Source: Rhizodiscina lignyota (lineage: Eukaryota > Ascomycota > Dothideomycetes > Aulographales > Rhizodiscinaceae). Taken from it: DNA of 64,000 nt. Of this stretch, positions 1-64,000 are shown one piece after another (positions within the stretch are counted from its first letter, which is position 1; each line of letters begins with the position of its first letter). Made by a program: the position numbers and the translations under genes. The notes beneath the pieces were generated by a model. That model made no database searches. It saw nothing but the letters and a program-made list of their open reading frames with translations, and had not been told where the DNA came from. Location: NCBI GenBank assembly GCA_010015805.1, contig ML978121.1, positions 2,976,001 to 3,040,000 on the forward strand, read 5' to 3'.

Positions 1-62
1 AAACTGAACAATCCACGTGCTGTTCAATCACTTGAAGTTCCATTTTCTCATGTCCAATTGCA

Positions 63-919
63 ATGCCACTAATGCCTGAATCTACTGCAATGGCTACCAC
101 AGTTCCGCCCTCATCCACTCTCCCACCAGAAGTAATAACCTGTCTCCAAAATGCGCGATTCGTATGTCTCTTCTCTTTTCTTCTCAAAGCTCTCACCTTT
201 ATCTCTCGAGTCTTTTATACCCCGCAGTCTCCGAATCTAATCTTCAGTAGCTCCACCTTGCGACCTCTCATGCCAACCAACCCCACATCTCTCTCATGAA
301 CTACACATATCTCCCATCGACTCCTTTCCGTTCCACCCCTACCATAATCATGACTACTCCGCCCGCCTCAAATTCCAAGAAGACCGCCAATCTCCTCGCA
401 AACCCGCAAGTCTCACTCCTCGTACACGACTGGGTCTCCCATCGACCGCCAACACTATCTTCACCAGATCAGCAAACCAGCACAGCCGGCGACGGCAATT
501 CAGCAAGCGGAGGAAGTGCTGTACGTAGCCAGAGTCCCAGCGGCCGAGGCGCATCGAGTCTAGCCAGTCTGCTGCTCGGAATCAACACAGCGGCCCTCTC
601 GCGAATCAGCGTGACGCTGAACGGCGTGGCCGAGATTCTGCCTGAGGACTCGGAAGAAGCGAATTGGTGCAAGGCGCGACATGTGGAGAACAACACGTTT
701 GAGCCTGGACAGTCGTCTAGCATCGGGTCTGGGATCTTTGGCGGGAGCAACGCAGCCAGTGGGGATGGGGATGGGGGCGCAGGGTGCTATATTGAGGGTG
801 AGGAGGTCAGAGTCGTGGTGGTGCGGATACAAGATGGACGGCTATCGGATTGGAAGGGGCGAGTGGAAGATTGGACTGTTGGTGACGGGGAAGGGGAAGG
901 ATTGGTGAATGGAGCATGA
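63..919 (+). CDS. Pyridoxamine 5'-phosphate oxidase-like FMN-binding split-barrel protein
   Basis: Two exons, 63..161 and 251..919, joined by an 89-nt intron (gtatgt...ttcagtag). Splicing restores the continuous stretch NARFLHLATSHANQPHISLM, typical of fungal PNPOx-like proteins, and leads into the LMNYTYLP and TANLLANPQVSLLVHDW segments that form the split-barrel core. The product is 255 aa from the ATG at 63; in-frame ATGs at 72 and 90 are alternatives, and 90 (MATTVPPSS) gives an N-terminus more like relatives. These proteins are predicted to bind flavin, but their substrate is generally unknown, so a vitamin B6 role should not be assumed. A glycine/serine-rich insertion lies around residues 105-125 and a second glycine-rich stretch around 175-190. 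Family assignment is fairly secure, biochemical role is not. Confidence 0.8.
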
Positions 920-1687
920 AGAATGGCCTTTGACATGGCATTCGAGCACCAAGAGAAGTTGGGATGGGGACAAATGAAGTTGATCTCCTTTCATCGGAGC
1001 TCGTGCAATGATGGTATCGAACAGATGATAACACTTGTCGCAAACTATCCGTGAGTACTTGATACGAGGCTATCCATATCACGCAAGCAGATGTGACCGA
1101 GAGTGGATGATGCATTCTATACGATAATGAGGGTTCACGTTAGCAACATGAACAATGAGAATGAAGTCATGAAGTTCCGATGATTGATTCATGCCTAGTC
1201 GTTTTGACCGATGAAGAAACTAGTGTACATTTTCCGATTGTCTGTTCAGGGTATGCCCATATCCCTATCCGTGCCGTCATCATTGATTCATGAGTGGTAT
1301 AGTGCAGTCAGAACCGTCAAATGCAAATAAACGCCTGCTTAAAGTCCATGATGTGAGAGTGGGGAAGCCATGGACAGCCCTGAAAGCTACTGGTGACCAG
1401 AGCCATAGCGCGAGAGCGTGTTTCTCGCATCATCCCTCGAGTGCCTCCGAGTGTGATCGCTGGCCTCCGGAAGATTTTCAATCGAGACACGCTTTCGGAA
1501 TTGAGACGGAGACTCTTTCGAAGCATCAGGCATGTCGTCGGCAGCATCGCTGTGTGAAGAAAAGTATAAGTATGAACCAAGGTCATCATTCTTTAGGAAG
1601 TGTGCAACGAAGGAAAAGAAGTAGTTCGGCAGGATGTTAGGATGTAGGTGATTGGGCGTTCAGATTGTAGGAGCTTCTGCAAGGCAC
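920..1687. other. Intergenic, tail-to-tail spacer
   Basis: Sits between the 3' ends of the PNPOx-like gene and the glycine-rich gene. It contains a 116-codon open frame (1290..1640) with no recognisable protein features. I see no repeat, RNA gene or other signal. Confidence 0.5.
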
Positions 1688-2965
1688 CTACGTATAGGTC
1701 TTGTTGCCGCCCACAGTCTTGGAGCCGTCAAGGTCGGAGTCGACGCGAGGATCGACCTTGTTCATCATGTCTGAGGAGTGAGGACCCGCCGTATCTAAAG
1801 TAGGTAAGCAAAATTAGCACAGCTCTGAGTTTCATGTTTGCACGAGGGATAACATACTGGGCGCAGGGCCTGGAGCACCACTGCCGGTCACACCAGCACC
1901 GTGAGTACCAGCACCATGAGTACCGCTAGTGCCAAAGCCAGCATCACCGTATCCAGCGCCACCAGTAGTACCAGTCACACCTGAGTCGTAAGTGTTGGTG
2001 CCGGTCACGCCAGTGCCATGCGAATGAGTTCCGTGATGATGAGTTCCGAGACCAGCGTCGGCGGTCACATCATTGCCATATGTGTCGGTGACGCCTGCAC
2101 CACGAGTTGCGCCAGTTCCGAAGCCAGTAGCACCACCGGTGCTGTAGCCAGTAGTACCGGATGCGGCACCCAGGTTGCGAGAACCATCGCGGTCAGAATC
2201 GACACGAGGATCGGCCTTGTTTGCTGTGTGTACCGTCAGTAGCAAATTCAACCATTTTCATCGAGTGAATGACTTACCAAGGTTGCTGCTGTGAGGTCCC
2301 GCACCAGTCGACTGAGTGTTGCCCGTCAAGGTACCTCCGGTAGTCGTGCCTCCATAGCCAGCACCAGCACCATAGCCAGAACCAGCACCATAGCCAGAAC
2401 CAGCACCCAAGTTGCGAGAACCATCGCGGTCAGAGTCCACACGAGGATCGGCCTTATTTGCTGTGTGCACCGTCAGTAAGAAGATCATCCCTTTTCATCA
2501 GGTGAACGACTTACCAAGATTGCTGCTGTGAGGTCCCGCATTGGTCGACTGAGTGTTGCCAGTCAAGGTACCTCCGGTAGTCGTGCCTCCATAGCCAGCA
2601 CCGGCACCAGAACCAGCACCCGCGCCATAGCCAGAATTGCCAAGATTGTCACGGCCAGAATGGACACCAGCGCCATGGCCAGCAGCACCATAGCCAGCAG
2701 CACCGGTCGCACCACCCATGTTGCGAGAACCGTCGGCGTCAGAGTCAACGCGAGGATCAGCCTTGTTCACTGTAATGCCATCAGTTTGGGTCGAAATTGG
2801 GCTTCAAGACAATCACTTACGAAGGTTGTTGCCGTGAGGTCCGGCATTGGTCGACTGAGGATTGTCGGTCACAGTGCCTCCGGCCGTGGTAGTGGTGTTC
2901 TGGTGGTGTTCTGGATGCAACGCCTTATCGACGGCTTCCTTAGCCTTGTTGACGAGGCCAGACAT
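1688..2965 (-). CDS. Glycine-rich modular protein with repeated KADPRVDSD-type motifs (LEA/hydrophilin-like)
   Basis: Five exons on the minus strand: 2965..2821, 2769..2515, 2460..2278, 2223..1858, 1794..1688; 351 aa. All four introns are in phase 1. The N-terminus is MSGLVNKAKEAVDKAL. Exons 2-5 each open with a variant of NKADPRVDSDxDGSRN and all but the last middle ones end with an AGPHSSNL-like junction, with glycine, alanine and tyrosine-rich filler (YGAGAG, HGTG, TTGGTLTGN) between. The chain ends in NKTYT. The composition suggests a disordered, hydrophilic protein. Similar fungal proteins are annotated as LEA-like, cell-surface or stress proteins; function is unproven. There is no clear signal peptide. 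The last intron (1795..1857) is one copy of an introner-like family shared with two other genes here. The gene reads toward 920 and has more than 1.6 kb of upstream DNA. Confidence 0.8.
1795..1857 (-). repeat. Introner-like element, copy 1 (63-nt intron)
   Basis: Intron 4 of the glycine-rich gene. In transcript sense it begins GTATGTTATCCCTCGTGCAA and carries the branch region CTGTGCTAATTT. It matches introns at 15560..15623 and 44009..44070 over nearly its whole length, including both splice sites and the branch site, although the host genes are unrelated. Confidence 0.8.
1858..2769 (-). repeat. Tandem exon-plus-intron duplication inside the glycine-rich gene
   Basis: Three exons of exact codon multiples (255, 183 and 366 nt), all phase 1 at both ends, begin with nearly the same DPRVDSDxDGSRN coding block. 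The introns 2514..2461 and 2277..2224 are both 54 nt and clearly homologous: each starts GGTAAGTC(G/A)TTCAC and ends CTACTGACGGT(G/A)CACACAG or a close variant. Duplication therefore copied exon and intron together. Confidence 0.8.
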
Positions 2966-4621
2966 TATGATTGATGTGTGCGGTTGTGTACGTGAAGCTT
3001 GAGATGTGAGTGTGCAGCGGAAGTGTAGTGTTGAGTTCAGGGTTGCTTGAAGAGAGTTGTTGTAGTTGTAAGCATTGAGTAGAGAGGGAGAAGCTTAAGT
3101 ACTTCGAAGCCATGCAAGGCAAGAATGAGGAAACGGCGACGTCATTCCGTGTAACACCTGCGAAGGCAGGAACGACGTGAAGAGCAACACTTGAAACGAT
3201 GAAAGGGCAATGCAAACACGCATCTACCCTGGTTACGAATGCCGAAGATAGCCATCCTCAAGAGCTGGATTACCGCTTTGGGACGCGTCACTTGCACTTT
3301 CTTAAACCATTACGCAATATGTGCACTCTTGTGCATCAATTAGGCCAGATTCGTTCATAAGCTTTGGGCTGGAGCGTAGGGGTGTCCGACTCTAGCGGAT
3401 ACCTGCGCAAGTGTGAAGTCTTGGAGCGGTTGCGGTTAACTATCGTCATAGTGTGGTTGGTTTAAAATGTCTACGTCTACGATCGTATGGTACCGCACAA
3501 AACTGATGCGTAGAGTATTGCCAAGTGCTAAAGGTGGCTCTTGCCACAAATGCTTAGCAACGACGCAGTTGGTGAAAGAGAAGTCTCTTTCAACTAGTGA
3601 AATTTTTGGATGAAGCAATTGGGGCCCCTTTCATTCACGCTCTAGCTCGACACTTTAACTAGCCCTGGTTGCGTGCGCCTCCTGGAAGAACTTACTATAC
3701 GTTATCGACAGGAACTAAAAAGTGACGTTGTGGCTGCGTCTGTGGCGGTGCTGCGTCATCGCCAAGATGAACCAGAACAAGGGGTGGTGGAAAATCTATG
3801 AATTTGCCGGTCAGAGCTGGGTTTAATTGTCATAATAGCGCTCTCGGTCTCCTCGAAAACAAGATTAGTTCGTAGCTATTGATGAAGATCGTCGCAGTGT
3901 GCCGTGTGCTCTGGTACGTGAGGTAAGATCTGTTTGTCATGTGGTTTCCCGTCGACTACTCTAGCGCACCGCTGTTGTGATCGAGATCAGGCTGTTTGTC
4001 TTGGAGCGAGGTTTGAAACCCAACCGGCTTTCAGCAATCTGTAAACATGGAGACTGAGGAGCTGACTCCGAGGCCTCTTAGAGTTGATATTGTCTCAACC
4101 TCTCGAAAACGGATGTCCGACTTGAGAGGTTGAGATGAGAGTCTGACATGAAAGATATGGTCATCAATTTCTTGGGTTGCGCATTGTCGTCTCGTAATAA
4201 CTCCAAGCATGAAATGGTGATGAGAGGGATGACAATCCACCTGCTGAGCATTGAAGGTCGTTCTTCCTCCGAAGAGCACTTCCAACAGCCAGATGAATTG
4301 CACACTTGTCAATTGAAATTGGGGTTTTCCGTATGCTACAACACCTTCCACTACGTACAGCATTTTGAACGCCTTCCATGCCCTTTTCTATGGGATTTCG
4401 CGCGCGCCAAAGAAATATAACTACATCGTAGAATAGACAGGCTATGCGAAGAGGAGTGGAGTGTTTGCAGCAAAGGAGATGGCTGGACATTATACATAAG
4501 ATTCGCTTCCAACGAAACGGCAAATGGATCTCCAGCTAGATTTCGGTGCTTGGCGACGGAAGCGAGCGGGAAGGCTCGGGTGTGGAGAGGTTAGAGTTGG
4601 CGAAATCAACTACGTGTAGTT
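2966..4621. other. Intergenic region upstream of the glycine-rich gene and downstream of TUF1
   Basis: About 1.65 kb. The part next to 2965 should hold the promoter and 5' leader of the glycine-rich gene. Short open frames at 3436..3618 and 4031..4523 overlap on both strands with no protein features. I see no repeat or RNA gene. Confidence 0.5.
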
Positions 4622-6201
4622 TTAAGCAAGGACTCGCGTCACCAACCCAGTTGCAACGGTACGGCCGCCTTCGCGGATGTTGAAGCGCTGGCCAGGCTCC
4701 ATTGATAACGGCATCAATGTCTCGCAGACCATCTCGACATTGTCGCCCGGCATTACCATCTTCGCATCTGGATCTGGCGTGCCCTCTGGCCATGAGAGCA
4801 TGCATGATTCGTCTGTCATTCCGTTAATTATCATGGACGGCCCAAAGATCGAGCTTTACTTACCCGCAGTTCTGAGGTACATTTGAGGTCTATAGCCATT
4901 CTGGAAACCAGTGTGTCGGCCACCTTCCTCTTTACTTAGAACGTATAATGACGCCAAAAACTTCTTGTGTGCTTTCGCAGTTCCCGGTAGCGCTATGACC
5001 ATTCCTCTCTTCACATCCTCGCGCTTCACACCACGAAGCAGAAGACCCGACGCGTCACCAGCTCGGCTCTCGTCGCAACTCTTCTTAAACGTCTCGATAT
5101 CTGTGACTTTTGTCTTGATCGGCGCGTCATTCTTGCCCACAAGCTCAACTTCGGTATCCTTCTTCAATGCGCCACGTTCAACTCGGCCAGATGCTACAGT
5201 CCCACGACCGGAAATGGAGAAGACATCTTCGACTGACATCAAGAACGGCTTCTCCAAGTCTCGCTGCGGGGTAGGTATCCATTCGTCAACAGCCTTGAGC
5301 AGTTCGTCAATCTTTTCCACACCAATCTCGTTCCGGCGGCCCTCGAGGGCGCAAAGTGCGGATCCCATGATAATGGGCGTATCATCTCCTTCGAAGCCGT
5401 ATGAAGAGAGGAGCTCGCGCATCTCCATCTCGACGAGTTCCAACATCTCCTGGTCTTCAATTGCGTCCACCTTGTTGACGAAGACCACGATACGTTGGAC
5501 ACCGACTTGACGTGCCAGAAGTAAATGTTCCCGGGTTTGTGGCCTGTGTAAGTAGTTTGTTAGCTCTTCTTTTGTAATAATCGCCAAGGTCATCAAAACT
5601 CATTGTATCTAAGTGTCATACATTTGCCCATCGCTAGCCGCAACCACAATGATTGCACCATCCATTGTGGCCGCACCAGTAATCATGTTCTTGATGTAAT
5701 CTGCATGGCCGGGACAGTCAACGTGTGCATAATGTCGATTATCGGTCTGATATTCGATGTGCGCCGTCGAGATGGTGATACCACGCTTCCGCTCTTCGGG
5801 TGCTTTGTCGATGGCTCCGTACTCGAGGAACGTAGCCATTCCCTTTTCCGCTTGGCGTTTTGTAATTGCTGCTGTCAGAGTCGTCTTCGGCAAGTCAGTG
5901 CAAAGGCACAGAAAGGATGGGATAGGTCGCGTGAGGGGGAAATTACTTTGCCATGATCGACGTGCCCGATTGTTCCTTTGAGGATGTCAGTTTCGAGTCC
6001 AATTGCTCCAGCGGGACAGTAAAGCCTACCAATATTGACGTGTGGCTTGTTGCGCTCAAAGACAGTCGCATAGTTTCTCCATTGCGATGTGTACTGTGCT
6101 CCGCCCCTCGATCCGAGCGCACTCTGGAGCGGGTTCACTCCCTTTTGCTGCCGCAGTGCAGCTCTGGACGTTCGTAGGAAGGCTCTTGAAAAGGTCGACA
6201 T
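4622..6201 (-). CDS. TUF1: Elongation factor Tu, mitochondrial
   Basis: Five exons: 6201..6030, 5975..5947 (29 nt), 5884..5622, 5543..4864, 4812..4622; 444 aa. It delivers aminoacyl-tRNA to the mitochondrial ribosome in a GTP-dependent way. The first ~45 residues ([19 protein letters not shown]...) are arginine/serine-rich with few acids, a mitochondrial presequence, followed by the EF-Tu start KPHVNIG. GTPase motifs are intact: G1 GHVDHGKT about residues 61-68, RGITI switch I, DCPGHADY about 123-130, NKVD in exon 4. Domains 2 and 3 are complete, ending [15 protein letters not shown]. Introns 1 and 2 isolate the small exon carrying the P-loop. The start at 6201 (MSTF) is chosen; there is no further upstream in-frame ATG. 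It is divergent from the HIBCH gene across about 420 bp. Confidence 0.97.
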
Positions 6202-6620
6202 ATTGTACACAGCTCAACGAGAAGGCCAAAGCTGGAGGGAGGAGAAAGGCAACGGGAACGAAGGAAGAGAGCGGAGTGATGAAAATGTATATCTACAGCT
6301 CGGAGGTTGCGATTTTCTTAGCGCAGAAAAGGAACTCGCGAAATCACGTGCAGCTCCAAGCTTTCAGGAGCTCGAGCTTCAGCCCTACAGAGCTGCGGAG
6401 AAGCATTCCCTGCACTACCGATCCGACCGCTTGCATGTACATGTATTCTAACTTCTAGCTCTGATCCATTGTCCTTGTGCGGCGACCTCCTGTTAGCATT
6501 CTAGCAGAGTCTGTGGCTCGGACTTCCACGTTCGCTGACATCTTTCTTTGGAGCTCGTCAACATCCGAGGTCCAAGGTATCTTGACATAATCTTCACGGG
6601 CACACTATCCATTTCCATAC
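6202..6620. promoter_or_regulatory. Divergent promoter region of TUF1 and the HIBCH-type gene
   Basis: 419 bp between two divergent start codons, both for mitochondrial proteins, so shared regulation is possible. A CACGTG box occurs near 6345. No TATA box or other element is assigned with confidence. Confidence 0.4.
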
Positions 6621-8307
6621 ATGTCTTTAAGGGCGCCAATATTTCGCACAGCGACGTCGCTGAGTCGCTGTACGCGCCACCGACCGATCATCATGCCATT
6701 GAGAGCCAAAATAACCAATCCAGCCGTTGGCGGGGATAGGACGGTAATTGAGCCTCCGCAGTCGTGGAGAGTTATGCTAATGCTCCAGAGTAGCAGGCCA
6801 AACCAATCTCTACAGATGCGATGGTGGAGCAGATTGTAAAGGAGCAACCCGGTGATGAGCCAGACGATGTCATATTCGAGACGAAGTACGGCGTCCGAAC
6901 CATCGAACTGAACAGACCAAAGAAACTCAACTCTCTGAATGGCTCAATGGCCAGGAAGATCATTGCACGGTTAAAGGTACGTCTGACTAGACTGTGGGGA
7001 CTCTTTATATGAGTTGGATGGCTGACTTTACATTGTAGGAATGGGAGAAGTCTCAACTCGCAACCGCAGTCATCATCAAAGGCGCTGGCAGAGCTTTCTG
7101 TGCAGGCGGCGACGTCGCAGCTCTCGCAAAATGGGACGCCGAAGGCCCAGAAGGACAACAAAGATCAGCAGATTACTTCGCTCTCGAATACAAGCTCGAC
7201 CACCTAATTGCCTCGTACGAGAAACCTTACATCGCATTCATCGACGGTATCACGATGGGTGGAGGTGTGGGCCTTTCGACACACGCGCCATTTAGGATAG
7301 CGACAGAGAATACAGTCTTTGCAATGCCGGAGACCACAATTGGCTTCTTCCCGGATGTAGGAGCAAGCTTTTTCCTACCGCGAATGGATGGACAAATGGG
7401 CACATATCTCGCTCTCACATCGGAGCAGATGAAGGGCGTTGACGTATTGTACGTGGTCATCTTTATGCAGCCCTGCCATTCGGTTGGTGGGTATGTTGCT
7501 TTAACACTGACTTCTCACAGCTATCATGGCATCGCAACCCACTATATCCACTCATCCACACTCCCAGACCTTGAAGCCCGCCTCGCCGAACTTACCTTCA
7601 AAGACTACCTCTCCCTCCAAGAGCGCCACGCGGTCATCAACTCCACAATCGAAGAGTTCTGCACTGGTCTCCCCGCTCCTCGCGCGAACATCTCCGGCGC
7701 CCTTCGCCGCGCCGTAGACACCTGCTTCGCACCATCCAATCGTACACCGCCCGCCGTTTTGTCTGCGCTCAAGAACGCAGAGCAGAATGGTGAAACGGAC
7801 GAAATCAAGACATGGGCAAAGAAGACCATCGCAACTATAAACGAGCGGAGCCCGACCAGTGTCGCGGTTACGCTGCGTCAATTGCACACCAGCCGTGCGT
7901 GGAACATTGCGCAGACGTTCCAGCACGAGCATAACATTGCAGCACGTTTCATGGCGCATCCAGACTTCGTGACGGGCGTGACAGCGCGGCTCGTGGATCG
8001 CATCAAAACCCGCCCAGCGTGGAAGCCCAACACTCTTGCCGAGGTCACTGATGCGGAGGTCAATAGTTTCTTCGACAAGGAACCTAAGATGGAGCTGTTG
8101 AACAATAACGAATTGGCCACATATACAGAATATCCGCATGCGTGGATTGGGCTACCGAGGGAAGGCGAGATAGCGCAGATGATGAAGGACCAGCCGAATG
8201 CACAGAAGGCGGAAGTAGTAAAGTTCTTCGTCGACAGGAGTAGAGGAAAGCAGGGTGTAAAAGAGAAGGTTGAGGAAGTATACGATAGGGTGGCCGAAAC
8301 GAAATAA
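6621..8307 (+). CDS. 3-hydroxyisobutyryl-CoA hydrolase, mitochondrial (EHD3/HIBCH type)
   Basis: Four exons: 6621..6743, 6794..6976, 7039..7448, 7521..8307; 500 aa. It hydrolyses 3-hydroxyisobutyryl-CoA in valine catabolism, in the mitochondrion. The N-terminus (MSLRAPIFRTATSLSRCTRH) looks like a presequence. The crotonase fold is clear: GVRTIELNRPKKLNSLN, GAGRAFCAGGDV, DGITMGGGVGLS (oxyanion hole), MPETTIGFFPDVG and the HIBCH-specific C-terminal half. Intron 1 (6744..6793) is the least certain; it was chosen because it joins the presequence in frame to DAMVEQIVKEQPGDEPDDV and has a TGCTAAT branch site. Intron 3 (7449..7520) is 72 nt and has no in-frame stop, so the open frame runs through it. 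Removing it restores FYHGIATHYIHSS, as in the family. Confidence 0.93.
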
Positions 8308-8901
8308 ATGAAAAGAGACATATTGTGCAATATGTATTACTTGGTAGACATATAAACTGTTACCGCTGGCATAAAATCCCTACTGAAAGGGCATTAGTCT
8401 GTTCCAGAATGCTTGGTTAACATCTTACATGGTTGAAGTACGGCCATCATCGAACTTCTTCCCTTCAGGTGTCCCATGCCATTTCTGGCATCTCCCAGCT
8501 TCCTTACACCGCGCCTCAGCCAGGGAGTCTCATTCCAGCCTCAAAGTTAGTACCTCTGACCGAGATCCTGGAGCCATCCGACTAGGGGCTTTAAGCCACC
8601 TAGGTTAAGGGGGATCCGTCAGCGGAAAACGAGTCGACAAGGAGGTTCGAGGAGGACAAACCTGTAAGGCAGATGAAGTCAACCAGATGACCCGTGGACA
8701 TGCCTTATTCTTCAACTCAAGAGCTAACATGTCTGAAAGGCTGCTGGAATATGGTTTACACAGTGTTTGCAGATGCACTGCTCTTACGTGCACAATGTTT
8801 ATTGACGGAAGAGGATATTTTATGTATCACACCGGTCGCCCAACTCCTCTGTTCAATTTTACGCTTCTTAGCCCCCATCCAACATGAAAGCCAATCACTT
8901 T
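8308..8901. other. Intergenic, tail-to-tail spacer
   Basis: Lies between the 3' ends of the HIBCH-type gene and the F-box gene. Open frames at 8605..8887 show no protein features. I see no repeat or structured element. Confidence 0.5.
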
Positions 8902-10242
8902 TTAGTCATCATTGGCATCATCACCATCATAATAAAATTCAAATGCATATTTGGAAAGCCAGTACGTGTCGTCCTCCTCGTCATCCACCTCAGCTTCAGA
9001 TGCAACTTCAGAAAGGGAGCCCTCGCCTTCGCCCTCATCCTCGTCCTCGTCCTCGTCCTCATTGTTGCTCATCTCATATTTTAACAACAGATCAGTGGTA
9101 CTCTCTACGTCTGACTCTGTCATATGCCAGAGGTCGTGTTCACGATCTGTTTCATAACACTGCCGCACAGTGATGAATTTCAAGTTAAGCTTGTTGCGGA
9201 GATTACCAATAACCAGATCCCATGAACCGAAAATCTCGATTTGCGCGAGCTGGAGGTTTCGGAGCGTTCGGGCGAATAAACAGAGGAAGGCCTCGAGCTG
9301 AGCAGACTTGATCCATGCAATGGTTTTGATTCGAATTGTCTCAAGCGGCGGTAACTGCGCATCTTGTAGCTGCGAACATGCTTCCAATATCTCCCCAATT
9401 CGAGGGCAACCATCCCAAGAAGGTATCTTGAGGTTGATCTCCTTCAGTGAAGGCGTATGCGCCAGAAAGAGGGAGAGCTTCTGAGGATTTGGTGAATCTG
9501 AAATCTTCATATTAAGACTTAACGTCTTTAATGCGCCCAGGCCGCAACTCCCCGAACCAAACCGGATCATTGGGAGCTCGATATAAGGGATGGGCAGGTA
9601 AGAAAGGCAATTAGTACGTATGTGTCTCCAAGATTTTAGATGCACCTCTATGGCCAAGTCGTTCAGCTGGATGGAGCTTTCAGTCACAACATCAACCAGT
9701 TGTTGAATGATCATGCTGCCGACATATGTGAAAGCGTTAAGTTCGTCGGGTTGCGGTACAGAGAAGCAGAAGGTGTGCCGCCCAAGTGGGTGTCCAAGCC
9801 CACGCTCGTGGTGGAGCTGTGTGAAGCGTATGGAATGACAGTTCTTGAGCCTCCTCAGAGCGGAATCAAGACCGGATCGAATCAGAGAAGATTCCCTCTG
9901 AACGAAGTTGTCCAGGATGTGCCATTGCCTCCAATAGTTTGCCTTTCTTGTGCTCGTTGCCTGGTCTCCAGAATCATCGTCCATTATGTACCACGCGACA
10001 TTGATAGACAACGCGCGCACGGCGTTCGCGAATCGCGGATGGTTTGAGATTTGGTCCAGCCGTTGGAGTGACGGTTTGCTTATGATAAGTTCAACGTGCG
10101 CAAAATTCTTCGCAAATCGGTGGAACGACTTGTCCCGCAATTGCCGGGATGTGAGTCGGAAAGCACGCTGATGGGGTATCGAAAGATGAGAGAAGATGTT
10201 CTCGGTGATTTCCTCCGGAAGCGACTCAAGGGTGGTCGCCAT
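8902..10242 (-). CDS. F-box protein with an acidic C-terminal tail
   Basis: Single exon, 446 aa from the ATG at 10242. The F-box is at the start: LPEEITENIFSHLSIPHQRAF, about residues 7-27. F-box proteins recruit substrates to SCF (Skp1-cullin) ubiquitin ligases. The middle contains leucine-spaced segments (LKTLSLNMKIS, LKEINLKIPSW, LETIRIKTIAW) like the irregular leucine-rich repeats of fungal F-box proteins. The last ~55 residues are strongly acidic (a run of ED pairs near residue 395, then EEDD and DGDDANDD). The frame stays open upstream to 10398, which would add 52 residues rich in S, R and L. I prefer 10242 because the F-box normally begins within ten residues of the start and the extension lies in a duplicated leader segment. 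Substrate unknown. Confidence 0.82.
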   Translation of the reverse strand: MATTLESLPEEITENIFSHLSIPHQRAFRLTSRQLRDKSFHRFAKNFAHVELIISKPSLQRLDQISNHPRFANAVRALSINVAWYIMDDDSGDQATSTRKANYWRQWHILDNFVQRESSLIRSGLDSALRRLKNCHSIRFTQLHHERGLGHPLGRHTFCFSVPQPDELNAFTYVGSMIIQQLVDVVTESSIQLNDLAIEVHLKSWRHIRTNCLSYLPIPYIELPMIRFGSGSCGLGALKTLSLNMKISDSPNPQKLSLFLAHTPSLKEINLKIPSWDGCPRIGEILEACSQLQDAQLPPLETIRIKTIAWIKSAQLEAFLCLFARTLRNLQLAQIEIFGSWDLVIGNLRNKLNLKFITVRQCYETDREHDLWHMTESDVESTTDLLLKYEMSNNEDEDEDEDEGEGEGSLSEVASEAEVDDEEDDTYWLSKYAFEFYYDGDDANDD

Positions 10243-11197
10243 AGTCGATATGGAACTTGTCAAGCACGAACAACGAAGGCTCGAAGGCTGTTCTGGTTGA
10301 GCTGTTGTAAGAGAGAACAATCTACGAGAGAGAGAAATGCTAATACTTATACGCCTCTCTGGAGCTATGAGACTAGCAGCGCAGCGGAAGGCGTTCAAAA
10401 AATGTGCTTCACCTACTGACAGAATTGAAACTTTCGTGTCCGATGGCTCTCAGATATACGAGTTATCGCTTATGTGACCTTGAGAGTCTCGGTTATCCTA
10501 ATCGGTATCGCGGTTTGCGCGTAAGGTGAAGACGGTGGAGCTAGTCAAGCGCGAACAACGAAGGCGCAGAAGGTGTTTGTTCGAGCTGATTGTAAGAGAG
10601 AACAATCTACGGGAGAGAAAGAAAGCTACCTGTTGTACCCTCTGGAGCTATGACGCCAGCGGCGCCGCGGAAGGTGTATAAAATGGTCCAACACCCCTGG
10701 TGGGGTTCGTGTGATGTGAGCGCGTGTTGCGTAATAGTGGATGGGAGTGAACGCGACTGGTTGGCCGCAAAGGGATAGAATGTTGTCAAGACGCAAGTGG
10801 GTTGCTTGCAGAGGGGAGGAAAAGAGGAAGGTTTGGAAGTGAAGTATTTATCACATCCGCGGCAATGACGCGGTGACACAATAGAGTAAACATAAGGCGA
10901 CATCGGACCGCCAAGAGTACTCATTTGCATCAACACTTATTTTGCCCATTCATTTAACGTTAATGCGAAACACTTAATTCCTAAACTCGACTGTGATTAC
11001 AGTTTTAGTTACAGTTGTTGGCCAATGCCCAATTCCTGGATTCCAAATCATATGAGCCTAATATGCTGGCCGGGGGTATGATATTGAAGGGAAAGGCGAG
11101 CCCCTAGATAAAAGAGAGTTACTGACATTGAACTTCGGTAACCGGAGGGTAGCACAATATCTGAGCAAGTCTTTCTTTCTCACTCAATTACCCATTC
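10243..11197. other. Intergenic region upstream of the F-box gene, with a duplicated leader
   Basis: Holds the F-box promoter/leader, its diverged duplicate (10247..10402 and 10531..10688), and the 3' flank of the OsmC gene. The open frame at 10607..10936 has no recognisable features. Confidence 0.5.
10247..10688. repeat. Direct repeat of about 155 bp in the F-box leader (10247..10402 and 10531..10688)
   Basis: Both copies contain GCGAACAACGAAGG or CACGAACAACGAAGG, then GTAAGAGAGAACAATCTACG, CTCTGGAGCTATGA and GCGGAAGG in the same order and spacing. Identity is roughly 75-80 percent by eye. They are separated by about 130 bp. Copy one is the immediate 5' leader of the F-box gene. Confidence 0.75.
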
Positions 11198-11956
11198 TCA
11201 CTTCCTCTTCATGGTGGAACTAATATTCGGCTTCTGTGAAATTGTCTGGAGAACCTACTCACGAAACTTATTAGCGAGATTCCAAAAGGGAAAAGGGCAA
11301 AAGAAAATGCAGCAATTCGTATTTTTGGGGACTTGGGGTAACTAACAACACAGTATCGTTCCGTCAATGCCAATAACTTGCTTGTCCGTTCTTCAGTAAC
11401 ATCTCCCTCGAAATCGCACTCAAATTGGAGCCGAATCTCCTTGAATCCTACTGGCGCATTTCGGTCGATTCCTATCAACAGAGGCTTAGCGAACGCAAAT
11501 ATGCATCTTCTGAACTAGCTACCTAGTGTTCCTCTGAAATCCAAGTCTCCGTCTGCTTTTACCGTGGCATCTAAAAGGGGGATTTGCAAAGCCGTTGCCA
11601 CAGCTTTCAGAGTTACACCCGCGCATGCGACCAGAGCTTCCAGGAGCAAGTCTCCTGAGCAAAGCTCCCCACTGATTGCAGCGTCTGGCCCACCCGCTGC
11701 AGGATGTAACCCGGCGACACGTTCTTTGGCCTCTTTGACAGCTGCACCGGTGGACAATTTGCACGCTATTGATGTAGAGCTCAGAGTACCAGACGAGGAA
11801 AGAGTACTGAAACATGTCTATCAGTATGTTACTAACATAGTTGCAAGCAGGGATTTCTTACACGATCGCGGAAGCCGGATCTGCCTTGTATTTCTCCTTA
11901 ATGGGAGCTTGAATAGCGCGTAGCTCTGCGGCGGTTAGGGGCTTTGTCTCGGACAT
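11198..11956 (-). CDS. OsmC/Ohr-family thiol peroxidase
   Basis: Four exons: 11956..11862, 11806..11523, 11471..11347, 11254..11198; 186 aa. The family reduces organic hydroperoxides with a pair of conserved cysteines. The protein begins MSETKPLTAAELRAIQAP and contains STGAAVKEAKERVAGLHPAAGG. The first redox cysteine sits in LEALVACAGVTLKA (about C93) and the second in TERYCVVLQTI (about C167), so both are kept. DLDFRGTLGIDRNAPVGFKE crosses intron 2. An extra cysteine lies in GELCSGD. The last exon is only 57 nt, ending NISSTMKRK. No targeting peptide is clear, so it is probably cytosolic. Ohr/OsmC proteins are mainly bacterial, but this subfamily is widespread in filamentous ascomycetes, so recent transfer is not implied. 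Confidence 0.9.
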
Positions 11957-12687
11957 CTTGAAGAAAAAGCGACAGCAGCAAGGCCTGCTCCGTAGGAACT
12001 AATAAGAAGAGTATGTATGAATCGAACCGCAGCTGATTCGCTCCCACCTGTAGTATCAACACAATCAGGTTTGACGTCTATCAGCGAGGTCAAGAGAGGA
12101 GATGTAAAACTTGAAACCGGGGGGTTTTCTTCGAAACTCTTGAAAAGAAAGTCAAATTGACGTCAACCGAGGAGTCGTTTCGGTGAATGTTGTGCTGCTG
12201 AGGATTTCTACGCAAGACTCCACAAAAACGGCGGCACAATAATCCCCGTTAAGTACGATATGTTCGGGCGGGGTGGCGCCACAGACCCCTGGATTTTTCC
12301 ATTCGTCCATTACTAGTCTGCTCTGTCTATCGTTCAGTAATTATCTTATCTACTTGAATTTAAGTAACTTGCTTTCTCGGATGTTGCACAAATGGGGGGC
12401 CATTGTTTCCTACGAAGATCGATCTATCATGCCAGAAGTCCCGTTGGAGAACTTTGCCACCCCTTGCGTACGTCAAAAGTCAAATGTCAGCCTGGAAACA
12501 GCCAAGTCGCTTCAACATCGCCGAGGTAGATAAGAAAAGATCCAAAATATTCATCCGTCCTGCAAGAGGCCGATCCAATGAAAATGCGGGGTACTTTTAA
12601 ACCTTCATGATGTGCACTAATAGTGTCGATGTGGTTTATCCTCACTTTGACGAAATTCTACCCTAAGAAAGCGGATTTCTTCACACG
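11957..12687. promoter_or_regulatory. Divergent intergenic region of the OsmC and M28-like genes
   Basis: 731 bp between divergent starts. Open frames 12273..12600 carry no recognisable features. An unseen first exon of the M28-like gene could lie here. No defined element assigned. Confidence 0.35.
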
Positions 12688-14231
12688 ATGCGTCGATTGC
12701 AAGCCGCTAATGCAGTACTCATCACCTTCTGTCGATTCGTTAGTGGCGGCCAATTTCATGATGAGCCGGACTCTCTTTCTTGGTACCACAAAGAAGTCGA
12801 TCTACTCGCTCAACTGAAATCGCGTCTCACGGGCTCGCTAAATCATAACTTGTTCATCAATCATTTAGAGTTAGAGCTTCAGAATTTTGGGTTAAAAGTC
12901 CTTGCGGACAACTTTGAATTTGCTTATGATGATGGACCTTTGGGCCCTTTGGGACTGAGAATTGAAGAGCAGAGCGTTGCCCCGTCGATGTTTGTTCCAT
13001 ACTCTGGCAATACTAATGCGGATGGGGTTACCGGAGAGCTGGTCACGATTGTCAATCCTGCACAAGGCTCGCCAGACTGGCAACATGCAATTGGTCGCAT
13101 TGCAGTTCTTAAAACATCAAATCCCCCATTCAATGCGGAAGCTGCATTAGCACCGTGGCCAGGATCTCCGCCTTGGGGCGATGTTGCAGCTGTTCCCGCT
13201 GCCACTGCCAATGGTGTAGTGAGGAACTTGACTGATGCTGCAGAAATGGGCGTCAAAGCCGTGATATATGCCTGGGACAATGTTACGGCCGCGAATGCGT
13301 TCGGGCAGTACGGACCGTTCAAAATGAATTATCAAGGCATCCCGGCCATCTACACCGCGGGCGAAACAACCACCCAGATCATGGAAGCTGCTAGTGACGG
13401 CAAAACAGCGACCGTCATGTTAAGGGGAAGTCTCAAATCCAATGCGACAACACGAACTCTTTGGACTCTCGTTGAAGGGACGGAACTGAAGAATGAAACT
13501 GTCATCATCAGCGTACGAAGCTCAACTTTCACATGTAACAAGAGCATAATCTAACTAATATATGTCAGACGCACACAGATGGAACGAATACTGTCGAAGA
13601 GAATGGACACCTGGCTCTTCTCGCAAAGGCCAGAGAATTGGCATCTTCTCCACCTCGGCATACGACTATCTTGGTGTTTTTGACCGGTCATCTCCATACC
13701 TCTGGGTTCACAGATACCGGAAGAGTCATGCAGCGATGGCTTTCCGATCACACTGACCTCTGGCGCGGACACGGTCCAAATGAATTAACGGGAGTTTTTG
13801 GTTCTTGCGTTGAGCATCTCGGCGCTGTTCATTGGTTCCAGGATTTGTCCTACGACCTGTACTATCCGACAGGCGAGTTTGAGCAGGAATGGCTCTATGC
13901 TGCCACAGAACAACTCACATCGCTTCTTGAAAAAGAATGGGAGGGGGTGATTCCTGGACTGCGACGGATTATCAATCCCATCAAGAGCGCTCCGAAGCAG
14001 GAACAGTCGGGCGAGGGCTTGCCATTTCTGTGGAACAACATCCCAGAGATATCGCTTGTGACTTCGCCGGACTGGCTGCTCAAATTGTGGCCTGAAAATT
14101 TTGATGAGAGGCAACTCTTGGATGTGACCGCTGCGAAACGGCAAGTGGACAGCTTTTTGAGGATATGGAGAGCTGTGGATGGCATGGAACGGGCCGATTT
14201 TGGAAAAGTATCGTACAAGAGGCCGGTCTAG
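12688..14231 (+). CDS. M28-like (PA-domain type) peptidase homologue, active site altered
   Basis: Two exons, 12688..13512 and 13569..14231, with a 56-nt intron; 495 aa. Residues ~30-70 (LLAQLKSRLTGSLNHNLFINHLELEL) match the N-terminal part of M28-like proteins. A PA-like domain follows (VKAVIYAWDN, GIPAIYTAGE). The exon junction restores NETVIISTHTDGTNTVEENG: an HxD pair like the first M28 zinc ligands is present. The usual NDD and EE that supply the bridging Asp and catalytic Glu are replaced by TVEEN and by LTGHLHTSGF. Such changes recur in a fungal subfamily, so the enzyme may be divergent or inactive. The C-terminal ~180 residues are less typical. No convincing signal peptide starts at 12688; an upstream exon may be missing. 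Confidence 0.7.
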
Positions 14232-14828
14232 CTCTCACAGCGTTCTTTCGAAAATTCTTTCGGAATTATCGAATAGTTAATGATCGATCGGACACAGACC
14301 AGTCAGAGCAAATCACATGATCTGTTGCATGATTCATGCATAGATTTTCGCTCCGATTCGCCGACTCCGGAAGTAGGTATTTCTATATCTACCACTTCTG
14401 GTCCTCGGTCTTTACGCGCAGCATTTTGGCTATCAAGGAGGACCCACTCTGCGAACGTAACGCGGACAGTTTACTGTTTTAACCACTATCATTAACTCCG
14501 ACGGAGATCGCAGGTTCCCGGCACTCCACGGAGTTGAATCCTTCGTAGGGATCCCGTTGACCTTCCGCATTTGCCCCAAGCGTGGTTGCTTCGGTGGGTG
14601 CCACAACAGTGGTTCTCCTCACGTTTATCAGGCACAGAGTTACAATCAAGCTTCCATCTCATGCGGCCGCATCTCGTAAATGCAGTATGGTATCATAGAG
14701 CGCGCTATATGGCATGATGGCGCGTATTCGTCATTGTCAACAGCCCGAGCTGCAGATTAGCTGTCGTTCGCAGGTAATGTATAGCTATTTCGCGCCTCCC
14801 CGGCATTCTCTTTTTTTCTCTTACTCTC
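14232..14828. other. Intergenic region upstream of the S28 peptidase gene
   Basis: Should hold the 3' flank of the M28-like gene and the S28 promoter; a CT-rich stretch (ctctttttttctcttactctc) ends at the start codon. A short palindrome CTCCGACGGAG lies near 14497. No RNA gene seen. Confidence 0.4.
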
Positions 14829-16883
14829 ATGCTCTCAGTTGATTTCATGATGCATTTAATCAACCTCTTTTGCCTCTACGCGTCGGGTTTCGCGTCTGTA
14901 CAGGCGCTCTCTGGCCCAATAAGTAGTTCTGATGGCTCAATAGTACGAAGGCAGTCTTCGGGAGATCCATACAAAATTTACACTATCGATCAGCCAGTAT
15001 GTCCTCTACTATTCCAATTTCCTTCGAAATTTAACAATTATGTACAGATTGATCATTTCCCGGACAGCCCCAGATATGAGCCGCACACGAAGGCGACGTT
15101 CAAGCAGAGGTACATCTTTGACAAGACTTACTACAAGCCGGGCGGACCTGTGTATCTCTACATAGGGGGCGAAGTAAATCTTGAGAGTCGTCTAGAGAAC
15201 CTTGAAAGTGGCATCATCAAAATCCTCATGCAAGCTACGGATGGCCTCGGAATTATACTGGAGAACCGGTATTATGGAGAAAGCTACCCTTTCGACACCA
15301 GCACGACAGACCAGCTGGCGTACCTGACTACGGAGCAAACCATTGCGGATAATGCTTACTTCGCGCAGCATGTCACCCTCCCCGGCGTCGAGGGTAACTT
15401 GAGTGCACCAGGGACTCCTTGGATTCTTTACGGGGGCTCTTTGGCTGGGGCTCAGACTGCATTCTCAGTCAAGACGTATGGAGGTAGCGGCACTGGCTTA
15501 CTTTGGGGAGGCATTGCTGCCAGTGGTGTGATACACTCACAGCATGCTTATCCTGAATGGTATGTTATCCCGTGGTGCAAACGTTAAGCCCAGAACTGTG
15601 CTAATTTGGTTCATGTAATTTAGGGTACGTTTCATACCATGCAATTGAGGAACGTACAAGACGACTAACTTGTTCCGGTTGATTGAAGTATAACCCCATC
15701 CAAAAATTTGCGGCTGGGGATTTTAGTATCAGCATCAATGCCATCATCGATAAGATGGACTATCTGGTGGCGCAGAAGAATACGAAAGCGATACAGGAAT
15801 TGAAAGAGATATTCGGCCTTGGAGCATTGAAAGATATTAGAGACTTTGCGATGACTATCGCGTTTCCGCTTGGAGGTCCGTCGTGTACCGTAACCAATGG
15901 CTGAACTAATTGCCGCAGGCCCAATGAACTACCCTACCAGCACGTGGCAAGAGCTGAACTGGTCTCCTCTCTACGGTTCAGACGATTTCTGGGATTTCAG
16001 CAACAACGTCACCCAATTGAACCCTCCTGCAAACAATACCGCCGTCGACCATCAGCTTGCCAAATACACCCATGGAGAGCCTTGGCTGAACTTGGGCAAC
16101 TACGCCGCCTACGTCAAGCGGGTTCTGCTTCCACTGTGCCCCAGCGGAGATTATAACGACGTGACTTGCTTCGGCACGCAAAACCAGACCTTCTATGCCG
16201 AAGTGGCCAACGGCGGATCCCGCAGTTACTTGTATACCACATGTACCGAGATGGGCGTATACCAGGTTGCTCAGCCGTCAGGCCCATCCCTAATCTCCCG
16301 TGTGCTACAGGTTGATTACACTCAGCAGTGGTGTGACTGGGCATTCCCACCAGGGAAATACAACTCCATTCCGAAAAACGGTGCGTACCCTGCTCGTGCA
16401 TATGCTAGTAGTGTACACTCATCAAGTTTTAGGGCCAAATGTGACCTGGTACAACCACTATGGAGACTTCAACTTCAAAGCCGACCGCCTGGCATTTATT
16501 GATGGTGAGTGCGAAACCGCACGTCTTATGACACGGAGGCTTCTTATCAAATCGAACTAATACACGGAACAGGAGAACAAGACGTTTGGAGGGACATTTG
16601 TTACCATTCAAGGGCAGCTCCGAACCCACGGTATTCGAGCGTCGATGGCCTGCACCCAGAGCATCTGATTGCGGGAGCTGGGCATCATTGGGACAGCTAT
16701 GGAATCAACAACATCAGTGCTGAACCTCAGTTCATCCGCAATGCCCACTTATGGGAGATAAGGGTCGTTGACAGATTCTTGGAAATGTGGAGTAAGTAGT
16801 TTCGAGAACTTTAGTTATTGTCAAGGCGACCTGAGGCTAATACCGGCATAGAGAACTCCAAATCGAAGCGGGATGAGCTGTAG
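14829..16883 (+). CDS. Secretory serine peptidase, family S28 (Pro-Xaa carboxypeptidase/DPP2-like), C-terminal RDEL
   Basis: Eight exons: 14829..14996, 15048..15559, 15624 (one nucleotide), 15689..15875, 15919..16380, 16433..16504, 16573..16791, 16852..16883; 550 aa. The N-terminus is a signal peptide (MMHLINLFCLYASGFASVQA). Splicing intron 1 gives TIDQPIDHFPDSPRYEPH, the S28 start. The nucleophile motif is GGSLAGAQ (family GGSYGGML), the acid lies in IDGEQDVWRD and the histidine in GAGHHWDSYG. Many N-glycosylation sites (NNVT, NQT, NVT) fit secretion. The single-nucleotide exon is needed to read PEWYNP across two adjacent introns. The last intron (16792..16851; GTAAGT, GGCTAAT branch) leads to an exon coding NSKSKRDEL, an ER-retrieval type end; if retained, translation stops at EMWSK. 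The first intron has no in-frame stop. Confidence 0.87.
15560..15623 (+). repeat. Introner-like element, copy 2 (64-nt intron)
   Basis: Begins GTATGTTATCCCGTGGTGCA, contains CTGTGCTAATTT and ends AATTTAG. It matches copy 1 at about 80 percent over the first 48 nt. It lies exactly 1 nt upstream of the donor of a second intron (15625..15688, gtacgt...gactaac...gaag), giving a one-nucleotide exon or a stwintron-like arrangement. Confidence 0.82.
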
Positions 16884-17975
16884 GAGAGCCATGGATGCAG
16901 AGACCATAGTGTGCGATCAAGGTTAAAGTCGTCCCCGTAAGCTTCGGTAGCCTACCCGATTCGTCAAACTGTCGATGGGGACAGTTGAAGATCAAACATG
17001 AAATATTCTGCACTCCCGGATTTCGACTTGTGCTTGATATATGGTGTATGTCCATCACAAGCAAAGGGATCTGATTTGCAAAGTTTATCAGTGTCTCACC
17101 GCTAAGCAACTCGCACGAGAGTGTCCTGAAGATAAGTTGAGGTTCGTTCGCGTAAATGCACACCCCTGATCGGAAATTTCTGGACAAGCACTCAAAAGCA
17201 GGGACTCATGCAACCTCTTTCTCGTTCGGATCGAGCGCCAAGAATGATCCGCAGGGAAAGGCCAGCCTATCAAATTTCCCTTGGATGTCCGTTGGATGCT
17301 ACCGCTTCAACACACTTTCTGCCAGAGCTCGTCTGCTTTCGCTGCCACAGCCTGTGTTTCTGAGTCCAATCACAACGCATATTGTCTTCTTCTGGGCGAA
17401 AATCGCAAGAATGGTGTGACTAAGGGAAAGGTGCCAAGTTTGAGCCTCCATTTGGTATCTGTGTGTGAAACAGGCTCCAAACTCAACGCAAAGCCCCGGC
17501 TGCTAAACTTGTAAATCCGCGGTGGAGATGCTAGATTCAGAACGACTTAACATGGAATTAGATAACCCGCTAGGTTGAGCGCAATTCAACAAGATCGGTA
17601 TCGACCAAGGCCTAACGTACAAAGCTCAGCCCCTTGCAATAGAGTACTACGCGTCGTCACGAGTTGACATGTCGGAGACTGCATGTCCAATCTCACTTCA
17701 ACTTGCGCAGAGCCGTAAGAAAAGTCTCAATCTTTACTTCCTTTTCAGTGTTTGAGTCTTGCATTAGCTCTGCTGTGTTTTTCAAGCCGACTCCCCCTGT
17801 CATTCTCCGTCGTTAATGAGCAGAGCAATGTTATGCTTGAGGAATTCTCGTGTTGGATAAACAGCATGAGACAATCTGAGGTTGAAGGGAACACACAAAG
17901 TTCTTGGTACGTATCGCGTGGCTGAGGGCAAATTGTTGCGTTGCCGAATTCCATTTGACTCGAACCTTGACAGTT
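16884..17975. other. Intergenic, tail-to-tail spacer
   Basis: About 1.1 kb between the 3' ends of the S28 and TPR genes. The open frames at 17156..17514 and 17745..18003 show no protein features beyond the TPR last exon. Nothing else seen. Confidence 0.5.
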
Positions 17976-19706
17976 CTAATTTGTATTTAAACGGCAGAAG
18001 CACGACGATTTGATCTCCACGTCAGCTACCGCCATCCCCTTCTTTAACTGTGCTTCACTCATTCGCGCTTCATTCGTTCTGCCGAGCCTTAGAAGGCATT
18101 CATGATAGCCGTGCGCTGACTGCATCACAGGATGTTAGCGAGGCAATTCCAGTATTAGCATAGGTGGTCACAGTGCCGCTCTTACCCAGACATTATTGGG
18201 ATGCCGCATCTGTCTCGGAAGCTCTTCAGTTATGCCCAGATCCGCCGTATATACTTTCATGGCATCTTCAACATGCCCCTGCTCAAGCAGCAGTGCCCCA
18301 TAAGCGTGGCGTGCTGGTTGCATCCAACCCCATGGCTCGTCATAGGGGAGTCCGTCTTCCCTGGCAATCGCTTCTCGAAGGTGTGCAAATGCAACCGAGA
18401 AGTCAGATCGCCGATACGAGATCTCGCCGTCCAGCATCGCTGCGGCAACGCGCAGGATGTCAACACACTTGTTGTTGAAGAGCGTACGAGACTCAGGGAC
18501 ACGCGCCAACGCTTCCTTGAACAGCCTCTGCTGCTCTTCTGCATTGGATACGTCCCCGGTCGACGCGAATGCAATGCCTTTCGCATAGTGTATCATAGCT
18601 GTCGTCGAACAGTAAAGCTCCGCATCCGAAGGGAGTACCAGATCAATGATATCTCGCCACATCCCAAAGCGAACAAGCGCATGGACTCTCATAGCCAGAA
18701 ACCCTTCCAACCAATCCGCCATCGGCGGACTCTCCACTCTCAGAAGCTCTTCTGGCATCGAAGCCTCGAGCTCCGCTACTGTGTCCAATGCAACATGGCT
18801 CTGCCCTGCAAATAAGGCTGCGTAGATCCGGAAATGGTAATCATGTGCTCGATAGAGTGTGTAGAACTTCACCGCGCCTGCCCGGGACAGATACTTCTCG
18901 TCTGCACGGATGGCATCGCTATTACTTTCGATAGCGCTGCTATAATCCCCAACTAGCACATCAATGTGTGTTGGCATGTGGTTAAGATGGCCTGCATCTG
19001 GGACTAATTTCCTCAACCCATTCGCCGCGGGAAGGGCGAGTTCAGGCGTAGGAGACATCTCCATAAGATGAATATACAGATGAAGTGCCCCAGGATGGTG
19101 TGGATTCTCATCCATCGCGCGTTCAAGAATAGTGCGCGCTTCCAGCGTTCGGGCATTTGAATTCGGTTTTCCTGTGTTGATATCCCACAGCTGCCAGGGT
19201 GTGAGGTTCATGAGTGCATCAGCGTAGAGTGTCGCAACATCAAGGTCGGTCGAAAAGCGCGCATATACAGGGGCCATAGCGTCAGCGTAGGATTGATTCC
19301 AATCCGACGGCTCTTTGTTCTCTTCCTGTCTTGGATACCGCGCTTGTAGTGCCCCGATCAGAGCCTGCTCAGCGAGTGTAGCTTTTGCAGCGTGCTCCTT
19401 TGCCTTCTCACATGCGCTACGCGCTCGCTCTAGCGTAATGCTGAGATCCTTCTCGTCGAAGAAGTCCCACGGCTTGTTGTAATTAGGTCCGAGAGTATAT
19501 GCGAGACCCCAGTGCGCCATAGCACACTCAGCGTCTTCAGTGATCGCCTTCTCGAAGCATGCGGCGGACTCTTCGTGGTTAAAGCCATAGTTCCAGATAA
19601 GGCCACGATTAAACCACTTCCGAGCGTCATGACTTGTTGTAGTTACTTCTCGCTGATACGATCCTAGATCGTAGTAGTCATCAGCTTCATTCGTCTCCCC
19701 GCTCAT
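17976..19706 (-). CDS. TPR-domain protein of unknown function
   Basis: Two exons, 19706..18186 and 18119..17976, with a 66-nt intron (GTAAGA, TATGCTAATACTGG branch); 554 aa. A conserved family in fungi and bacteria with TPR repeats across most of its length. Early helical pairs include ARKWFNRGLIWNYGFNHEES and ACFEKAITEDAECAMAHWGLAY; ARTILERAMDENPHHPGALHLYIH follows, then LNHMPTHIDVLVGDY in the middle. The first exon alone would stop after NVWVRAAL, but splicing restores HPNNVWSAHGYHECLLRLGRTNEA, the expected C-terminal TPR. The tail ends in a cysteine-containing segment, CFCRLNTN. No signal peptide or membrane segment. TPRs usually mediate protein contacts; the partner is unknown. Divergent from the FAD monooxygenase gene. 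Confidence 0.88.
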
Positions 19707-20432
19707 TGTGGGTTATTGGGCTCTTGCAGTAAAGAATACTTGCTCTTTGGACGATTTATTGACTGATTCGAAGTGTCATAACGAGTTCGACCTTTTAAAG
19801 CTACGTAGCTAGGTTGTGAATCGAAGAAGAGGCTTTTGAAGATGACATGCATCAAACTATATCGTTCTTAAAACTTCGCTTGCCAAGCTTCGCCAGATCG
19901 AATACTTTGCAAATGTGAAGTTACATAGAATGAGAAGAAGTTGATTGGCGAATATTTCTTGCCCGTCCCCGGCTAATTGATATATCCGCTACGTGTCCGT
20001 GGGCTGTGTTGGCAGTAATTAAAGTGTCGGCCGAATTTTGCAGGCCCCCCCCCCCCCCCCCCCCCTGCCCCTGATACCAGGAATTGAGACTGCCGAGAAA
20101 CACAACCACAGAGCGTGTGATGGGTGTCTGAGCGGGCGGCGGTACGCGTCTTTGTTCAATTGCAGGCGCGTCGTCATCCGTGAAGAAATCATGTTCAATA
20201 AGAACAACTTGAGACGGGAGGATTTCTGCATGCGAACGTCATCTCGTATTTCATTCGACTTCTCGAAATGCTGTGTCGCTAGTCAAATCAGCCACAGACT
20301 CAGACTCATCAATTTTCAGGCAGCCGTCTAGTGATCCTGATATTCCGCCTGTGCGGGCATTAAATGACAGGTGAGAGAATATACAATGCTTTGATTGATC
20401 ACGAGGAGTTCAATTGTTGTGAAACCATCAAT
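19707..20432. promoter_or_regulatory. Divergent intergenic region of the TPR and monooxygenase genes
   Basis: 726 bp. Its main feature is an uninterrupted run of 21 C residues (20045..20065). No other element recognised. An in-frame ATG at 20364 would extend the monooxygenase by 23 residues. Confidence 0.4.
20045..20065. repeat. Poly-C homopolymer, 21 nt
   Basis: Twenty-one consecutive C residues on the + strand between two divergent genes. The length is prone to slippage and to sequencing error. Confidence 0.95.
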
Positions 20433-21707
20433 ATGGCTAGACCACCAAGCCCCTCATCTTGCCCCTTGGCAGGGAAGAAGATTGTCGTCGCTGGCGCAGG
20501 AATAGCTGGATTGGCGTTCGCGATCTCTCTTCAGCATTTCTGGAACGAAGACCTGGGCAGCTATCCCGAGATTACACTGTACGAGCGTGAAGAGAAAGAG
20601 CCCGGAAGAGGACGCGAGGGGTACTCGCTCAGCATTCGTGGTGATAGTCGCTCTGGTGGTGTGCAAGCACTTCAAAAGATGGGTGTTTTGGAGAAACTTC
20701 TCGACGTCAGTATCACTGGAAGAGGGGGCGAGCGAGGGTCCTTTGGGTTTTGGGACCCCAACTGGAAGAGGATAGTAGAGATACGTTTGGAAAAGCCACG
20801 CGACCTGCCGGCTTCTGGAATGCGTATCGCCCGATGGCAGCTTCGACGCGTTCTTACAGAATCTGTTGCTGCGCATACAGAGATTGTATGGGGCGTTGCA
20901 TGCCTAGAAGTCTTGCCTTCGTCGGATACAAAGATACGCGTCCGACTAAGCGATGGGAAGGAAGAGGACTGTGATTTTCTCGTTGCCGCAGATGGTGCCA
21001 GCAGTAAGTTACGGGCCTCTGTCAGGCCAGCCGACATATTGCATTTCGCCGGTGCGGTATCAATAGGAGCTTCTTCGCGATTCCCCGGAGCACCTCCGGT
21101 GCCAGTCAATGAAGACTGGGGCATGGTCTTCAATCGCACAGGCACAGCACTCTTCGTGTCTCCAGTGGACGACCGAAGTGCTCTCTGGAATCTAAGCTAT
21201 ATAGCGGACTCGCCTCGAGACCCACAGCGACAACCGCTATCACCGGAGCAGACCGCTCAGATCCTTCAAGAAGCCAAGGAGCGCGGAAAATCTTTCAAAG
21301 AGCCTTTCCAAACCCTTGTTGACAATACCGACGTGTCTACTCTCAACATCTTCAACGCAAACGACAAACAGCCGTTCCCTCACGGCAAACAGAATGGTGT
21401 ACCCAACGGTATCGTCTTCATTGGTGACAGCAATCACGCCGTTAGTCCATTCGCCGGAAATGGTGCGAACATGGCGCTCATGGATGCATTCGATCTTGCG
21501 GAATGCTTGTGCGGACAACCGTCAATTGAGCAGGCTGTCAATGTATATGACAAACGAAGTATGCCACGCTGTTCTGCGACTGTGAAGATGTCGCATTTTA
21601 CAATCGGCCTAGTACACTCGACTGGATTACGTGGCCTGTTCTATCGGGCTATGCTTGGGTTGGCTGGAGTCATCTTGTCTGTGTTGTCTTGGAGGAAGCG
21701 ACGATAA
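20433..21707 (+). CDS. FAD-dependent monooxygenase (aromatic hydroxylase type), membrane-anchored
   Basis: Single exon, 424 aa from the ATG at 20433 (an in-frame ATG at 20364 is possible but adds an atypical leader). It is a class A flavoprotein monooxygenase that would use NAD(P)H and O2. Motifs in order: the dinucleotide fold KIVVAGAGIAGLAFA (about residues 15-29), an arginine/glycine-rich GRGREGYSLSIRGD segment, the DG motif LVAADGASSKLRAS (about 185-198), and the GD motif FIGDSNHAVSPFAGNGANMAL (about 330-350). The C-terminus (FYRAMLGLAGVILSVLSWRKRR) is a hydrophobic helix followed by basic residues, suggesting a tail anchor. Substrate unknown; no secondary-metabolite genes adjoin it. Confidence 0.87.
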   Translation: MARPPSPSSCPLAGKKIVVAGAGIAGLAFAISLQHFWNEDLGSYPEITLYEREEKEPGRGREGYSLSIRGDSRSGGVQALQKMGVLEKLLDVSITGRGGERGSFGFWDPNWKRIVEIRLEKPRDLPASGMRIARWQLRRVLTESVAAHTEIVWGVACLEVLPSSDTKIRVRLSDGKEEDCDFLVAADGASSKLRASVRPADILHFAGAVSIGASSRFPGAPPVPVNEDWGMVFNRTGTALFVSPVDDRSALWNLSYIADSPRDPQRQPLSPEQTAQILQEAKERGKSFKEPFQTLVDNTDVSTLNIFNANDKQPFPHGKQNGVPNGIVFIGDSNHAVSPFAGNGANMALMDAFDLAECLCGQPSIEQAVNVYDKRSMPRCSATVKMSHFTIGLVHSTGLRGLFYRAMLGLAGVILSVLSWRKRR

Positions 21708-22230
21708 GTTATCAGGCCTGGTTGTATCACTCACCTTAATCTGTGCATATATGAGACTAATGCTAAATGATTGGCAACTTCGTCTTCATTTCCAGCGACA
21801 GACCTCTGCATTGTTGACTATCTCTCTACCTACAATGATTTGGCTTATGCGCAGTATGGTGCAGCCGGAAGGCAGTGCTCTCGCCTGCTCAGTTGATCAA
21901 CTGCCTTCCGGCTGGCGAATTATCGCGTTCTTGGTTCTAAGCTCCTCAGCTCTTGAAATAGTCCGCAACTCCTCGAGTTTCTTCATACCTCTGCTAATTG
22001 TTCTCCAGGTTTTGCTCTCGTCGTCAGTCTGTTATATCTCTGTCCGGCGGAGTCAGTCACGACCTTGTGAAGGCTGCTTAAAGATATCGCTTTTCACGAG
22101 AAGGTGGGATGTAGTCCTAAATGTTCAGTTGACTGAGATTAATGTCTATCGTTTAAGTGTACTGCAAATGTTTGACTTGTTCCAGCCATGTGCAACCCGA
22201 GTTATCTGTAAGCAAATAGCCGCTTGTGCT
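21708..22230. other. Intergenic, tail-to-tail spacer with a perfect inverted repeat
   Basis: Lies between the 3' ends of the monooxygenase and ERG4. It contains a 13-bp perfect inverted repeat (21863..21875 and 21901..21913). The long open frame 21631..22257 overlaps the monooxygenase end and has no protein character. Confidence 0.5.
21863..21913. repeat. Perfect inverted repeat, 13-bp arms, 25-nt loop
   Basis: AGCCGGAAGGCAG at 21863 is matched by CTGCCTTCCGGCT at 21901. GC-rich stem downstream of two converging genes; could form a 3'-end hairpin or be a chance or transposon-derived palindrome. Confidence 0.7.
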
Positions 22231-24083
22231 TTAAATGACATACTATATATTCGTTAGCCAAACATCACTCTCAAACGAATCAACAGACTTACTGGAATGA
22301 ATAAATATGGCACTCTCCTCTCATACTCCCTCCACGCCTCTCCATACTTCGCCCTGCACTTCACAATATCTCTCCACACACGATGGCTAATCATTGCCGT
22401 AAAGAACACTGGATAGAACCATGGGAACGGACTCCTAAAGCCCGTAATCGCGCCCCAACTCAACGCAAAGAAGAGGTCACACGAATAGTGCACCTTCCGC
22501 GCCAGTCCATACCAACCATCGCACAGGATCGTGTCACCCGTGCTCGAGCGGATGACTTTCGGGTTCTTGACTTCCTTCCATGGTAGTTGCGGGAAAGTGC
22601 GGCGGTCGAGAGCGACGCCGCGCTCGCGTGCGCGGAACATGTTTTTCTGCGAGTTGCAGGTGTCCCAGACCCAGTAGACGCCGAGATAGGCGATGAAGAG
22701 GGTGATGAGCGCAGGCTTGGGCCAGGCGTAGGTGGAAGGAGGATGGTTAGCGAGGTAGATGGTGCAGTGGCAGTAGGAGAGGGGCACGCCAGCGAGGTTC
22801 CAGAAGATGAGCATGAAGCCCCATTTTTCGTAGTACATGTCCCTGCGAGCGAATGGTAAGCGCAAAATGACTGAAAGTGTATGGATTTCAGGAAGGCTTA
22901 CCAAGTGGGCACGATCAGCTCCTCCCCTTTGCAGCATGCGTTCGCGTATAAGAAGTGTGCCATGAGAAGGAAGCACACTTCGCCAGAGACGTAGCCGTAT
23001 CGCTCGTATTGCCGTGCAGCAGTACCGAGACTGGTGAAGAAAAGAATGAACCACGGCAGTCTCACTTCGAAGAACATCTTGAAGTCCAGCCAGCCGAACA
23101 TTCGCGGATTCAGCTCTGCGCCCATGAAAAAGTCATAGACCGGATAGCCCGTCATCCTATGTTCCGCGCCCCGATATAGGGCAGAGACGTATGCAAGGAT
23201 CGAGACTATGTATCCAGATATGATGGCAACTGAGAGTAGTGGTCCGAACTCGTCGAGGAGGGTGTATAGCGGAAAGACGCCTGAGAAATGCAGCGCTACG
23301 ACTAGTACAATCGACGTGTAGAAACTGGACACGGCTGAGCAGTAGTACTTTAGCCTCTGGCCACCTAGGTGGTCCAGCGGCTTCCCTTCGGCGTAGACGC
23401 CGGGCATGAAGAGGTAGAACAGGCCCTGCACGATAAAGAACGTCCAGTATATGAGCCAAGCTTTTGCATGCGGAAAGGCGCCCGTGTACACTAGATGTCC
23501 CATCCACTTCAAGAAGTCGCCAAATGTCTGACCTGCTTGCCTTGTTGGGAAATGGCCATCATAGTATGTCGCACCAATCCACATGTACCACATTAGCAGT
23601 GGGAAGCCGACCATCAGGGCGCTGACGCCCCACGAGCCCCCAAACTCGAACTCGCCGCTGGTGTCGACTTTATGGTTTTTGGGCTTGACGGTGCCATTGG
23701 CCTTGACGGTGCCATTGGCCTTGACGGTGCCATTGGCCTTGACGGTGCCGTTGACATTGCCGTTGACATGAGGATCGAATTTCGCGTGACCATTTGCATG
23801 GCTATTAGCGTCCTCTTTAGCCTCGTCGCCCTCGTCAAGTGGTTCGCTGAGCGCTACGTTCGATTCTGAAGGGGCTGGTGTGGAATCCTCCTCGAGCTCG
23901 TGTGGGAGGACCGACTTGCGAGGACGGCCACGGCGGCCAGGTGTCTCGACGAAGCCCGGGTTGACTGGTTTTCTATGCGACTTCCATCAGCGTTCGGTCA
24001 TGATAATGATACGCTCAAATGCAGAGAATGAAGATGTACCGAGGCGTAACGCCTGCCCTTGAACGCGTCACCCTTTCCGTCAT
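22231..24083 (-). CDS. ERG4: Delta24(24(1))-sterol reductase (ergosterol biosynthesis)
   Basis: Four exons: 24083..24040, 23972..22902, 22842..22293, 22242..22231; 558 aa. Erg4 performs the last step of ergosterol synthesis in the ER, reducing the C24(28) double bond. The membrane core carries the family blocks [39 protein letters not shown] across intron 2, [17 protein letters not shown], and [14 protein letters not shown]. The final 12-nt exon codes YVI; splicing at a GTAAGT donor turns an unusual tail ([12 protein letters not shown]) into the family ending FIPYVI. The N-terminal ~130 residues are cytosolic and low complexity, including an AT-hook-like GRRGRPRK and a NGTVKA repeat encoded by an 18-bp minisatellite. 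The start at 24083 gives [15 protein letters not shown]; this first exon is the least certain part. Confidence 0.95.
23684..23755. repeat. 18-bp minisatellite in the ERG4 N-terminus, about 4 copies
   Basis: Unit CTTGACGGTGCCATTGGC repeated with almost no change, coding a 6-residue NGTVKA repeat in a disordered part of Erg4. The perfect units suggest recent copy-number change. Confidence 0.85.
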
Positions 24084-24735
24084 TATGGCGAGCTTTGCTT
24101 GTCAAGAGCGAGTGTTAAATGCAGCGCTCGAATTTAGGTCAGAGATCGTCGTGAAGCATAGAAAAGGAGTGTTGAGGCCAATTGAGCCTAAATGAGTGCA
24201 AGTGGAACACAAATCGACGCGACAAATGCGCACTCGAAATTTGTAGTTGCACGTCAACAATCGACTCTGCCGCATCTGATTGGTCGTTGCGGAGCTCGGG
24301 TGTTTATGAACGAGGACCACGCCATCAACATCTATATTAATTATGTACGAGAAAAGAAGCTCATTTACTGTCACTTGAGGCAAAATATTTGGCAAAGTCG
24401 TATTATCAGTGCAGTGGCCTCGAGGTGGCCTCTGGTATTGTTGAACTCACAGTTGTGAGACTGTTAACCGCCAGCGGAAGAAGCCCCTGTTGACTTGTGA
24501 AATCAGATGGCTTAAATAGTCCTTTTGCGGGGAAGATCATCAAGTACCGTCCTAGTACTTGTGAGTTCCGCCTTCATATACTTGTCAAAGTCATCCGATG
24601 CAAGAGACCCCATTACGGTGGCTTCTGCCATTCTAATTTAATGCTTGATTGTAACAGTTTGAGCGGAAGAAGACGCTCTTCCAACTTGGTGAATTCATTG
24701 CATAAATCCGTAAATCCCGTATAAGAGTCTAGCTA
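24084..24735. promoter_or_regulatory. ERG4 upstream region and 3' flank of the RING gene
   Basis: 652 bp; both neighbours are on the minus strand. The ERG4 promoter is expected in 24084..~24500. I could not place a sterol-response element with confidence. Confidence 0.35.
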
Positions 24736-27281
24736 TCAAGCGCCCCTTCGTGCATTTGTGCTCATTAACGTGATTTTCTTAGGCTTCTTCTTCTTACCTC
24801 CACCCGAGCCTGAGCCACCGGCAGTCCCACTCTTGGAGCTTTCTGCCAGCGACAGATTCTGTGCCTGAACCACCATGTCCTCTTCCTGTAGGAGATCCCT
24901 CTCCCAGCCTTGCAGCCATCCGTCATCTACCTCTTCATGTTGATGTGGTACCGGCTGCAGTGGCGGAGATACTGGAGCAATGGCTGGAGTGCCCCAAACT
25001 GTCCGCGAAGCTGAGGGGCTGGTCGATGGTGAAGCTAATGATGCAAACGCAGAGCCGTTCCCCCGATGCGTTGGCCAAGGTGGTGAAGCGGATATATGTT
25101 CAAGGCTAGAAGCTTCTAGCTCCGCGGTTTCGGGTGCAATTGCCATTGGCTTCATCTCTTCCGGGTCGATGGCTCGCTTCCTACGCGCATAGTCATACCT
25201 CCTTTCCTCTTCTCGCTCGGCTATCGCACGCGCCTTCTCATCGCGTGCCTCTTTATCCTGGTTGCGCTTCCTTCGGCGCTCGATCTCAGGGTTGAACCGC
25301 TCCAAAATCTCTGGTGCAACGGTATCCGTCCAATCACATTCGAGAAAGCTGACTTCACAGCCATACGGCAGGTGTGAGAGATACTTTACTCGGCGTCTGA
25401 GCTCGTCATCCACAATATGACCTGTGGATACGCGCTCTACGCGCGGAAGTATCGTCGACGGAAACGATGAGAAGTTGCCGAAGGCTTCTCTAAGGATTCG
25501 GATATCCAAGGGAGATAAGTAGTAGTGTAGAAGCGCCTGGTAGAAATAATACTCAGATGGAGGCTGGTGGCCATGCATTTGCCGATTGCGGAACTGTGAA
25601 ATGGAAGAGCTTAATGCGCTATTTGAAGGCCGACGAGACGGGTTCCCAGATGCATCAGATGTGGCTTCCGATATGGCTGTAGTTGATGACTCGGTAGCCG
25701 TGGCTGCTGACAACTGGCTTTTTGAGCTGCCGGAATAATCGGATAAGCTCTGTCCGGATTTTGCAGCATTCTGAATGCTGTACATGTCGGGCACGTCCAG
25801 GTTTGTGTCGTGGAACTGAATTGGCGGCTTCTTCGGCTTCGGTTCTACGGGCTTGCTGGGAGCAGTTGGCGGATTACCGATGCCTGTGGTCTTCTCCTTC
25901 GATTCATTGATGGCTCGGATCGCCTTCCGACTCCATTCTGCCGTGTCGTCGCCGTACATGAGGTCATCCTCCTTCTCTTGACGTTCAATCTCTTGAATGT
26001 CATTGTCGAACTGTTCATTCATGTAGTCCTCACTACCCTTCATAATCCTAGCATAGTCCATGACCTCTGCGGCCATGTACCAGGGCGTATCATCGCCTTT
26101 CGGCAAGCTTTCTGCGCCGTCTCTAGGCAACGCAAGCGTGCTCCCGTTGAGCCGCGTAACAAGCCGAAGGACAACATCGCCACCTTCGCGTGGAGGGTCA
26201 CCCTCCTGCCCAGCGAATAGTCGAGCCGGTCTCGTTTCAGAGATGTATATGCTATCCCAACAGATTGGACACTTCTTCCACCTGGGTCTTTTTTCATGTG
26301 GCTGGGCCTCTCCATCGTCTGAATGCATGTAGCGTATCAAACAAGTCAAGCAAAAGATATGACCACATTTCGCCATTCTCGGTGCCACAGGAGTATCGAG
26401 GCAGACAGGACAAGATGCCGATTGGGATTTAGAAGAAACTAGGATCTGGAGAACAGAGCTCCAGTCGAGGTGCACATCTGCGTCGATGCTCTGATGATGA
26501 TAGTTGCCGCGAGGGTCCACGATGAATCTATAATTTGCGTGTACGTATCTACAGGTAGAGGTCAGCCAGGTTATCGATTGTATAGCTAACGCAAAACCAG
26601 CTTCACACTTGAGGGCAAGGAGACATCAGGACGCTTCCCGCACCATCCAAAGTGATAGGTGTCAACCGATTCGAAGTTAAGCTGACTCTGCTCCAATCAT
26701 GGCAGCGAACATTGATAGTTGAGGAAGGCTGTATGTATGAGAGAGCCAAGCAGCTTGTCGCCCTCAAGGTGAAGCCAGTTGTGAGATATGGTATTGCTGA
26801 CCTTGCTTTATCAACCGCATGGTATCCGGAACCCATACCCCACGTCGGATTACGACGCTGATACCGGCCATGTCCATAATTCTGATGAGATTGTGGCCGT
26901 GGTGGCAAGGAGAAGTTCATTAAATGAGTGATAGAAGTCTGACCCTTTCGGCTGCTGGTCGAGCGAACGGCCGCCTGTATAGAGGGGTCAGAAACGGAGA
27001 GGATGATGATTATTGTCTTATAAACTCACGGATTCCGCCATTGCATCCTCATCCGCGAACCTATTGTACTTCTTGGAGCCCTTGTTCTGCTTCTTCGCCG
27101 CCTGATTGTTCCTCGGCGTTGGTGTTCTGGTTGAAGCCCCCGCGCCGAAAGTAGAAGACCCGCCACTACGCCGTTGCGCGGAGCTCTCGCCGGATGTGAC
27201 AGAGCCGCCCTGCGACTGTGCTGGAGATTGTGGGAGTGGAGCTGTGGTCTTTGAAGAGACAATTGGCTGGTTTGTGGCCAT
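24736..27281 (-). CDS. RING-finger protein, RNF10/Mag2 type
   Basis: Three exons: 27281..27030, 26974..26802, 26548..24736; 745 aa. RNF10-type proteins are E3 ubiquitin ligases; in animals and yeast they ubiquitinate small-subunit ribosomal proteins on stalled ribosomes. The RING is intact: CPVCLD, CGHIFCLTCLIRYMH and CPICWD, about residues 188-238. Before it comes the family block YVHANYRFIVDPRGNY, rebuilt by splicing a long 253-nt intron (26549..26801). A conserved region after the RING includes YFYQALLHYYLSPLDIRILREAFG. The N-terminus (QSPAQSQGGSVTSGESS...) and the middle are disordered; a coiled, charged segment (IERRRKRNQDKEARDEKARAIAEREEERR, near residue 575) follows the conserved block. 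The C-terminus is lysine-rich (KKKKPKKITLMSTNARRGA). Divergent from the Ubp3-type deubiquitinase gene. Confidence 0.9.
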
Positions 27282-28142
27282 GGTCACTTCAAAGGTCGGC
27301 TGGCGAGGAGGGGATGACGTGAAGCGCGAACCGGTCTCGAGGTGTCGTTGAACGGGCCAGAAGACTCAACTTCACGGATCGTAGGTGGAGTGAGAAACAA
27401 GAACACTGGCAACAGTCCGGAGACTGTGAAAGGAAGGCGTAGAAGAGTTGCGCCCCCCGAGGGTGGACTTTGGGGTGAGGGACAGAGTCATCGAGCATCA
27501 CGGGCTGAACATCCATGTGAATCGCCTCATCACCACGTGACTCGAAGGCGCAAACAACGGTAATAAAACGGAGTAGGACTGATCTCGCTGCAGAAGCTCA
27601 ATGCAGTGTTAGTTCGAGTGTTGTGCATTGAGATATCGTAGCGGAGCAGAGCGATGCTCTCGGCATGTGGCCACGCTCCCCCGCGTGTCTCTTCTCCACA
27701 TCCGACGTGAAGTGATGCCAAGAAATGTTGGAGGCTTTTCGAAAAGTATCGTGCATCACCAACCCCCTACCAACACCTCTCTCTCCTCCAACCACGCAGG
27801 CCCTGCTGCACCGCGCGAGCAATGCTCTCGCACAGTGGCGAGTCCCTTCACGTTTTTCTCCTCTTTCGCGGCCCTAACACTCATGGCCTCAGCCCCAGGA
27901 CGCCGTTAAAATTTCCGAGGCGGCGGCAACCTTAACCTTTCCAAACCGGTCAGCGCTGCACGACATCTCCACCTCAACCCTCACGCGCACTGCCCGTGTC
28001 ACACCTTCTACCCAGCTTCAGGCATTGATAGCAGGAGCTCTCGGCGTCCTGCTTCTCTTGTTGTTGCCTCATCGCCGGTTGCGAGGTCTTTGTCGACCTC
28101 TGCTGCCGACGTTGACGGCAGCATCAACACCAGCCTTTCGGC
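27282..28142. promoter_or_regulatory. Divergent promoter region of the RNF10-type ligase and Ubp3-type deubiquitinase
   Basis: 861 bp between divergent starts of two ubiquitin-system genes. A CACGTGA motif occurs at about 27535. Open frames in this stretch lack protein features; 5' untranslated leaders probably occupy part of it. Confidence 0.4.
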
Positions 28143-31094
28143 ATGATGCCAGGCCCGCATATCCCACCTGCCATCCCCATACACCCCTCGAGGCGGCAGG
28201 GTGAGTATGCTTATCACCTTCCGCAGCAGACGCACTCGCCAGTCCACAATCCCTACGCACACTACCCTCCGCCGCCGTACCATGGACAACCTCACGCGCC
28301 TCATTACCCTCCCCAGTGGTATCAGCCATATCCACAACATTATCCTCCACACCCTCCGCCACCACGTCCATACATACCGCATCAGCCACAGCTCCCGCCT
28401 CAAGGACCTATCATTGTCTCATCGACTCCTCATGCTCAACCAATACCCCAAATGGCGAGGCTGCGAGATAAGAGCCCGCCCCCATATCCACCATCAAACA
28501 TACCACAAGAGTTGCGTCCACCACAAAATGTGGAACAGCAGCAAGCTGCTCGGGTAGAATCTCCTGTAACTCCTGCTACGCCAGCAACAGCGCCATCGAT
28601 CACTGCGCCTCCACAGACAGCATCGTCAAGGCCTTCTGTGTCATCGGTGACTGCGCCAGTTCAACTACCTCCTCCTACTCGCCGAATACCATTCTACCCT
28701 GATGTAAGTGGAGCACAACTGTGTTTGCATTGCAGAAATACTAATTCTCTTTTTAGCTGCCGTGGTACTCTAATCCTGATGAACCTTTTCCGCCCCCTTC
28801 GCGCGTCCGACGGCGCAGGAGAGGCACGCAACGATCGAGTGTGCCGCTTGAACTCCCTGATATGGCATTGCTGGGACCAGAGACAAATGATGGAGGGGCA
28901 GGAGAACAAGTAGCAGAGACGGTTACTGTTGTGTCCGCAGAGGTTCCTGTGGCCGATGAACAAGGGGAAGCCCAGTCCGCAGTGGCTGCACCTTCCGACC
29001 AGGAGACCCCTATTACTTCTGAAGCGCCTTCAGAGGCTGATTCGACGCATCCAACCACACCGTCGTCTGCAGTTCCTCAGCAAACCACTCCTCGACAAGC
29101 AAGCCAGCATACACGTACGGCCACGAAACCCGCAGTTCCACTGATCCCTATCAAGCCAATCGTGCCAAACATTCCATCAGTTCAGAGGAAGAGCAGTGCT
29201 CCTTCTGCACCATCTGTTGCGGAAAAAGACGTTGCTCTAGCCATACAATCCCCGCCATCTGACGCGGCTCAAAGCGCAGATACGACGAAGCCTTCTCCTA
29301 CCGCCGAAACAGCACCAGCCTCTCCGCCAAAGGTGCCTCCAAAGTCGTGGGCAGAACTCCTCAGGTCGAACAAACCCGTTGCTCCCCCCACCGCCGTCGC
29401 AACCGCGAGTGCCTCTAATGGACTTGTCCCTGGAAAAGCTGCCACACTCGCAGATGCCATTCGCGCGTATAACGTGAACTCTGGCAGTAAACTTTCTTTC
29501 ATTGAACCCAGAGGACTCGTAAATACTGGGAATATGTGCTATATGAATTCCGTATGTCTTCCAACACCATCCTACTTCTGAACTGACATATCTGCAGATT
29601 CTTCAAATTCTTGTATTCTGTGTACCATTTTACGATTTTCTCGATCAGATTGGAAAGCGAGCGGCGCATAGCTTTAAAAGTGATACACCCTTGCTTGATG
29701 CTATGTAAGTCTCTCTACTCTCTTAGCGTGCGTTGTGCTCACAGTCCTTAGGATCATGTTTATGCGCGAGTTTCCCGTTATCGACTCAGCCGTGTCCGTG
29801 GAACAGCTCCGGATGCGTCTCAAGGACAATGAGCTTGAGCAATATGGCGAAGCATTCATTCCAGAGTACGTTTACGACGTAATAAAGCGTTTGCCGCGAT
29901 TTTCTTCTATGAGGGTGAGCACGCATCTCTGGTTCGATTCATTGCAATTGCTGACCGACAATGTAGCGAGGACACCAGCAAGACGCTGAAGAGTTCCTTG
30001 GGTTCTTACTTGAAGGTCTTCATGATGAGTGCACTCACGTTCTAAGGGCACTACCATCGATTGCCCCAGAAGTTAATGAGGCGACTTCGCCCACCTCTGA
30101 GCGCTCTGTGGCTGGATCTGCAGATGGAGGATGGATGGAAGTTGGGCCAAAGCAGAAAGCTTCCATTACACGATCGTCCGGCCACGTTGTCTCCGACTCC
30201 CCGATCACCAAAATCTTCGGCGGTAATTTGCGCTCAGAACTACGTGTCCCAGGCCTCAAGAACTCTGTCACACTGGAGCCGTATCAGCCGCTACAACTGG
30301 ACATTGGTGCACCTAATGTTCACAATATTACAGATGCCTTGAAGGGCCTCACGAGATCCGAAACACTGCAAGGTGATTTCAACTCTCCTCGCGGACCAGG
30401 CACATCCGCAACGAAACAAGTGTTCATCGAGACGCTTCCGCCCGTTTTGATTTTACACCTCAAGCGCTTCCAATACGACAATGCCGGCGGTACTCAGAAA
30501 ATCTGGAAACGCGTCGGCTATCCTCTTGAACTTGAACTCCCTAAAGAGGTCTTCCCTCCAAACAAGAGGAACAACCTTTCCATGAGAGGAGGTCTGCCAC
30601 GCTATCGCCTAACCGGTGTAGTTTACCATCATGGTAAGAATGCAGGAGGTGGCCACTACACCGTCGACGTACGACGGCAGGAGGGTCGGGAATGGATTCG
30701 CCTCGACGACACGGTGATCCGACGCGTACGCAGCGACGAAGTAGCCGAGGGTGGTGCTGAAGAAGATCCAAAGGTCCTTGCCGCGGCCCTCGAGAATCAC
30801 AAACAGGATATCCAGAGCGGAAACATCTTTGACCGCTTCGACGAGGAGGATGGGGAGAAGGAGGAGGACGGCCAAGGCTGGAGCCAGGTCAATGGAACAC
30901 AGATGACTCCGACTGGCACAGCTGGAAAGAAGTGGAGCGGCGTCGTCAACGGCACGAATACGGGAACCGCCACACCGAGCACGAAGGGGGAGAGGACTCC
31001 AAAGGGGAAGGAATTCAAGGCGGACAGGGTCGCGTACATCCTGATCTACTCTCAGATCAAGGCCCAGCCCACTTCTGCTCCTCTCTCATCTTGA
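28143..31094 (+). CDS. Ubiquitin carboxyl-terminal hydrolase, Ubp3/USP10 type
   Basis: Five exons: 28143..28703, 28757..29551, 29598..29704, 29752..29914, 29967..31094; 917 aa. A cysteine protease (peptidase C19) that removes ubiquitin; Ubp3/USP10 acts in ribophagy, stress granules and vesicle transport with a G3BP/Bre5 partner. The first ~440 residues are disordered and rich in P, Q, Y, H, S and T. The Cys box GLVNTGNMCYMNSILQIL spans intron 2, with the nucleophile near residue 448. The QQDAEEFLGFLLEGLHDE block follows in exon 5, then VLILHLKRFQYDN and the His box VYHHGKNAGGGHYTVDV near residue 770. The tail (LIYSQIKAQPTSAPLSS) completes the domain. The start at 28143/28146 (MMPGP) has no upstream in-frame alternative I trust. 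Confidence 0.93.
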
Positions 31095-31920
31095 TTCGAA
31101 GCTCCGTTATCGACTGGAGCGTCTTTCATTCTCTCTGGAAAAAGCTACCTATGGCATGCATGAGCGTGGATTTTTGACCTTTTTCGTGCTTCTCCCAAAG
31201 CCATTTCTGCATGGGCCTGAATAGAGCATGAGATGCTCACGAAGCTCGATGCAAGATAGTGTCTTTGTGTAAATATCTTGCGCTCTGTGGAGGAGGAGAG
31301 GGGAGACTCGTGGGAGGGTTGAGAGACACGTGAAGAGCTCATTGCTAGAGCTGGCAGAGCCAAGTTTAAAGACAGTAAAAATACTCATTCAATAATACCT
31401 TCTCACTGCTAGCGCATATGCCGTGAACCATGAATTGTTCCAGAATTTGAGTATATATGAAGTCTCGCATGCCACCTTACCAATTCGCACTCCCGATTCC
31501 AGTTCTCCCCAGAGATCGACGCCGTCATTCCAAATGGCTGAGACGCGCCAAGCCTCTTTTGGTGCGGAGCGGAACTTGGCGAGCGGAGCACGAGTGACCA
31601 ATCTTGAGCTCACTATTGGAAAGGCCTTGCTTGAGTGCTGCAGGTCGAGAAAATTGTAATTGTGCCCTCTTGCGTCAAGGGCGGTTTTGAGAATGGCGCG
31701 GCAGGTACGCGTATGCAAACAAGGTGGGGAAGATTGGTTTCTTGCGTTTTAGAAACGCGTCGTCATGGTCTCGGGTTTTTGGCATCTTCTGTGATACAGC
31801 TATGTAAGGGCTGTTGGGAGATTTACGTCTTTATTCGAGTCTCTTTGTGATCAATTGAGTGGTTTTCCTCAAGCCCTCGAATACTCGTCGAGAAGAGTTT
31901 TGGAAATCTAATCAACAGTC
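31095..31920. other. Intergenic region between the deubiquitinase and PEBP-like genes
   Basis: 826 bp with the deubiquitinase 3' flank and the PEBP-like promoter. Open frames at 31145..31850 lack protein features. Nothing else seen. Confidence 0.5.
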
Positions 31921-32855
31921 ATGCTGGCGTCTTGGGTCGTCGGTGGAGTACTGGCACTCGCACACTTCGTGAAAGCGCAGACTCCACCAGGCGTCTCTCC
32001 TGTCATATCGCAGAATTTGATGGTGACGTTCGATGGGACAAACGTAGTGAGTCCTCCAGGAGAGAGGATTCCACGCCAAGGCAAGCACAGCAATGAGACG
32101 CGACTGTATTGCGCTCGCAACTGATGCCAGTGGCACATCCAGATACTGCGATGCCTCCAATGTTCTTCCTCCCGACGAACGTGACCGGCTCGACACAGAC
32201 GGGGCTCCTGATGATGATAGACCTCGACGTGCCTCGCAACAACACACGCGTAGTGCTACTACACTGGCTCGCGCCCAACGTCGCGCTCACACAAGGCGCA
32301 AACGGCACGACAGTCGCTCCGCCCGCGAACGGCGGAGGCGCGGCGCCATACCGCCAGCCGTCGCCGCCGCCAGGAGACCAGCCGCACCGCTACGTCTTCA
32401 TGCTGTTCGCGCAGCCGGCGTCGTTCGCGATCCCTTCGAACTTCACGGAGGTGCTGCAGACACGGGTGCCGTTCGACTACATGGGCTTCATCAACCAGAC
32501 GGGCTTGACGACGCCATTAGCCGCGAACTCCATGACCGTGCAGAACACGAGCGTGCCTGCGACGACGACGTTCCCTGGGCCTAGCCCGTCCGCTGGCGGG
32601 AACGTGACCGGAGGAGCGACGCCAAGCGGTGGCTCCGGGGTATCGCCAGGCGGAAGCAGTGGAGCATCTGGTAGCACTGGTGCGGCGGGCAGCGCTACGT
32701 CGACATTGTCTGGGGGCGCGTCAACGAGCAGCGACGCTGCTGCATCTCAGTTCACTGGTGCGGCATCGAGGCAAGAAGCGTCGTCGTTACTTTTCGGGAA
32801 GATTGCCGGCGCCGAGCTTGGCATACTGGGGCTATTCAGCTATCTAGTGCTTTAA
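31921..32855 (+). CDS. Secreted phosphatidylethanolamine-binding-like (PEBP) protein, probable GPI anchor
   Basis: Two exons, 31921..32080 and 32131..32855, joined by a 50-nt GC-AG intron (GCAAGC...CAACTGATGCCAG); 294 aa. The N-terminus (MLASWVVGGVLALAHFVKAQ) is a signal peptide and is followed by TPPGVSP, a common start of fungal secreted PEBP proteins. PEBP core: GLLMMIDLDVPRNNTRVVLLHW, then APYRQPSPPPGDQPHRYVFMLFAQP and VPFDYMGFINQTGL. Several NxT/S sites. After ~residue 205 comes a serine/glycine-rich spacer ending in a hydrophobic tail (IAGAELGILGLFSYLVL), a GPI-attachment pattern. The GC donor was chosen because a GTGAGT alternative at 32047 puts an in-frame stop after the acceptor or breaks the frame. 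Ligand unknown. Confidence 0.8.
32081..32130 (+). other. Predicted GC-AG intron in the PEBP-like gene
   Basis: Donor AAG|GCAAGC, acceptor GCCAG, branch-like CAACTGAT. It joins IPRQ to VAHPDTAMPPMFFLP in frame. No GT-AG choice gives an open frame here. Confidence 0.7.
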
Positions 32856-34733
32856 AATGATGACGGACTTGGAGAAAGTAAGTAGGATCATCTCGTTCAA
32901 GGGAGACACGCGGTGATGCAGGGTTACATGCAGATTCCGCAGCTGGGGTGCAGCGAGGGGTTTGGCCTTGGCTTCTGGAGGGGTCTGTGTTGGTAGGATG
33001 GCTGCTAGATTAGGCTGTAATGGCTAGCTTGCTTGCTCGTTTAAGAAGAGCTGTCGGATGTCTTTCTATGCTTCAGATAAAGGAGATGCTGGAGGTGATC
33101 GGATCTTGCACGGCGGGAGAAATCATAAGCTTATCTCCAGAGAATGCGAGAAAGTAGTCAAAATAGCAATTGACCAGGTCGACGTGAGAAAGTAAGATGG
33201 CAAAGACTTTTGCAAATAGGGGCATGCTCATGCTGAGAGAGCAGGTGGAGAAAGGCGGATGAAATAATGCCTCATTGCGTGAGCTTGGCATGAGGATAAG
33301 GGAAAAGCCACGTGCCGTCCCGCATCCAGAGTCCAGAGCAGAGATCAAAGGCGATCCTCCTCGCTGAAAGTTGCCCTATCCACTCTGGCTCGGCCGCGCC
33401 TCTGATCCTCCCCATCGGCCACATCTGTCGGAAGCTGCTCGAGGGGCGTGCGGAGCGCCGGAGATGCTCGAGGGGCCCAGATGAGCGAGCCTCATCAAAC
33501 AGCCTTTTGCAAGGGCACCACGTTTTCTGTTCAGGAGCTCGCGCAATTTGCAGCGGGCGAATTGCCTCAGGCAGTCGGATGCCCGTGCAATGCCCGCCAG
33601 GCCTTGGCGCGCTCGCATCCAGCACGCGATGACAGCGTGAATGCGACGCACGCTGCTGCAAAGAGAGGCTCCGTCGCAAAGTCAATTGGCCTCTTGGCAT
33701 GATGCGAGCAGGGAGCGCTCGGCGTGCCTGTATGGCCTTTTCTCGGTGCATGTTTGATCCGTAGTAATACGGCCAGCTGCGGTTGTAAATTTACTGCGTG
33801 CTAGACAGCGGGCCCGAGCGCAGCAAGTCACTCGCTATATCTCACACCACCTGAGATTGCATCTTTGTTTTCATCAACGCCCTGCCCATTCGTGGAATGC
33901 CTTCTTCAAACAAGCTTTCAGGGTAGCTCTGAACGCAGCGTCGCCAAGGGACGTTGCCGCTAACTTCTAAGCTGCAGCATCTAACCTCCTCCCTGCTCTT
34001 CCTTCGCATCCGTTCTCCACGTGGCGGCGACATTCCGTCGCGTGCCAGTCGACTCCGGCTTAGCCGTCTCGGCATTCATTCGTCAACAGCGTCGTGATTC
34101 GAGCCCACCTTCCACCCTCAGTAAGCCTGCACACCTCAAGGCGGGGTTGGTCTGTCTCAAGCGCGAGTCGCGAGACTGCCGGCATCGCAGAGGAACGCGC
34201 GCTGGGACTGGCGAGGAATCTGACACGAAACCGCTGCCCTATCACCCATTCTAATTTGCTTTCGGTAAGGTCATGCTGGTCAAAGAACACTCTCCCGCTC
34301 TTCTACGCTCGACCCTTCTGTGGGCCCTCGGGCCCAGCGCGCTGGTCAAACCACCTACTTTTTGTCATCGACCAGCCTTGAGCGGCGTTGGCTTCAGAAA
34401 CAGCGCTGTGCGCTGAGTGGTGCTCGGGCCCTCCCATGTTGCAGATGAAATACGTCTTGCGCCAGTGTGGAGGCCACTGCGCGTCTTTATTCTTAAATCT
34501 ACTCTTGCGTGGCTTTTGCACCGATCTTATTTCATCTCGTTCTCTGCACCTTTAATCCAGCCGCGCACGTCACTCACCCGCCGCTCCAGGACTCTCCCAA
34601 GGCCACCTCTGGTCGCTCCTCTTGAGGCCAAGATGAGCTTGTCCTACAAGGAGGATTCCATCTTCAGTGCGACTAGCCGGTGACGCTCCCGGAATCGCCA
34701 ATTATCTAACGGGTACTACTAGGTCACGCCGCC
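32856..34733. other. Long intergenic region upstream of the Git3-like receptor gene
   Basis: About 1.9 kb. Overlapping open frames on both strands (33272..33751, 34021..34683) show no domain, compositional bias or splice structure of a gene. The last part probably holds the receptor promoter and leader. Nothing else recognised. Confidence 0.45.
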
Positions 34734-36114
34734 ATGTCCTCATCCTCTGACATTGGAACACTCTCACCTCTCCCGCCCGGCCTACATCGCGGACTAACTG
34801 CCGTCACCGTCCTTGGCTACCTTTCATTCCTCAGCTCGACGGCTCTCTTTCTCTTCATAGGCTTCCGCCTGTTCCAATGGAGACGTGGCTCCGGAAAGGC
34901 CCAGCCTCTCAACCAATTCGTCCTCCTCATCTTCAACCTCCTCCTGGCCGACCTGCAACAGTCCGTTGCCTTCCTGCTCAACACGCAATGGCTTATCGAC
35001 GATTCTATCACTGTCGGAACGGCGACATGTTGGGCCCAGGGCTGGTTCGTCTCCACCGGTGATTTGGCGAGCGGCGTATGGTGCTCTGCTATCGGCCTTC
35101 ACACCTTTGCTTCTGTATTGTTCAATTATCGCATGCGGCCTGCGATGTTTTACTGCACCATCATCTCCTTATGGGTGTTCATCTACGGCTGCGCCGTAAT
35201 AGGCGTGGGCATGCACCCCACGGACTTTTATGTCCGAGCTGGTGCTTGGGTATGTTGTGACTGATCCTGAACATAGCATTATGCCTGGACTGACTATGTA
35301 CTAGTGCTGGATAGACGGAAAATTCTCTGGTGCCCGTCTCTGGCTACATTACTTCTGGATTTTTGTCGCCGAATTTGGGACCATTGTTGTTTATGTCTCT
35401 CTCTACATTGGCCTTATCAGCCGTCTCCGCTCCAACTACTACACCCCTCTCGCAGCAAAGCACGCAAAACAGGCGGCTCGCCTGATGGCACTCTATCCAG
35501 CAGTGTACATCATGTGCACCTTGCCACTTGCCAGTGCACGTATGATGTCCATCGCTGGCTCACCACCAAGCTATGAGCGCCTTTGCGTTGCGGGCGCCAT
35601 GATTACCAGCAACGGCTGGCTGGACGTTCTGGTCTACACTTTAACCCGTCGCATCTCGTTATTCAGCAACGAACCTCCGCCGGATGCTCTCGGAGTGGAG
35701 ACGTTCACTGTACCCTTCTTCGGTGGCTCACAGACTGGACGCTTTGGAACCGTCACCACAATCGAAGGGCCACCACGGCAGCCACCACCGCCTCGGAAAC
35801 GGAGCATCTTCCACCATCACAGCCTCTCGAGCGGAGACCAGTCAAACTCGGACAGCAGACAGAGCATGCAGGGCAGCACAGACGAGCTGTGCTGGAAGAA
35901 CGGCATCGTCCAGCCGAAGAGGGTCGTGCACAAGGAGACGACAATCCAAGTGCGCAACGAGCCGCTTGAACTCGTTGACATCGAGGCGATGAATCACATG
36001 AGAAGGCTGGAGGAGCGCGCCATGCACGTACGGACGCCGAGCAAAGGTTCGAAAGAGCGCGTCAGCTATGAGTTTGAGACGAAGCCTGATGGATTCGATG
36101 ATCCCACGCCCTGA
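34734..36114 (+). CDS. Seven-transmembrane receptor, Git3/Gpr1-like
   Basis: Two exons, 34734..35249 and 35305..36114, 55-nt intron; 441 aa. The order of hydrophobic helices fits a GPCR: residues ~20-45, 60-85, 100-130 (WFVSTGDLASGVWCSAIGLHTF), 137-158, 185-210, 225-250 and 260-280. Features of the fungal glucose/nutrient-sensing class are NQFVLLIFNLLLADLQQ in TM2 and paired cysteines (CWAQGW before TM3; CWID in the second extracellular loop). A cytoplasmic tail of about 160 residues carries polyproline (PPRQPPPPRKRS) and serine-rich parts, a likely site for phosphorylation. Git3/Gpr1 receptors signal through a G-alpha to cAMP-PKA. The class is inferred from motif style, so ligand and pathway are uncertain. 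Confidence 0.72.
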
Positions 36115-36436
36115 GAGATGAGATCCTTGAAGATCTCAGTGATGATGATTGCATGATGAATGGAACGGCAGCACTCGCTCCGCTGGGAGCCTGCAGAAGC
36201 GTCGATGAGGTTTCCGATGCTTTGATGCCGATGTTTCAATGGGGACACTGAGTTTCATGTTTTGATGGAACTCCACATTCCAGCGTAAATGATGCTGGGA
36301 AATGGGCCGTGCGACACGTTCGCCTAATGTACATAGGGGATTGTACATAACGATATACCCTGGGAGGATGCATCGCTGATGCAACTGGAATGAAGCAATC
36401 ATTGCTGACAAACGTCAAAGAGTTTCCGATGCTACA
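36115..36436. other. Intergenic, tail-to-tail spacer
   Basis: Lies between the 3' ends of the receptor and VMA22-like genes. I see nothing of note in it. Confidence 0.5.
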
Positions 36437-37117
36437 TCACTGTGAATCGACATTCTCGTTTCGTAGCCTTTTGATCGACTTTCGCAGCCGTGAGATCTCC
36501 GGCTCAAGAGCCCTCATCTGTTTCGTGATTGACGCGAGCTTCGGTACCGGGCCTTCAACGGCTGCACGAAAGTTTGCTTGTGCAGTGCGTAGCGCTGGGG
36601 GGACGAGGATGCCGAACCAGCGGAGTGGATCAACTGGAACCTCTTTGCTGTTCTCTGAAGCCTTTTCGTCTTGAAGATCGTTCGGCGACGCAGGCTCCGT
36701 ACTGTCTAAACGTGATTCGAACTTCGGGCTCTCGGCCGTGCCCGAAATGGATCTTCATGTGGTCAGAATATTTTCTCTCAGATATGAGATTTGGGCAGTT
36801 TATCTCACATCCTTCGAGTTGCTTGCATACGCTCGTCGTAGTAATCTTGGCCATATCGTGTACCCGTGCTGTTGTTGAAATTGGCCCGAGCGAGAGAAAA
36901 GAACCCCTGATGCTTATTAGAAAAATATGGATTAAAATGTTATTTTCTGATATCTTACAGATGAGAGATGTCTCGATATTTCTTGTCTGGCTGTCTGATA
37001 TTCGTGGATGAGGTTGAGATATCTTTCAAGAAGACTGTCCAGCTTGTCCAATTGAGGTTGAAGCTCAGACCGGGAGGATGATTGCTCGACAATATCAGGA
37101 CCAAGTACGTCTGTCAT
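36437..37117 (-). CDS. VMA22: Vacuolar ATPase assembly factor, Vma22/CCDC115-like
   Basis: Three exons: 37117..36959, 36906..36809, 36752..36437; 190 aa. Vma22 is an ER-associated factor needed to assemble the V0 sector of the vacuolar H+-ATPase with Vma12 and Vma21. The N-terminal coiled segment LDKLDSLLERYLNLIHEYQTA, the block GFFSLARANFNNSTGTRYGQDYYDERM built by intron 1, and the C-terminal VDPLRWFGILVPPALRTAQ match the family. After that comes a second coiled coil (LASITKQMRALEPEISRLRKSI). The middle (about residues 90-125) is low complexity. Intron 2 (36808..36753) was fixed by frame; its acceptor (ATGAAG) is weak and could be off by a few codons. It is divergent from the Mgr3-like gene across 194 bp. 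Confidence 0.85.
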
Positions 37118-37311
37118 ATTGGCGGCTGAATGCTTGCAGTTGAATTTTGACTAGTGCACTACCGAGAAGGTGATATTGGATTGTAAAGGGGAAGGTTGAC
37201 ATCTCCCCCTGGCCATAAGGTCTTCCTCCTCGGAACATGCCGAAGTGGTGATCGTGAAGCTCACTTCCACAGACGACGATAGACAAGACTTTCAAGCCAA
37301 CCCCGGGCACC

Positions 37312-39123
37312 ATGTACAGGATCCGCTGCAGAAGATTCAATTCAAAACCGTTCAAGCACCCACGGCGGCCTCCGGACCGAATTGCTACAGCCAATACCCG
37401 GTTCTTCGCGCGAAACGCCCAGCTACTCCTCGTCTCGCACCACTCACCACGACCTCAACCTTCCTTCCTCGCTCCCCTATCTTCTGGATCCCGCACTGGT
37501 CGATGGCAGCCTGCAAGATGGCTGACAACAGAGAAGAAAGAGGAGTACAAGGACCAGTTCCGGAGGGCCATAAGGTTCAATATCATCGCATATTCAATAA
37601 TCGGCTTCGGCCTGGTAATGACATATGCCATTATTCAAGACGTGCTGGAGGCAGAGAAGCCGACGCCGCAAGAATGGACTTTCTTTAGCAGAACGAAGCT
37701 GCGCAGCGCATATGGCAATCTGACGCAGGACGCGAATAGCATGGGCTTCACGGATTTTGCGCTAGTCGGCTCGTTGTATAGAAAACTTCTGGAGCGGCTG
37801 GAGGATCCAAATATCGACGGTGCCGGATTGGTTGAGCAGGAAGAAGGTGGAATTGATACACAAGGTGCTGGCAGGGCCGGGTTTGACATTACCAGCAAGA
37901 GCGATGCCTGGCGGGCTGGCTATTTCGAGTGTTTGATGGGTTGCGCGAAAGCTGCGGAGCATCTTGATGGCCAGGTCGTAATCGTCAAATCGAACAAGGT
38001 TCTGCCAGCGCATTACGTACCGGGGCCGTCTAATCCCAATCCGAAGCCAATGCCGCCATGGCGAGGTTCATCTCCGCCCCATGAAGACGAAGTTGCGCCT
38101 GCATCGCTGCCGCCAGAGCATTTCTATGTGCAAATCCTTACGACGAAAGGCTTCACGACGAAGGAAAGGATGGACGCAGCCATAGCTTACGGAGAGTGGC
38201 TTGACTTCAAGCAACTCTACGAGGCCGCTGAAGAGGCGTACAGGTGGGCTCTCGACATTGCCACCGAAAACATACCAAATGCTTCCACTATCATTAACCC
38301 TTTAACTGGCATTTTGCGCTCTGGATCTGATTCTGTATCTACAAACATTCTGACTGCAACGACCGCTCTGGCCACACATTATGCCCTGGAGTCTAGAGCG
38401 TCGGATGCCCTGCCCATCTATCTTTCTGTACTACGTGCGCGACGAAATGCTCCCGAAGGACTCCCGCTTCCAAACCTGGCGGCTCAAGATGGAAATACCT
38501 ACGACAATCGCCCAGCTACCGATATCGAGGCCATCGGGCGCTGGTTCAGGTACTTCGCGTCACTCTTCAAGGAGAAGCCTTTCCCCATCCCCGCAACAAC
38601 TGGCGACGAGCCGTTTATGAGGCGATCAGGCGATGCCGACGGATGCGAAGATGCCAAGATCATGGCATACATCGGAGAGATTCTATTCGCATCCGCGCCG
38701 AGTGAAAAGGCCCAGAACGACGCCATCAGATGGACTCGAGACGCTGTCGAAATCTCAGACCGCGGTCTGCAGAGCACCAGGCTTCAGAAAGCAGAGAGGC
38801 TCAAATGCTTGGATTGTAAATCGGTGGCGCTGGATAACTGGTTTACCATGGCGAAACGGATGTCGGAGGCCGAGCGCCAGCGACGACTTGCGGGGACGAC
38901 TCAGCGTAAGGGCTGGTTTGAGTTTGCGTCCGCTCAACCAGCAACGCCTGAAAGTGCAATCGAAGAACAGGGTGGTGGGAGGAGAGGCCCGTGGCGGTGT
39001 CAAGAAGAGAAGGATGCGGAGTTGAAGTTCCAGCAGCATTTGAGGCAGGGGATGCGGGAGAAGCTGACGCAGACGCCTTTCACTGCGGTATGGAGCAAGA
39101 TTGGATTCCTCATGCAGATATAA
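37312..39123 (+). CDS. Mitochondrial TPR protein, Mgr3-like
   Basis: Single exon, 603 aa. The first ~75 residues (MYRIRCRRFNSKPFKHPRRPP...) are arginine-rich with no acids, a mitochondrial presequence. A single transmembrane helix follows (IIAYSIIGFGLVMTYAIIQ, about residues 92-110). The rest is soluble and built from TPR-like helices, e.g. YGEWLDFKQLYEAAEEAYRWALDIA and the segment around LATHYALESRASDALPIYLSVL. This layout matches fungal Mgr3, an adaptor of the inner-membrane i-AAA protease (Yme1) that delivers substrates. Assignment rests on architecture and general resemblance, so another inner-membrane TPR protein is possible. The start at 37312 is the first in-frame ATG. Confidence 0.68.
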   Translation: MYRIRCRRFNSKPFKHPRRPPDRIATANTRFFARNAQLLLVSHHSPRPQPSFLAPLSSGSRTGRWQPARWLTTEKKEEYKDQFRRAIRFNIIAYSIIGFGLVMTYAIIQDVLEAEKPTPQEWTFFSRTKLRSAYGNLTQDANSMGFTDFALVGSLYRKLLERLEDPNIDGAGLVEQEEGGIDTQGAGRAGFDITSKSDAWRAGYFECLMGCAKAAEHLDGQVVIVKSNKVLPAHYVPGPSNPNPKPMPPWRGSSPPHEDEVAPASLPPEHFYVQILTTKGFTTKERMDAAIAYGEWLDFKQLYEAAEEAYRWALDIATENIPNASTIINPLTGILRSGSDSVSTNILTATTALATHYALESRASDALPIYLSVLRARRNAPEGLPLPNLAAQDGNTYDNRPATDIEAIGRWFRYFASLFKEKPFPIPATTGDEPFMRRSGDADGCEDAKIMAYIGEILFASAPSEKAQNDAIRWTRDAVEISDRGLQSTRLQKAERLKCLDCKSVALDNWFTMAKRMSEAERQRRLAGTTQRKGWFEFASAQPATPESAIEEQGGGRRGPWRCQEEKDAELKFQQHLRQGMREKLTQTPFTAVWSKIGFLMQI

Positions 39124-39722
39124 GACGAACTGTTGGATCACTCAAACTCCCCTGTTCCAGTTTCTCCTGTTCGACTGTGGCTCTACAAGCTTTTAGCTGT
39201 ACCATCATCATGTTAGATAGCAGTTTTCTCAAAGATACCACTAGCTTTGCAAGATCATATCATATCAATTATGGAGGTGTGTTTTTGGTGCCAATCACAT
39301 TTGCTCAAAGGGTCAATATAGCACCTGCCATAGTGTATAGAAAGGGCTTCTGACCACACTTTTGACATGATGAGGCTGATTTATAGTGACAAAGATTACT
39401 TCGGCCACTTTATTTGACAGATTCGTAAGTCGCAACGCCTACGTAAGTGCGAGCATCTTTTGCTCTTCAAGGTAAACGGGACTATCTCAGAAAGCTTAGT
39501 TTTACGTTCTCTGGAGTGTATATAATAGCAACATACCGCTGAAAACATTATATACTTTATTGGCTATCATATGTAGCTGTGTTGTGTGACTGTGTCTTGA
39601 AAGCTGTTGCCACCTTTTTCACGCTCGAGCTCGTGTGCCCAGGCTGGAGAATTTCAAGTCCTTGATCTTTTTTCCCAATTTCTAGGAATGCCCATCCACT
39701 TTCGGTCAATGCAATATGAAGC
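39124..39722. other. Intergenic, tail-to-tail spacer
   Basis: About 600 bp between the 3' ends of the Mgr3-like and aldolase genes, fairly AT-rich. Nothing recognised. Confidence 0.5.
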
Positions 39723-40853
39723 TCAATAACCACCATTTTGGCCAGCATCATGCGTCTCACCATCACGTACACCACTCGCTTCTTCCACAATCGTAACACC
39801 AGCACTCGCACCGATCCTAGTGGCACCGGCCGCAGCCATCTTCTGCATGTCGTTAAACGATCTGATCCCTCCGCTCGCTTTGATCTGCATGGGTTCATCC
39901 GCCGTCTCCTTTGCTGCCGCTATTGCCACGCTCTTCATGAGCCTGACATCTTCTACAGTCGCACCGCGTTCGCAGAAGCCTGTAGAAGTCTTGATGAAGT
40001 CGAAGCCTGCGTAGTGTGCCAGTACTGACGCCGCGATAATCTCATCTGTCGATAGTTGGGATGTCTCGAGAATGAGCTTGAGCGTCGTAGGACGCGAGGC
40101 AACATACCGGAGCTTGGAGAGGTCACTGAAGGTTGAGACGTAATCTGGCAGTTTCTCCAAAAGCCCAGAAGATGACGTGGTACGCGCTCTATGCAGATAT
40201 GAGCGGTTCAGCACGGCGTCCGCTTCCGTTGTTCCAGCCTCGATGGCAGCGGCTAGTTCTCTGTGTGTCGATTTAGCGCCATGAACTGCTAGCAGGCGTG
40301 GAGATTGAAGCAAATATCTGAATGAAAGAATAACGTGGGACAGGTATGGAAACGCACTTCTCTTTCGCCTCCCAGTCGGCCGTTCCTTCGGGAAAATCAA
40401 TCACACACGCAATGCCTACCGAAGTACCGGAGAGCTTTTTAACAGCACGTGCAACATAATTCAATCGCACACAGACAGTCTGAGGAGATAACAAACAGTT
40501 AGCAGTGCCACGTCTCCTCCATTTGCACTCTTTCGAGGGGCTGAAGTGGACCTGTGTAATAGGATAGAGGGAAGGGTAGATACTCTCGAAAAAATCCTTT
40601 TATGAGACCTAGAAGATACAAATGAACTGAAATGTTCTGTACGACTTACTTTGAAGTTGTATTTCTTCGCTTCGTCGCAAAGCTTGTCGATTTGTTCAGG
40701 TTCGGCGTCGGGCTTCAGCAGCGTGTGGTCGATGAATGCTGCGGCCTCGGCGGCACTCATAGATGCTAAAGGGGCATCTTTCGGCTCTATTAGTTTTGAT
40801 TCAATTGATTTGATCAAGCTGTGCCACTCTTCGTTCGTCAGATTTTGCATCAT
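39723..40853 (-). CDS. Deoxyribose-phosphate aldolase (DeoC type)
   Basis: Three exons: 40853..40650, 40479..40358, 40260..39723; 287 aa. It splits 2-deoxyribose 5-phosphate into glyceraldehyde 3-phosphate and acetaldehyde, in nucleoside catabolism. Family blocks: FIDHTLLKPDAEPEQIDKLC (about residues 40-59), YNFKTVCVRLNYV across intron 1, VGIACVIDFPEG, the Schiff-base lysine in FDFIKTSTGF, and IKASGGIRSFNDMQKM plus RIGASAGV for phosphate binding. Intron 1 is 170 nt, longer than most here. The ATG at 40853 (MMQNLTNEEW) is preferred; the frame is open to 41015 but that extension is atypical. The insert after AAAIEAGTTEADAVLNRSYL is longer than in bacterial DeoC, as usual in fungi. Divergent from the BTB gene. 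Confidence 0.92.
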
Positions 40854-41165
40854 GGTGAGTGTCACGCCGATGGAGATGTTGACTAGTGAACCTGGAAGCG
40901 TCGAAGTGAAACTCGACACTTTCCGAGAGTGGGAAAGCGCTTCTTTCGCGCCAATATCAACGGGCCAACGGCTAATTACTACTTTATATTGACACCTGAG
41001 CATGAACAAACTCAACTGACACGAAAATAACCCACTCTACACTCTCCGAGACCTCTCTTGTATATAGCTAGCTTTGGGGGCAATCTTCGGCTTATTTAGT
41101 ACTGTACGATATCTGTGACTTATTCCCTAACGAACTCATTCCCTCCTCTGACACATCACAGCATA
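40854..41165. promoter_or_regulatory. Divergent promoter region of the aldolase and BTB genes
   Basis: 312 bp between divergent starts. A TATATAG sequence near 41060 could act as a TATA element for the BTB gene. Nothing else assigned. Confidence 0.35.
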
Positions 41166-41962
41166 ATGTCTGACGACGCGGTCAAAGAAAAACAATCTAC
41201 GGTCTCGGATGACCCGAGCGGGGACACTCCAAGGCTGGAGACATTTTCCGAGTGAGTATTTTCTCACTTCGAATATCCCCTGGTCAATATATTAACACGC
41301 TTCAGCTATCTAACATCACCCATCGTTACTATCACAGTCGGAAGCCCCTCGCAATCCTTCTTCCTCCACGTGGGCTCCTCACTAAAGAGTCCAACAAGAT
41401 TCTCAAGGAGCTAAACGGCCCTTTCAAAGAGGCAAAGGAACTGAAGATCGATCTGTCCGAAGAAGACAGCCTGCTTTTTGCTCATTTCGTAAAATATCTC
41501 TACAGTGAGAAGCCGTGCGAAGCCCTTCCGACTGTACAAAACGGACACGTTTCGACGTATGTCTTGTTGGCACGGCTGTACGCTATGGGTGAGCGCTTGT
41601 GGGCTCCGAAATTCAAAGACGCTATTCTGCGCAACTTCACGGCTACATTTGACGTGAACACGGCAATCCCCGAGCACGACCTGTGTGAGCTTCTAAAGAT
41701 CGCGTGCGAGGAGATCACCGAGCGGGTACCTGAAGATGATGAGATGCGCAGGAACATCTTCTGGTTCGCTTCTTGTAGACTTACCAATCTTCAACGCTAC
41801 CCGGACTTCACTGAGGTTATGCTGGAAACGTATCCAGAGCTGGGACGGCAACTTGCTCTGCGCGCTGGGAATCCTGCCTATGCGGCTCAGCCTCCTCGGC
41901 CTAAAGGAGCTTTGGAATCTCGATTCAGGAACGAGTTTCTTTCGGTGGCCAAGTCTCGATAA
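41166..41962 (+). CDS. BTB/POZ-domain protein with a probable one-base frameshift
   Basis: Exon 1 41166..41251 and exon 2 from 41306 (54-nt intron, GTGAGT...CTTCAG). After splicing, the frame reads FSDYLTSPIVTITVGSPSQSFFLHVG, the start of a BTB domain. It then runs out of register near 41370-41375. The rest of the domain, LLTKESNKILKELNGPFKEAKELKIDL and FAHFVKYLYSEKP, lies in the next frame and runs to the stop at 41962. Intact, the protein would be about 245 aa, like many fungal BTB proteins that bind cullin-3 or unknown partners. No intron of acceptable size repairs the shift without deleting conserved residues. Either the gene is broken in this strain, or one base is missing from the assembly. 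Confidence 0.65.
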
Positions 41963-42761
41963 TCTTCTGGCAACGACTAGATGCTCTATGGACCGCGGAA
42001 TCAATTGATGGTTAAAAGGCTGAGCTGAAAGCGTATTGCCAGTACAAGGCTGCAATAGACAGAGTGAGAGGATTCTTCTGCTGGTCAAATGAGGACTGGA
42101 ACAGGATAGTGAAAGCAAGCATAGATACTTTTTGATCAAGATAGAGCATGTCAATTAAAGCCGTGCAATTTACATAAACATTAGCTGAAGTTCTGTTGAA
42201 ATGAACTTTCAGGTACGCTCTCATCTGCTTGATGAGCAGATGACTACTTTCTGCTACGCCGTCTGCACCTTCATATCCAGTCGTCGAGATGAGTACTTTG
42301 TCATCCTCACACTGCTCGGGGCTTTCTCCACTCCACCTCAACGTCGCCGCAACGGCGCCACCAAACATGGCCGACGTTAAGGAAATCCATAGTTACGCTT
42401 TATTCTGTGCGTGTGATGCCGTTGGAATATTTTTAATGTCGTATCTGCCAATTGAAGTCTATCTATTTCCAATTCTCGTGGAGTTCAGTTAAGGGGAGCC
42501 CACCATGGGACAAATATCACGACTGTGGCTCAACAGCCATTGGGCTAAACACAGCCGCTAACTCTATATGGCAAGGCGAATACCTCTCTCGTTGTTTCCA
42601 ACGTTCCTGCGTGGATCCATTGGTCGAATCGAGGCCGTGCACTCACTAGCGCATCATCCCTTCTGTGGATAGTCAGCATAAAAGATTCGAATGGCGGCGT
42701 ACACCCTCTTCCTCCTCTACATCTCATCAAGTACTACTATTAGCATAAAATCATCTTCACC
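41963..42761. other. Intergenic region upstream of the phospholipase A2 gene
   Basis: About 800 bp with a short perfect hairpin (CATCTGCT/AGCAGATG near 42223-42243). Open frames here lack protein features. The PLA2 promoter is expected close to 42761. Confidence 0.45.
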
Positions 42762-43352
42762 ATGATGCCATCAGTACGTCTTATCGTTTTGATGTTGAGT
42801 TCTTTGATCCCGCACGTCGCAGGACTCCCTCAGCCAAGCCCAAAAATTACCGTGGAAGTGGTGAATAAGAATGACGGCAGTCATGGGAGATAGTAAGTCT
42901 ATGAGTGTTTGATACAGACACAACACTCATAGGGATACAGTACTCTAGAGGACACGGACCCAGCTGCGAGCGTCCAGTGCACCCCGTCATTGGTTGACGA
43001 CTACGTTTTCCACTTGTCGCTTAAAGAGTTCGAAGCCAAGGCGGCTGCCAAAGATCCTGGAAGTTGCGTCTGGGACACCAATCTATGCACCTCTTCTCCG
43101 GACGCGCCATTTGGAATGCCGTTCTATAAAGCGTGTAGACATCACGACTTCGGATACCGTAATTTCCAGAACCAGGGTCGATTGGATGGGGGCATGAGAA
43201 AAAGGGTAGATGGTCGATTCAAAGAGGACATGGACGTTATTTGCTCTGAGTATAAGGGGATGCAAAAATTCCGCTGCAAAACGGGAAAGTGGATTTACTG
43301 GAGTGCGATCCGGATGTTTGGCTGGACGAAGGTGAAAAGGCGATCCAATTGA
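42762..43352 (+). CDS. Secreted phospholipase A2, fungal/bacterial (group XIV) type
   Basis: Two exons, 42762..42892 and 42941..43352, 48-nt intron; 180 aa. It hydrolyses the sn-2 ester of phospholipids outside the cell. The N-terminus (MMPSVRLIVLMLSSLIPHVAG) is a signal peptide. The catalytic motif CRHHDFGYRN lies near residue 115, giving the His-Asp pair; GSCVWDTNLCTSSPDAPFG before it and CSEYKG plus FRCKTG after it supply the cysteines that form the two disulphides. The propeptide (about residues 22-50) is short. Acceptor choice at 42940 (ATACAG) gives GRYTLEDTDPAASVQC in frame; the nearer CATAG would leave the frame inconsistent. An adjacent in-frame ATG at 42765 is equivalent. Secreted PLA2s of this type occur in plant-associated and soil fungi. 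Confidence 0.9.
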
Positions 43353-43459
43353 GATCATTTGCTTCAAGGGAATCTTTAGAGTAATACTGATGGAGTACTG
43401 TGTAATGGAACTTCAATAGGACATCTAAACCGAGAAATGCAATAACTCCTCGAAGCCTT

Positions 43460-45178
43460 TTACGCAATGTTTGAGTCCTCCTTTTGTGCCATTTTCAGAC
43501 GGAGACCTACGATACCCACACAAATAGCGCTGACTACGAACATACCAGCGCTCACGAAAAGTGGAAGACCCACCAGGACGTCGATGCGTGTATCCAAGCC
43601 CCATGCTAGTACTTTTGGGAACAAGATGCTTGCTGCCAGCTTTCCGAAGATGCTCGCCATACTGAGAGTCGCCATGACCCGCGCTACCTTTGACCTCTCC
43701 ACCAAGGAGACTATGTAGGCCTGTGTCGCTGGCGGCAGCCCCTCACCGAAGAGATACACGATTACACCTGTGATGAATACAGTGCTCGTATTACTGAATC
43801 CAATGCATAGAGAACCAAGCGTAAGGAGGACGCTGCTGCAAACCATGATGACAAACTGGGCGAGCTGTGACCCAAGCCACGCGGCAGCTGCACGGTTCAA
43901 TGCGGGTAACATAATGGAGAAGTAGATGAGCATGAGGAAGCCCTCCATGCTAACAACCGAGGCAGCTTGCGGAAATGTCCAATGCAGCTTGATGACAGGA
44001 TATTGAACCTATTCATGTGTAGTAAATTAGCACGGCTCTGGTCTCATGTGTGCAGTGCAGGATAACATACCAGAGCGTACCAGTCGATGGCTTTGATTCC
44101 GGTCGCGGCAAAGCAGATGGAGAGAGCTAGAAGGAGGATATTGACAACGCCAACACCGGATACTGCACCAGCGAAACGCTCATAAGCGCCATGCATCCAT
44201 GCGGAGATGAAGGACCTTTTCCTATTTCCTTCCTGCCTGGTTGTGTCCTGCTCGACCGTGGCGTTGCTACGAGCGGCTGTGGCTGATTGTTTCGCTCCTT
44301 GGCTTTCATGCACCGTCTCAGGGAACATGAAAATAGTGATTAGAGCAGTTAGAATTGCGAGGGCAAGGCTAGCGAAGAGATTAATATGAGACGTTCCGCC
44401 TTTACCATCCAGATTCATTATCCATCCTCCGATGGATGGACAAAAAGTCTGTGCAAAGTATTGCATAGATGTAGTCAAGAAGAACAGAGAAGCTCGTTCC
44501 GTCGCAGAGGGCATAACGTCTGAATATGAGGCGAAGAGCATGGCCAAACCGATATCATAATTGCCACCAATTAATCCAGGCGTACCAGAGAGATAGAGTG
44601 TCCATATAGGTACTCTCGGGAATCCAAGATCTGTTCATCTGTCAGCGATTGGCTGGGCCATGGTTGTCGTGAAGCTTACAGAGTACGACCCATACTATGC
44701 AAGTGATGCAAACATTGACCTTGTGCAGAATCAGCACTGGCTTTCTCCCCCATCGGTCTGCTACCCATCCTAGCGGGATTGCTCCAATCATGGCGGAAAG
44801 CATCCGGACGAACATTATCAATCCCGCGCTTTTCGCTAGCTGCTTCTGAATGCTGTCGTCTTTGCACAACGTTTCAGGAATGTGCTTTCCAAGGTCTGCA
44901 AGGGGCGAGTGCCTTGCAGCGTAAAACTCGTAACAATACATAGCTTCGATTGCACGCATCGTTGCAACTTGCTTGACGAAGTACTCCGCTTCATTGATGA
45001 AGATGATGGTACAACCTAGCAAAGGTACCCATCGGTATTTTGGGGAAATGGTTGTGAATCCGAGCCATCTGTAACCTTTGATGGAATCTGCTTTTGATTC
45101 CAAGGATAAGAGACTGTCTGTAGAGTTCTTCCGGGCCAAGAGAGGTTCCTGCTCGCCATTGTTGCTCACGGGCTCCAT
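43460..45178 (-). CDS. Major facilitator superfamily transporter
   Basis: Three exons: 45178..44680, 44630..44071, 44008..43460; 535 aa. A 12-helix MFS protein. The cytosolic N-terminus (MEPVSNNGEQEPLLARK) has a dileucine-like EQEPLL. The MFS signature between TM2 and TM3 is LGWVADRWGRKPVL. Further membrane blocks include GTPGLIGGNYDIGLAMLFA, a large central loop rich in S, T, N (about residues 250-290), and LYFxG-type stretches in the last six helices (VFITGVIVYLFGEGLPPATQAYIVSL). The protein ends RLKMAQKEDSNIA. It resembles fungal drug/H+ or organic-solute carriers of the tetracycline-like type; the substrate is unknown. The second intron (44009..44070) is an introner-like element. An upstream in-frame extension to 45292 exists but looks non-coding. 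Confidence 0.87.
44009..44070 (-). repeat. Introner-like element, copy 3 (62-nt intron)
   Basis: Intron 2 of the MFS gene. In transcript sense it begins GTATGTTATCCTGCACTGCA and carries CAGAGCCGTGCTAATTT, then ends ATGAATAG. It matches copy 1 over about 47 nt with small indels. Splicing joins WYAL to VQYPVIKLHW in phase 0. Confidence 0.8.
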
Positions 45179-45941
45179 CCCGGACTTCTTGCAATGTGAA
45201 CGCCGACACAAACAAGGATTAAATGACTTCGATTGCGCGTTAGAAATGCTTGAAAAGAAACGATCAAACTTGTGAGCTGCTAATACTTTCAACAGAAGAC
45301 CTTGTTAAGGAACTCTGGCAGCTTCAAGATCACTACTGCGGAGATCGAGCGCTTTGGAAAGATAAAGGACCGGATTTCAACGCGGTGACTGGCAGCTCAA
45401 CCTTTTGTAGATCGCCAGTTGTGCCCGAACTTGCATGCATTAGCTGGCGGCTACAACGGCAAAGGTTAGAGGCATGTGAGCGCGGATTGCAAACTCCCAT
45501 TTTCGGGTACAGCATTTCAATATTTCGGTCAGCTGCTTCATACCTTTGCAGCAGTGTAGGTCCAGGGTCAAATCCATTTAAAGTGGCTGCAAAGAGGTGT
45601 CCGCTTGGAGCTTATGGTCGTAGTCCAACATGTAGCCTGTCAACAGGGCGTGTTTTGCGATGGCATTCAAGCGACTCGAGAGATGAGATGGGAAAGACCA
45701 CTCCGCTGAGAACGTTGACGTGAACTCCGTCCTTGAGGTAAGATGTGGCCGTGATTTTAAGAACTCGGCCCCCTGTCATCGGAGATTACGGAATTAGGGC
45801 TAGGTTCGAGAGGTGGACATCGTGTGCCTGCCTTTGTGTTCATTCCTCACATGTTTCTTCAATATTTGCAGATTCTTGTCATCTCTTCCAATCTGTGTAC
45901 TTCTCTCGTTCATCTTCCAGAGTCAGGACAGTCAGGACAGC
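45179..45941. promoter_or_regulatory. Divergent intergenic region of the MFS and DUF7704-like genes
   Basis: 763 bp. It holds both promoters. A 9-bp direct repeat (GTCAGGACA twice, 45922..45940) sits just before the DUF7704-like ATG. Overlapping open frames here have no protein character. Confidence 0.4.
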
Positions 45942-46490
45942 ATGGCTTCTCAACTCCCCACAGTCCCTCGAGTGACCTTCACCATCCTCGAGCCCATCTC
46001 CCTCTTTGCCGGCTGGATAGCACCCCTTATGTCGCCGGAGTACTTCGTTTCCAATCAGCTTCCTTCTTCCGCGCTACCTCACCCCTCCCTCGCAGAACCC
46101 AGCGCCTATCCACTTCGTCCACATGAGACGATTCTCGCCATGCAGGTCAGCAATTGCTACCTGCTGCTGGGCCTGCTGGGCATCTTCATACTGAATACTA
46201 CGACGGAATTGAAGGTCGTGCGGGCCTATCTGTGGGCGCTATGGCTGGGTGACATTGGACATGTGGGCGTGACTATGTGGTGCATGGGATGGGAGGCCGT
46301 CAGAGATGTTGGCAATTGGAATGCGGTAGTTTGGGGAAACATTGCAGCCACAGTGGTGCTTTTCTCGATCAGAACCGCGTACTTTGCAGGCTTGTTTGGT
46401 GAGAGGAATCCAAGGAGCGCGAGAGCGGCGAGAGGTGGAAGTGCATCCAGGGGAAGAGGGAAAGGAAGGGGGAAAGGCAAGACCAATTAA
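45942..46490 (+). CDS. Small fungal membrane protein, DUF7704-like
   Basis: Single exon, 182 aa. The frame is open upstream to 45813, but the ATG at 45942 (MASQLPTVPRVTFTILEPIS) gives the usual family start. Four hydrophobic segments are visible: around residues 12-30 (LEPISLFAGWIAPLM), 66-85 (NCYLLLGLLGIFIL), 93-115 (RAYLWALWLGDIGHVGVTMWCMG) and 125-145 (VVWGNIAATVVLFSIRTAYFAGL). The C-terminus is basic and glycine/arginine-rich (SASRGRGKGRGKGKTN). No enzymatic motif. The family is confined to fungi and lacks a known function; the family name is from memory of its EP-x-S-L-x-A-G motif, so treat it as likely rather than certain. Confidence 0.75.
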   Translation: MASQLPTVPRVTFTILEPISLFAGWIAPLMSPEYFVSNQLPSSALPHPSLAEPSAYPLRPHETILAMQVSNCYLLLGLLGIFILNTTTELKVVRAYLWALWLGDIGHVGVTMWCMGWEAVRDVGNWNAVVWGNIAATVVLFSIRTAYFAGLFGERNPRSARAARGGSASRGRGKGRGKGKTN

Positions 46491-46549
46491 AGAGCATCTT
46501 ATCGTACGCTTCATACGGCCTGGCCATACTTCGCACCTTATGGCTCACA

Positions 46550-47875
46550 TTATTTGTCCTTATCAGCGGCCTCACTGTTCGAGTCTCCCACCTCCACACC
46601 GGGCATCCCCTCCAGACAGTCTCGAACACACTCTTCGAATGAAGCCCAACCCTCTGCCTTCCCGTATATTATCTTGTTGACTCTCTTCAAGATATCTTCT
46701 GCCCGATCATTCGGCACCTTCGATAAATCATGGCCGAGGCCCTCTATATCCGGCCCAAACTGGTCGACCTTGGTTGGATACAGCGTTCGCAGCGTTCCAA
46801 GCATTCTATTCCAATTCCATGTCTCAGAACAAGCGAATATGCGCTCTCCAGCTGTGTCAGGCAGGATAAGACCAGCTACGTGGATGGCAGCCGCAGCAGA
46901 TAACGGGGTAAAACGGCCTAATCCGTTCATTAGCGCATTCACATTCGACGATAGAGGATATGGCATTGTTTAGGCTAACGAGGGGGCAAGAAGTCTTTGA
47001 TCGCGTTCAGGTGGCCCGCATAGACAATTCGTGGGTAATTGGCACTCAGCACGCGGAGTCCTTCGTTTGCTTGATCGATTTGAGCTTGGTGGAGGATGCG
47101 GCCGAGCGATGGCTCAGGCAGCACTGGAAGTCATCAGCGTTCCGCAGTTCATACGACGAAAGAGTCTGCCGATTACCGCTGGTTAGGGTAAAACCTGGCT
47201 TCTCTTCCTCCATGAACTTCCACAAAGCCTGCTCCGTCTTTACTTTGCTCGCAGCATACACTCGCATCGGAAGGAACGGGCCACTGGGCGACGGACCATG
47301 CACAAATTCAGCATCCTCCTCATTCCAACTTTCTTGGGTCAGTGTAATTTCTTCATTGACTTTGGGACCCAAGGCAGCGGCACTTGAAGACGTATACACG
47401 AAGCGTTTTATGGTTGGCTGCTTCGCTGCCGCGCGAATAACATTCAATGCTCCCTCTACTGCGGGCGGAATGACTTCGTCGGCGACTGTTGAGAATGTCC
47501 CGATGGTCGCGAGATGGACGACTCCGGCACAGTCTTGTATAGTTACTTGGTTCAGCCCAATAACAAATGAATGCGGGGAATTTGATGAGACGAACCTTTG
47601 ACTGCTTCATCATAAGCACCGTCTACCGTCATGTCCTTGACCTCAACAGTCTCATACATGGCGCTGCCATATTTATTGTGGAAGTACTCGTCGAGCCATG
47701 CATTCCTCTGTCTATCTCGCGTAGCTCCGCGGACTTTGAGCCCAGCTGCGAGACATTGGTCTACCACGTGGCTGCCAATGAGGCCAGGTGCGCCGGTTAT
47801 GAGAACGAGTGAACCTTCGGCGAGAACTTCTCCATTTCCAAGCTCACTTGGAGGGAAATAAGAGAACTTCGTCAT
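46550..47875 (-). CDS. NAD(P)-dependent reductase, extended SDR (Gre2/cinnamyl-alcohol dehydrogenase-like)
   Basis: Four exons: 47875..47596, 47533..47177, 47123..46980, 46917..46550; 382 aa. Related enzymes reduce aldehydes or ketones such as methylglyoxal, flavonoids or cinnamaldehydes. The cofactor site is VLITGAPGLIGSHVV (about residues 24-38); IKRFVYTSSSAA carries the catalytic serine region and YAASKVKTEQALW the Tyr-x3-Lys pair. Exon joins restore VKDCAGVVHLATIGTF, FTLTSVLPEPSLGRILH and DFLPPRRFTPLSAAAAIHVAGLIL. The last of these introns was placed by the GTTAGC donor and CTAATG branch site, and its neighbourhood is less well conserved than usual (a missing W-V-D-V-R-D type segment). 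No signal peptide; probably cytosolic. Substrate unknown. Confidence 0.83.
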
Positions 47876-49146
47876 ACTAGAAGCACAAACCCCTTGTAGG
47901 GAGGCAGTAATAGATATGTTTTAGTAGAAAGGAAAATTATGTCTATAGGGCACTGGAGGAGACCTAGATTTATCGGTGCGCAGGATGGTGACAAAGTAGA
48001 TGAGCCCGATTAACTGAATGACTGGAGTAAGAATGAGTTTTGTTCTCCAACACACACGAGAGCGTCTCTGAAAGGTCGATTAAATATATACCAGGTAGCA
48101 CTTATCCAAAGATACGCAGCTTCAGTGTGTATTACCGGTATTGACTAACGAGGATATGCATCCTCTCGGTTCGACAATCGACATATTGTAGCTACGACTC
48201 CAATTTTTTTGTCATCCACTTGACTTGTTGAAGGAGGATGTCCCTTGCCTTTGTCGTAAACTCCTATCAACATCGGCATCCATTGCACGACTTGCAATTC
48301 AGCTGAGCCCGTGCAGAAGAAACGCCCAACTGAGTTTTAGCGAATCAGGGTATATACCTTTCGTGTACCTAGACAATTTGAAAGGGCAGCTGTGCTACAT
48401 GTAGCTGGATAGCATCGTAAAAGCTCGTATATCTAGAGTCTAAATTCCATATTGGCCTGCTACAGGCGCACTCGAGTACGCACTCCTCCCCATTTCGCGA
48501 AATGGAAACGTTTATCGTGAAGTTCGGCGACATTCGCTTTGCGCTAAAAAGGGGTGGCTGTGCACAGATGCCTTTTGACCAATAGATCAATCGCAATGTA
48601 GAGGCAGTCGATACCTCCCCACAGCTTGAGTTAAGGGGGAGGCGCTGAGCATTAGAGCAACAGTGAGATTGCACAGCCGCCCGTTTTTAGCGCAAAGCGA
48701 ATGTCTCCGAATTTCACGCTACTCGAGTGTGCCTGTAGACACCTTGCTACTGGGAGCTTTGCTGAACATCCTTACCAAGAGGTCAAATGGGAAGATGAGC
48801 TGAAAGATGAGCTCGAGTCCCATCGGACGATTAGCTGTCATCTCCGGATTGTCCAATGATCGTTGGGAACCACACAGATATCAGAATTCTACATAGTCTA
48901 AGGATGAGGCCAAATGGAACATAGAGGTGTTCTTAGGCATACTTTTAGACCGGTATTGATACCTTTAAGCTCCTTCCATCTCGGATTTGCACTTTCCAGG
49001 AATGGCTAAGGCAAATGCGTGCAAGATAGGGTGCTATGTTACGTGACCGATCTTATCTTCCGACGTCGGCATGAGCTATGCGCATCCTCCAAAGGCATCA
49101 GACAAACTTGCACGTGGATTCTACGCCCATAAAGTAAGTAGTCGAT
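47876..49146. promoter_or_regulatory. Divergent intergenic region of the SDR and agmatinase-like genes, containing a MITE
   Basis: 1.27 kb. The main feature is a 273-bp inverted-repeat element (48463..48735). The rest carries no recognisable protein or RNA gene. Confidence 0.45.
48463..48735. mobile_element. MITE with long terminal inverted repeats and TA flanks (Tc1/mariner-like)
   Basis: Ends CAGGCGCACTCGAGTA and, inverted, CAGGCACACTCGAGTA, each bordered outside by TA (48461-48462 and 48736-48737). The arms share a further block: AAATTCGGAGACATTCGCTT or close variants, then TGCGCTAAAAA and GGCTGTGCA. The left arm holds about 36 bp absent from the right, itself with a CCATTTCGCGAAATGG palindrome. 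No coding capacity. TA duplication and end sequence point to a Tc1/mariner-type parent. Sequence divergence between the arms suggests it is not very recent. Confidence 0.82.
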
Positions 49147-50274
49147 ATGTTGGCTCTAATACTCGCCTCCATTCTACCAACTCTCGTCTTTTGTGTACAG
49201 CTTGGTCCCAACTTCACCCACGAGGTCGAAGATCTGGACAAAGACCTTCCCTTCTCACAACCCGTGACTTTCGCTCATTTACCATGGGAGCGATGCCTTT
49301 CACAATCTCATACAACTCCTCTCGATATCGCTATTCTCGGCTTTCCGTATGACACCTCAACGTCCTATCGCCCGGGAGCACGGTTTGGACCTCGCGGCAT
49401 TCGTGCCGCATCGTCGCGCGAGAAGAAAGGACGTAGCTACAACACAGTATGGGGCGTCGACCCTTTTTCTCAGGACCTGAGCGTCCTTGATTGTGGCGAC
49501 ATCCCCATTACGCCCTTTGATGCAGCTCATGCCTTCAAACAGATGGAGCAGGGATATCGGCAGCTGCTGTACCATCCCACGTCAAAGGCGAATGTATGGA
49601 AGCACCCGCGCATCTTGAGTATGGGCGGAGACCACAGCATTGTGCTGCCAATTCTGCGTAGTTTGAAAACGGTATACGGACCCATCAGCGTAATCCATTT
49701 GGATTCACATCTGGACACTTGGGACCCGTATGAGGGCTACACAGGCATCGCGAGCGAGCAAAGCGCCATCACGCATGGGACGTTCTTCTGGCACGCAGGA
49801 AGGGAGGGCTGCATTTCAAAGGGCACAAGTGTGCACGGAGGACTGAGGACGAAGCTGTTCGGCCCAAAAGATTATGAGATCGACAAGGACGTGGTGGGCT
49901 TTCATCTGATAGAGGCGCACGAAATCGACGAGCCGGAGGGCCTCAATGGCATCATTAAGCGCGTCAGGGCCATCGTGGGCGACACGCCGACATATTTGAG
50001 CATCGATATCGACGTTTTAGATCCGAGCATCGCTCCTGCAACTGGGACTCCGGAATCGGGAGGTTGGACGACAAGAGAATTGAAAAGATTCATCAAAGGC
50101 CTCGAAGGAGTTAGGCTAGTGGGCGCTGATGTGGTTGAGGTCTCTCCTCCCTACGATAGCCAGGCGGAGACTACATGTATTGCTGCGACGGATCTGTTAG
50201 TCGATATCCTCGCTTTGATGGTTAAAGATGAAAAGACGCCCGTACCAAAGGAATCGGTTAGGGACGAGCTTTGA
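49147..50274 (+). CDS. Secretory agmatinase/arginase-family hydrolase, C-terminal RDEL
   Basis: Single exon, 375 aa. Ureohydrolases split agmatine or related guanidino compounds with two Mn ions. The N-terminus (MLALILASILPTLVFCVQLG) is a signal peptide, unlike cytosolic agmatinase. The metal motifs are present: GGDHS (about residues 159-163), HLDSHLDTW (about 181-189) and SIDIDVLDPSIAPATGTPE (about 280-298). The family SYRPGARFGPRGIRA near residue 77 is intact. A GTFFWHAGREG loop sits where substrate specificity is set, so the true substrate may be another guanidine. The protein ends SVRDEL, an ER-retrieval type C-terminus, so it may stay in the ER instead of being secreted. It is a one-exon gene, in contrast to most neighbours. 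Confidence 0.92.
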   Translation: MLALILASILPTLVFCVQLGPNFTHEVEDLDKDLPFSQPVTFAHLPWERCLSQSHTTPLDIAILGFPYDTSTSYRPGARFGPRGIRAASSREKKGRSYNTVWGVDPFSQDLSVLDCGDIPITPFDAAHAFKQMEQGYRQLLYHPTSKANVWKHPRILSMGGDHSIVLPILRSLKTVYGPISVIHLDSHLDTWDPYEGYTGIASEQSAITHGTFFWHAGREGCISKGTSVHGGLRTKLFGPKDYEIDKDVVGFHLIEAHEIDEPEGLNGIIKRVRAIVGDTPTYLSIDIDVLDPSIAPATGTPESGGWTTRELKRFIKGLEGVRLVGADVVEVSPPYDSQAETTCIAATDLLVDILALMVKDEKTPVPKESVRDEL

Positions 50275-51632
50275 ACCCGAGAAGCGCGATTGAAGAATTG
50301 CAATTACGCAGCTGTCAGAACTATTTCCGTCGAAGCTGAAAGACAGGGCCAGGATGCCTTACAAGGCGTTCCTGACGATACCCAACTATGTGGGATCTGG
50401 AGAAGAAGTGGGGTACCTGTGCATGACTGTGGAACATACGGTGGACAAGGTGGGACGTCCACGTATTCAACCCGCGCGGAAGGACAATGCCCAGTCGTTG
50501 AGGCTCAACATCGCACTGTATCTAGAAGTCTCGTGAGTCTCAGACAGCTGCAGAGGACGTGCGAGTCGTGAATCGTCACCAATCTTTGCCGCTATCATTG
50601 AGGACGGCGTGACCGCAGCCACGTCCCAACTTGGTTCAATGATACATACAGCCACGTTGACTCAGCAGAAATAGCCCCGGCGCCGGCCGCGACCCGCGAC
50701 CTGATGCTGTGCGATAGAAAGTTGCCTTTGTCGTACTTTCGGTGTAGTGCTCATCCAGAGAGACAAATGGAGAAAGAGGCGCGACTTTGGTGTCTTCGCT
50801 GCACTCATCGTGCCTTGCGCTCGCTGTCCGTCAAGGTGGCCGTTTAAGGTCGAGTGGCCTGCTGTCCTCGTGCCTGTCTTCCTTGCACGTCACTATGCAC
50901 GCCAACCTACCCATGGAAATTCTAGAAGACCGTAAGCATGCCCGTTGTGGCCGCTCGGCTATGCCTAACTGTCCTGGCCATGTCCGCCGTCGTAATTAAT
51001 GCTCGTCGCTGTGTCTCGCCGTGGCCATGACCGCCCGTTACGAGCACGATATTCAGGCTCTGCGGCCAGGCTCCCAACTCGCGCCCTACCCATACTCGTC
51101 ACGGCCAACTCAAGCTCAATGCTGGCTGCCAAGCTCAAATCTAAGCACGTCTTGTTAGATAGCAAGCAAGCCAAGTCGAGAGAGCCAAAGCTTCGAGCGT
51201 ACTAATTAGGTGCTTTGCCAAGCTTGGCGCGCTTATTACGTTCCCGTTCTCGTCATCGTCCCGAGAGACCGTACAGTAGCCTGTAGGTAGTCGGATCTGC
51301 CGCGAACGATATCGTAGTGGCAAAGATCGACCATGGCCATGGCGCCACCTTCACCCCAGGAATGCGGCAAATGCCCCTCAATTTCCGCAGAACTGGTCAG
51401 CCTCGCCAATCAAGCGTGGGCGGCCCCGATGTCACCTTCCCCAAATAGTTATAGGCGGCGTGCTCAGGCGTGATTATGATTTGTTCTTCCATACCCCTTC
51501 ACAAATGGGACAGAAGATGCTTATCTATCATTTGCCGCAGTTACACGGCGCTAAAGATGGGGTCGTAGCTATCTATTCAAAATATCTCGCGGCCTGGTCG
51601 CATGAAGCTTCACTCACTCCTCCGCCGCAACG
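50275..51632. other. Intergenic region upstream of the amino-acid permease
   Basis: 1.36 kb. Open frames at 50290..51205 and on the other strand are short, overlapping and unrecognised. The permease promoter should lie near 51632. No repeat found by eye. Confidence 0.45.
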
Positions 51633-53727
51633 ATGAACGACAAACCCGAAAACGGTGGTATGGCTGAGAAGCCTGCCAATGCTGCGCCGCCCTATGAGCC
51701 GGCCATGCTTGGAGATCGCACACGCACTGGGAGCCTCCATGGCGACCCAGAAAATATGATCGAACGAAGCGAGAACAGGCTTCACCAAGACCTGAAGGGC
51801 AGACACATGCAGATGATTGCCATGCAAGTTCAGCACACCGAATCGTCATCTGTGTACTAACGTATGCATACAGTGGTGGTGCAATTGGTGCAGGTCTGTT
51901 TGTTGGCTCTGGCAGTGCTCTCGCGACTGGTGGACCTGGCGCTGTGCTTCTTGGTTTTATGATTGTTGGTACGTTATACGCTATGAGAATTGCGACGGGG
52001 TAACTAACATGACTTTAGGCGGCATGATGTATGCTTCTTTGACGCTGAAAGGCTTTGCCCTCATCTAATTTGATCATTTAGTTACCTCGTGATGCAAGCT
52101 CTCGCAGAACTGGCTGTCATGTACCCGATCAACGGAGCCTTCACTATGTACATCTGCCGCTTCGTTGATCCCTCTTGGGGTTTCGCTTGCGGCTGGCAGT
52201 ATGCTATCAGCTGGCTGACTGTCCTTCCTTTTGAGATCTCAGCTGCTTGCAACATCATCCACTACTGGCCCGGATCGGATGGCATCAACAACAGTGCTTG
52301 GATCGTTCCGCTGCTTGTTGCTTTGGTTTGCATCCAGATCTTTGGCGTGAGGGGCTATGGCGAGGCGAGTTTACCGAACCTATTCTAAGGAACGAGCTAA
52401 TTGGAACAGGTCGAGTTCGCCCTCAGTGTTCTTAAGATCATCGCTTGCATAGGCTTCATCATTCTCGGAATAATCATTGACTGCGGCGGCGTTCCCACAG
52501 ACAACAGAGGCTATATTGGTGCAAGATACTGGTATGCACAAACTTTTGATGTGGCTACTGGCAAGCCTAATAACGCAATACAGGCACTCGCCTAACACTG
52601 CATTCCTCAACGGCTTCCACGGCTTTTGTACTGTTTTCGTAACAGCGTCGTTCGCCTATACTGGAACGGAGCTCACTGGACTAGCTGCTGCCGAGACTGC
52701 TAACCCTAGAAAGGAAATTCCAAGAGCTTCCAAGCAGGTTGTTTGGCGTATCGCCATTTTCTATATCGTCAACCTCTTCCTTATTGGGTTGATCGTACCA
52801 GCCGACAGTCCCGCGTTAAGCGGTGAAGGCTCCGAATCCCGTCACTCACCTTTCGTCATCGCTATTCAGCTCGCTGGCATCAAGGTCCTCCCATCGATTT
52901 TCAACGCTGTCATCTTGATTTCTGTCATGAGTGTCGCCAACTCGTGCACTTTCGGCTCGACTCGCACGATGCAGGCTCTGGCCGCAAATGGTGCGTACAC
53001 CGTTCCATAACTTTCACATAACGCTAACTTCCTACACAGGCATGGGTCCCAAGTTATTTGCCTATGTTGACAAAAGGGGACGTCCTCTTAGTGTGGTCGT
53101 CCTTCAACTCCTCTTTGGATGCCTAGCTTTCATCAACTTGGCGTCGAATGGTGGAGATATTTTTACTTGGCTTTTATCATTGTCTGGTCTTTCCATCCTC
53201 TTCATTTACGGCAGTATTGCTCTGGCTCATATCCGCTTCCGCGCGGCCTGGTACGCTCCAAACTGCACTGTCGATTGGCTACTCGGGGACTAACTACTTG
53301 TAGGGCCGCCAATGGTCATACCGTGGACGAACTGCCCTTCAAGGCCGCCTTCGGTATTTGGGGCTCTTATTTGTGCTTGCTCATCAATATCATCTGCCTC
53401 ATGGCACAATTCTACGTCGCGCTGTACCCAGTCGGGGGTCCCAACTTGGATCCTACAACCTGGTTCCAAGATTACCTCGCCGGTCCTTTCCTTCTCGTCC
53501 TATACTTGATGTGGAAGGTCTACAGCTGGTTCGCCCGACCAGAAGATCGCCCACTATACGTCAAAATAAGGGATATTGATATCTACACTGGTATGAGAGA
53601 CACCCAGCAATCCATTAGTGGTGCAGGTGTCTCGGAGGAGGAGAGACGCGCTAGCCTCGCTGAAATGGGAGAGAAGAAGAAGGGTCCTAAGGACTACGTC
53701 ATGGGCTTTGTCAGAAATATCATCTAA
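51633..53727 (+). CDS. Amino-acid permease, YAT/APC family
   Basis: Eight exons: 51633..51823, 51874..51968, 52019..52028 (10 nt), 52082..52364, 52410..52531, 52584..52990, 53040..53250, 53304..53727; 580 aa. A plasma-membrane amino acid/H+ symporter. The hydrophilic N-terminus leads to RHMQMIAIGGAIGAGLFVGSG, the APC signature. Then come QALAELAVMYPINGAF, FACGWQYAISW, the block FAYTGTELTGLAAAETANPRKEIPRA, and the final helices with FGIWGSYLCLLINIICLMAQF. The C-terminus is charged (EEERRASLAEMGEKKKGPK). Introns 1 (51824..51873) and 4 (52365..52409) have GC donors (AT|GCAAGT and GAG|GCGAGT); GT alternatives would break the frame. Intron 1 has a perfect TACTAAC branch site. Which amino acids are carried cannot be said. 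Confidence 0.92.
51824..51873 (+). other. Predicted GC-AG intron 1 of the permease gene
   Basis: GCAAGT donor, TGTACTAACGTATGCATACAG branch and acceptor region, 50 nt. It joins MIA(AT) to T-GGT-GGT, giving the conserved AIGGAIGAG. Confidence 0.8.
52365..52409 (+). other. Predicted GC-AG intron 4 of the permease gene
   Basis: GCGAGT donor, GAGCTAATTGGAACAG branch and acceptor, 45 nt. It joins GVRGYGE to VEFALSVLK in phase 0. Confidence 0.75.
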
Positions 53728-54902
53728 ATAAGGTTGTTTCTGGGCCGCCATTGCTGCCTTTGTCGTACAAGTTGATCGCACATTGTGATTGAACGGCTTC
53801 AGTGTTATTAGTTTCTTGTCGCAATGATAAGCTAAGGGAATCCCAAGCGGACCTCGTCGCGCCCAGGCGGGAGAGGCATAACTCAAGGGCGACTACTAAG
53901 GCAGAGAGACTGCGTCCGCCAGCAGAGGCAGCCAATAGCCACAGAACAGCCACATGCCTTGGCAGGGCTTATGGGGTGTATATTAAAGTACATAGTAATC
54001 TATTGAGCGGATCTTAGCTACACTTAGAATTTTTTTGTAACTCACGCCCAAAAGCAGAACTGGACTTTGTGTGAGGTCAGTTTGTCCTCGTATATCTATC
54101 GCTACCTAGATCCCGCGCTGCTGTGTGTAAGCGGCAGTGGCAGCGCAGCTGATTGGCTCCTGACCTCCGCGCCCCACGGACCCGTCCGCCGAGCATTTTG
54201 GCGTATGCCAAGCCGACGATAAAACTGAAATCAGGTGCATCCCTCCGTCCCTCTCCTTTGCCCGGCTTGCAATTGACTCGCCGCTACGTGTCTTTCGCTC
54301 TTTCAATTGCTTCTGCTTCCCTCTTGGACCATTCCGCGCGTTGAGAATACGCGTTCAGGTCTTGCTCTTGCACTTGGATCGCTTCTGCCAAGGCCGAGGG
54401 AAAAATCCGACATCATCCGGACTTTTTGCATCCAACGCCTATCACCTCTCCCGAAGTCGCGATCTGGGCCCCGTGGTCGGAGCATACTTAGTTAGTGTAC
54501 GAATCAGATCTCGTAGTGATATTGGCAGAGCGTGTTTGGACTTGGCATTGTCTTGACGTTGAGAGAGGCTAATTTAACGTCTTTGGCAGCTCTCGCTCCC
54601 TCTCCACAACTCTACTCTGCAAATCTCCGTACGACTTGCCAGCAGTTTGCTGTGCGCCAACACTGGCCATCTAGGGCATATCTGGAGCGGCGACTGGGCG
54701 CGACCGATTCCTATATGCACCAGTACAGCCTCAAAGCTTCTGTTGTGAGAGGAGAAATACTTCCGCAACCAGGACACGCCCACGGCATCCGCCCATTTCG
54801 CGCAAAGACTGCTTCACCCGGATAACACCACCGACTTCGATTCGATTCTAACCCATCATCAATTGTGCATATTCGAAAGATTATTGTACGTACACATTCA
54901 AG
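53728..54902. promoter_or_regulatory. NHA1 upstream region and long leader
   Basis: 1.17 kb. CT-rich tracts (ctctcgctccctctcc at about 54594) fit a fungal promoter or leader. Short ATG frames before the gene (for example 54532..54825) could be upstream ORFs in a long leader, but this is not demonstrable from sequence. Confidence 0.4.
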
Positions 54903-57900
54903 ATGGCTTGGGACCACCTTGCGATCAACAAACCGCATCTGGTTTATATCATTCTTGGCGGCTTTACCTCACTTTTCATGCTCTGCAGTTCTGTCATCAA
55001 GGAGCGACTATACATAGGTGAAGCTACCATCGCCACGCTATGTGGTATCATTTTTGGTCCGCATGCTGCAAACCTCATCAACCCTCTCTCATGGGGCAAT
55101 ACCGATCAAATCACCCTCGAATTCTGCCGTATAGTTCTTGTGGTACAATGTTTCGCCGTTGGAGTAGAATTGCCAAAGTCATACATGGAACGGCATTGGA
55201 AGAGTGTGACGATGCTGCTGGTACCGGTCATGACTTTTGGTTGGCTGATCACCAGCCTTTTCATCTGGTGGTTGTTTGGAGGGCGGCTAAATTGGCTCGA
55301 CAGCCTCTGCTGCGCTGCCTGCGTTACCGCAACGGATCCAGTCCTCGCATCATCTGTCGTTGGTAAAGGCAAATTCGCCCGCCGTGTTCCCAAGCATCTG
55401 CGAGATTTACTGTCTGCGGAATCTGGCTGCAACGATGGCATGGCGTTTCCATTCATCTACCTTGCGATTTACATTATCCGCTACCACCACCACCCGGACC
55501 AAGTCGCGTTTCACTGGTTCTGCATCAGCATTCTGTACGAATGTGTATTCGGCGCCATCTACGGAGTCTGCGTGGGTTATATCGCTCGCCGCGCCATTCG
55601 CTTCGCACACGAAATGGACTTGATCGACAGAGAATCTTTCCTTGTATTCTACTTCGTGCTTGCCCTCTTTTGTGCTGGAAGCGGCAGTCTGCTCGGCATG
55701 GACGATCTGCTGATTGGCTTCGCATGCGGTGTCGGGTTCTCGAATGACGGATGGTTCCTGGACAAAACCGAAGAGAGCCATGTCAGCAACGTTATCGATT
55801 TGTTGATCAACTTGGCATTTTTTGTGTACTTTGGAACAATCGTCCCTTGGGAACAGTACAACTCCAGCACCATCGGCACCAGTCCATGGCGACTTGTGGT
55901 TCTAGGAATCTTTGTGATTTTGTTTCGTCGAATTCCAATCATGATGGTGGCCAAGCCGCTCATCCCGGACATCAAGACTTGGCGTGAAGCTTTGTTTGCT
56001 GGCCATTTCGGTCCTATCGGTGTTGGTGCTCTTTTCGTCGCAATTTTGGCTCGTTCAGAGCTTGAGGCCGAAAATAGTTCAGAGCCGTTGGCAAACACCC
56101 CAGGGGCTGGATTCCCACATGTAAACATCATCCAACTCATCTGGCCTATCACGACATTTCTTGTCATCATTTCGATTGTCGTCCATGGATCGTCGATTGC
56201 AGTGTTTACACTTGGCAAGCATATCAACACACTGACTCTCACCCTGTCTTATACACAAGCAAATGAAGAAGGACCAACCTGGATGGATCGACTACCGCGC
56301 ATTCAATCAAGGAGTAAGAGCAGCATGTCTCTTCGCCGACCCTCTGAGACAGAGTCCAGCTGGGAAGAGAAGACTGAAGATCCTGGTCTCGCAGAGAAGG
56401 GTCCACTTTCTCCGATTGGCCTGCCACAGAATTTCTTGCGCAGACAGAAGGACGAGGAAGAAGGCAGGGGGAGCCGAAGTAGCAGCTTGAAGCCGTCGCG
56501 AAGGAAGAAGAAGTGGGATACAGGCATCGGACCAGGAGGCCCAATCAGCCAGAGCGCGATTAGACCTATCAGTCAAGCCGCCCGGGATGATGTGCCGGAA
56601 GGAACGCAAACAGAGAGCGAGACATTGGCTATGAATAGCGAGGAACCTTCGGATGACAGCAAGGATAAAGAAAAGGGCAAAGTCCAAGTTCCTGAGGAAG
56701 AAGTGTATTTCGAAGGTGACCATACAATAATCGAGGATGAGGAGGGCAATGTCCTCGATGTCCTCGACAATAATGGCGAGACTGAGAAGGAGAAGGGGGA
56801 ACATGCGAAGAGCAGAGGAAAGGAGTTGATGGAAGAAAAGGATGTAGAGGGTGGAGTTGCGCAGGGTGAACACGACCACGACTTTGAGCAACCGGAACCG
56901 CCAAATGAGCAACCTCCCAACCCTAGAGATCTTTGGGGAGCTGCACGGAGACGCATGGAAAGCTATCGTGGCCTTACCAGAATGCAGAGCAGAAGGGACG
57001 AGCCGCCTGAAGGACCAAGTCAGGAGCACGAGAAGAAGAGAGGACCCGCTCTTGCGTATCAGTATGGTAATACGATTATTGTGGAAGATGAAAGTGGAGA
57101 GGTGCTTAAGAAGTACGACATCCCGCAATCTGGCAAGCCTCAGAGACCCGGAGCAGGCGATCGGAAAGCCAGCACGATAGATCCACTACGAACGAGAGAG
57201 CGGCTTGCGCGGATGGGTACTATGCTAGGCGTTCATCGTCAAGGGGCCCAAGAGATCGCCGAAGGAGAAGCGGGACCATCAGATGCTGCAGGACCAGCAA
57301 CAAGCAGCCCAGAGCAGACGAAGAAGCCAGGACCTGAGGACCCCGATGATGATAGGATCAGATTCACTATCACGGCCGGTGGCAGGCGAATGAGCAAGGT
57401 CGAATTCATTCAGCAGATTCAAAAACTGGATCCTAAGTCTCGTGCCAACTTTGTGGAAGACAGCGACGCTCCTGAACCAGTCAAAGCCGAGGCCCGCAAG
57501 GACGCGAAGGAGCAATCAGAGTTGGCGAGGAAGGTATCACGGACCGAAGCCGTCTCGCCGATCGATGAAGAAGAAGCTGGGGAAGGAGACGAGACTACTG
57601 ATGACGAAGGTGATTTCGCCGCTATGCGCGGCCGTCCTGGTGGGGGTCTGGCAAAGATTACGACCGCAGATTCAGAGGCGCATGCCGGAGAACATGGTCT
57701 TTCCCTTGTTGAGTCGGGCGGGCAGGCGGTACCTATGCATTCCATCTCAGATGATCTGGCACGATTCTCCTTTGGTCGGGAGACCGCAGCCCAGCGTCGC
57801 CGAAATCGCATCGCGCCTCAGGATGGAGAAGCAGGTCCTGGACCCGGAAGGTCAAGTGCTGATCGCGACCGCTTCGCTGGCATTGAGCGGTCAATGGGTG

Positions 57901-58319
57901 GATCGGCAGCGGGACCTCATCATTCGAACCTCGAAGAAGCGGAGACGGAGGCCGAGAGGCGACGAAGATTAGGCGCATTGGGTATGCGCAACGAGGACGA
58001 GGACAGCAGCACTAGCAGCGAGGATGAAGGACCGATAGCCACTGGGCTCAGAGAGCCACCGAGGGTGGCGCAGACACCGCAGCAGAGACAAGGGATAAGG
58101 TTCGCCGAAGCTCCCAGACCAGCTGGAGCGGGCAGTGGGAGCAGCCACATTCCGAGAAGGCCAGGACCGGCTAGCAGTAGCAGTGGAGGAAATGGCGCAG
58201 GGAGCAGCGGAGGAAATGGTGCAGGGAGCAGCGGAGGAAATGGTGCAGGGAGCAGCGGAGGGAGTAGTTGGACTAGGAGTTTGAGATGGGGACAGGATGT
58301 GGGAAAAAAGAAGAAATGA
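54903..58319 (+). CDS. NHA1: Plasma-membrane Na+(K+)/H+ antiporter, Nha1 type
   Basis: Single exon, 1138 aa. Nha1 exports Na+ or K+ in exchange for H+ and supports salt tolerance and pH control. The first ~440 residues hold about 12 membrane helices: YIGEATIATLCGIIFGPHAA, RIVLVVQCFAVGVELPKSY, the ion-site motif TATDPVLASS (about residues 142-151), SAESGCNDGMAFPF (about 178-191), and the last helices with HFGPIGVGALF. The remaining ~700 residues are a hydrophilic cytosolic tail, as in the family, with the acidic HTIIEDEEGNVLDVLDN block and a related GNTIIVEDESGEVLKKYD block, many RE/ED runs, and a C-terminal GGNGAGSS repeat. This tail is the regulatory region in yeast. The start follows a good context (CAAGATGGC). 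Confidence 0.95.
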   Translation: MAWDHLAINKPHLVYIILGGFTSLFMLCSSVIKERLYIGEATIATLCGIIFGPHAANLINPLSWGNTDQITLEFCRIVLVVQCFAVGVELPKSYMERHWKSVTMLLVPVMTFGWLITSLFIWWLFGGRLNWLDSLCCAACVTATDPVLASSVVGKGKFARRVPKHLRDLLSAESGCNDGMAFPFIYLAIYIIRYHHHPDQVAFHWFCISILYECVFGAIYGVCVGYIARRAIRFAHEMDLIDRESFLVFYFVLALFCAGSGSLLGMDDLLIGFACGVGFSNDGWFLDKTEESHVSNVIDLLINLAFFVYFGTIVPWEQYNSSTIGTSPWRLVVLGIFVILFRRIPIMMVAKPLIPDIKTWREALFAGHFGPIGVGALFVAILARSELEAENSSEPLANTPGAGFPHVNIIQLIWPITTFLVIISIVVHGSSIAVFTLGKHINTLTLTLSYTQANEEGPTWMDRLPRIQSRSKSSMSLRRPSETESSWEEKTEDPGLAEKGPLSPIGLPQNFLRRQKDEEEGRGSRSSSLKPSRRKKKWDTGIGPGGPISQSAIRPISQAARDDVPEGTQTESETLAMNSEEPSDDSKDKEKGKVQVPEEEVYFEGDHTIIEDEEGNVLDVLDNNGETEKEKGEHAKSRGKELMEEKDVEGGVAQGEHDHDFEQPEPPNEQPPNPRDLWGAARRRMESYRGLTRMQSRRDEPPEGPSQEHEKKRGPALAYQYGNTIIVEDESGEVLKKYDIPQSGKPQRPGAGDRKASTIDPLRTRERLARMGTMLGVHRQGAQEIAEGEAGPSDAAGPATSSPEQTKKPGPEDPDDDRIRFTITAGGRRMSKVEFIQQIQKLDPKSRANFVEDSDAPEPVKAEARKDAKEQSELARKVSRTEAVSPIDEEEAGEGDETTDDEGDFAAMRGRPGGGLAKITTADSEAHAGEHGLSLVESGGQAVPMHSISDDLARFSFGRETAAQRRRNRIAPQDGEAGPGPGRSSADRDRFAGIERSMGGSAAGPHHSNLEEAETEAERRRRLGALGMRNEDEDSSTSSEDEGPIATGLREPPRVAQTPQQRQGIRFAEAPRPAGAGSGSSHIPRRPGPASSSSGGNGAGSSGGNGAGSSGGNGAGSSGGSSWTRSLRWGQDVGKKKK
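58179..58262 (+). repeat. 24-bp tandem repeat near the 3' end of NHA1
   Basis: Three full units and a partial of AGCAGCGGAGGAAATGGTGC plus AGGG, coding SSGGNGAG repeats in the disordered tail. The units differ at only a few positions. Confidence 0.85.
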
Positions 58320-58899
58320 GCATGGTGATGATCTTCAAGCATGAGTATGATTTTTCAGACGTGTATAATGGTTGGTTTCTAGTTGATATTTCAATGGGGT
58401 TCTCGCAGCGATGCTTTACGCGGGCATCTTTCCAATTTTAAGATTTCCCTACAAGTTTCATGTCCATTCCTAACTCAGATCTCGATCTTCACGATCTGTG
58501 GTTTTTACACGGCGCTCTGTACGTTTGAGCATAATGCGATGGAACTCGTGCAAAGAGCTGCGCTGATGCTATTGCTCTGCAGAGGCTCGTGCGCTGCGTT
58601 AACACGTCCGCCGCTTGGTAACTGCCAAGGTCAGTCAGTATGCAAATCACTTCAACACTCCACAAGACCAGCTGAACTAGCCGCGGAGAACACTGCTCAC
58701 GCCACTATTTGATAGTTTTCTCTCCCTGATTACTTCTTACTTCCTTAACCTCCCGACTGTCCAAAAATCCTCTGGCTACGACTTTAATACGCCCACATCT
58801 CAGTTCCGACCACCAAGGTGCATCCTCCTTCAACACTTTCGCGCGACACAAGCAGGAGCAAGTGGTTTCCATCATAACCATCTTCAACGCTGCTACGCT
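58320..58899. other. Intergenic region between NHA1 and the paralogue cluster
   Basis: 580 bp containing the NHA1 3' flank and the promoter of the 135-residue gene. The open frame at 58383..58712 has no protein character. Confidence 0.45.
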
Positions 58900-59307
58900 A
58901 TGTCAGCACTGTTAGCCATGATCGCGCCATCACCAGCCACGGTGGCTGCCGCTCAAGGCCTTGCGACTAATAACTCTCTTCTTCGGGGTCTCGAAGCTGC
59001 TATGAGAAAGGTATTCATAGCGACTTTCGCCGACCACAGCTTTGCACCCCTCCTTCTCAAGCAGTTGAACCGCATACAAACGGATCCACCCACAAATGAA
59101 CTTGAAGAATTAACACGAATGTTAGCACTGACGCACAAGATACTCGAAAACCTGGAGGATGCGGTGTACAAGGTGGCAGTAGCAAAATTCATGGATGAGC
59201 CGTTTGCGCGGGCACTGATGAAAGACCTTGGCCATGGCCGCAATGTCAATAACGACCCAGACATTGTTGGCCTCATTCAATCACTGGCAATTGACGACAC
59301 ATCTTAA
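58900..59307 (+). CDS. Small protein with two copies of a helical motif; member of a local paralogue family
   Basis: Single exon, 135 aa, not a family I recognise. The sequence contains two related blocks: about residues 25-57 (NSLLRGLEAAMRKVFIATF, then FAPLLLKQL) and about 80-112 (HKILENLEDAVYKVAVAKF, then FARALMKDL). Each fits the pattern L-x-x-L-E-x-A-x-x-K-V, four to six residues, F, then A-x-x-L-x-K-x-L, a likely pair of amphipathic helices. The same pattern opens the two RRM proteins at 59910 and 63767. No signal peptide, membrane segment or enzymatic motif. The N-terminus (MSALLAMIAPSPATVAAAQG) is alanine-rich. It could be a binding partner or a shortened relative of the RRM proteins. 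Confidence 0.7.
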   Translation: MSALLAMIAPSPATVAAAQGLATNNSLLRGLEAAMRKVFIATFADHSFAPLLLKQLNRIQTDPPTNELEELTRMLALTHKILENLEDAVYKVAVAKFMDEPFARALMKDLGHGRNVNNDPDIVGLIQSLAIDDTS

Positions 59308-59909
59308 AGATGACATCCCCTAGATAGCCGTCGCCTCGTCAATTCCGGCTCAGCAGCAACTCTTCCTCGACTCTGGAGATGGGTCGCCGAACCCAAGTCT
59401 TCATGCAATGAGGGTGAACGGTGAGTTTACGCGTTGATGGAGACGCTGGGTATACTGAGAAAGAGAGACAGCATCGCAGTCAATGCGTACAACGTGCGAT
59501 GAATAAAGTAAGCCCTAATGGTCGAGGGATCGGAGCAGCTTCTGGTAATAATCGAGGTGATTACGGGGATCCAGACACAGCTCTCATTTTGCTTTTGAAA
59601 GACTGAGAGGACATCTCATGAAGCATATTTTCACATGTATTGTAAATCGATTGACCACGGCCGTTGGGATCTACAATGTGTGTTTCACTAAGCGGGAAAG
59701 CGCGTGTGTTTGAAATAATCACGGCCCGATATCAACGAGTCCGGTCATTCAAGTGAAAAGGCCTACCGAAGTATTAACACCTAACAACGTGATCTGTGTT
59801 GTATAGCCCGGTTTAATGTTCCTCCTTCGCTCCCATGATCTAGCACATTCAATTTCACGCACTCTTCGTATCCGTAACAATCATTCAACCAACACCCACG
59901 ATTCCAACC
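59308..59909. other. Intergenic region inside the paralogue cluster
   Basis: About 600 bp between two genes on the + strand. It probably holds the promoter of the RRM gene at 59910. The 61-codon open frame at 59421 has no recognisable features. Confidence 0.45.
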
Positions 59910-60986
59910 ATGAATCCGCAGACTCCGCTCAACATTGCCCTCGACGAGGCCAATGCCATTGCTCAGCACAACATTTACTACGAAGGACTAGTAAACAAAG
60001 TGCGCGAAGTTTACCTTGCGAGTCGTGAATCGCCGCGTTTGCGTGACGCGCTGAAAGATCTGTTCGACGATGGAGCCGCGTCAGTGCCCCAACCCGCAAC
60101 AGTATCCAAACAGGTCGACAAAGCTTCAGAAGCTTCAGAGCCCAAAGAACAGAGCGCTGGAATACCTGTGGGAGCGATAGCGGTCGACCTGGAAGCTGAT
60201 TCCAAAAAGAAAGATCTTTCCCGGCTGGAGGAAGCTGTAGAATTTCGAAACACGCTCGTCATTACCATCATCAACAGTCATGGAAGAACCATTGAACTGC
60301 GTTCCCTTCTAGATACCAGTATGATCAACTCCAAAAAGGCCTTCTTCATCGCCAAGATTACGAAAATGGTTGGTGCGGGACCACCGACTTTGGTGCCCTA
60401 CTTCGCAGCCCTTGCTAGGTATTGCGCCTCGATGCAGGGGATTACCTCTGAACGTGTCTTCCGTGAGGCCCTCGAACAGGTTCATAACCCTGAGCTGGGC
60501 CTTGGATTCCCCCGGATTGCAGTCTTGAGGAGGTCGAAGCAAGAAGAGGAGTTGGCCGCGCTTATTGCTGAGTGGATGGTTTGGGACAAGGTGCGGGACA
60601 AGGGGATGGAACTCCTCGGACGAAATCGCTTGCACACGAAGACTACAGCAGTCGAGAGTTCGACTACCACCAAACGCAACTCAGAGGCCGATGAAGCTAT
60701 GCAGGGTCGGCGACTGAAGCGGGTCAGGGGAAATGTTACGGCTCCGTTCAGCTGCCTTTCCATCCGAGGCCTAAATGTCAGAACCAGTGAAGTCTTCCTC
60801 GAGAGGGTCTGGCGCGGGTACAGTGTCCAAGACGTGAGGGTTCGCAAAATGCGTGCCGGTCAGTTGGCGTGTTTCATCGATCTGGCAACAGCGGCTGAAG
60901 CTATGGCTGCCATCAAAGAATTTCATGGGAAGAAGGTGGAGGGCCAGGTCCTTCAAGTGGAACATGCTCCTTCTAGATCGCAGTAA
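59910..60986 (+). CDS. RRM protein with an unrecognised N-terminal domain, paralogue A
   Basis: Single exon, 358 aa. N-terminal helical motif at about residues 22-50 (YYEGLVNKVREVYLASRESP, then LRDALKDLF). A central domain of about 130 residues includes EFRNTLVITI, LVPYFAALARY and AEWMVWDKVRDKGMELL. The C-terminal ~85 residues form an RRM: the RNP2-like LSIRGLN, the RNP1-like QLACFIDLA and a final GQVLQVEHAP strand. The central motif EWMVWD and the RRM are shared with the gene ending at 62342 (EWMVWDRVEELMWSLL; RLIAFVSLA), so the two are paralogues. A nuclear-type basic stretch (GRRLKRVRGN) precedes the RRM. RNA binding is inferred; the RNP1 aromatic positions are partly changed. No known name. 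Confidence 0.78.
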   Translation: MNPQTPLNIALDEANAIAQHNIYYEGLVNKVREVYLASRESPRLRDALKDLFDDGAASVPQPATVSKQVDKASEASEPKEQSAGIPVGAIAVDLEADSKKKDLSRLEEAVEFRNTLVITIINSHGRTIELRSLLDTSMINSKKAFFIAKITKMVGAGPPTLVPYFAALARYCASMQGITSERVFREALEQVHNPELGLGFPRIAVLRRSKQEEELAALIAEWMVWDKVRDKGMELLGRNRLHTKTTAVESSTTTKRNSEADEAMQGRRLKRVRGNVTAPFSCLSIRGLNVRTSEVFLERVWRGYSVQDVRVRKMRAGQLACFIDLATAAEAMAAIKEFHGKKVEGQVLQVEHAPSRSQ

Positions 60987-61354
60987 ATGGTTTACGAACG
61001 GTTACCACTATGATCATCAAAAAGGTCAGTGGTGAGGCTGCTAAAAAGACTGTGATGAGATGCCAGTCGGTCGAGGGTTAAGTTTTTCAAGCGTCAAGTT
61101 TGAGGGGTGGAAGAGAAGAGATGAAAATACAAATCGAGAGTTGTACACACGGAAGGTCATGAGGTTATGATACTTCAAAACGGAATGGAAGATTGCCTAA
61201 AGGGTATTAGAATCTCCAAGTTGTAGAAGAGAGTCAACAGATAGACCATCTTCTATAACAATTCTATGCCGCAGCTATTAGAAATGACTGCCTGATTACG
61301 ATTAAATCCACCTTTGATGAGAATTCATCTTGAGAGAATGCCACACCGGGATCT
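60987..61354. other. Intergenic, tail-to-tail spacer
   Basis: 368 bp between the RRM gene and the end of the AAA pseudogene on the other strand. Nothing recognised. Confidence 0.5.
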
Positions 61355-62201
61355 TTAATGAAACGGTGAAACAGCGTCGGAGTCATCGGAGTCGTGTTTC
61401 TTGGTCTTCTTTGACTTCTTACTCTTCTTGTCATCACTCCTCTTGCTGCTCGAAGACTTCTCTTTCTTCTTCTTTGCGGCCTTTCTTTTCTCCTCACTGT
61501 CGTCTGAATCTTCCTCCGACCAAGACGGCAGCTCATCCATATCAAGCTTACGAGTTCTGGTTGAACGACACTGGATCGTCTCACGCGGCTCCTCCATACC
61601 AAATCGGTCCGCCCGCACTTTCTGTTGCCGATTAATAACCGAGTACGTCTCGCCGCCTTGAGTTCGGAAGAGGTACTCGTCGAACTTGCGAGACGGGTGT
61701 GCCACCTGTTTGAAGTAGTCTGGTAGGAGTTGCGGCTTCTGCGAGGGATATATGTCCAGTGTCTCAAACTGAGCGAGTGCGATAGCTGTCTTGGATGCGT
61801 TGTAGATCTGCCTGCCGTACCAACGGCTGCCTTCGTCATTACTCTTAAAGTGCTTCTTAGCAAATTTGAGGAGGGCTTCTTCGTCGGCGTCGACCTGGTC
61901 CTGTGAACGTCTGAAATTGACGCGCCAGATCTCTTTAGATGTGCTCTAGTTGAGTGGTGGGTCTGAGGAGAGTTAGACTGGGCATACATGGATATTTGCT
62001 GCGTATGAAATTACAGTACAAACTGATGTGGATGCGAGATTTGAATGCCTCGTCAATAGTGCCAACGCGATTGGTCGTCAGGAAGAGAATACCAGAGTAA
62101 TATTCCAACATTCGCAAAAGGACTGACACCATGGCGTTACGCTTGAGGTCTTCGTTATTTCTCTTCAGGGGGAACACCTTGGTTTTATCGAGGAGAAGCA
62201 G
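61355..62201 (-). pseudogene. C-terminal remnant of an AAA+ ATPase gene
   Basis: Two remnant exons, 62201..62015 and 61962..61355, with a 52-nt intron. The reading restores the second half of a fungal AAA ATPase domain: LKRNAMVSVLLRMLEYYSGILFLTTNRVGTIDEAF (arginine finger region), SRIHISLYYPPLN, KEIWRVNFRR and the helical lid (GRQIYNASKTAIALA). The C-terminus is charged and lysine-rich (KKKKEKSSSSK). Signs of decay: the P-loop half is absent; the Walker B that should read LLLDEADVF is LLLDKTKVF; and an in-frame TAG lies at 61948..61946 in the lid, between YYPPLN and STSKEIW. The remnant begins within 140 bp of the 3' end of the RRM gene at 62342. The family (AAA with a DUF7025-like N-terminus) is often multi-copy in fungi. 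Confidence 0.8.
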
Positions 62202-62341
62202 CTATATTGAGCTTTGCTTTTCCATTTTGCTAGCAATCTATTGAATGAAGTTGATACCTGGGATGCCTTGTGGCTGCCTTTCAACGAAGAACCACCATTT
62301 GGCGCAGATCCTCCATGATGAAAGTGTTGCTGCCAGTCAAT

Positions 62342-63767
62342 TCACTTTGGGCGATAGTATTCGATAGTGATCCTGTTCCCCTCGAAAATAAGACCATCAA
62401 GTTGATCAATGGCAGCCTGTGCCTCAGCCTCCGATGCAAGGGACACGAATGCAATCAGCCTCCGAGAGTAGAATGATGTTTTCATCTCAACCTGTCTGAC
62501 GGTGAAGTTCTTGAAAAGTCTGTGCACTCTGTCTTGGTACACTGTCTCTGGGGTAACACCCATCCCTCCGGCCATGGAGACTCCGCGAACGAAAAGACGC
62601 GACGTCGGAGCGGGGTAGGCCGACCCTTTTGTAGTTCGGCCTGAAGACAATGGCTCTAAAATAAATTATTAGTAGATCATAAAGATATGTGAGTGAAAAC
62701 TTGCCAGGTTTGCGCGAATCGATATCAAGTTTGATGCGTCGCGCTTCCGGTTCCCTCTTGTCATCGTCGTCTCCCTCAGCATTGATGTCCAAGTTGGAAC
62801 GCTTGAAGTACTGTATGTGACTCGTGCGGGCAGCGTCACCGGAGTGCACTGACAGCGCTGGGGTCGCTGGGGTCGCTGGGGTCGCCCGTGACAGTGTGGA
62901 AGGATTGGAAGGAAGGAGTGACCACATTAACTCTTCCACCCTATCCCACACCATCCATTCTGCCATTGAACTGGCAAGCAATTCAAGCTTTCCGTTCTCC
63001 TTTACCTTTACCAGAGATGGCAACGCAATTTCGAGCCGTGTGGCACCGAATTCTTCAATTATCTGTCGATAGATTCCCTCTGGGGTGGACCGTGCATCGC
63101 TTGAGGAGATCTTTCCAACATGCTCAAGATGAGGTACCAAAGCTGAGGGGTGCTGACCGACTAGGTGTTGTACCTGGTCTATTATGCGGCTTCTCGAACG
63201 AAGAATGTCGCGACGATCCGGGATGGAGTCAAGCGTTCTTATGTCGGCAGCAGTGATGAGGGTATTACGAACGTCCATCGCATGTTTCAGATGGAGAAGG
63301 ACATCCCCGGAACAGTCTTGGGTTGCGGCATCAGATAATTGCTGAGGAGAACCTTCCGTAGATTGAAATCGAACACTTGTGCCGTCATCACCGTTTTGCA
63401 GAGAGTCGTTGGTCACTGACAGAGCCAGACTGCCTGCCCGCTGGATGTTTTCGACAGCGAAATTCTGTTCAGGGGAAGCTCGGCTGATAATATCTTCCTG
63501 ATCGGATTCCGTGGCAGTGTTTGTGATTGAAGTCTGACGGTCATCTTTGTCGCGCATGTTAGATGTTCGGAGTTGTACTGGAGTACCGGTACCCCTACCA
63601 TTGGTAGTCAGGCCAGTACCGAATAGATCCCTTAGAGCTTTCTGAAAGTCGGATGACTCTAAGCTCGCGTGAAATACAGCTCGCAGTCTGTTCTGGAGAC
63701 CTCGAAAGTGTCCATCCTCCTCTTCCAGTTCGACCGCCTTTGCAAGAGCCGATTGAAGGACATCCAT
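62342..63767 (-). CDS. RRM protein with an unrecognised N-terminal domain, paralogue B
   Basis: Two exons, 63767..62705 and 62655..62342, joined by a 49-nt GC-AG intron (GCAAGT...CTACTAATAATTTATTTTAG); 458 aa. The N-terminal motif (FRGLQNRLRAVFHASLESSD, then FQKALRDLF) aligns with the RRM paralogue at 59910 and the 135-residue protein. The central domain has DVRNTLITAADI, LVPHLEHVG and AEWMVWDRVEELMWSLL. An ATPATPATP repeat and an acidic-basic linker (DDDDKREPEARRIKLD) follow. The RRM has LFVRGVS and RLIAFVSLA with a final NRITIEYYRP strand. The start at 63767 (MDVLQSALAK) aligns with the paralogue; an ATG at 63821 would add 18 residues. The GC donor is chosen because it joins RKP to EPLSSGRTTKG in frame. 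Function unknown. Confidence 0.77.
62656..62704 (-). other. Predicted GC-AG intron in RRM paralogue B
   Basis: GCAAGT donor, CTACTAAT branch, TTTTAG acceptor, 49 nt. Phase 1. A GT donor three bases further on would break the frame into the RRM. Confidence 0.75.
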
Positions 63768-64000
63768 CACCGGCGGACCTGACCAGTGTTCACTGTTTGT
63801 TAGGAAGGATGTGTGTATCAAAACTGTGGTAGTGGAGACATCAAGCAGACTGGTGCAACAAATCTCCGGTCACTCTAGGTTTTGCATTGTGTTGAGTGCA
63901 GCTGCCTGTTGTGATGTGTCTCGATGGACGCCCTTTCCATTCCATTTCGGAAGGCCAGCACGGCGGCGCGGGCTCCATTGTAGGCTGTCAATCAATTGTG
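63768..64000. promoter_or_regulatory. Upstream region of RRM paralogue B, to the window edge
   Basis: Short 5' flank of a minus-strand gene. It includes the alternative in-frame ATG at 63821. No element assigned. Confidence 0.35.

Follow-up and report, generated by a model that had tools for sequence, protein, structure and literature searches.

Introner-like elements of the Dothideomycetes were reportedly described by van der Burgt in 2012. The part of Collemare 2015 (PMC4457414) available to us characterizes such elements as related introns in unrelated genes, inserting at or near other introns and long relative to regular introns of 50–55 bp; families of lower identity are taken as no longer multiplying. 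In the accessible sections of Gozashti et al. 2022 (PMC9860276), ascomycete introner families have neither terminal inverted repeats (TIRs) nor target-site duplications (TSDs), and the pipeline used there keeps families of at least four copies, with similarity that must reach to ≤10 intron bases or ≤5 exon bases from both borders. According to the excerpted text of PMC8469720, a stable structure or inverted repeats are a mark of fungal introner-like elements.

In the Hypoxylaceae and relatives, sequence-similar introns integrate seamlessly (excerpts of PMC8469720 and PMC12403724), and many introns of this type carry terminal inverted repeats of 45–55 nt (PMC8469720). In a [D1,2] stwintron, as defined in the excerpt of PMC12403724, the internal intron sits between G1 and U2 of the external donor. 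Fusarium CYP621A has a one-nucleotide exon, a frame-essential G between two short introns (AG|G|GT), which the available portion of PMC12940212 presents as transcript-supported and conserved in many species. Its authors claim the first one-nucleotide exon in a fungal gene and propose that a lost base was rescued by a cryptic AGGGT exon; that portion of the paper contains 0 mentions of introners.

Here we describe three introns of a 64-kb window (the whole stretch of Rhizodiscina lignyota DNA that was analysed) that share common descent. They probably make up a small introner family of ascomycete type, now aged, whose copies entered exons of unrelated genes seamlessly. What is new is that one of the copies ends one nucleotide before another intron.

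Three related introns in unrelated host genes

Copy 1 is a 63-nt intron at 1795..1857 on the minus strand, in a gene (1387..2965, minus strand; a crude model with 5 introns) for a 404-residue glycine-rich repeat protein, in which no Pfam family was found. Copy 2, of 64 nt, lies at 15560..15623 on the plus strand, in an S28 serine peptidase gene (14850..16799, plus strand, 530 residues) with six introns at 14997-15047, 15560-15623, 15625-15688, 15883-15940, 16381-16432 and 16505-16572. Copy 3, of 62 nt, occupies 44009..44070 on the minus strand and is, together with 44631-44679, one of the two introns of a major-facilitator transporter gene (43460..45178, minus strand, 535 residues). The exact spliced transporter protein matches the MFS_1 family with 58.7 bits; a comparison of the transporter peptide with the PDB, using a query approximate at its joins, returned no relative at E 1. 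Intron calls were based on splice signals, frame and homology, and the insertion phases of copies 1, 2 and 3 in the crude gene model are 1, 2 and 0.

The coordinates, strands, lengths and motifs that an earlier note had given for the three introns are exact on checking, and its description of the hosts as unrelated agrees with mutual blastp among the peptidase, transporter and glycine-rich proteins, which never does better than E 1.3. A donor (GTATGT), a branch site (GTGCTAAT) and a TAG acceptor are present within every copy, and thus each would be removable from the transcript with the host protein unchanged. The sense orientation claimed for all three also holds: retention introduces in-frame stops and splicing restores the frame, in the case of copy 2 when it is spliced together with the next intron.

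The earlier note had put identity at about 80 percent over the first 48 nt, and the alignment bears this out, with 41/47, 39/46 and 36/47 identical positions (77–87%) in columns 1–48. Its term "near-identical" is too strong, since whole-intron pairwise identity is 51/63, 45/61 and 44/62 (71–81%). Invariance is highest next to the donor and next to the branch site, and the 13 columns preceding the acceptor are poorly conserved: the pairs agree at only 7/13, 4/13 and 6/13 of them, and 3/13 are invariant versus 19/32 in the body (Fisher p 0.047). The word GTATGTTATCC has three matches in the window at ≤1 mismatch, all of them exact; shuffled sequence gives 0.46 on average (n=100, of which 2/100 reach three). 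For CAGANCNGTGCTAATTT there are five window matches at ≤3 mismatches (shuffles mean 1.57): it is exact in all three family introns, and the other two matches have 3 mismatches.

We compared the three introns with the other introns of a crude gene model of the window, which holds 84, 69 of them ≤100 nt, giving 2,346 pairs within this length. Scores within the family are 74, 58 and 50. A pair lying in a tandem exon duplication reaches 68, the remaining non-family pairs are all ≤28, and the top score over 30 shuffled intron sets is 32. Profiles built from any two copies recover the third with E-values of 4.3e-8, 1.2e-9 and 5.1e-7, and nhmmer connects copies 2 and 3 at E 8e-4 and 9e-4. Chance similarity is ruled out by the pair scores against shuffles and by the leave-one-out profiles.

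Similarity is confined to the intron

To locate the borders of the similarity we ran blastn on the introns with 20 flanking bases on each side. Copies 1 and 2 match over the whole intron, end to end (E 6e-11), copies 1 and 3 from intron base 1 to base 47 only (E 3e-8), and copies 2 and 3 do not pair at E 0.01. Family similarity thus starts exactly at the donor and stays within the intron. Other blastn pairs involve introns within the glycine-rich repeat gene or neighbouring predicted introns with overlapping flanks, and there is one further intron pair, minus-strand, at E 0.002.

Duplication of the surrounding genes or exons would also yield similar introns, and one example is found in the same window, where introns 2224-2277 and 2461-2514 sit in a 237-bp tandem repeat and their blastn match extends into the 20-base flanks. 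The family contrasts with that pair. We reject duplication as its source because the similarity sets in with the first base of the intron, in host genes that are unrelated; the phases differ as well, and the probability left to this explanation is close to nil.

The similarity of introns in non-paralogous genes, tied to the splice sites and lacking TIRs and TSDs, is what the consulted sections of PMC9860276 describe for introners of Pezizomycotina and other ascomycetes, and copy 2 has the length, 64 nt by coordinates, of the Alternaria alternata family-1 introner given there; the likeness to published families is one of description, not of sequence. Against the both-border rule quoted from that source, similarity extends as far as both ends in copies 1 and 2 alone, copy 3 being weak at its 3' end, and the three copies seen in 64 kb compare with a minimum of four. 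The resemblance to Dothideomycete introner-like elements, as far as the excerpt of PMC4457414 characterizes them, extends to unrelated hosts, insertion beside another intron and lowered identity. The family differs from those elements, which are called long, in that its copies measure 62–64 nt where the window's predicted introns ≤100 nt have a median of 57 nt.

Search for further copies

The three-copy profile picked up no further member of the family in the 64-kb window, intergenic and antisense positions included (the next hit has E 1.8). The 66 other predicted introns ≤100 nt bear no convincing relation to the family. The best z among them is 3.1 (51969-52018). Intron 58519-58582 (z 2.5), whose scores against copies 1, 2 and 3 are reached by 0, 92 and 17 of 500 shuffles, was considered as a family member and is unconvincing after 66 tests.

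Outside the window, two exact DNA patterns gave 0 copies in viral_contigs, where no relative of the window's antiporter was found either. One pattern gave a single hit in genome_contigs, in a Desulfitobacterium MAG, which we take as chance and not as a family copy, the remainder of the element being absent. A literature text search with the motif strings returned no fungal-intron title among the matches listed, and the available parts of PMC11889510 and PMC3510045 added nothing to the sequence comparison.

Structure, inverted repeats and target-site duplications

None of the three copies has a fold more stable than its shuffles (z 0.24, 0.91 and 0.01), and the three-sequence consensus fold is weak, at -1.63 kcal/mol with both-sided changes in 1/12 pairs. 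No inverted repeats were found in any copy: the self-complementarity is reached by 494, 242 and 100 of 500 shuffles. The proposal of an introner-like family made in the earlier note stands for dispersed introns in unrelated genes and falls short for the stable structure or inverted repeats named, in the excerpt of PMC8469720, as typical of fungal introner-like elements; the family described here has neither.

Could the shared sequence instead be a functional RNA or a splicing signal, held by selection in unrelated introns? The places of highest invariance, beside donor and branch site, would fit this. However, the fold is neither stable nor clearly covarying, the whole window is without an Rfam match at the gathering score, and the 66 other predicted introns ≤100 nt bear no convincing relation to the shared sequence. 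Even at the lax threshold of E 1, no Rfam match falls within 15500-15700, the stretch holding copy 2. We regard this explanation as highly improbable.

A non-autonomous DNA transposon carrying splice sites, inserted by cut-and-paste and then spliced out, is a rival explanation. Transposon-like introners are the common kind outside ascomycetes, and in the sections of PMC9860276 at hand TSDs, TIRs or both are present in 59.2% of 130 judgeable families. We find no clear target-site duplication in our copies: the longest words common to both ends are 3, 4 and 3 nt. The 4-nt word, GGTA, is shared by the two ends of copy 2 and could be claimed by a transposition model, but copies 1 and 3 have only 3-nt end words, no copy has inverted ends, the window yielded no intergenic or antisense copy, and ascomycete families in that source lack TIRs and TSDs. 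Transposition appears distinctly unlikely.

A putative one-nucleotide exon in the S28 peptidase gene

The last base of copy 2 is 15623; it is followed by a single G at 15624 and then, from 15625, by the next donor, GTACGT. The intron beginning there, 15625..15688 on the plus strand, is also of 64 nt (GTACGT ... GACTAAC ... GAAG) and had been passed over in the earlier note. It is not clearly a member of the family, its scores against copies 1, 2 and 3 being reached by 139, 25 and 22 of 500 shuffles, and we take it as the older, resident intron. The G at 15624..15624 (plus strand) would be a one-nucleotide exon, AG|G|GT, supplying the third base of a TGG codon, as suggested by splice signals, frame and homology.

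From 54 candidate introns we obtained 22 open, frame-keeping solutions with one or two introns. With splice scores from a hand-set matrix, the best is the combination of 15560-15623 and 15625-15688, at 13.9 versus 7.3 for the runner-up. With the single-G exon the gene reads 530 residues to the stop, and the protein aligns to the Aspergillus niger prolyl endoprotease with E 4.7e-39, ungapped across the junction; the G is needed for both the frame and this alignment. The exon thus apparently gives an intact 530-residue enzyme. The gene finder also produced several 3-nt exons that are probably false, and the one-nucleotide exon therefore rests solely on the solution scoring, the intact frame and the alignment.

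Alternatively, a single larger intron may take in both of these, or the gene may be damaged. Frame-keeping single-intron solutions do exist, 15528-15688 and 15564-15688, and the gene finder's habit of making false tiny exons would fit such a reading. However, the donors of these solutions are poor (GTGATA and GTTATC, scoring 7.3 and 5.2 against 13.9), and they would delete 11 residues or add one; the remainder of the gene is intact and copy 2 has its own conserved donor and acceptor. We consider a gene without the one-nucleotide exon unlikely.

We infer that 15625-15688 was in place before copy 2 arrived. Copy 2 would then have gone into a codon for tryptophan, a single base upstream of the resident intron's donor, leaving the G at 15624 as an exon and the peptidase still in frame; splicing would have to take out the two flanking introns in succession. 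That an introner landed here and created a working one-nucleotide exon, with the flanking introns spliced in order, is a possibility that we put forward tentatively.

The arrangement resembles a stwintron, as described in the excerpts of PMC8469720 and PMC12403724, in that similar introns integrate seamlessly and that the S28 pair likewise would need two consecutive reactions. It differs from the [D1,2] type in that copy 2 lies one base outside the donor, which is left unsplit, and in having no inverted repeat. With Fusarium CYP621A, in the part of PMC12940212 available, it shares the same single G in AG|G|GT; here, the exon is predicted from sequence and one of its flanks is an intron of a repeated family.

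Origin and significance of the family

On the reading that we favour, a single introner-type spliceosomal intron would have multiplied inside the genome and inserted scar-free into exons. It probably spread as intron copies, most likely by an RNA route, in which a spliced intron is either reverse-spliced back or joined into a DNA break and turned into DNA. Given identities of 71–81%, the family looks aged rather than active. Against an introner family speak the number of copies, just three, the poorly conserved 3' part and the lack of a stable fold. The copy number and the weak 3' conservation, together with the moderate identity, would suit an ordinary intron occasionally copied by break repair or gene conversion, in a handful of events with no multiplying element. 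However, three copies in 64 kb would be dense for rare accidents, though the window was flagged for them, and we think such occasional copying very unlikely.

The origin of new spliceosomal introns is still open, and ascomycete introners are, in the sections of PMC9860276 consulted, an outlier class without transposon marks. An introner family that can be read base by base, with one copy beside another intron, offers a direct test of intron origin. If the single-G exon is real, it would join Fusarium CYP621A as another example from fungi, and if an introner did land beside a resident intron, this would explain how a one-nucleotide exon arises. One-nucleotide "intron sliding" would gain a physical intermediate in this exon too: were the resident intron lost later on, the intron that stays behind would sit one base off the old position and look as if it had slid. 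Introner-like elements 1, 8 and 3 nucleotides from the intron positions of other species are reported in the excerpt of PMC4457414, where parallel gain is argued. If our reading is true, one-nucleotide exons and apparent intron sliding by one nucleotide would have a general source in introners gained next to old introns.

Three related introns in unrelated genes

The three introns that an earlier note had grouped as an introner-like family are present at the coordinates and on the strands it gave: copy 1 at 1795-1857 (minus strand, 63 nt), copy 2 at 15560-15623 (plus, 64 nt) and copy 3 at 44009-44070 (minus, 62 nt). Their alignment has 64 columns, 40 of them invariant, and the copies are identical in GTATGTTATCC at the donor and in GTGCTAATTT at the branch site. 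The same note called them near-identical, which is too strong: given full-length pairwise identities of 51/63, 45/61 and 44/62, they are clearly related yet not near-identical.

Our crude gene model of the window, made by dynamic programming, contains 84 introns, some certainly wrong. The genes present and the style of their introns suggest a filamentous fungus. When the 69 introns of at most 100 nt were scored pairwise, the family pairs reached 74, 58 and 50; one non-family pair, from a tandem exon duplication, scored 68, and the remaining pairs scored at most 28. The top score across 30 shuffled intron sets was 32. The glycine-rich gene that hosts copy 1 carries a 237-bp tandem duplication (2157-2630, 88% identity), inside which two near-identical introns (2224-2277 and 2461-2514) are alike because of exon duplication. 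Profiles built from two copies recovered the missing one at E values of 4.3e-8, 1.2e-9 and 5.1e-7, and a profile search of both strands detected no fourth copy in the window (next match E 1.8). A predicted 64-nt intron at 58519-58582 is weakly similar to copy 1 and to the introns at 15625-15688 and 6977-7038, but with 66 tests made this likeness does not convince. A density of three copies per 64 kb could point to many across the genome, but the window was singled out on account of these copies, and we therefore offer no genome-wide estimate.

The borders of the similarity were examined by blastn, using the introns with 20 exon bases on either side. The match starts at intron base 1 in both family pairs listed; between copies 1 and 2 it reaches the last intron base, and between copies 1 and 3 it stops at base 47, just beyond the branch site. 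At E 0.01 blastn does not list the pair of copies 2 and 3, which nhmmer does connect (E 8e-4 and 9e-4). Invariant columns make up 3 of the 13 before the acceptor versus 19 of 32 in the body (p 0.047), a marginal and unexplained weakening of conservation.

The host of copy 1 is a glycine-rich repeat gene with no Pfam family, that of copy 2 a serine peptidase of family S28, and that of copy 3 a major-facilitator transporter; mutual blastp among the three proteins gave nothing better than E 1.3. Once spliced, the reading is continuous (GPAPNTAGPHSSD, HAYPEWYNPIQ and AIDWYALVQYPVI for copies 1, 2 and 3, with modelled phases of 1, 2 and 0), and retention of any copy introduces in-frame stops. All three lie in the sense orientation, as had been noted, which says little since splicing requires a sense copy.

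Marks of mobility and class

Neither the reverse-complement self-likeness nor the RNA folding of the copies exceeds that of shuffles, and the longest words common to both ends of copies 1, 2 and 3 are 3, 4 and 3 nt. PMC9860276 describes ascomycete introners as an outlier class lacking TIRs and TSDs, previously interpreted as RNA-based, and our copies fit this description. They do not fit the fungal introner-like elements of PMC8469720, which are marked by predicted stable structures or inverted repeats; decay could explain the difference. What stands of the proposed introner-like family is the relatedness of introns in unrelated genes; stable structure was looked for in the three copies and not found, and we do not claim strict membership among introner-like elements. 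In the broad sense used in PMC9860276 for ascomycete introners, the copies are a real family of a known kind, apparently undescribed when set against the descriptions of published families.

Two other repeats lie in the window. A long imperfect inverted repeat at 48458-48738 has 52-nt arms (48513-48564 and 48670-48721) that are 90% complementary, with additional matching outer arms read by eye, and looks like the remnant of a small inverted-repeat transposon. A diverged repeat at 10251-10683 has a spacing of 283-285 bp (repeat-finder families D8, D9 and D12).

A proposed one-nucleotide exon in the S28 peptidase gene

The part of these findings most worth following is a proposed single-nucleotide exon. 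Copy 2 ends at 15623, a single G follows at 15624, and the next intron of the S28 gene (15625-15688, plus strand, 64 nt; GTACGT, GACTAAC and GAAG), presumably the older resident one, starts at 15625. We enumerated the splice solutions around 15624 that keep both the upstream and downstream frames open, and found 22, drawn from 54 candidate introns. By a hand-set splice matrix, the single-G pair scores 13.9 for its weaker intron versus 7.3 for the next solution. Only two solutions use a single intron (donors GTGATA and GTTATC), and if the two introns are taken out together as a single 129-nt piece, the frame is lost and runs into a downstream stop.

Read with the single G, the gene starts with the ATG at 14850 and stays open for 530 residues until a stop at 16799, with further plus-strand introns at 14997-15047, 15883-15940, 16381-16432 and 16505-16572. 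Residues 63-499 match the Aspergillus niger prolyl endoprotease (8b57) at E 4.7e-39, ungapped at the junction. The 58-nt intron at 15883-15940 was overlooked by the gene finder; adding it and the C-terminal exons raises this match from 113.8 to 137.6 bits.

In the simplest history, the ancestral gene would have read CCTGAATGG|GTACGT with the resident intron only, and the introner would have inserted between TG and G. Splicing would then proceed in order, with copy 2 removed first, restoring a normal exon end before the resident donor. Like the [D1,2] stwintrons, whose internal intron divides the donor between G1 and U2 (PMC12403724), the S28 pair would need two consecutive reactions; unlike them, it has copy 2 one base outside the donor and is not a stwintron. 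In PMC4457414, introner-like elements were found at distances of one, eight and three nucleotides from where other species have introns, and parallel gain was argued for; in the S28 case the two introns are neighbours within a single gene. A Fusarium CYP621A single-nucleotide exon, backed by transcripts, has the same AGGGT frame as the S28 site; the available passages of PMC12940212 propose cryptic-exon rescue for it and do not mention introners. Our literature search, covering titles and abstract openings, found no paper linking introner insertion to single-nucleotide exons. The proposed S28 exon probably originated by introner insertion ahead of the resident intron, and this locus suggests that such insertion is a second route to single-nucleotide exons.
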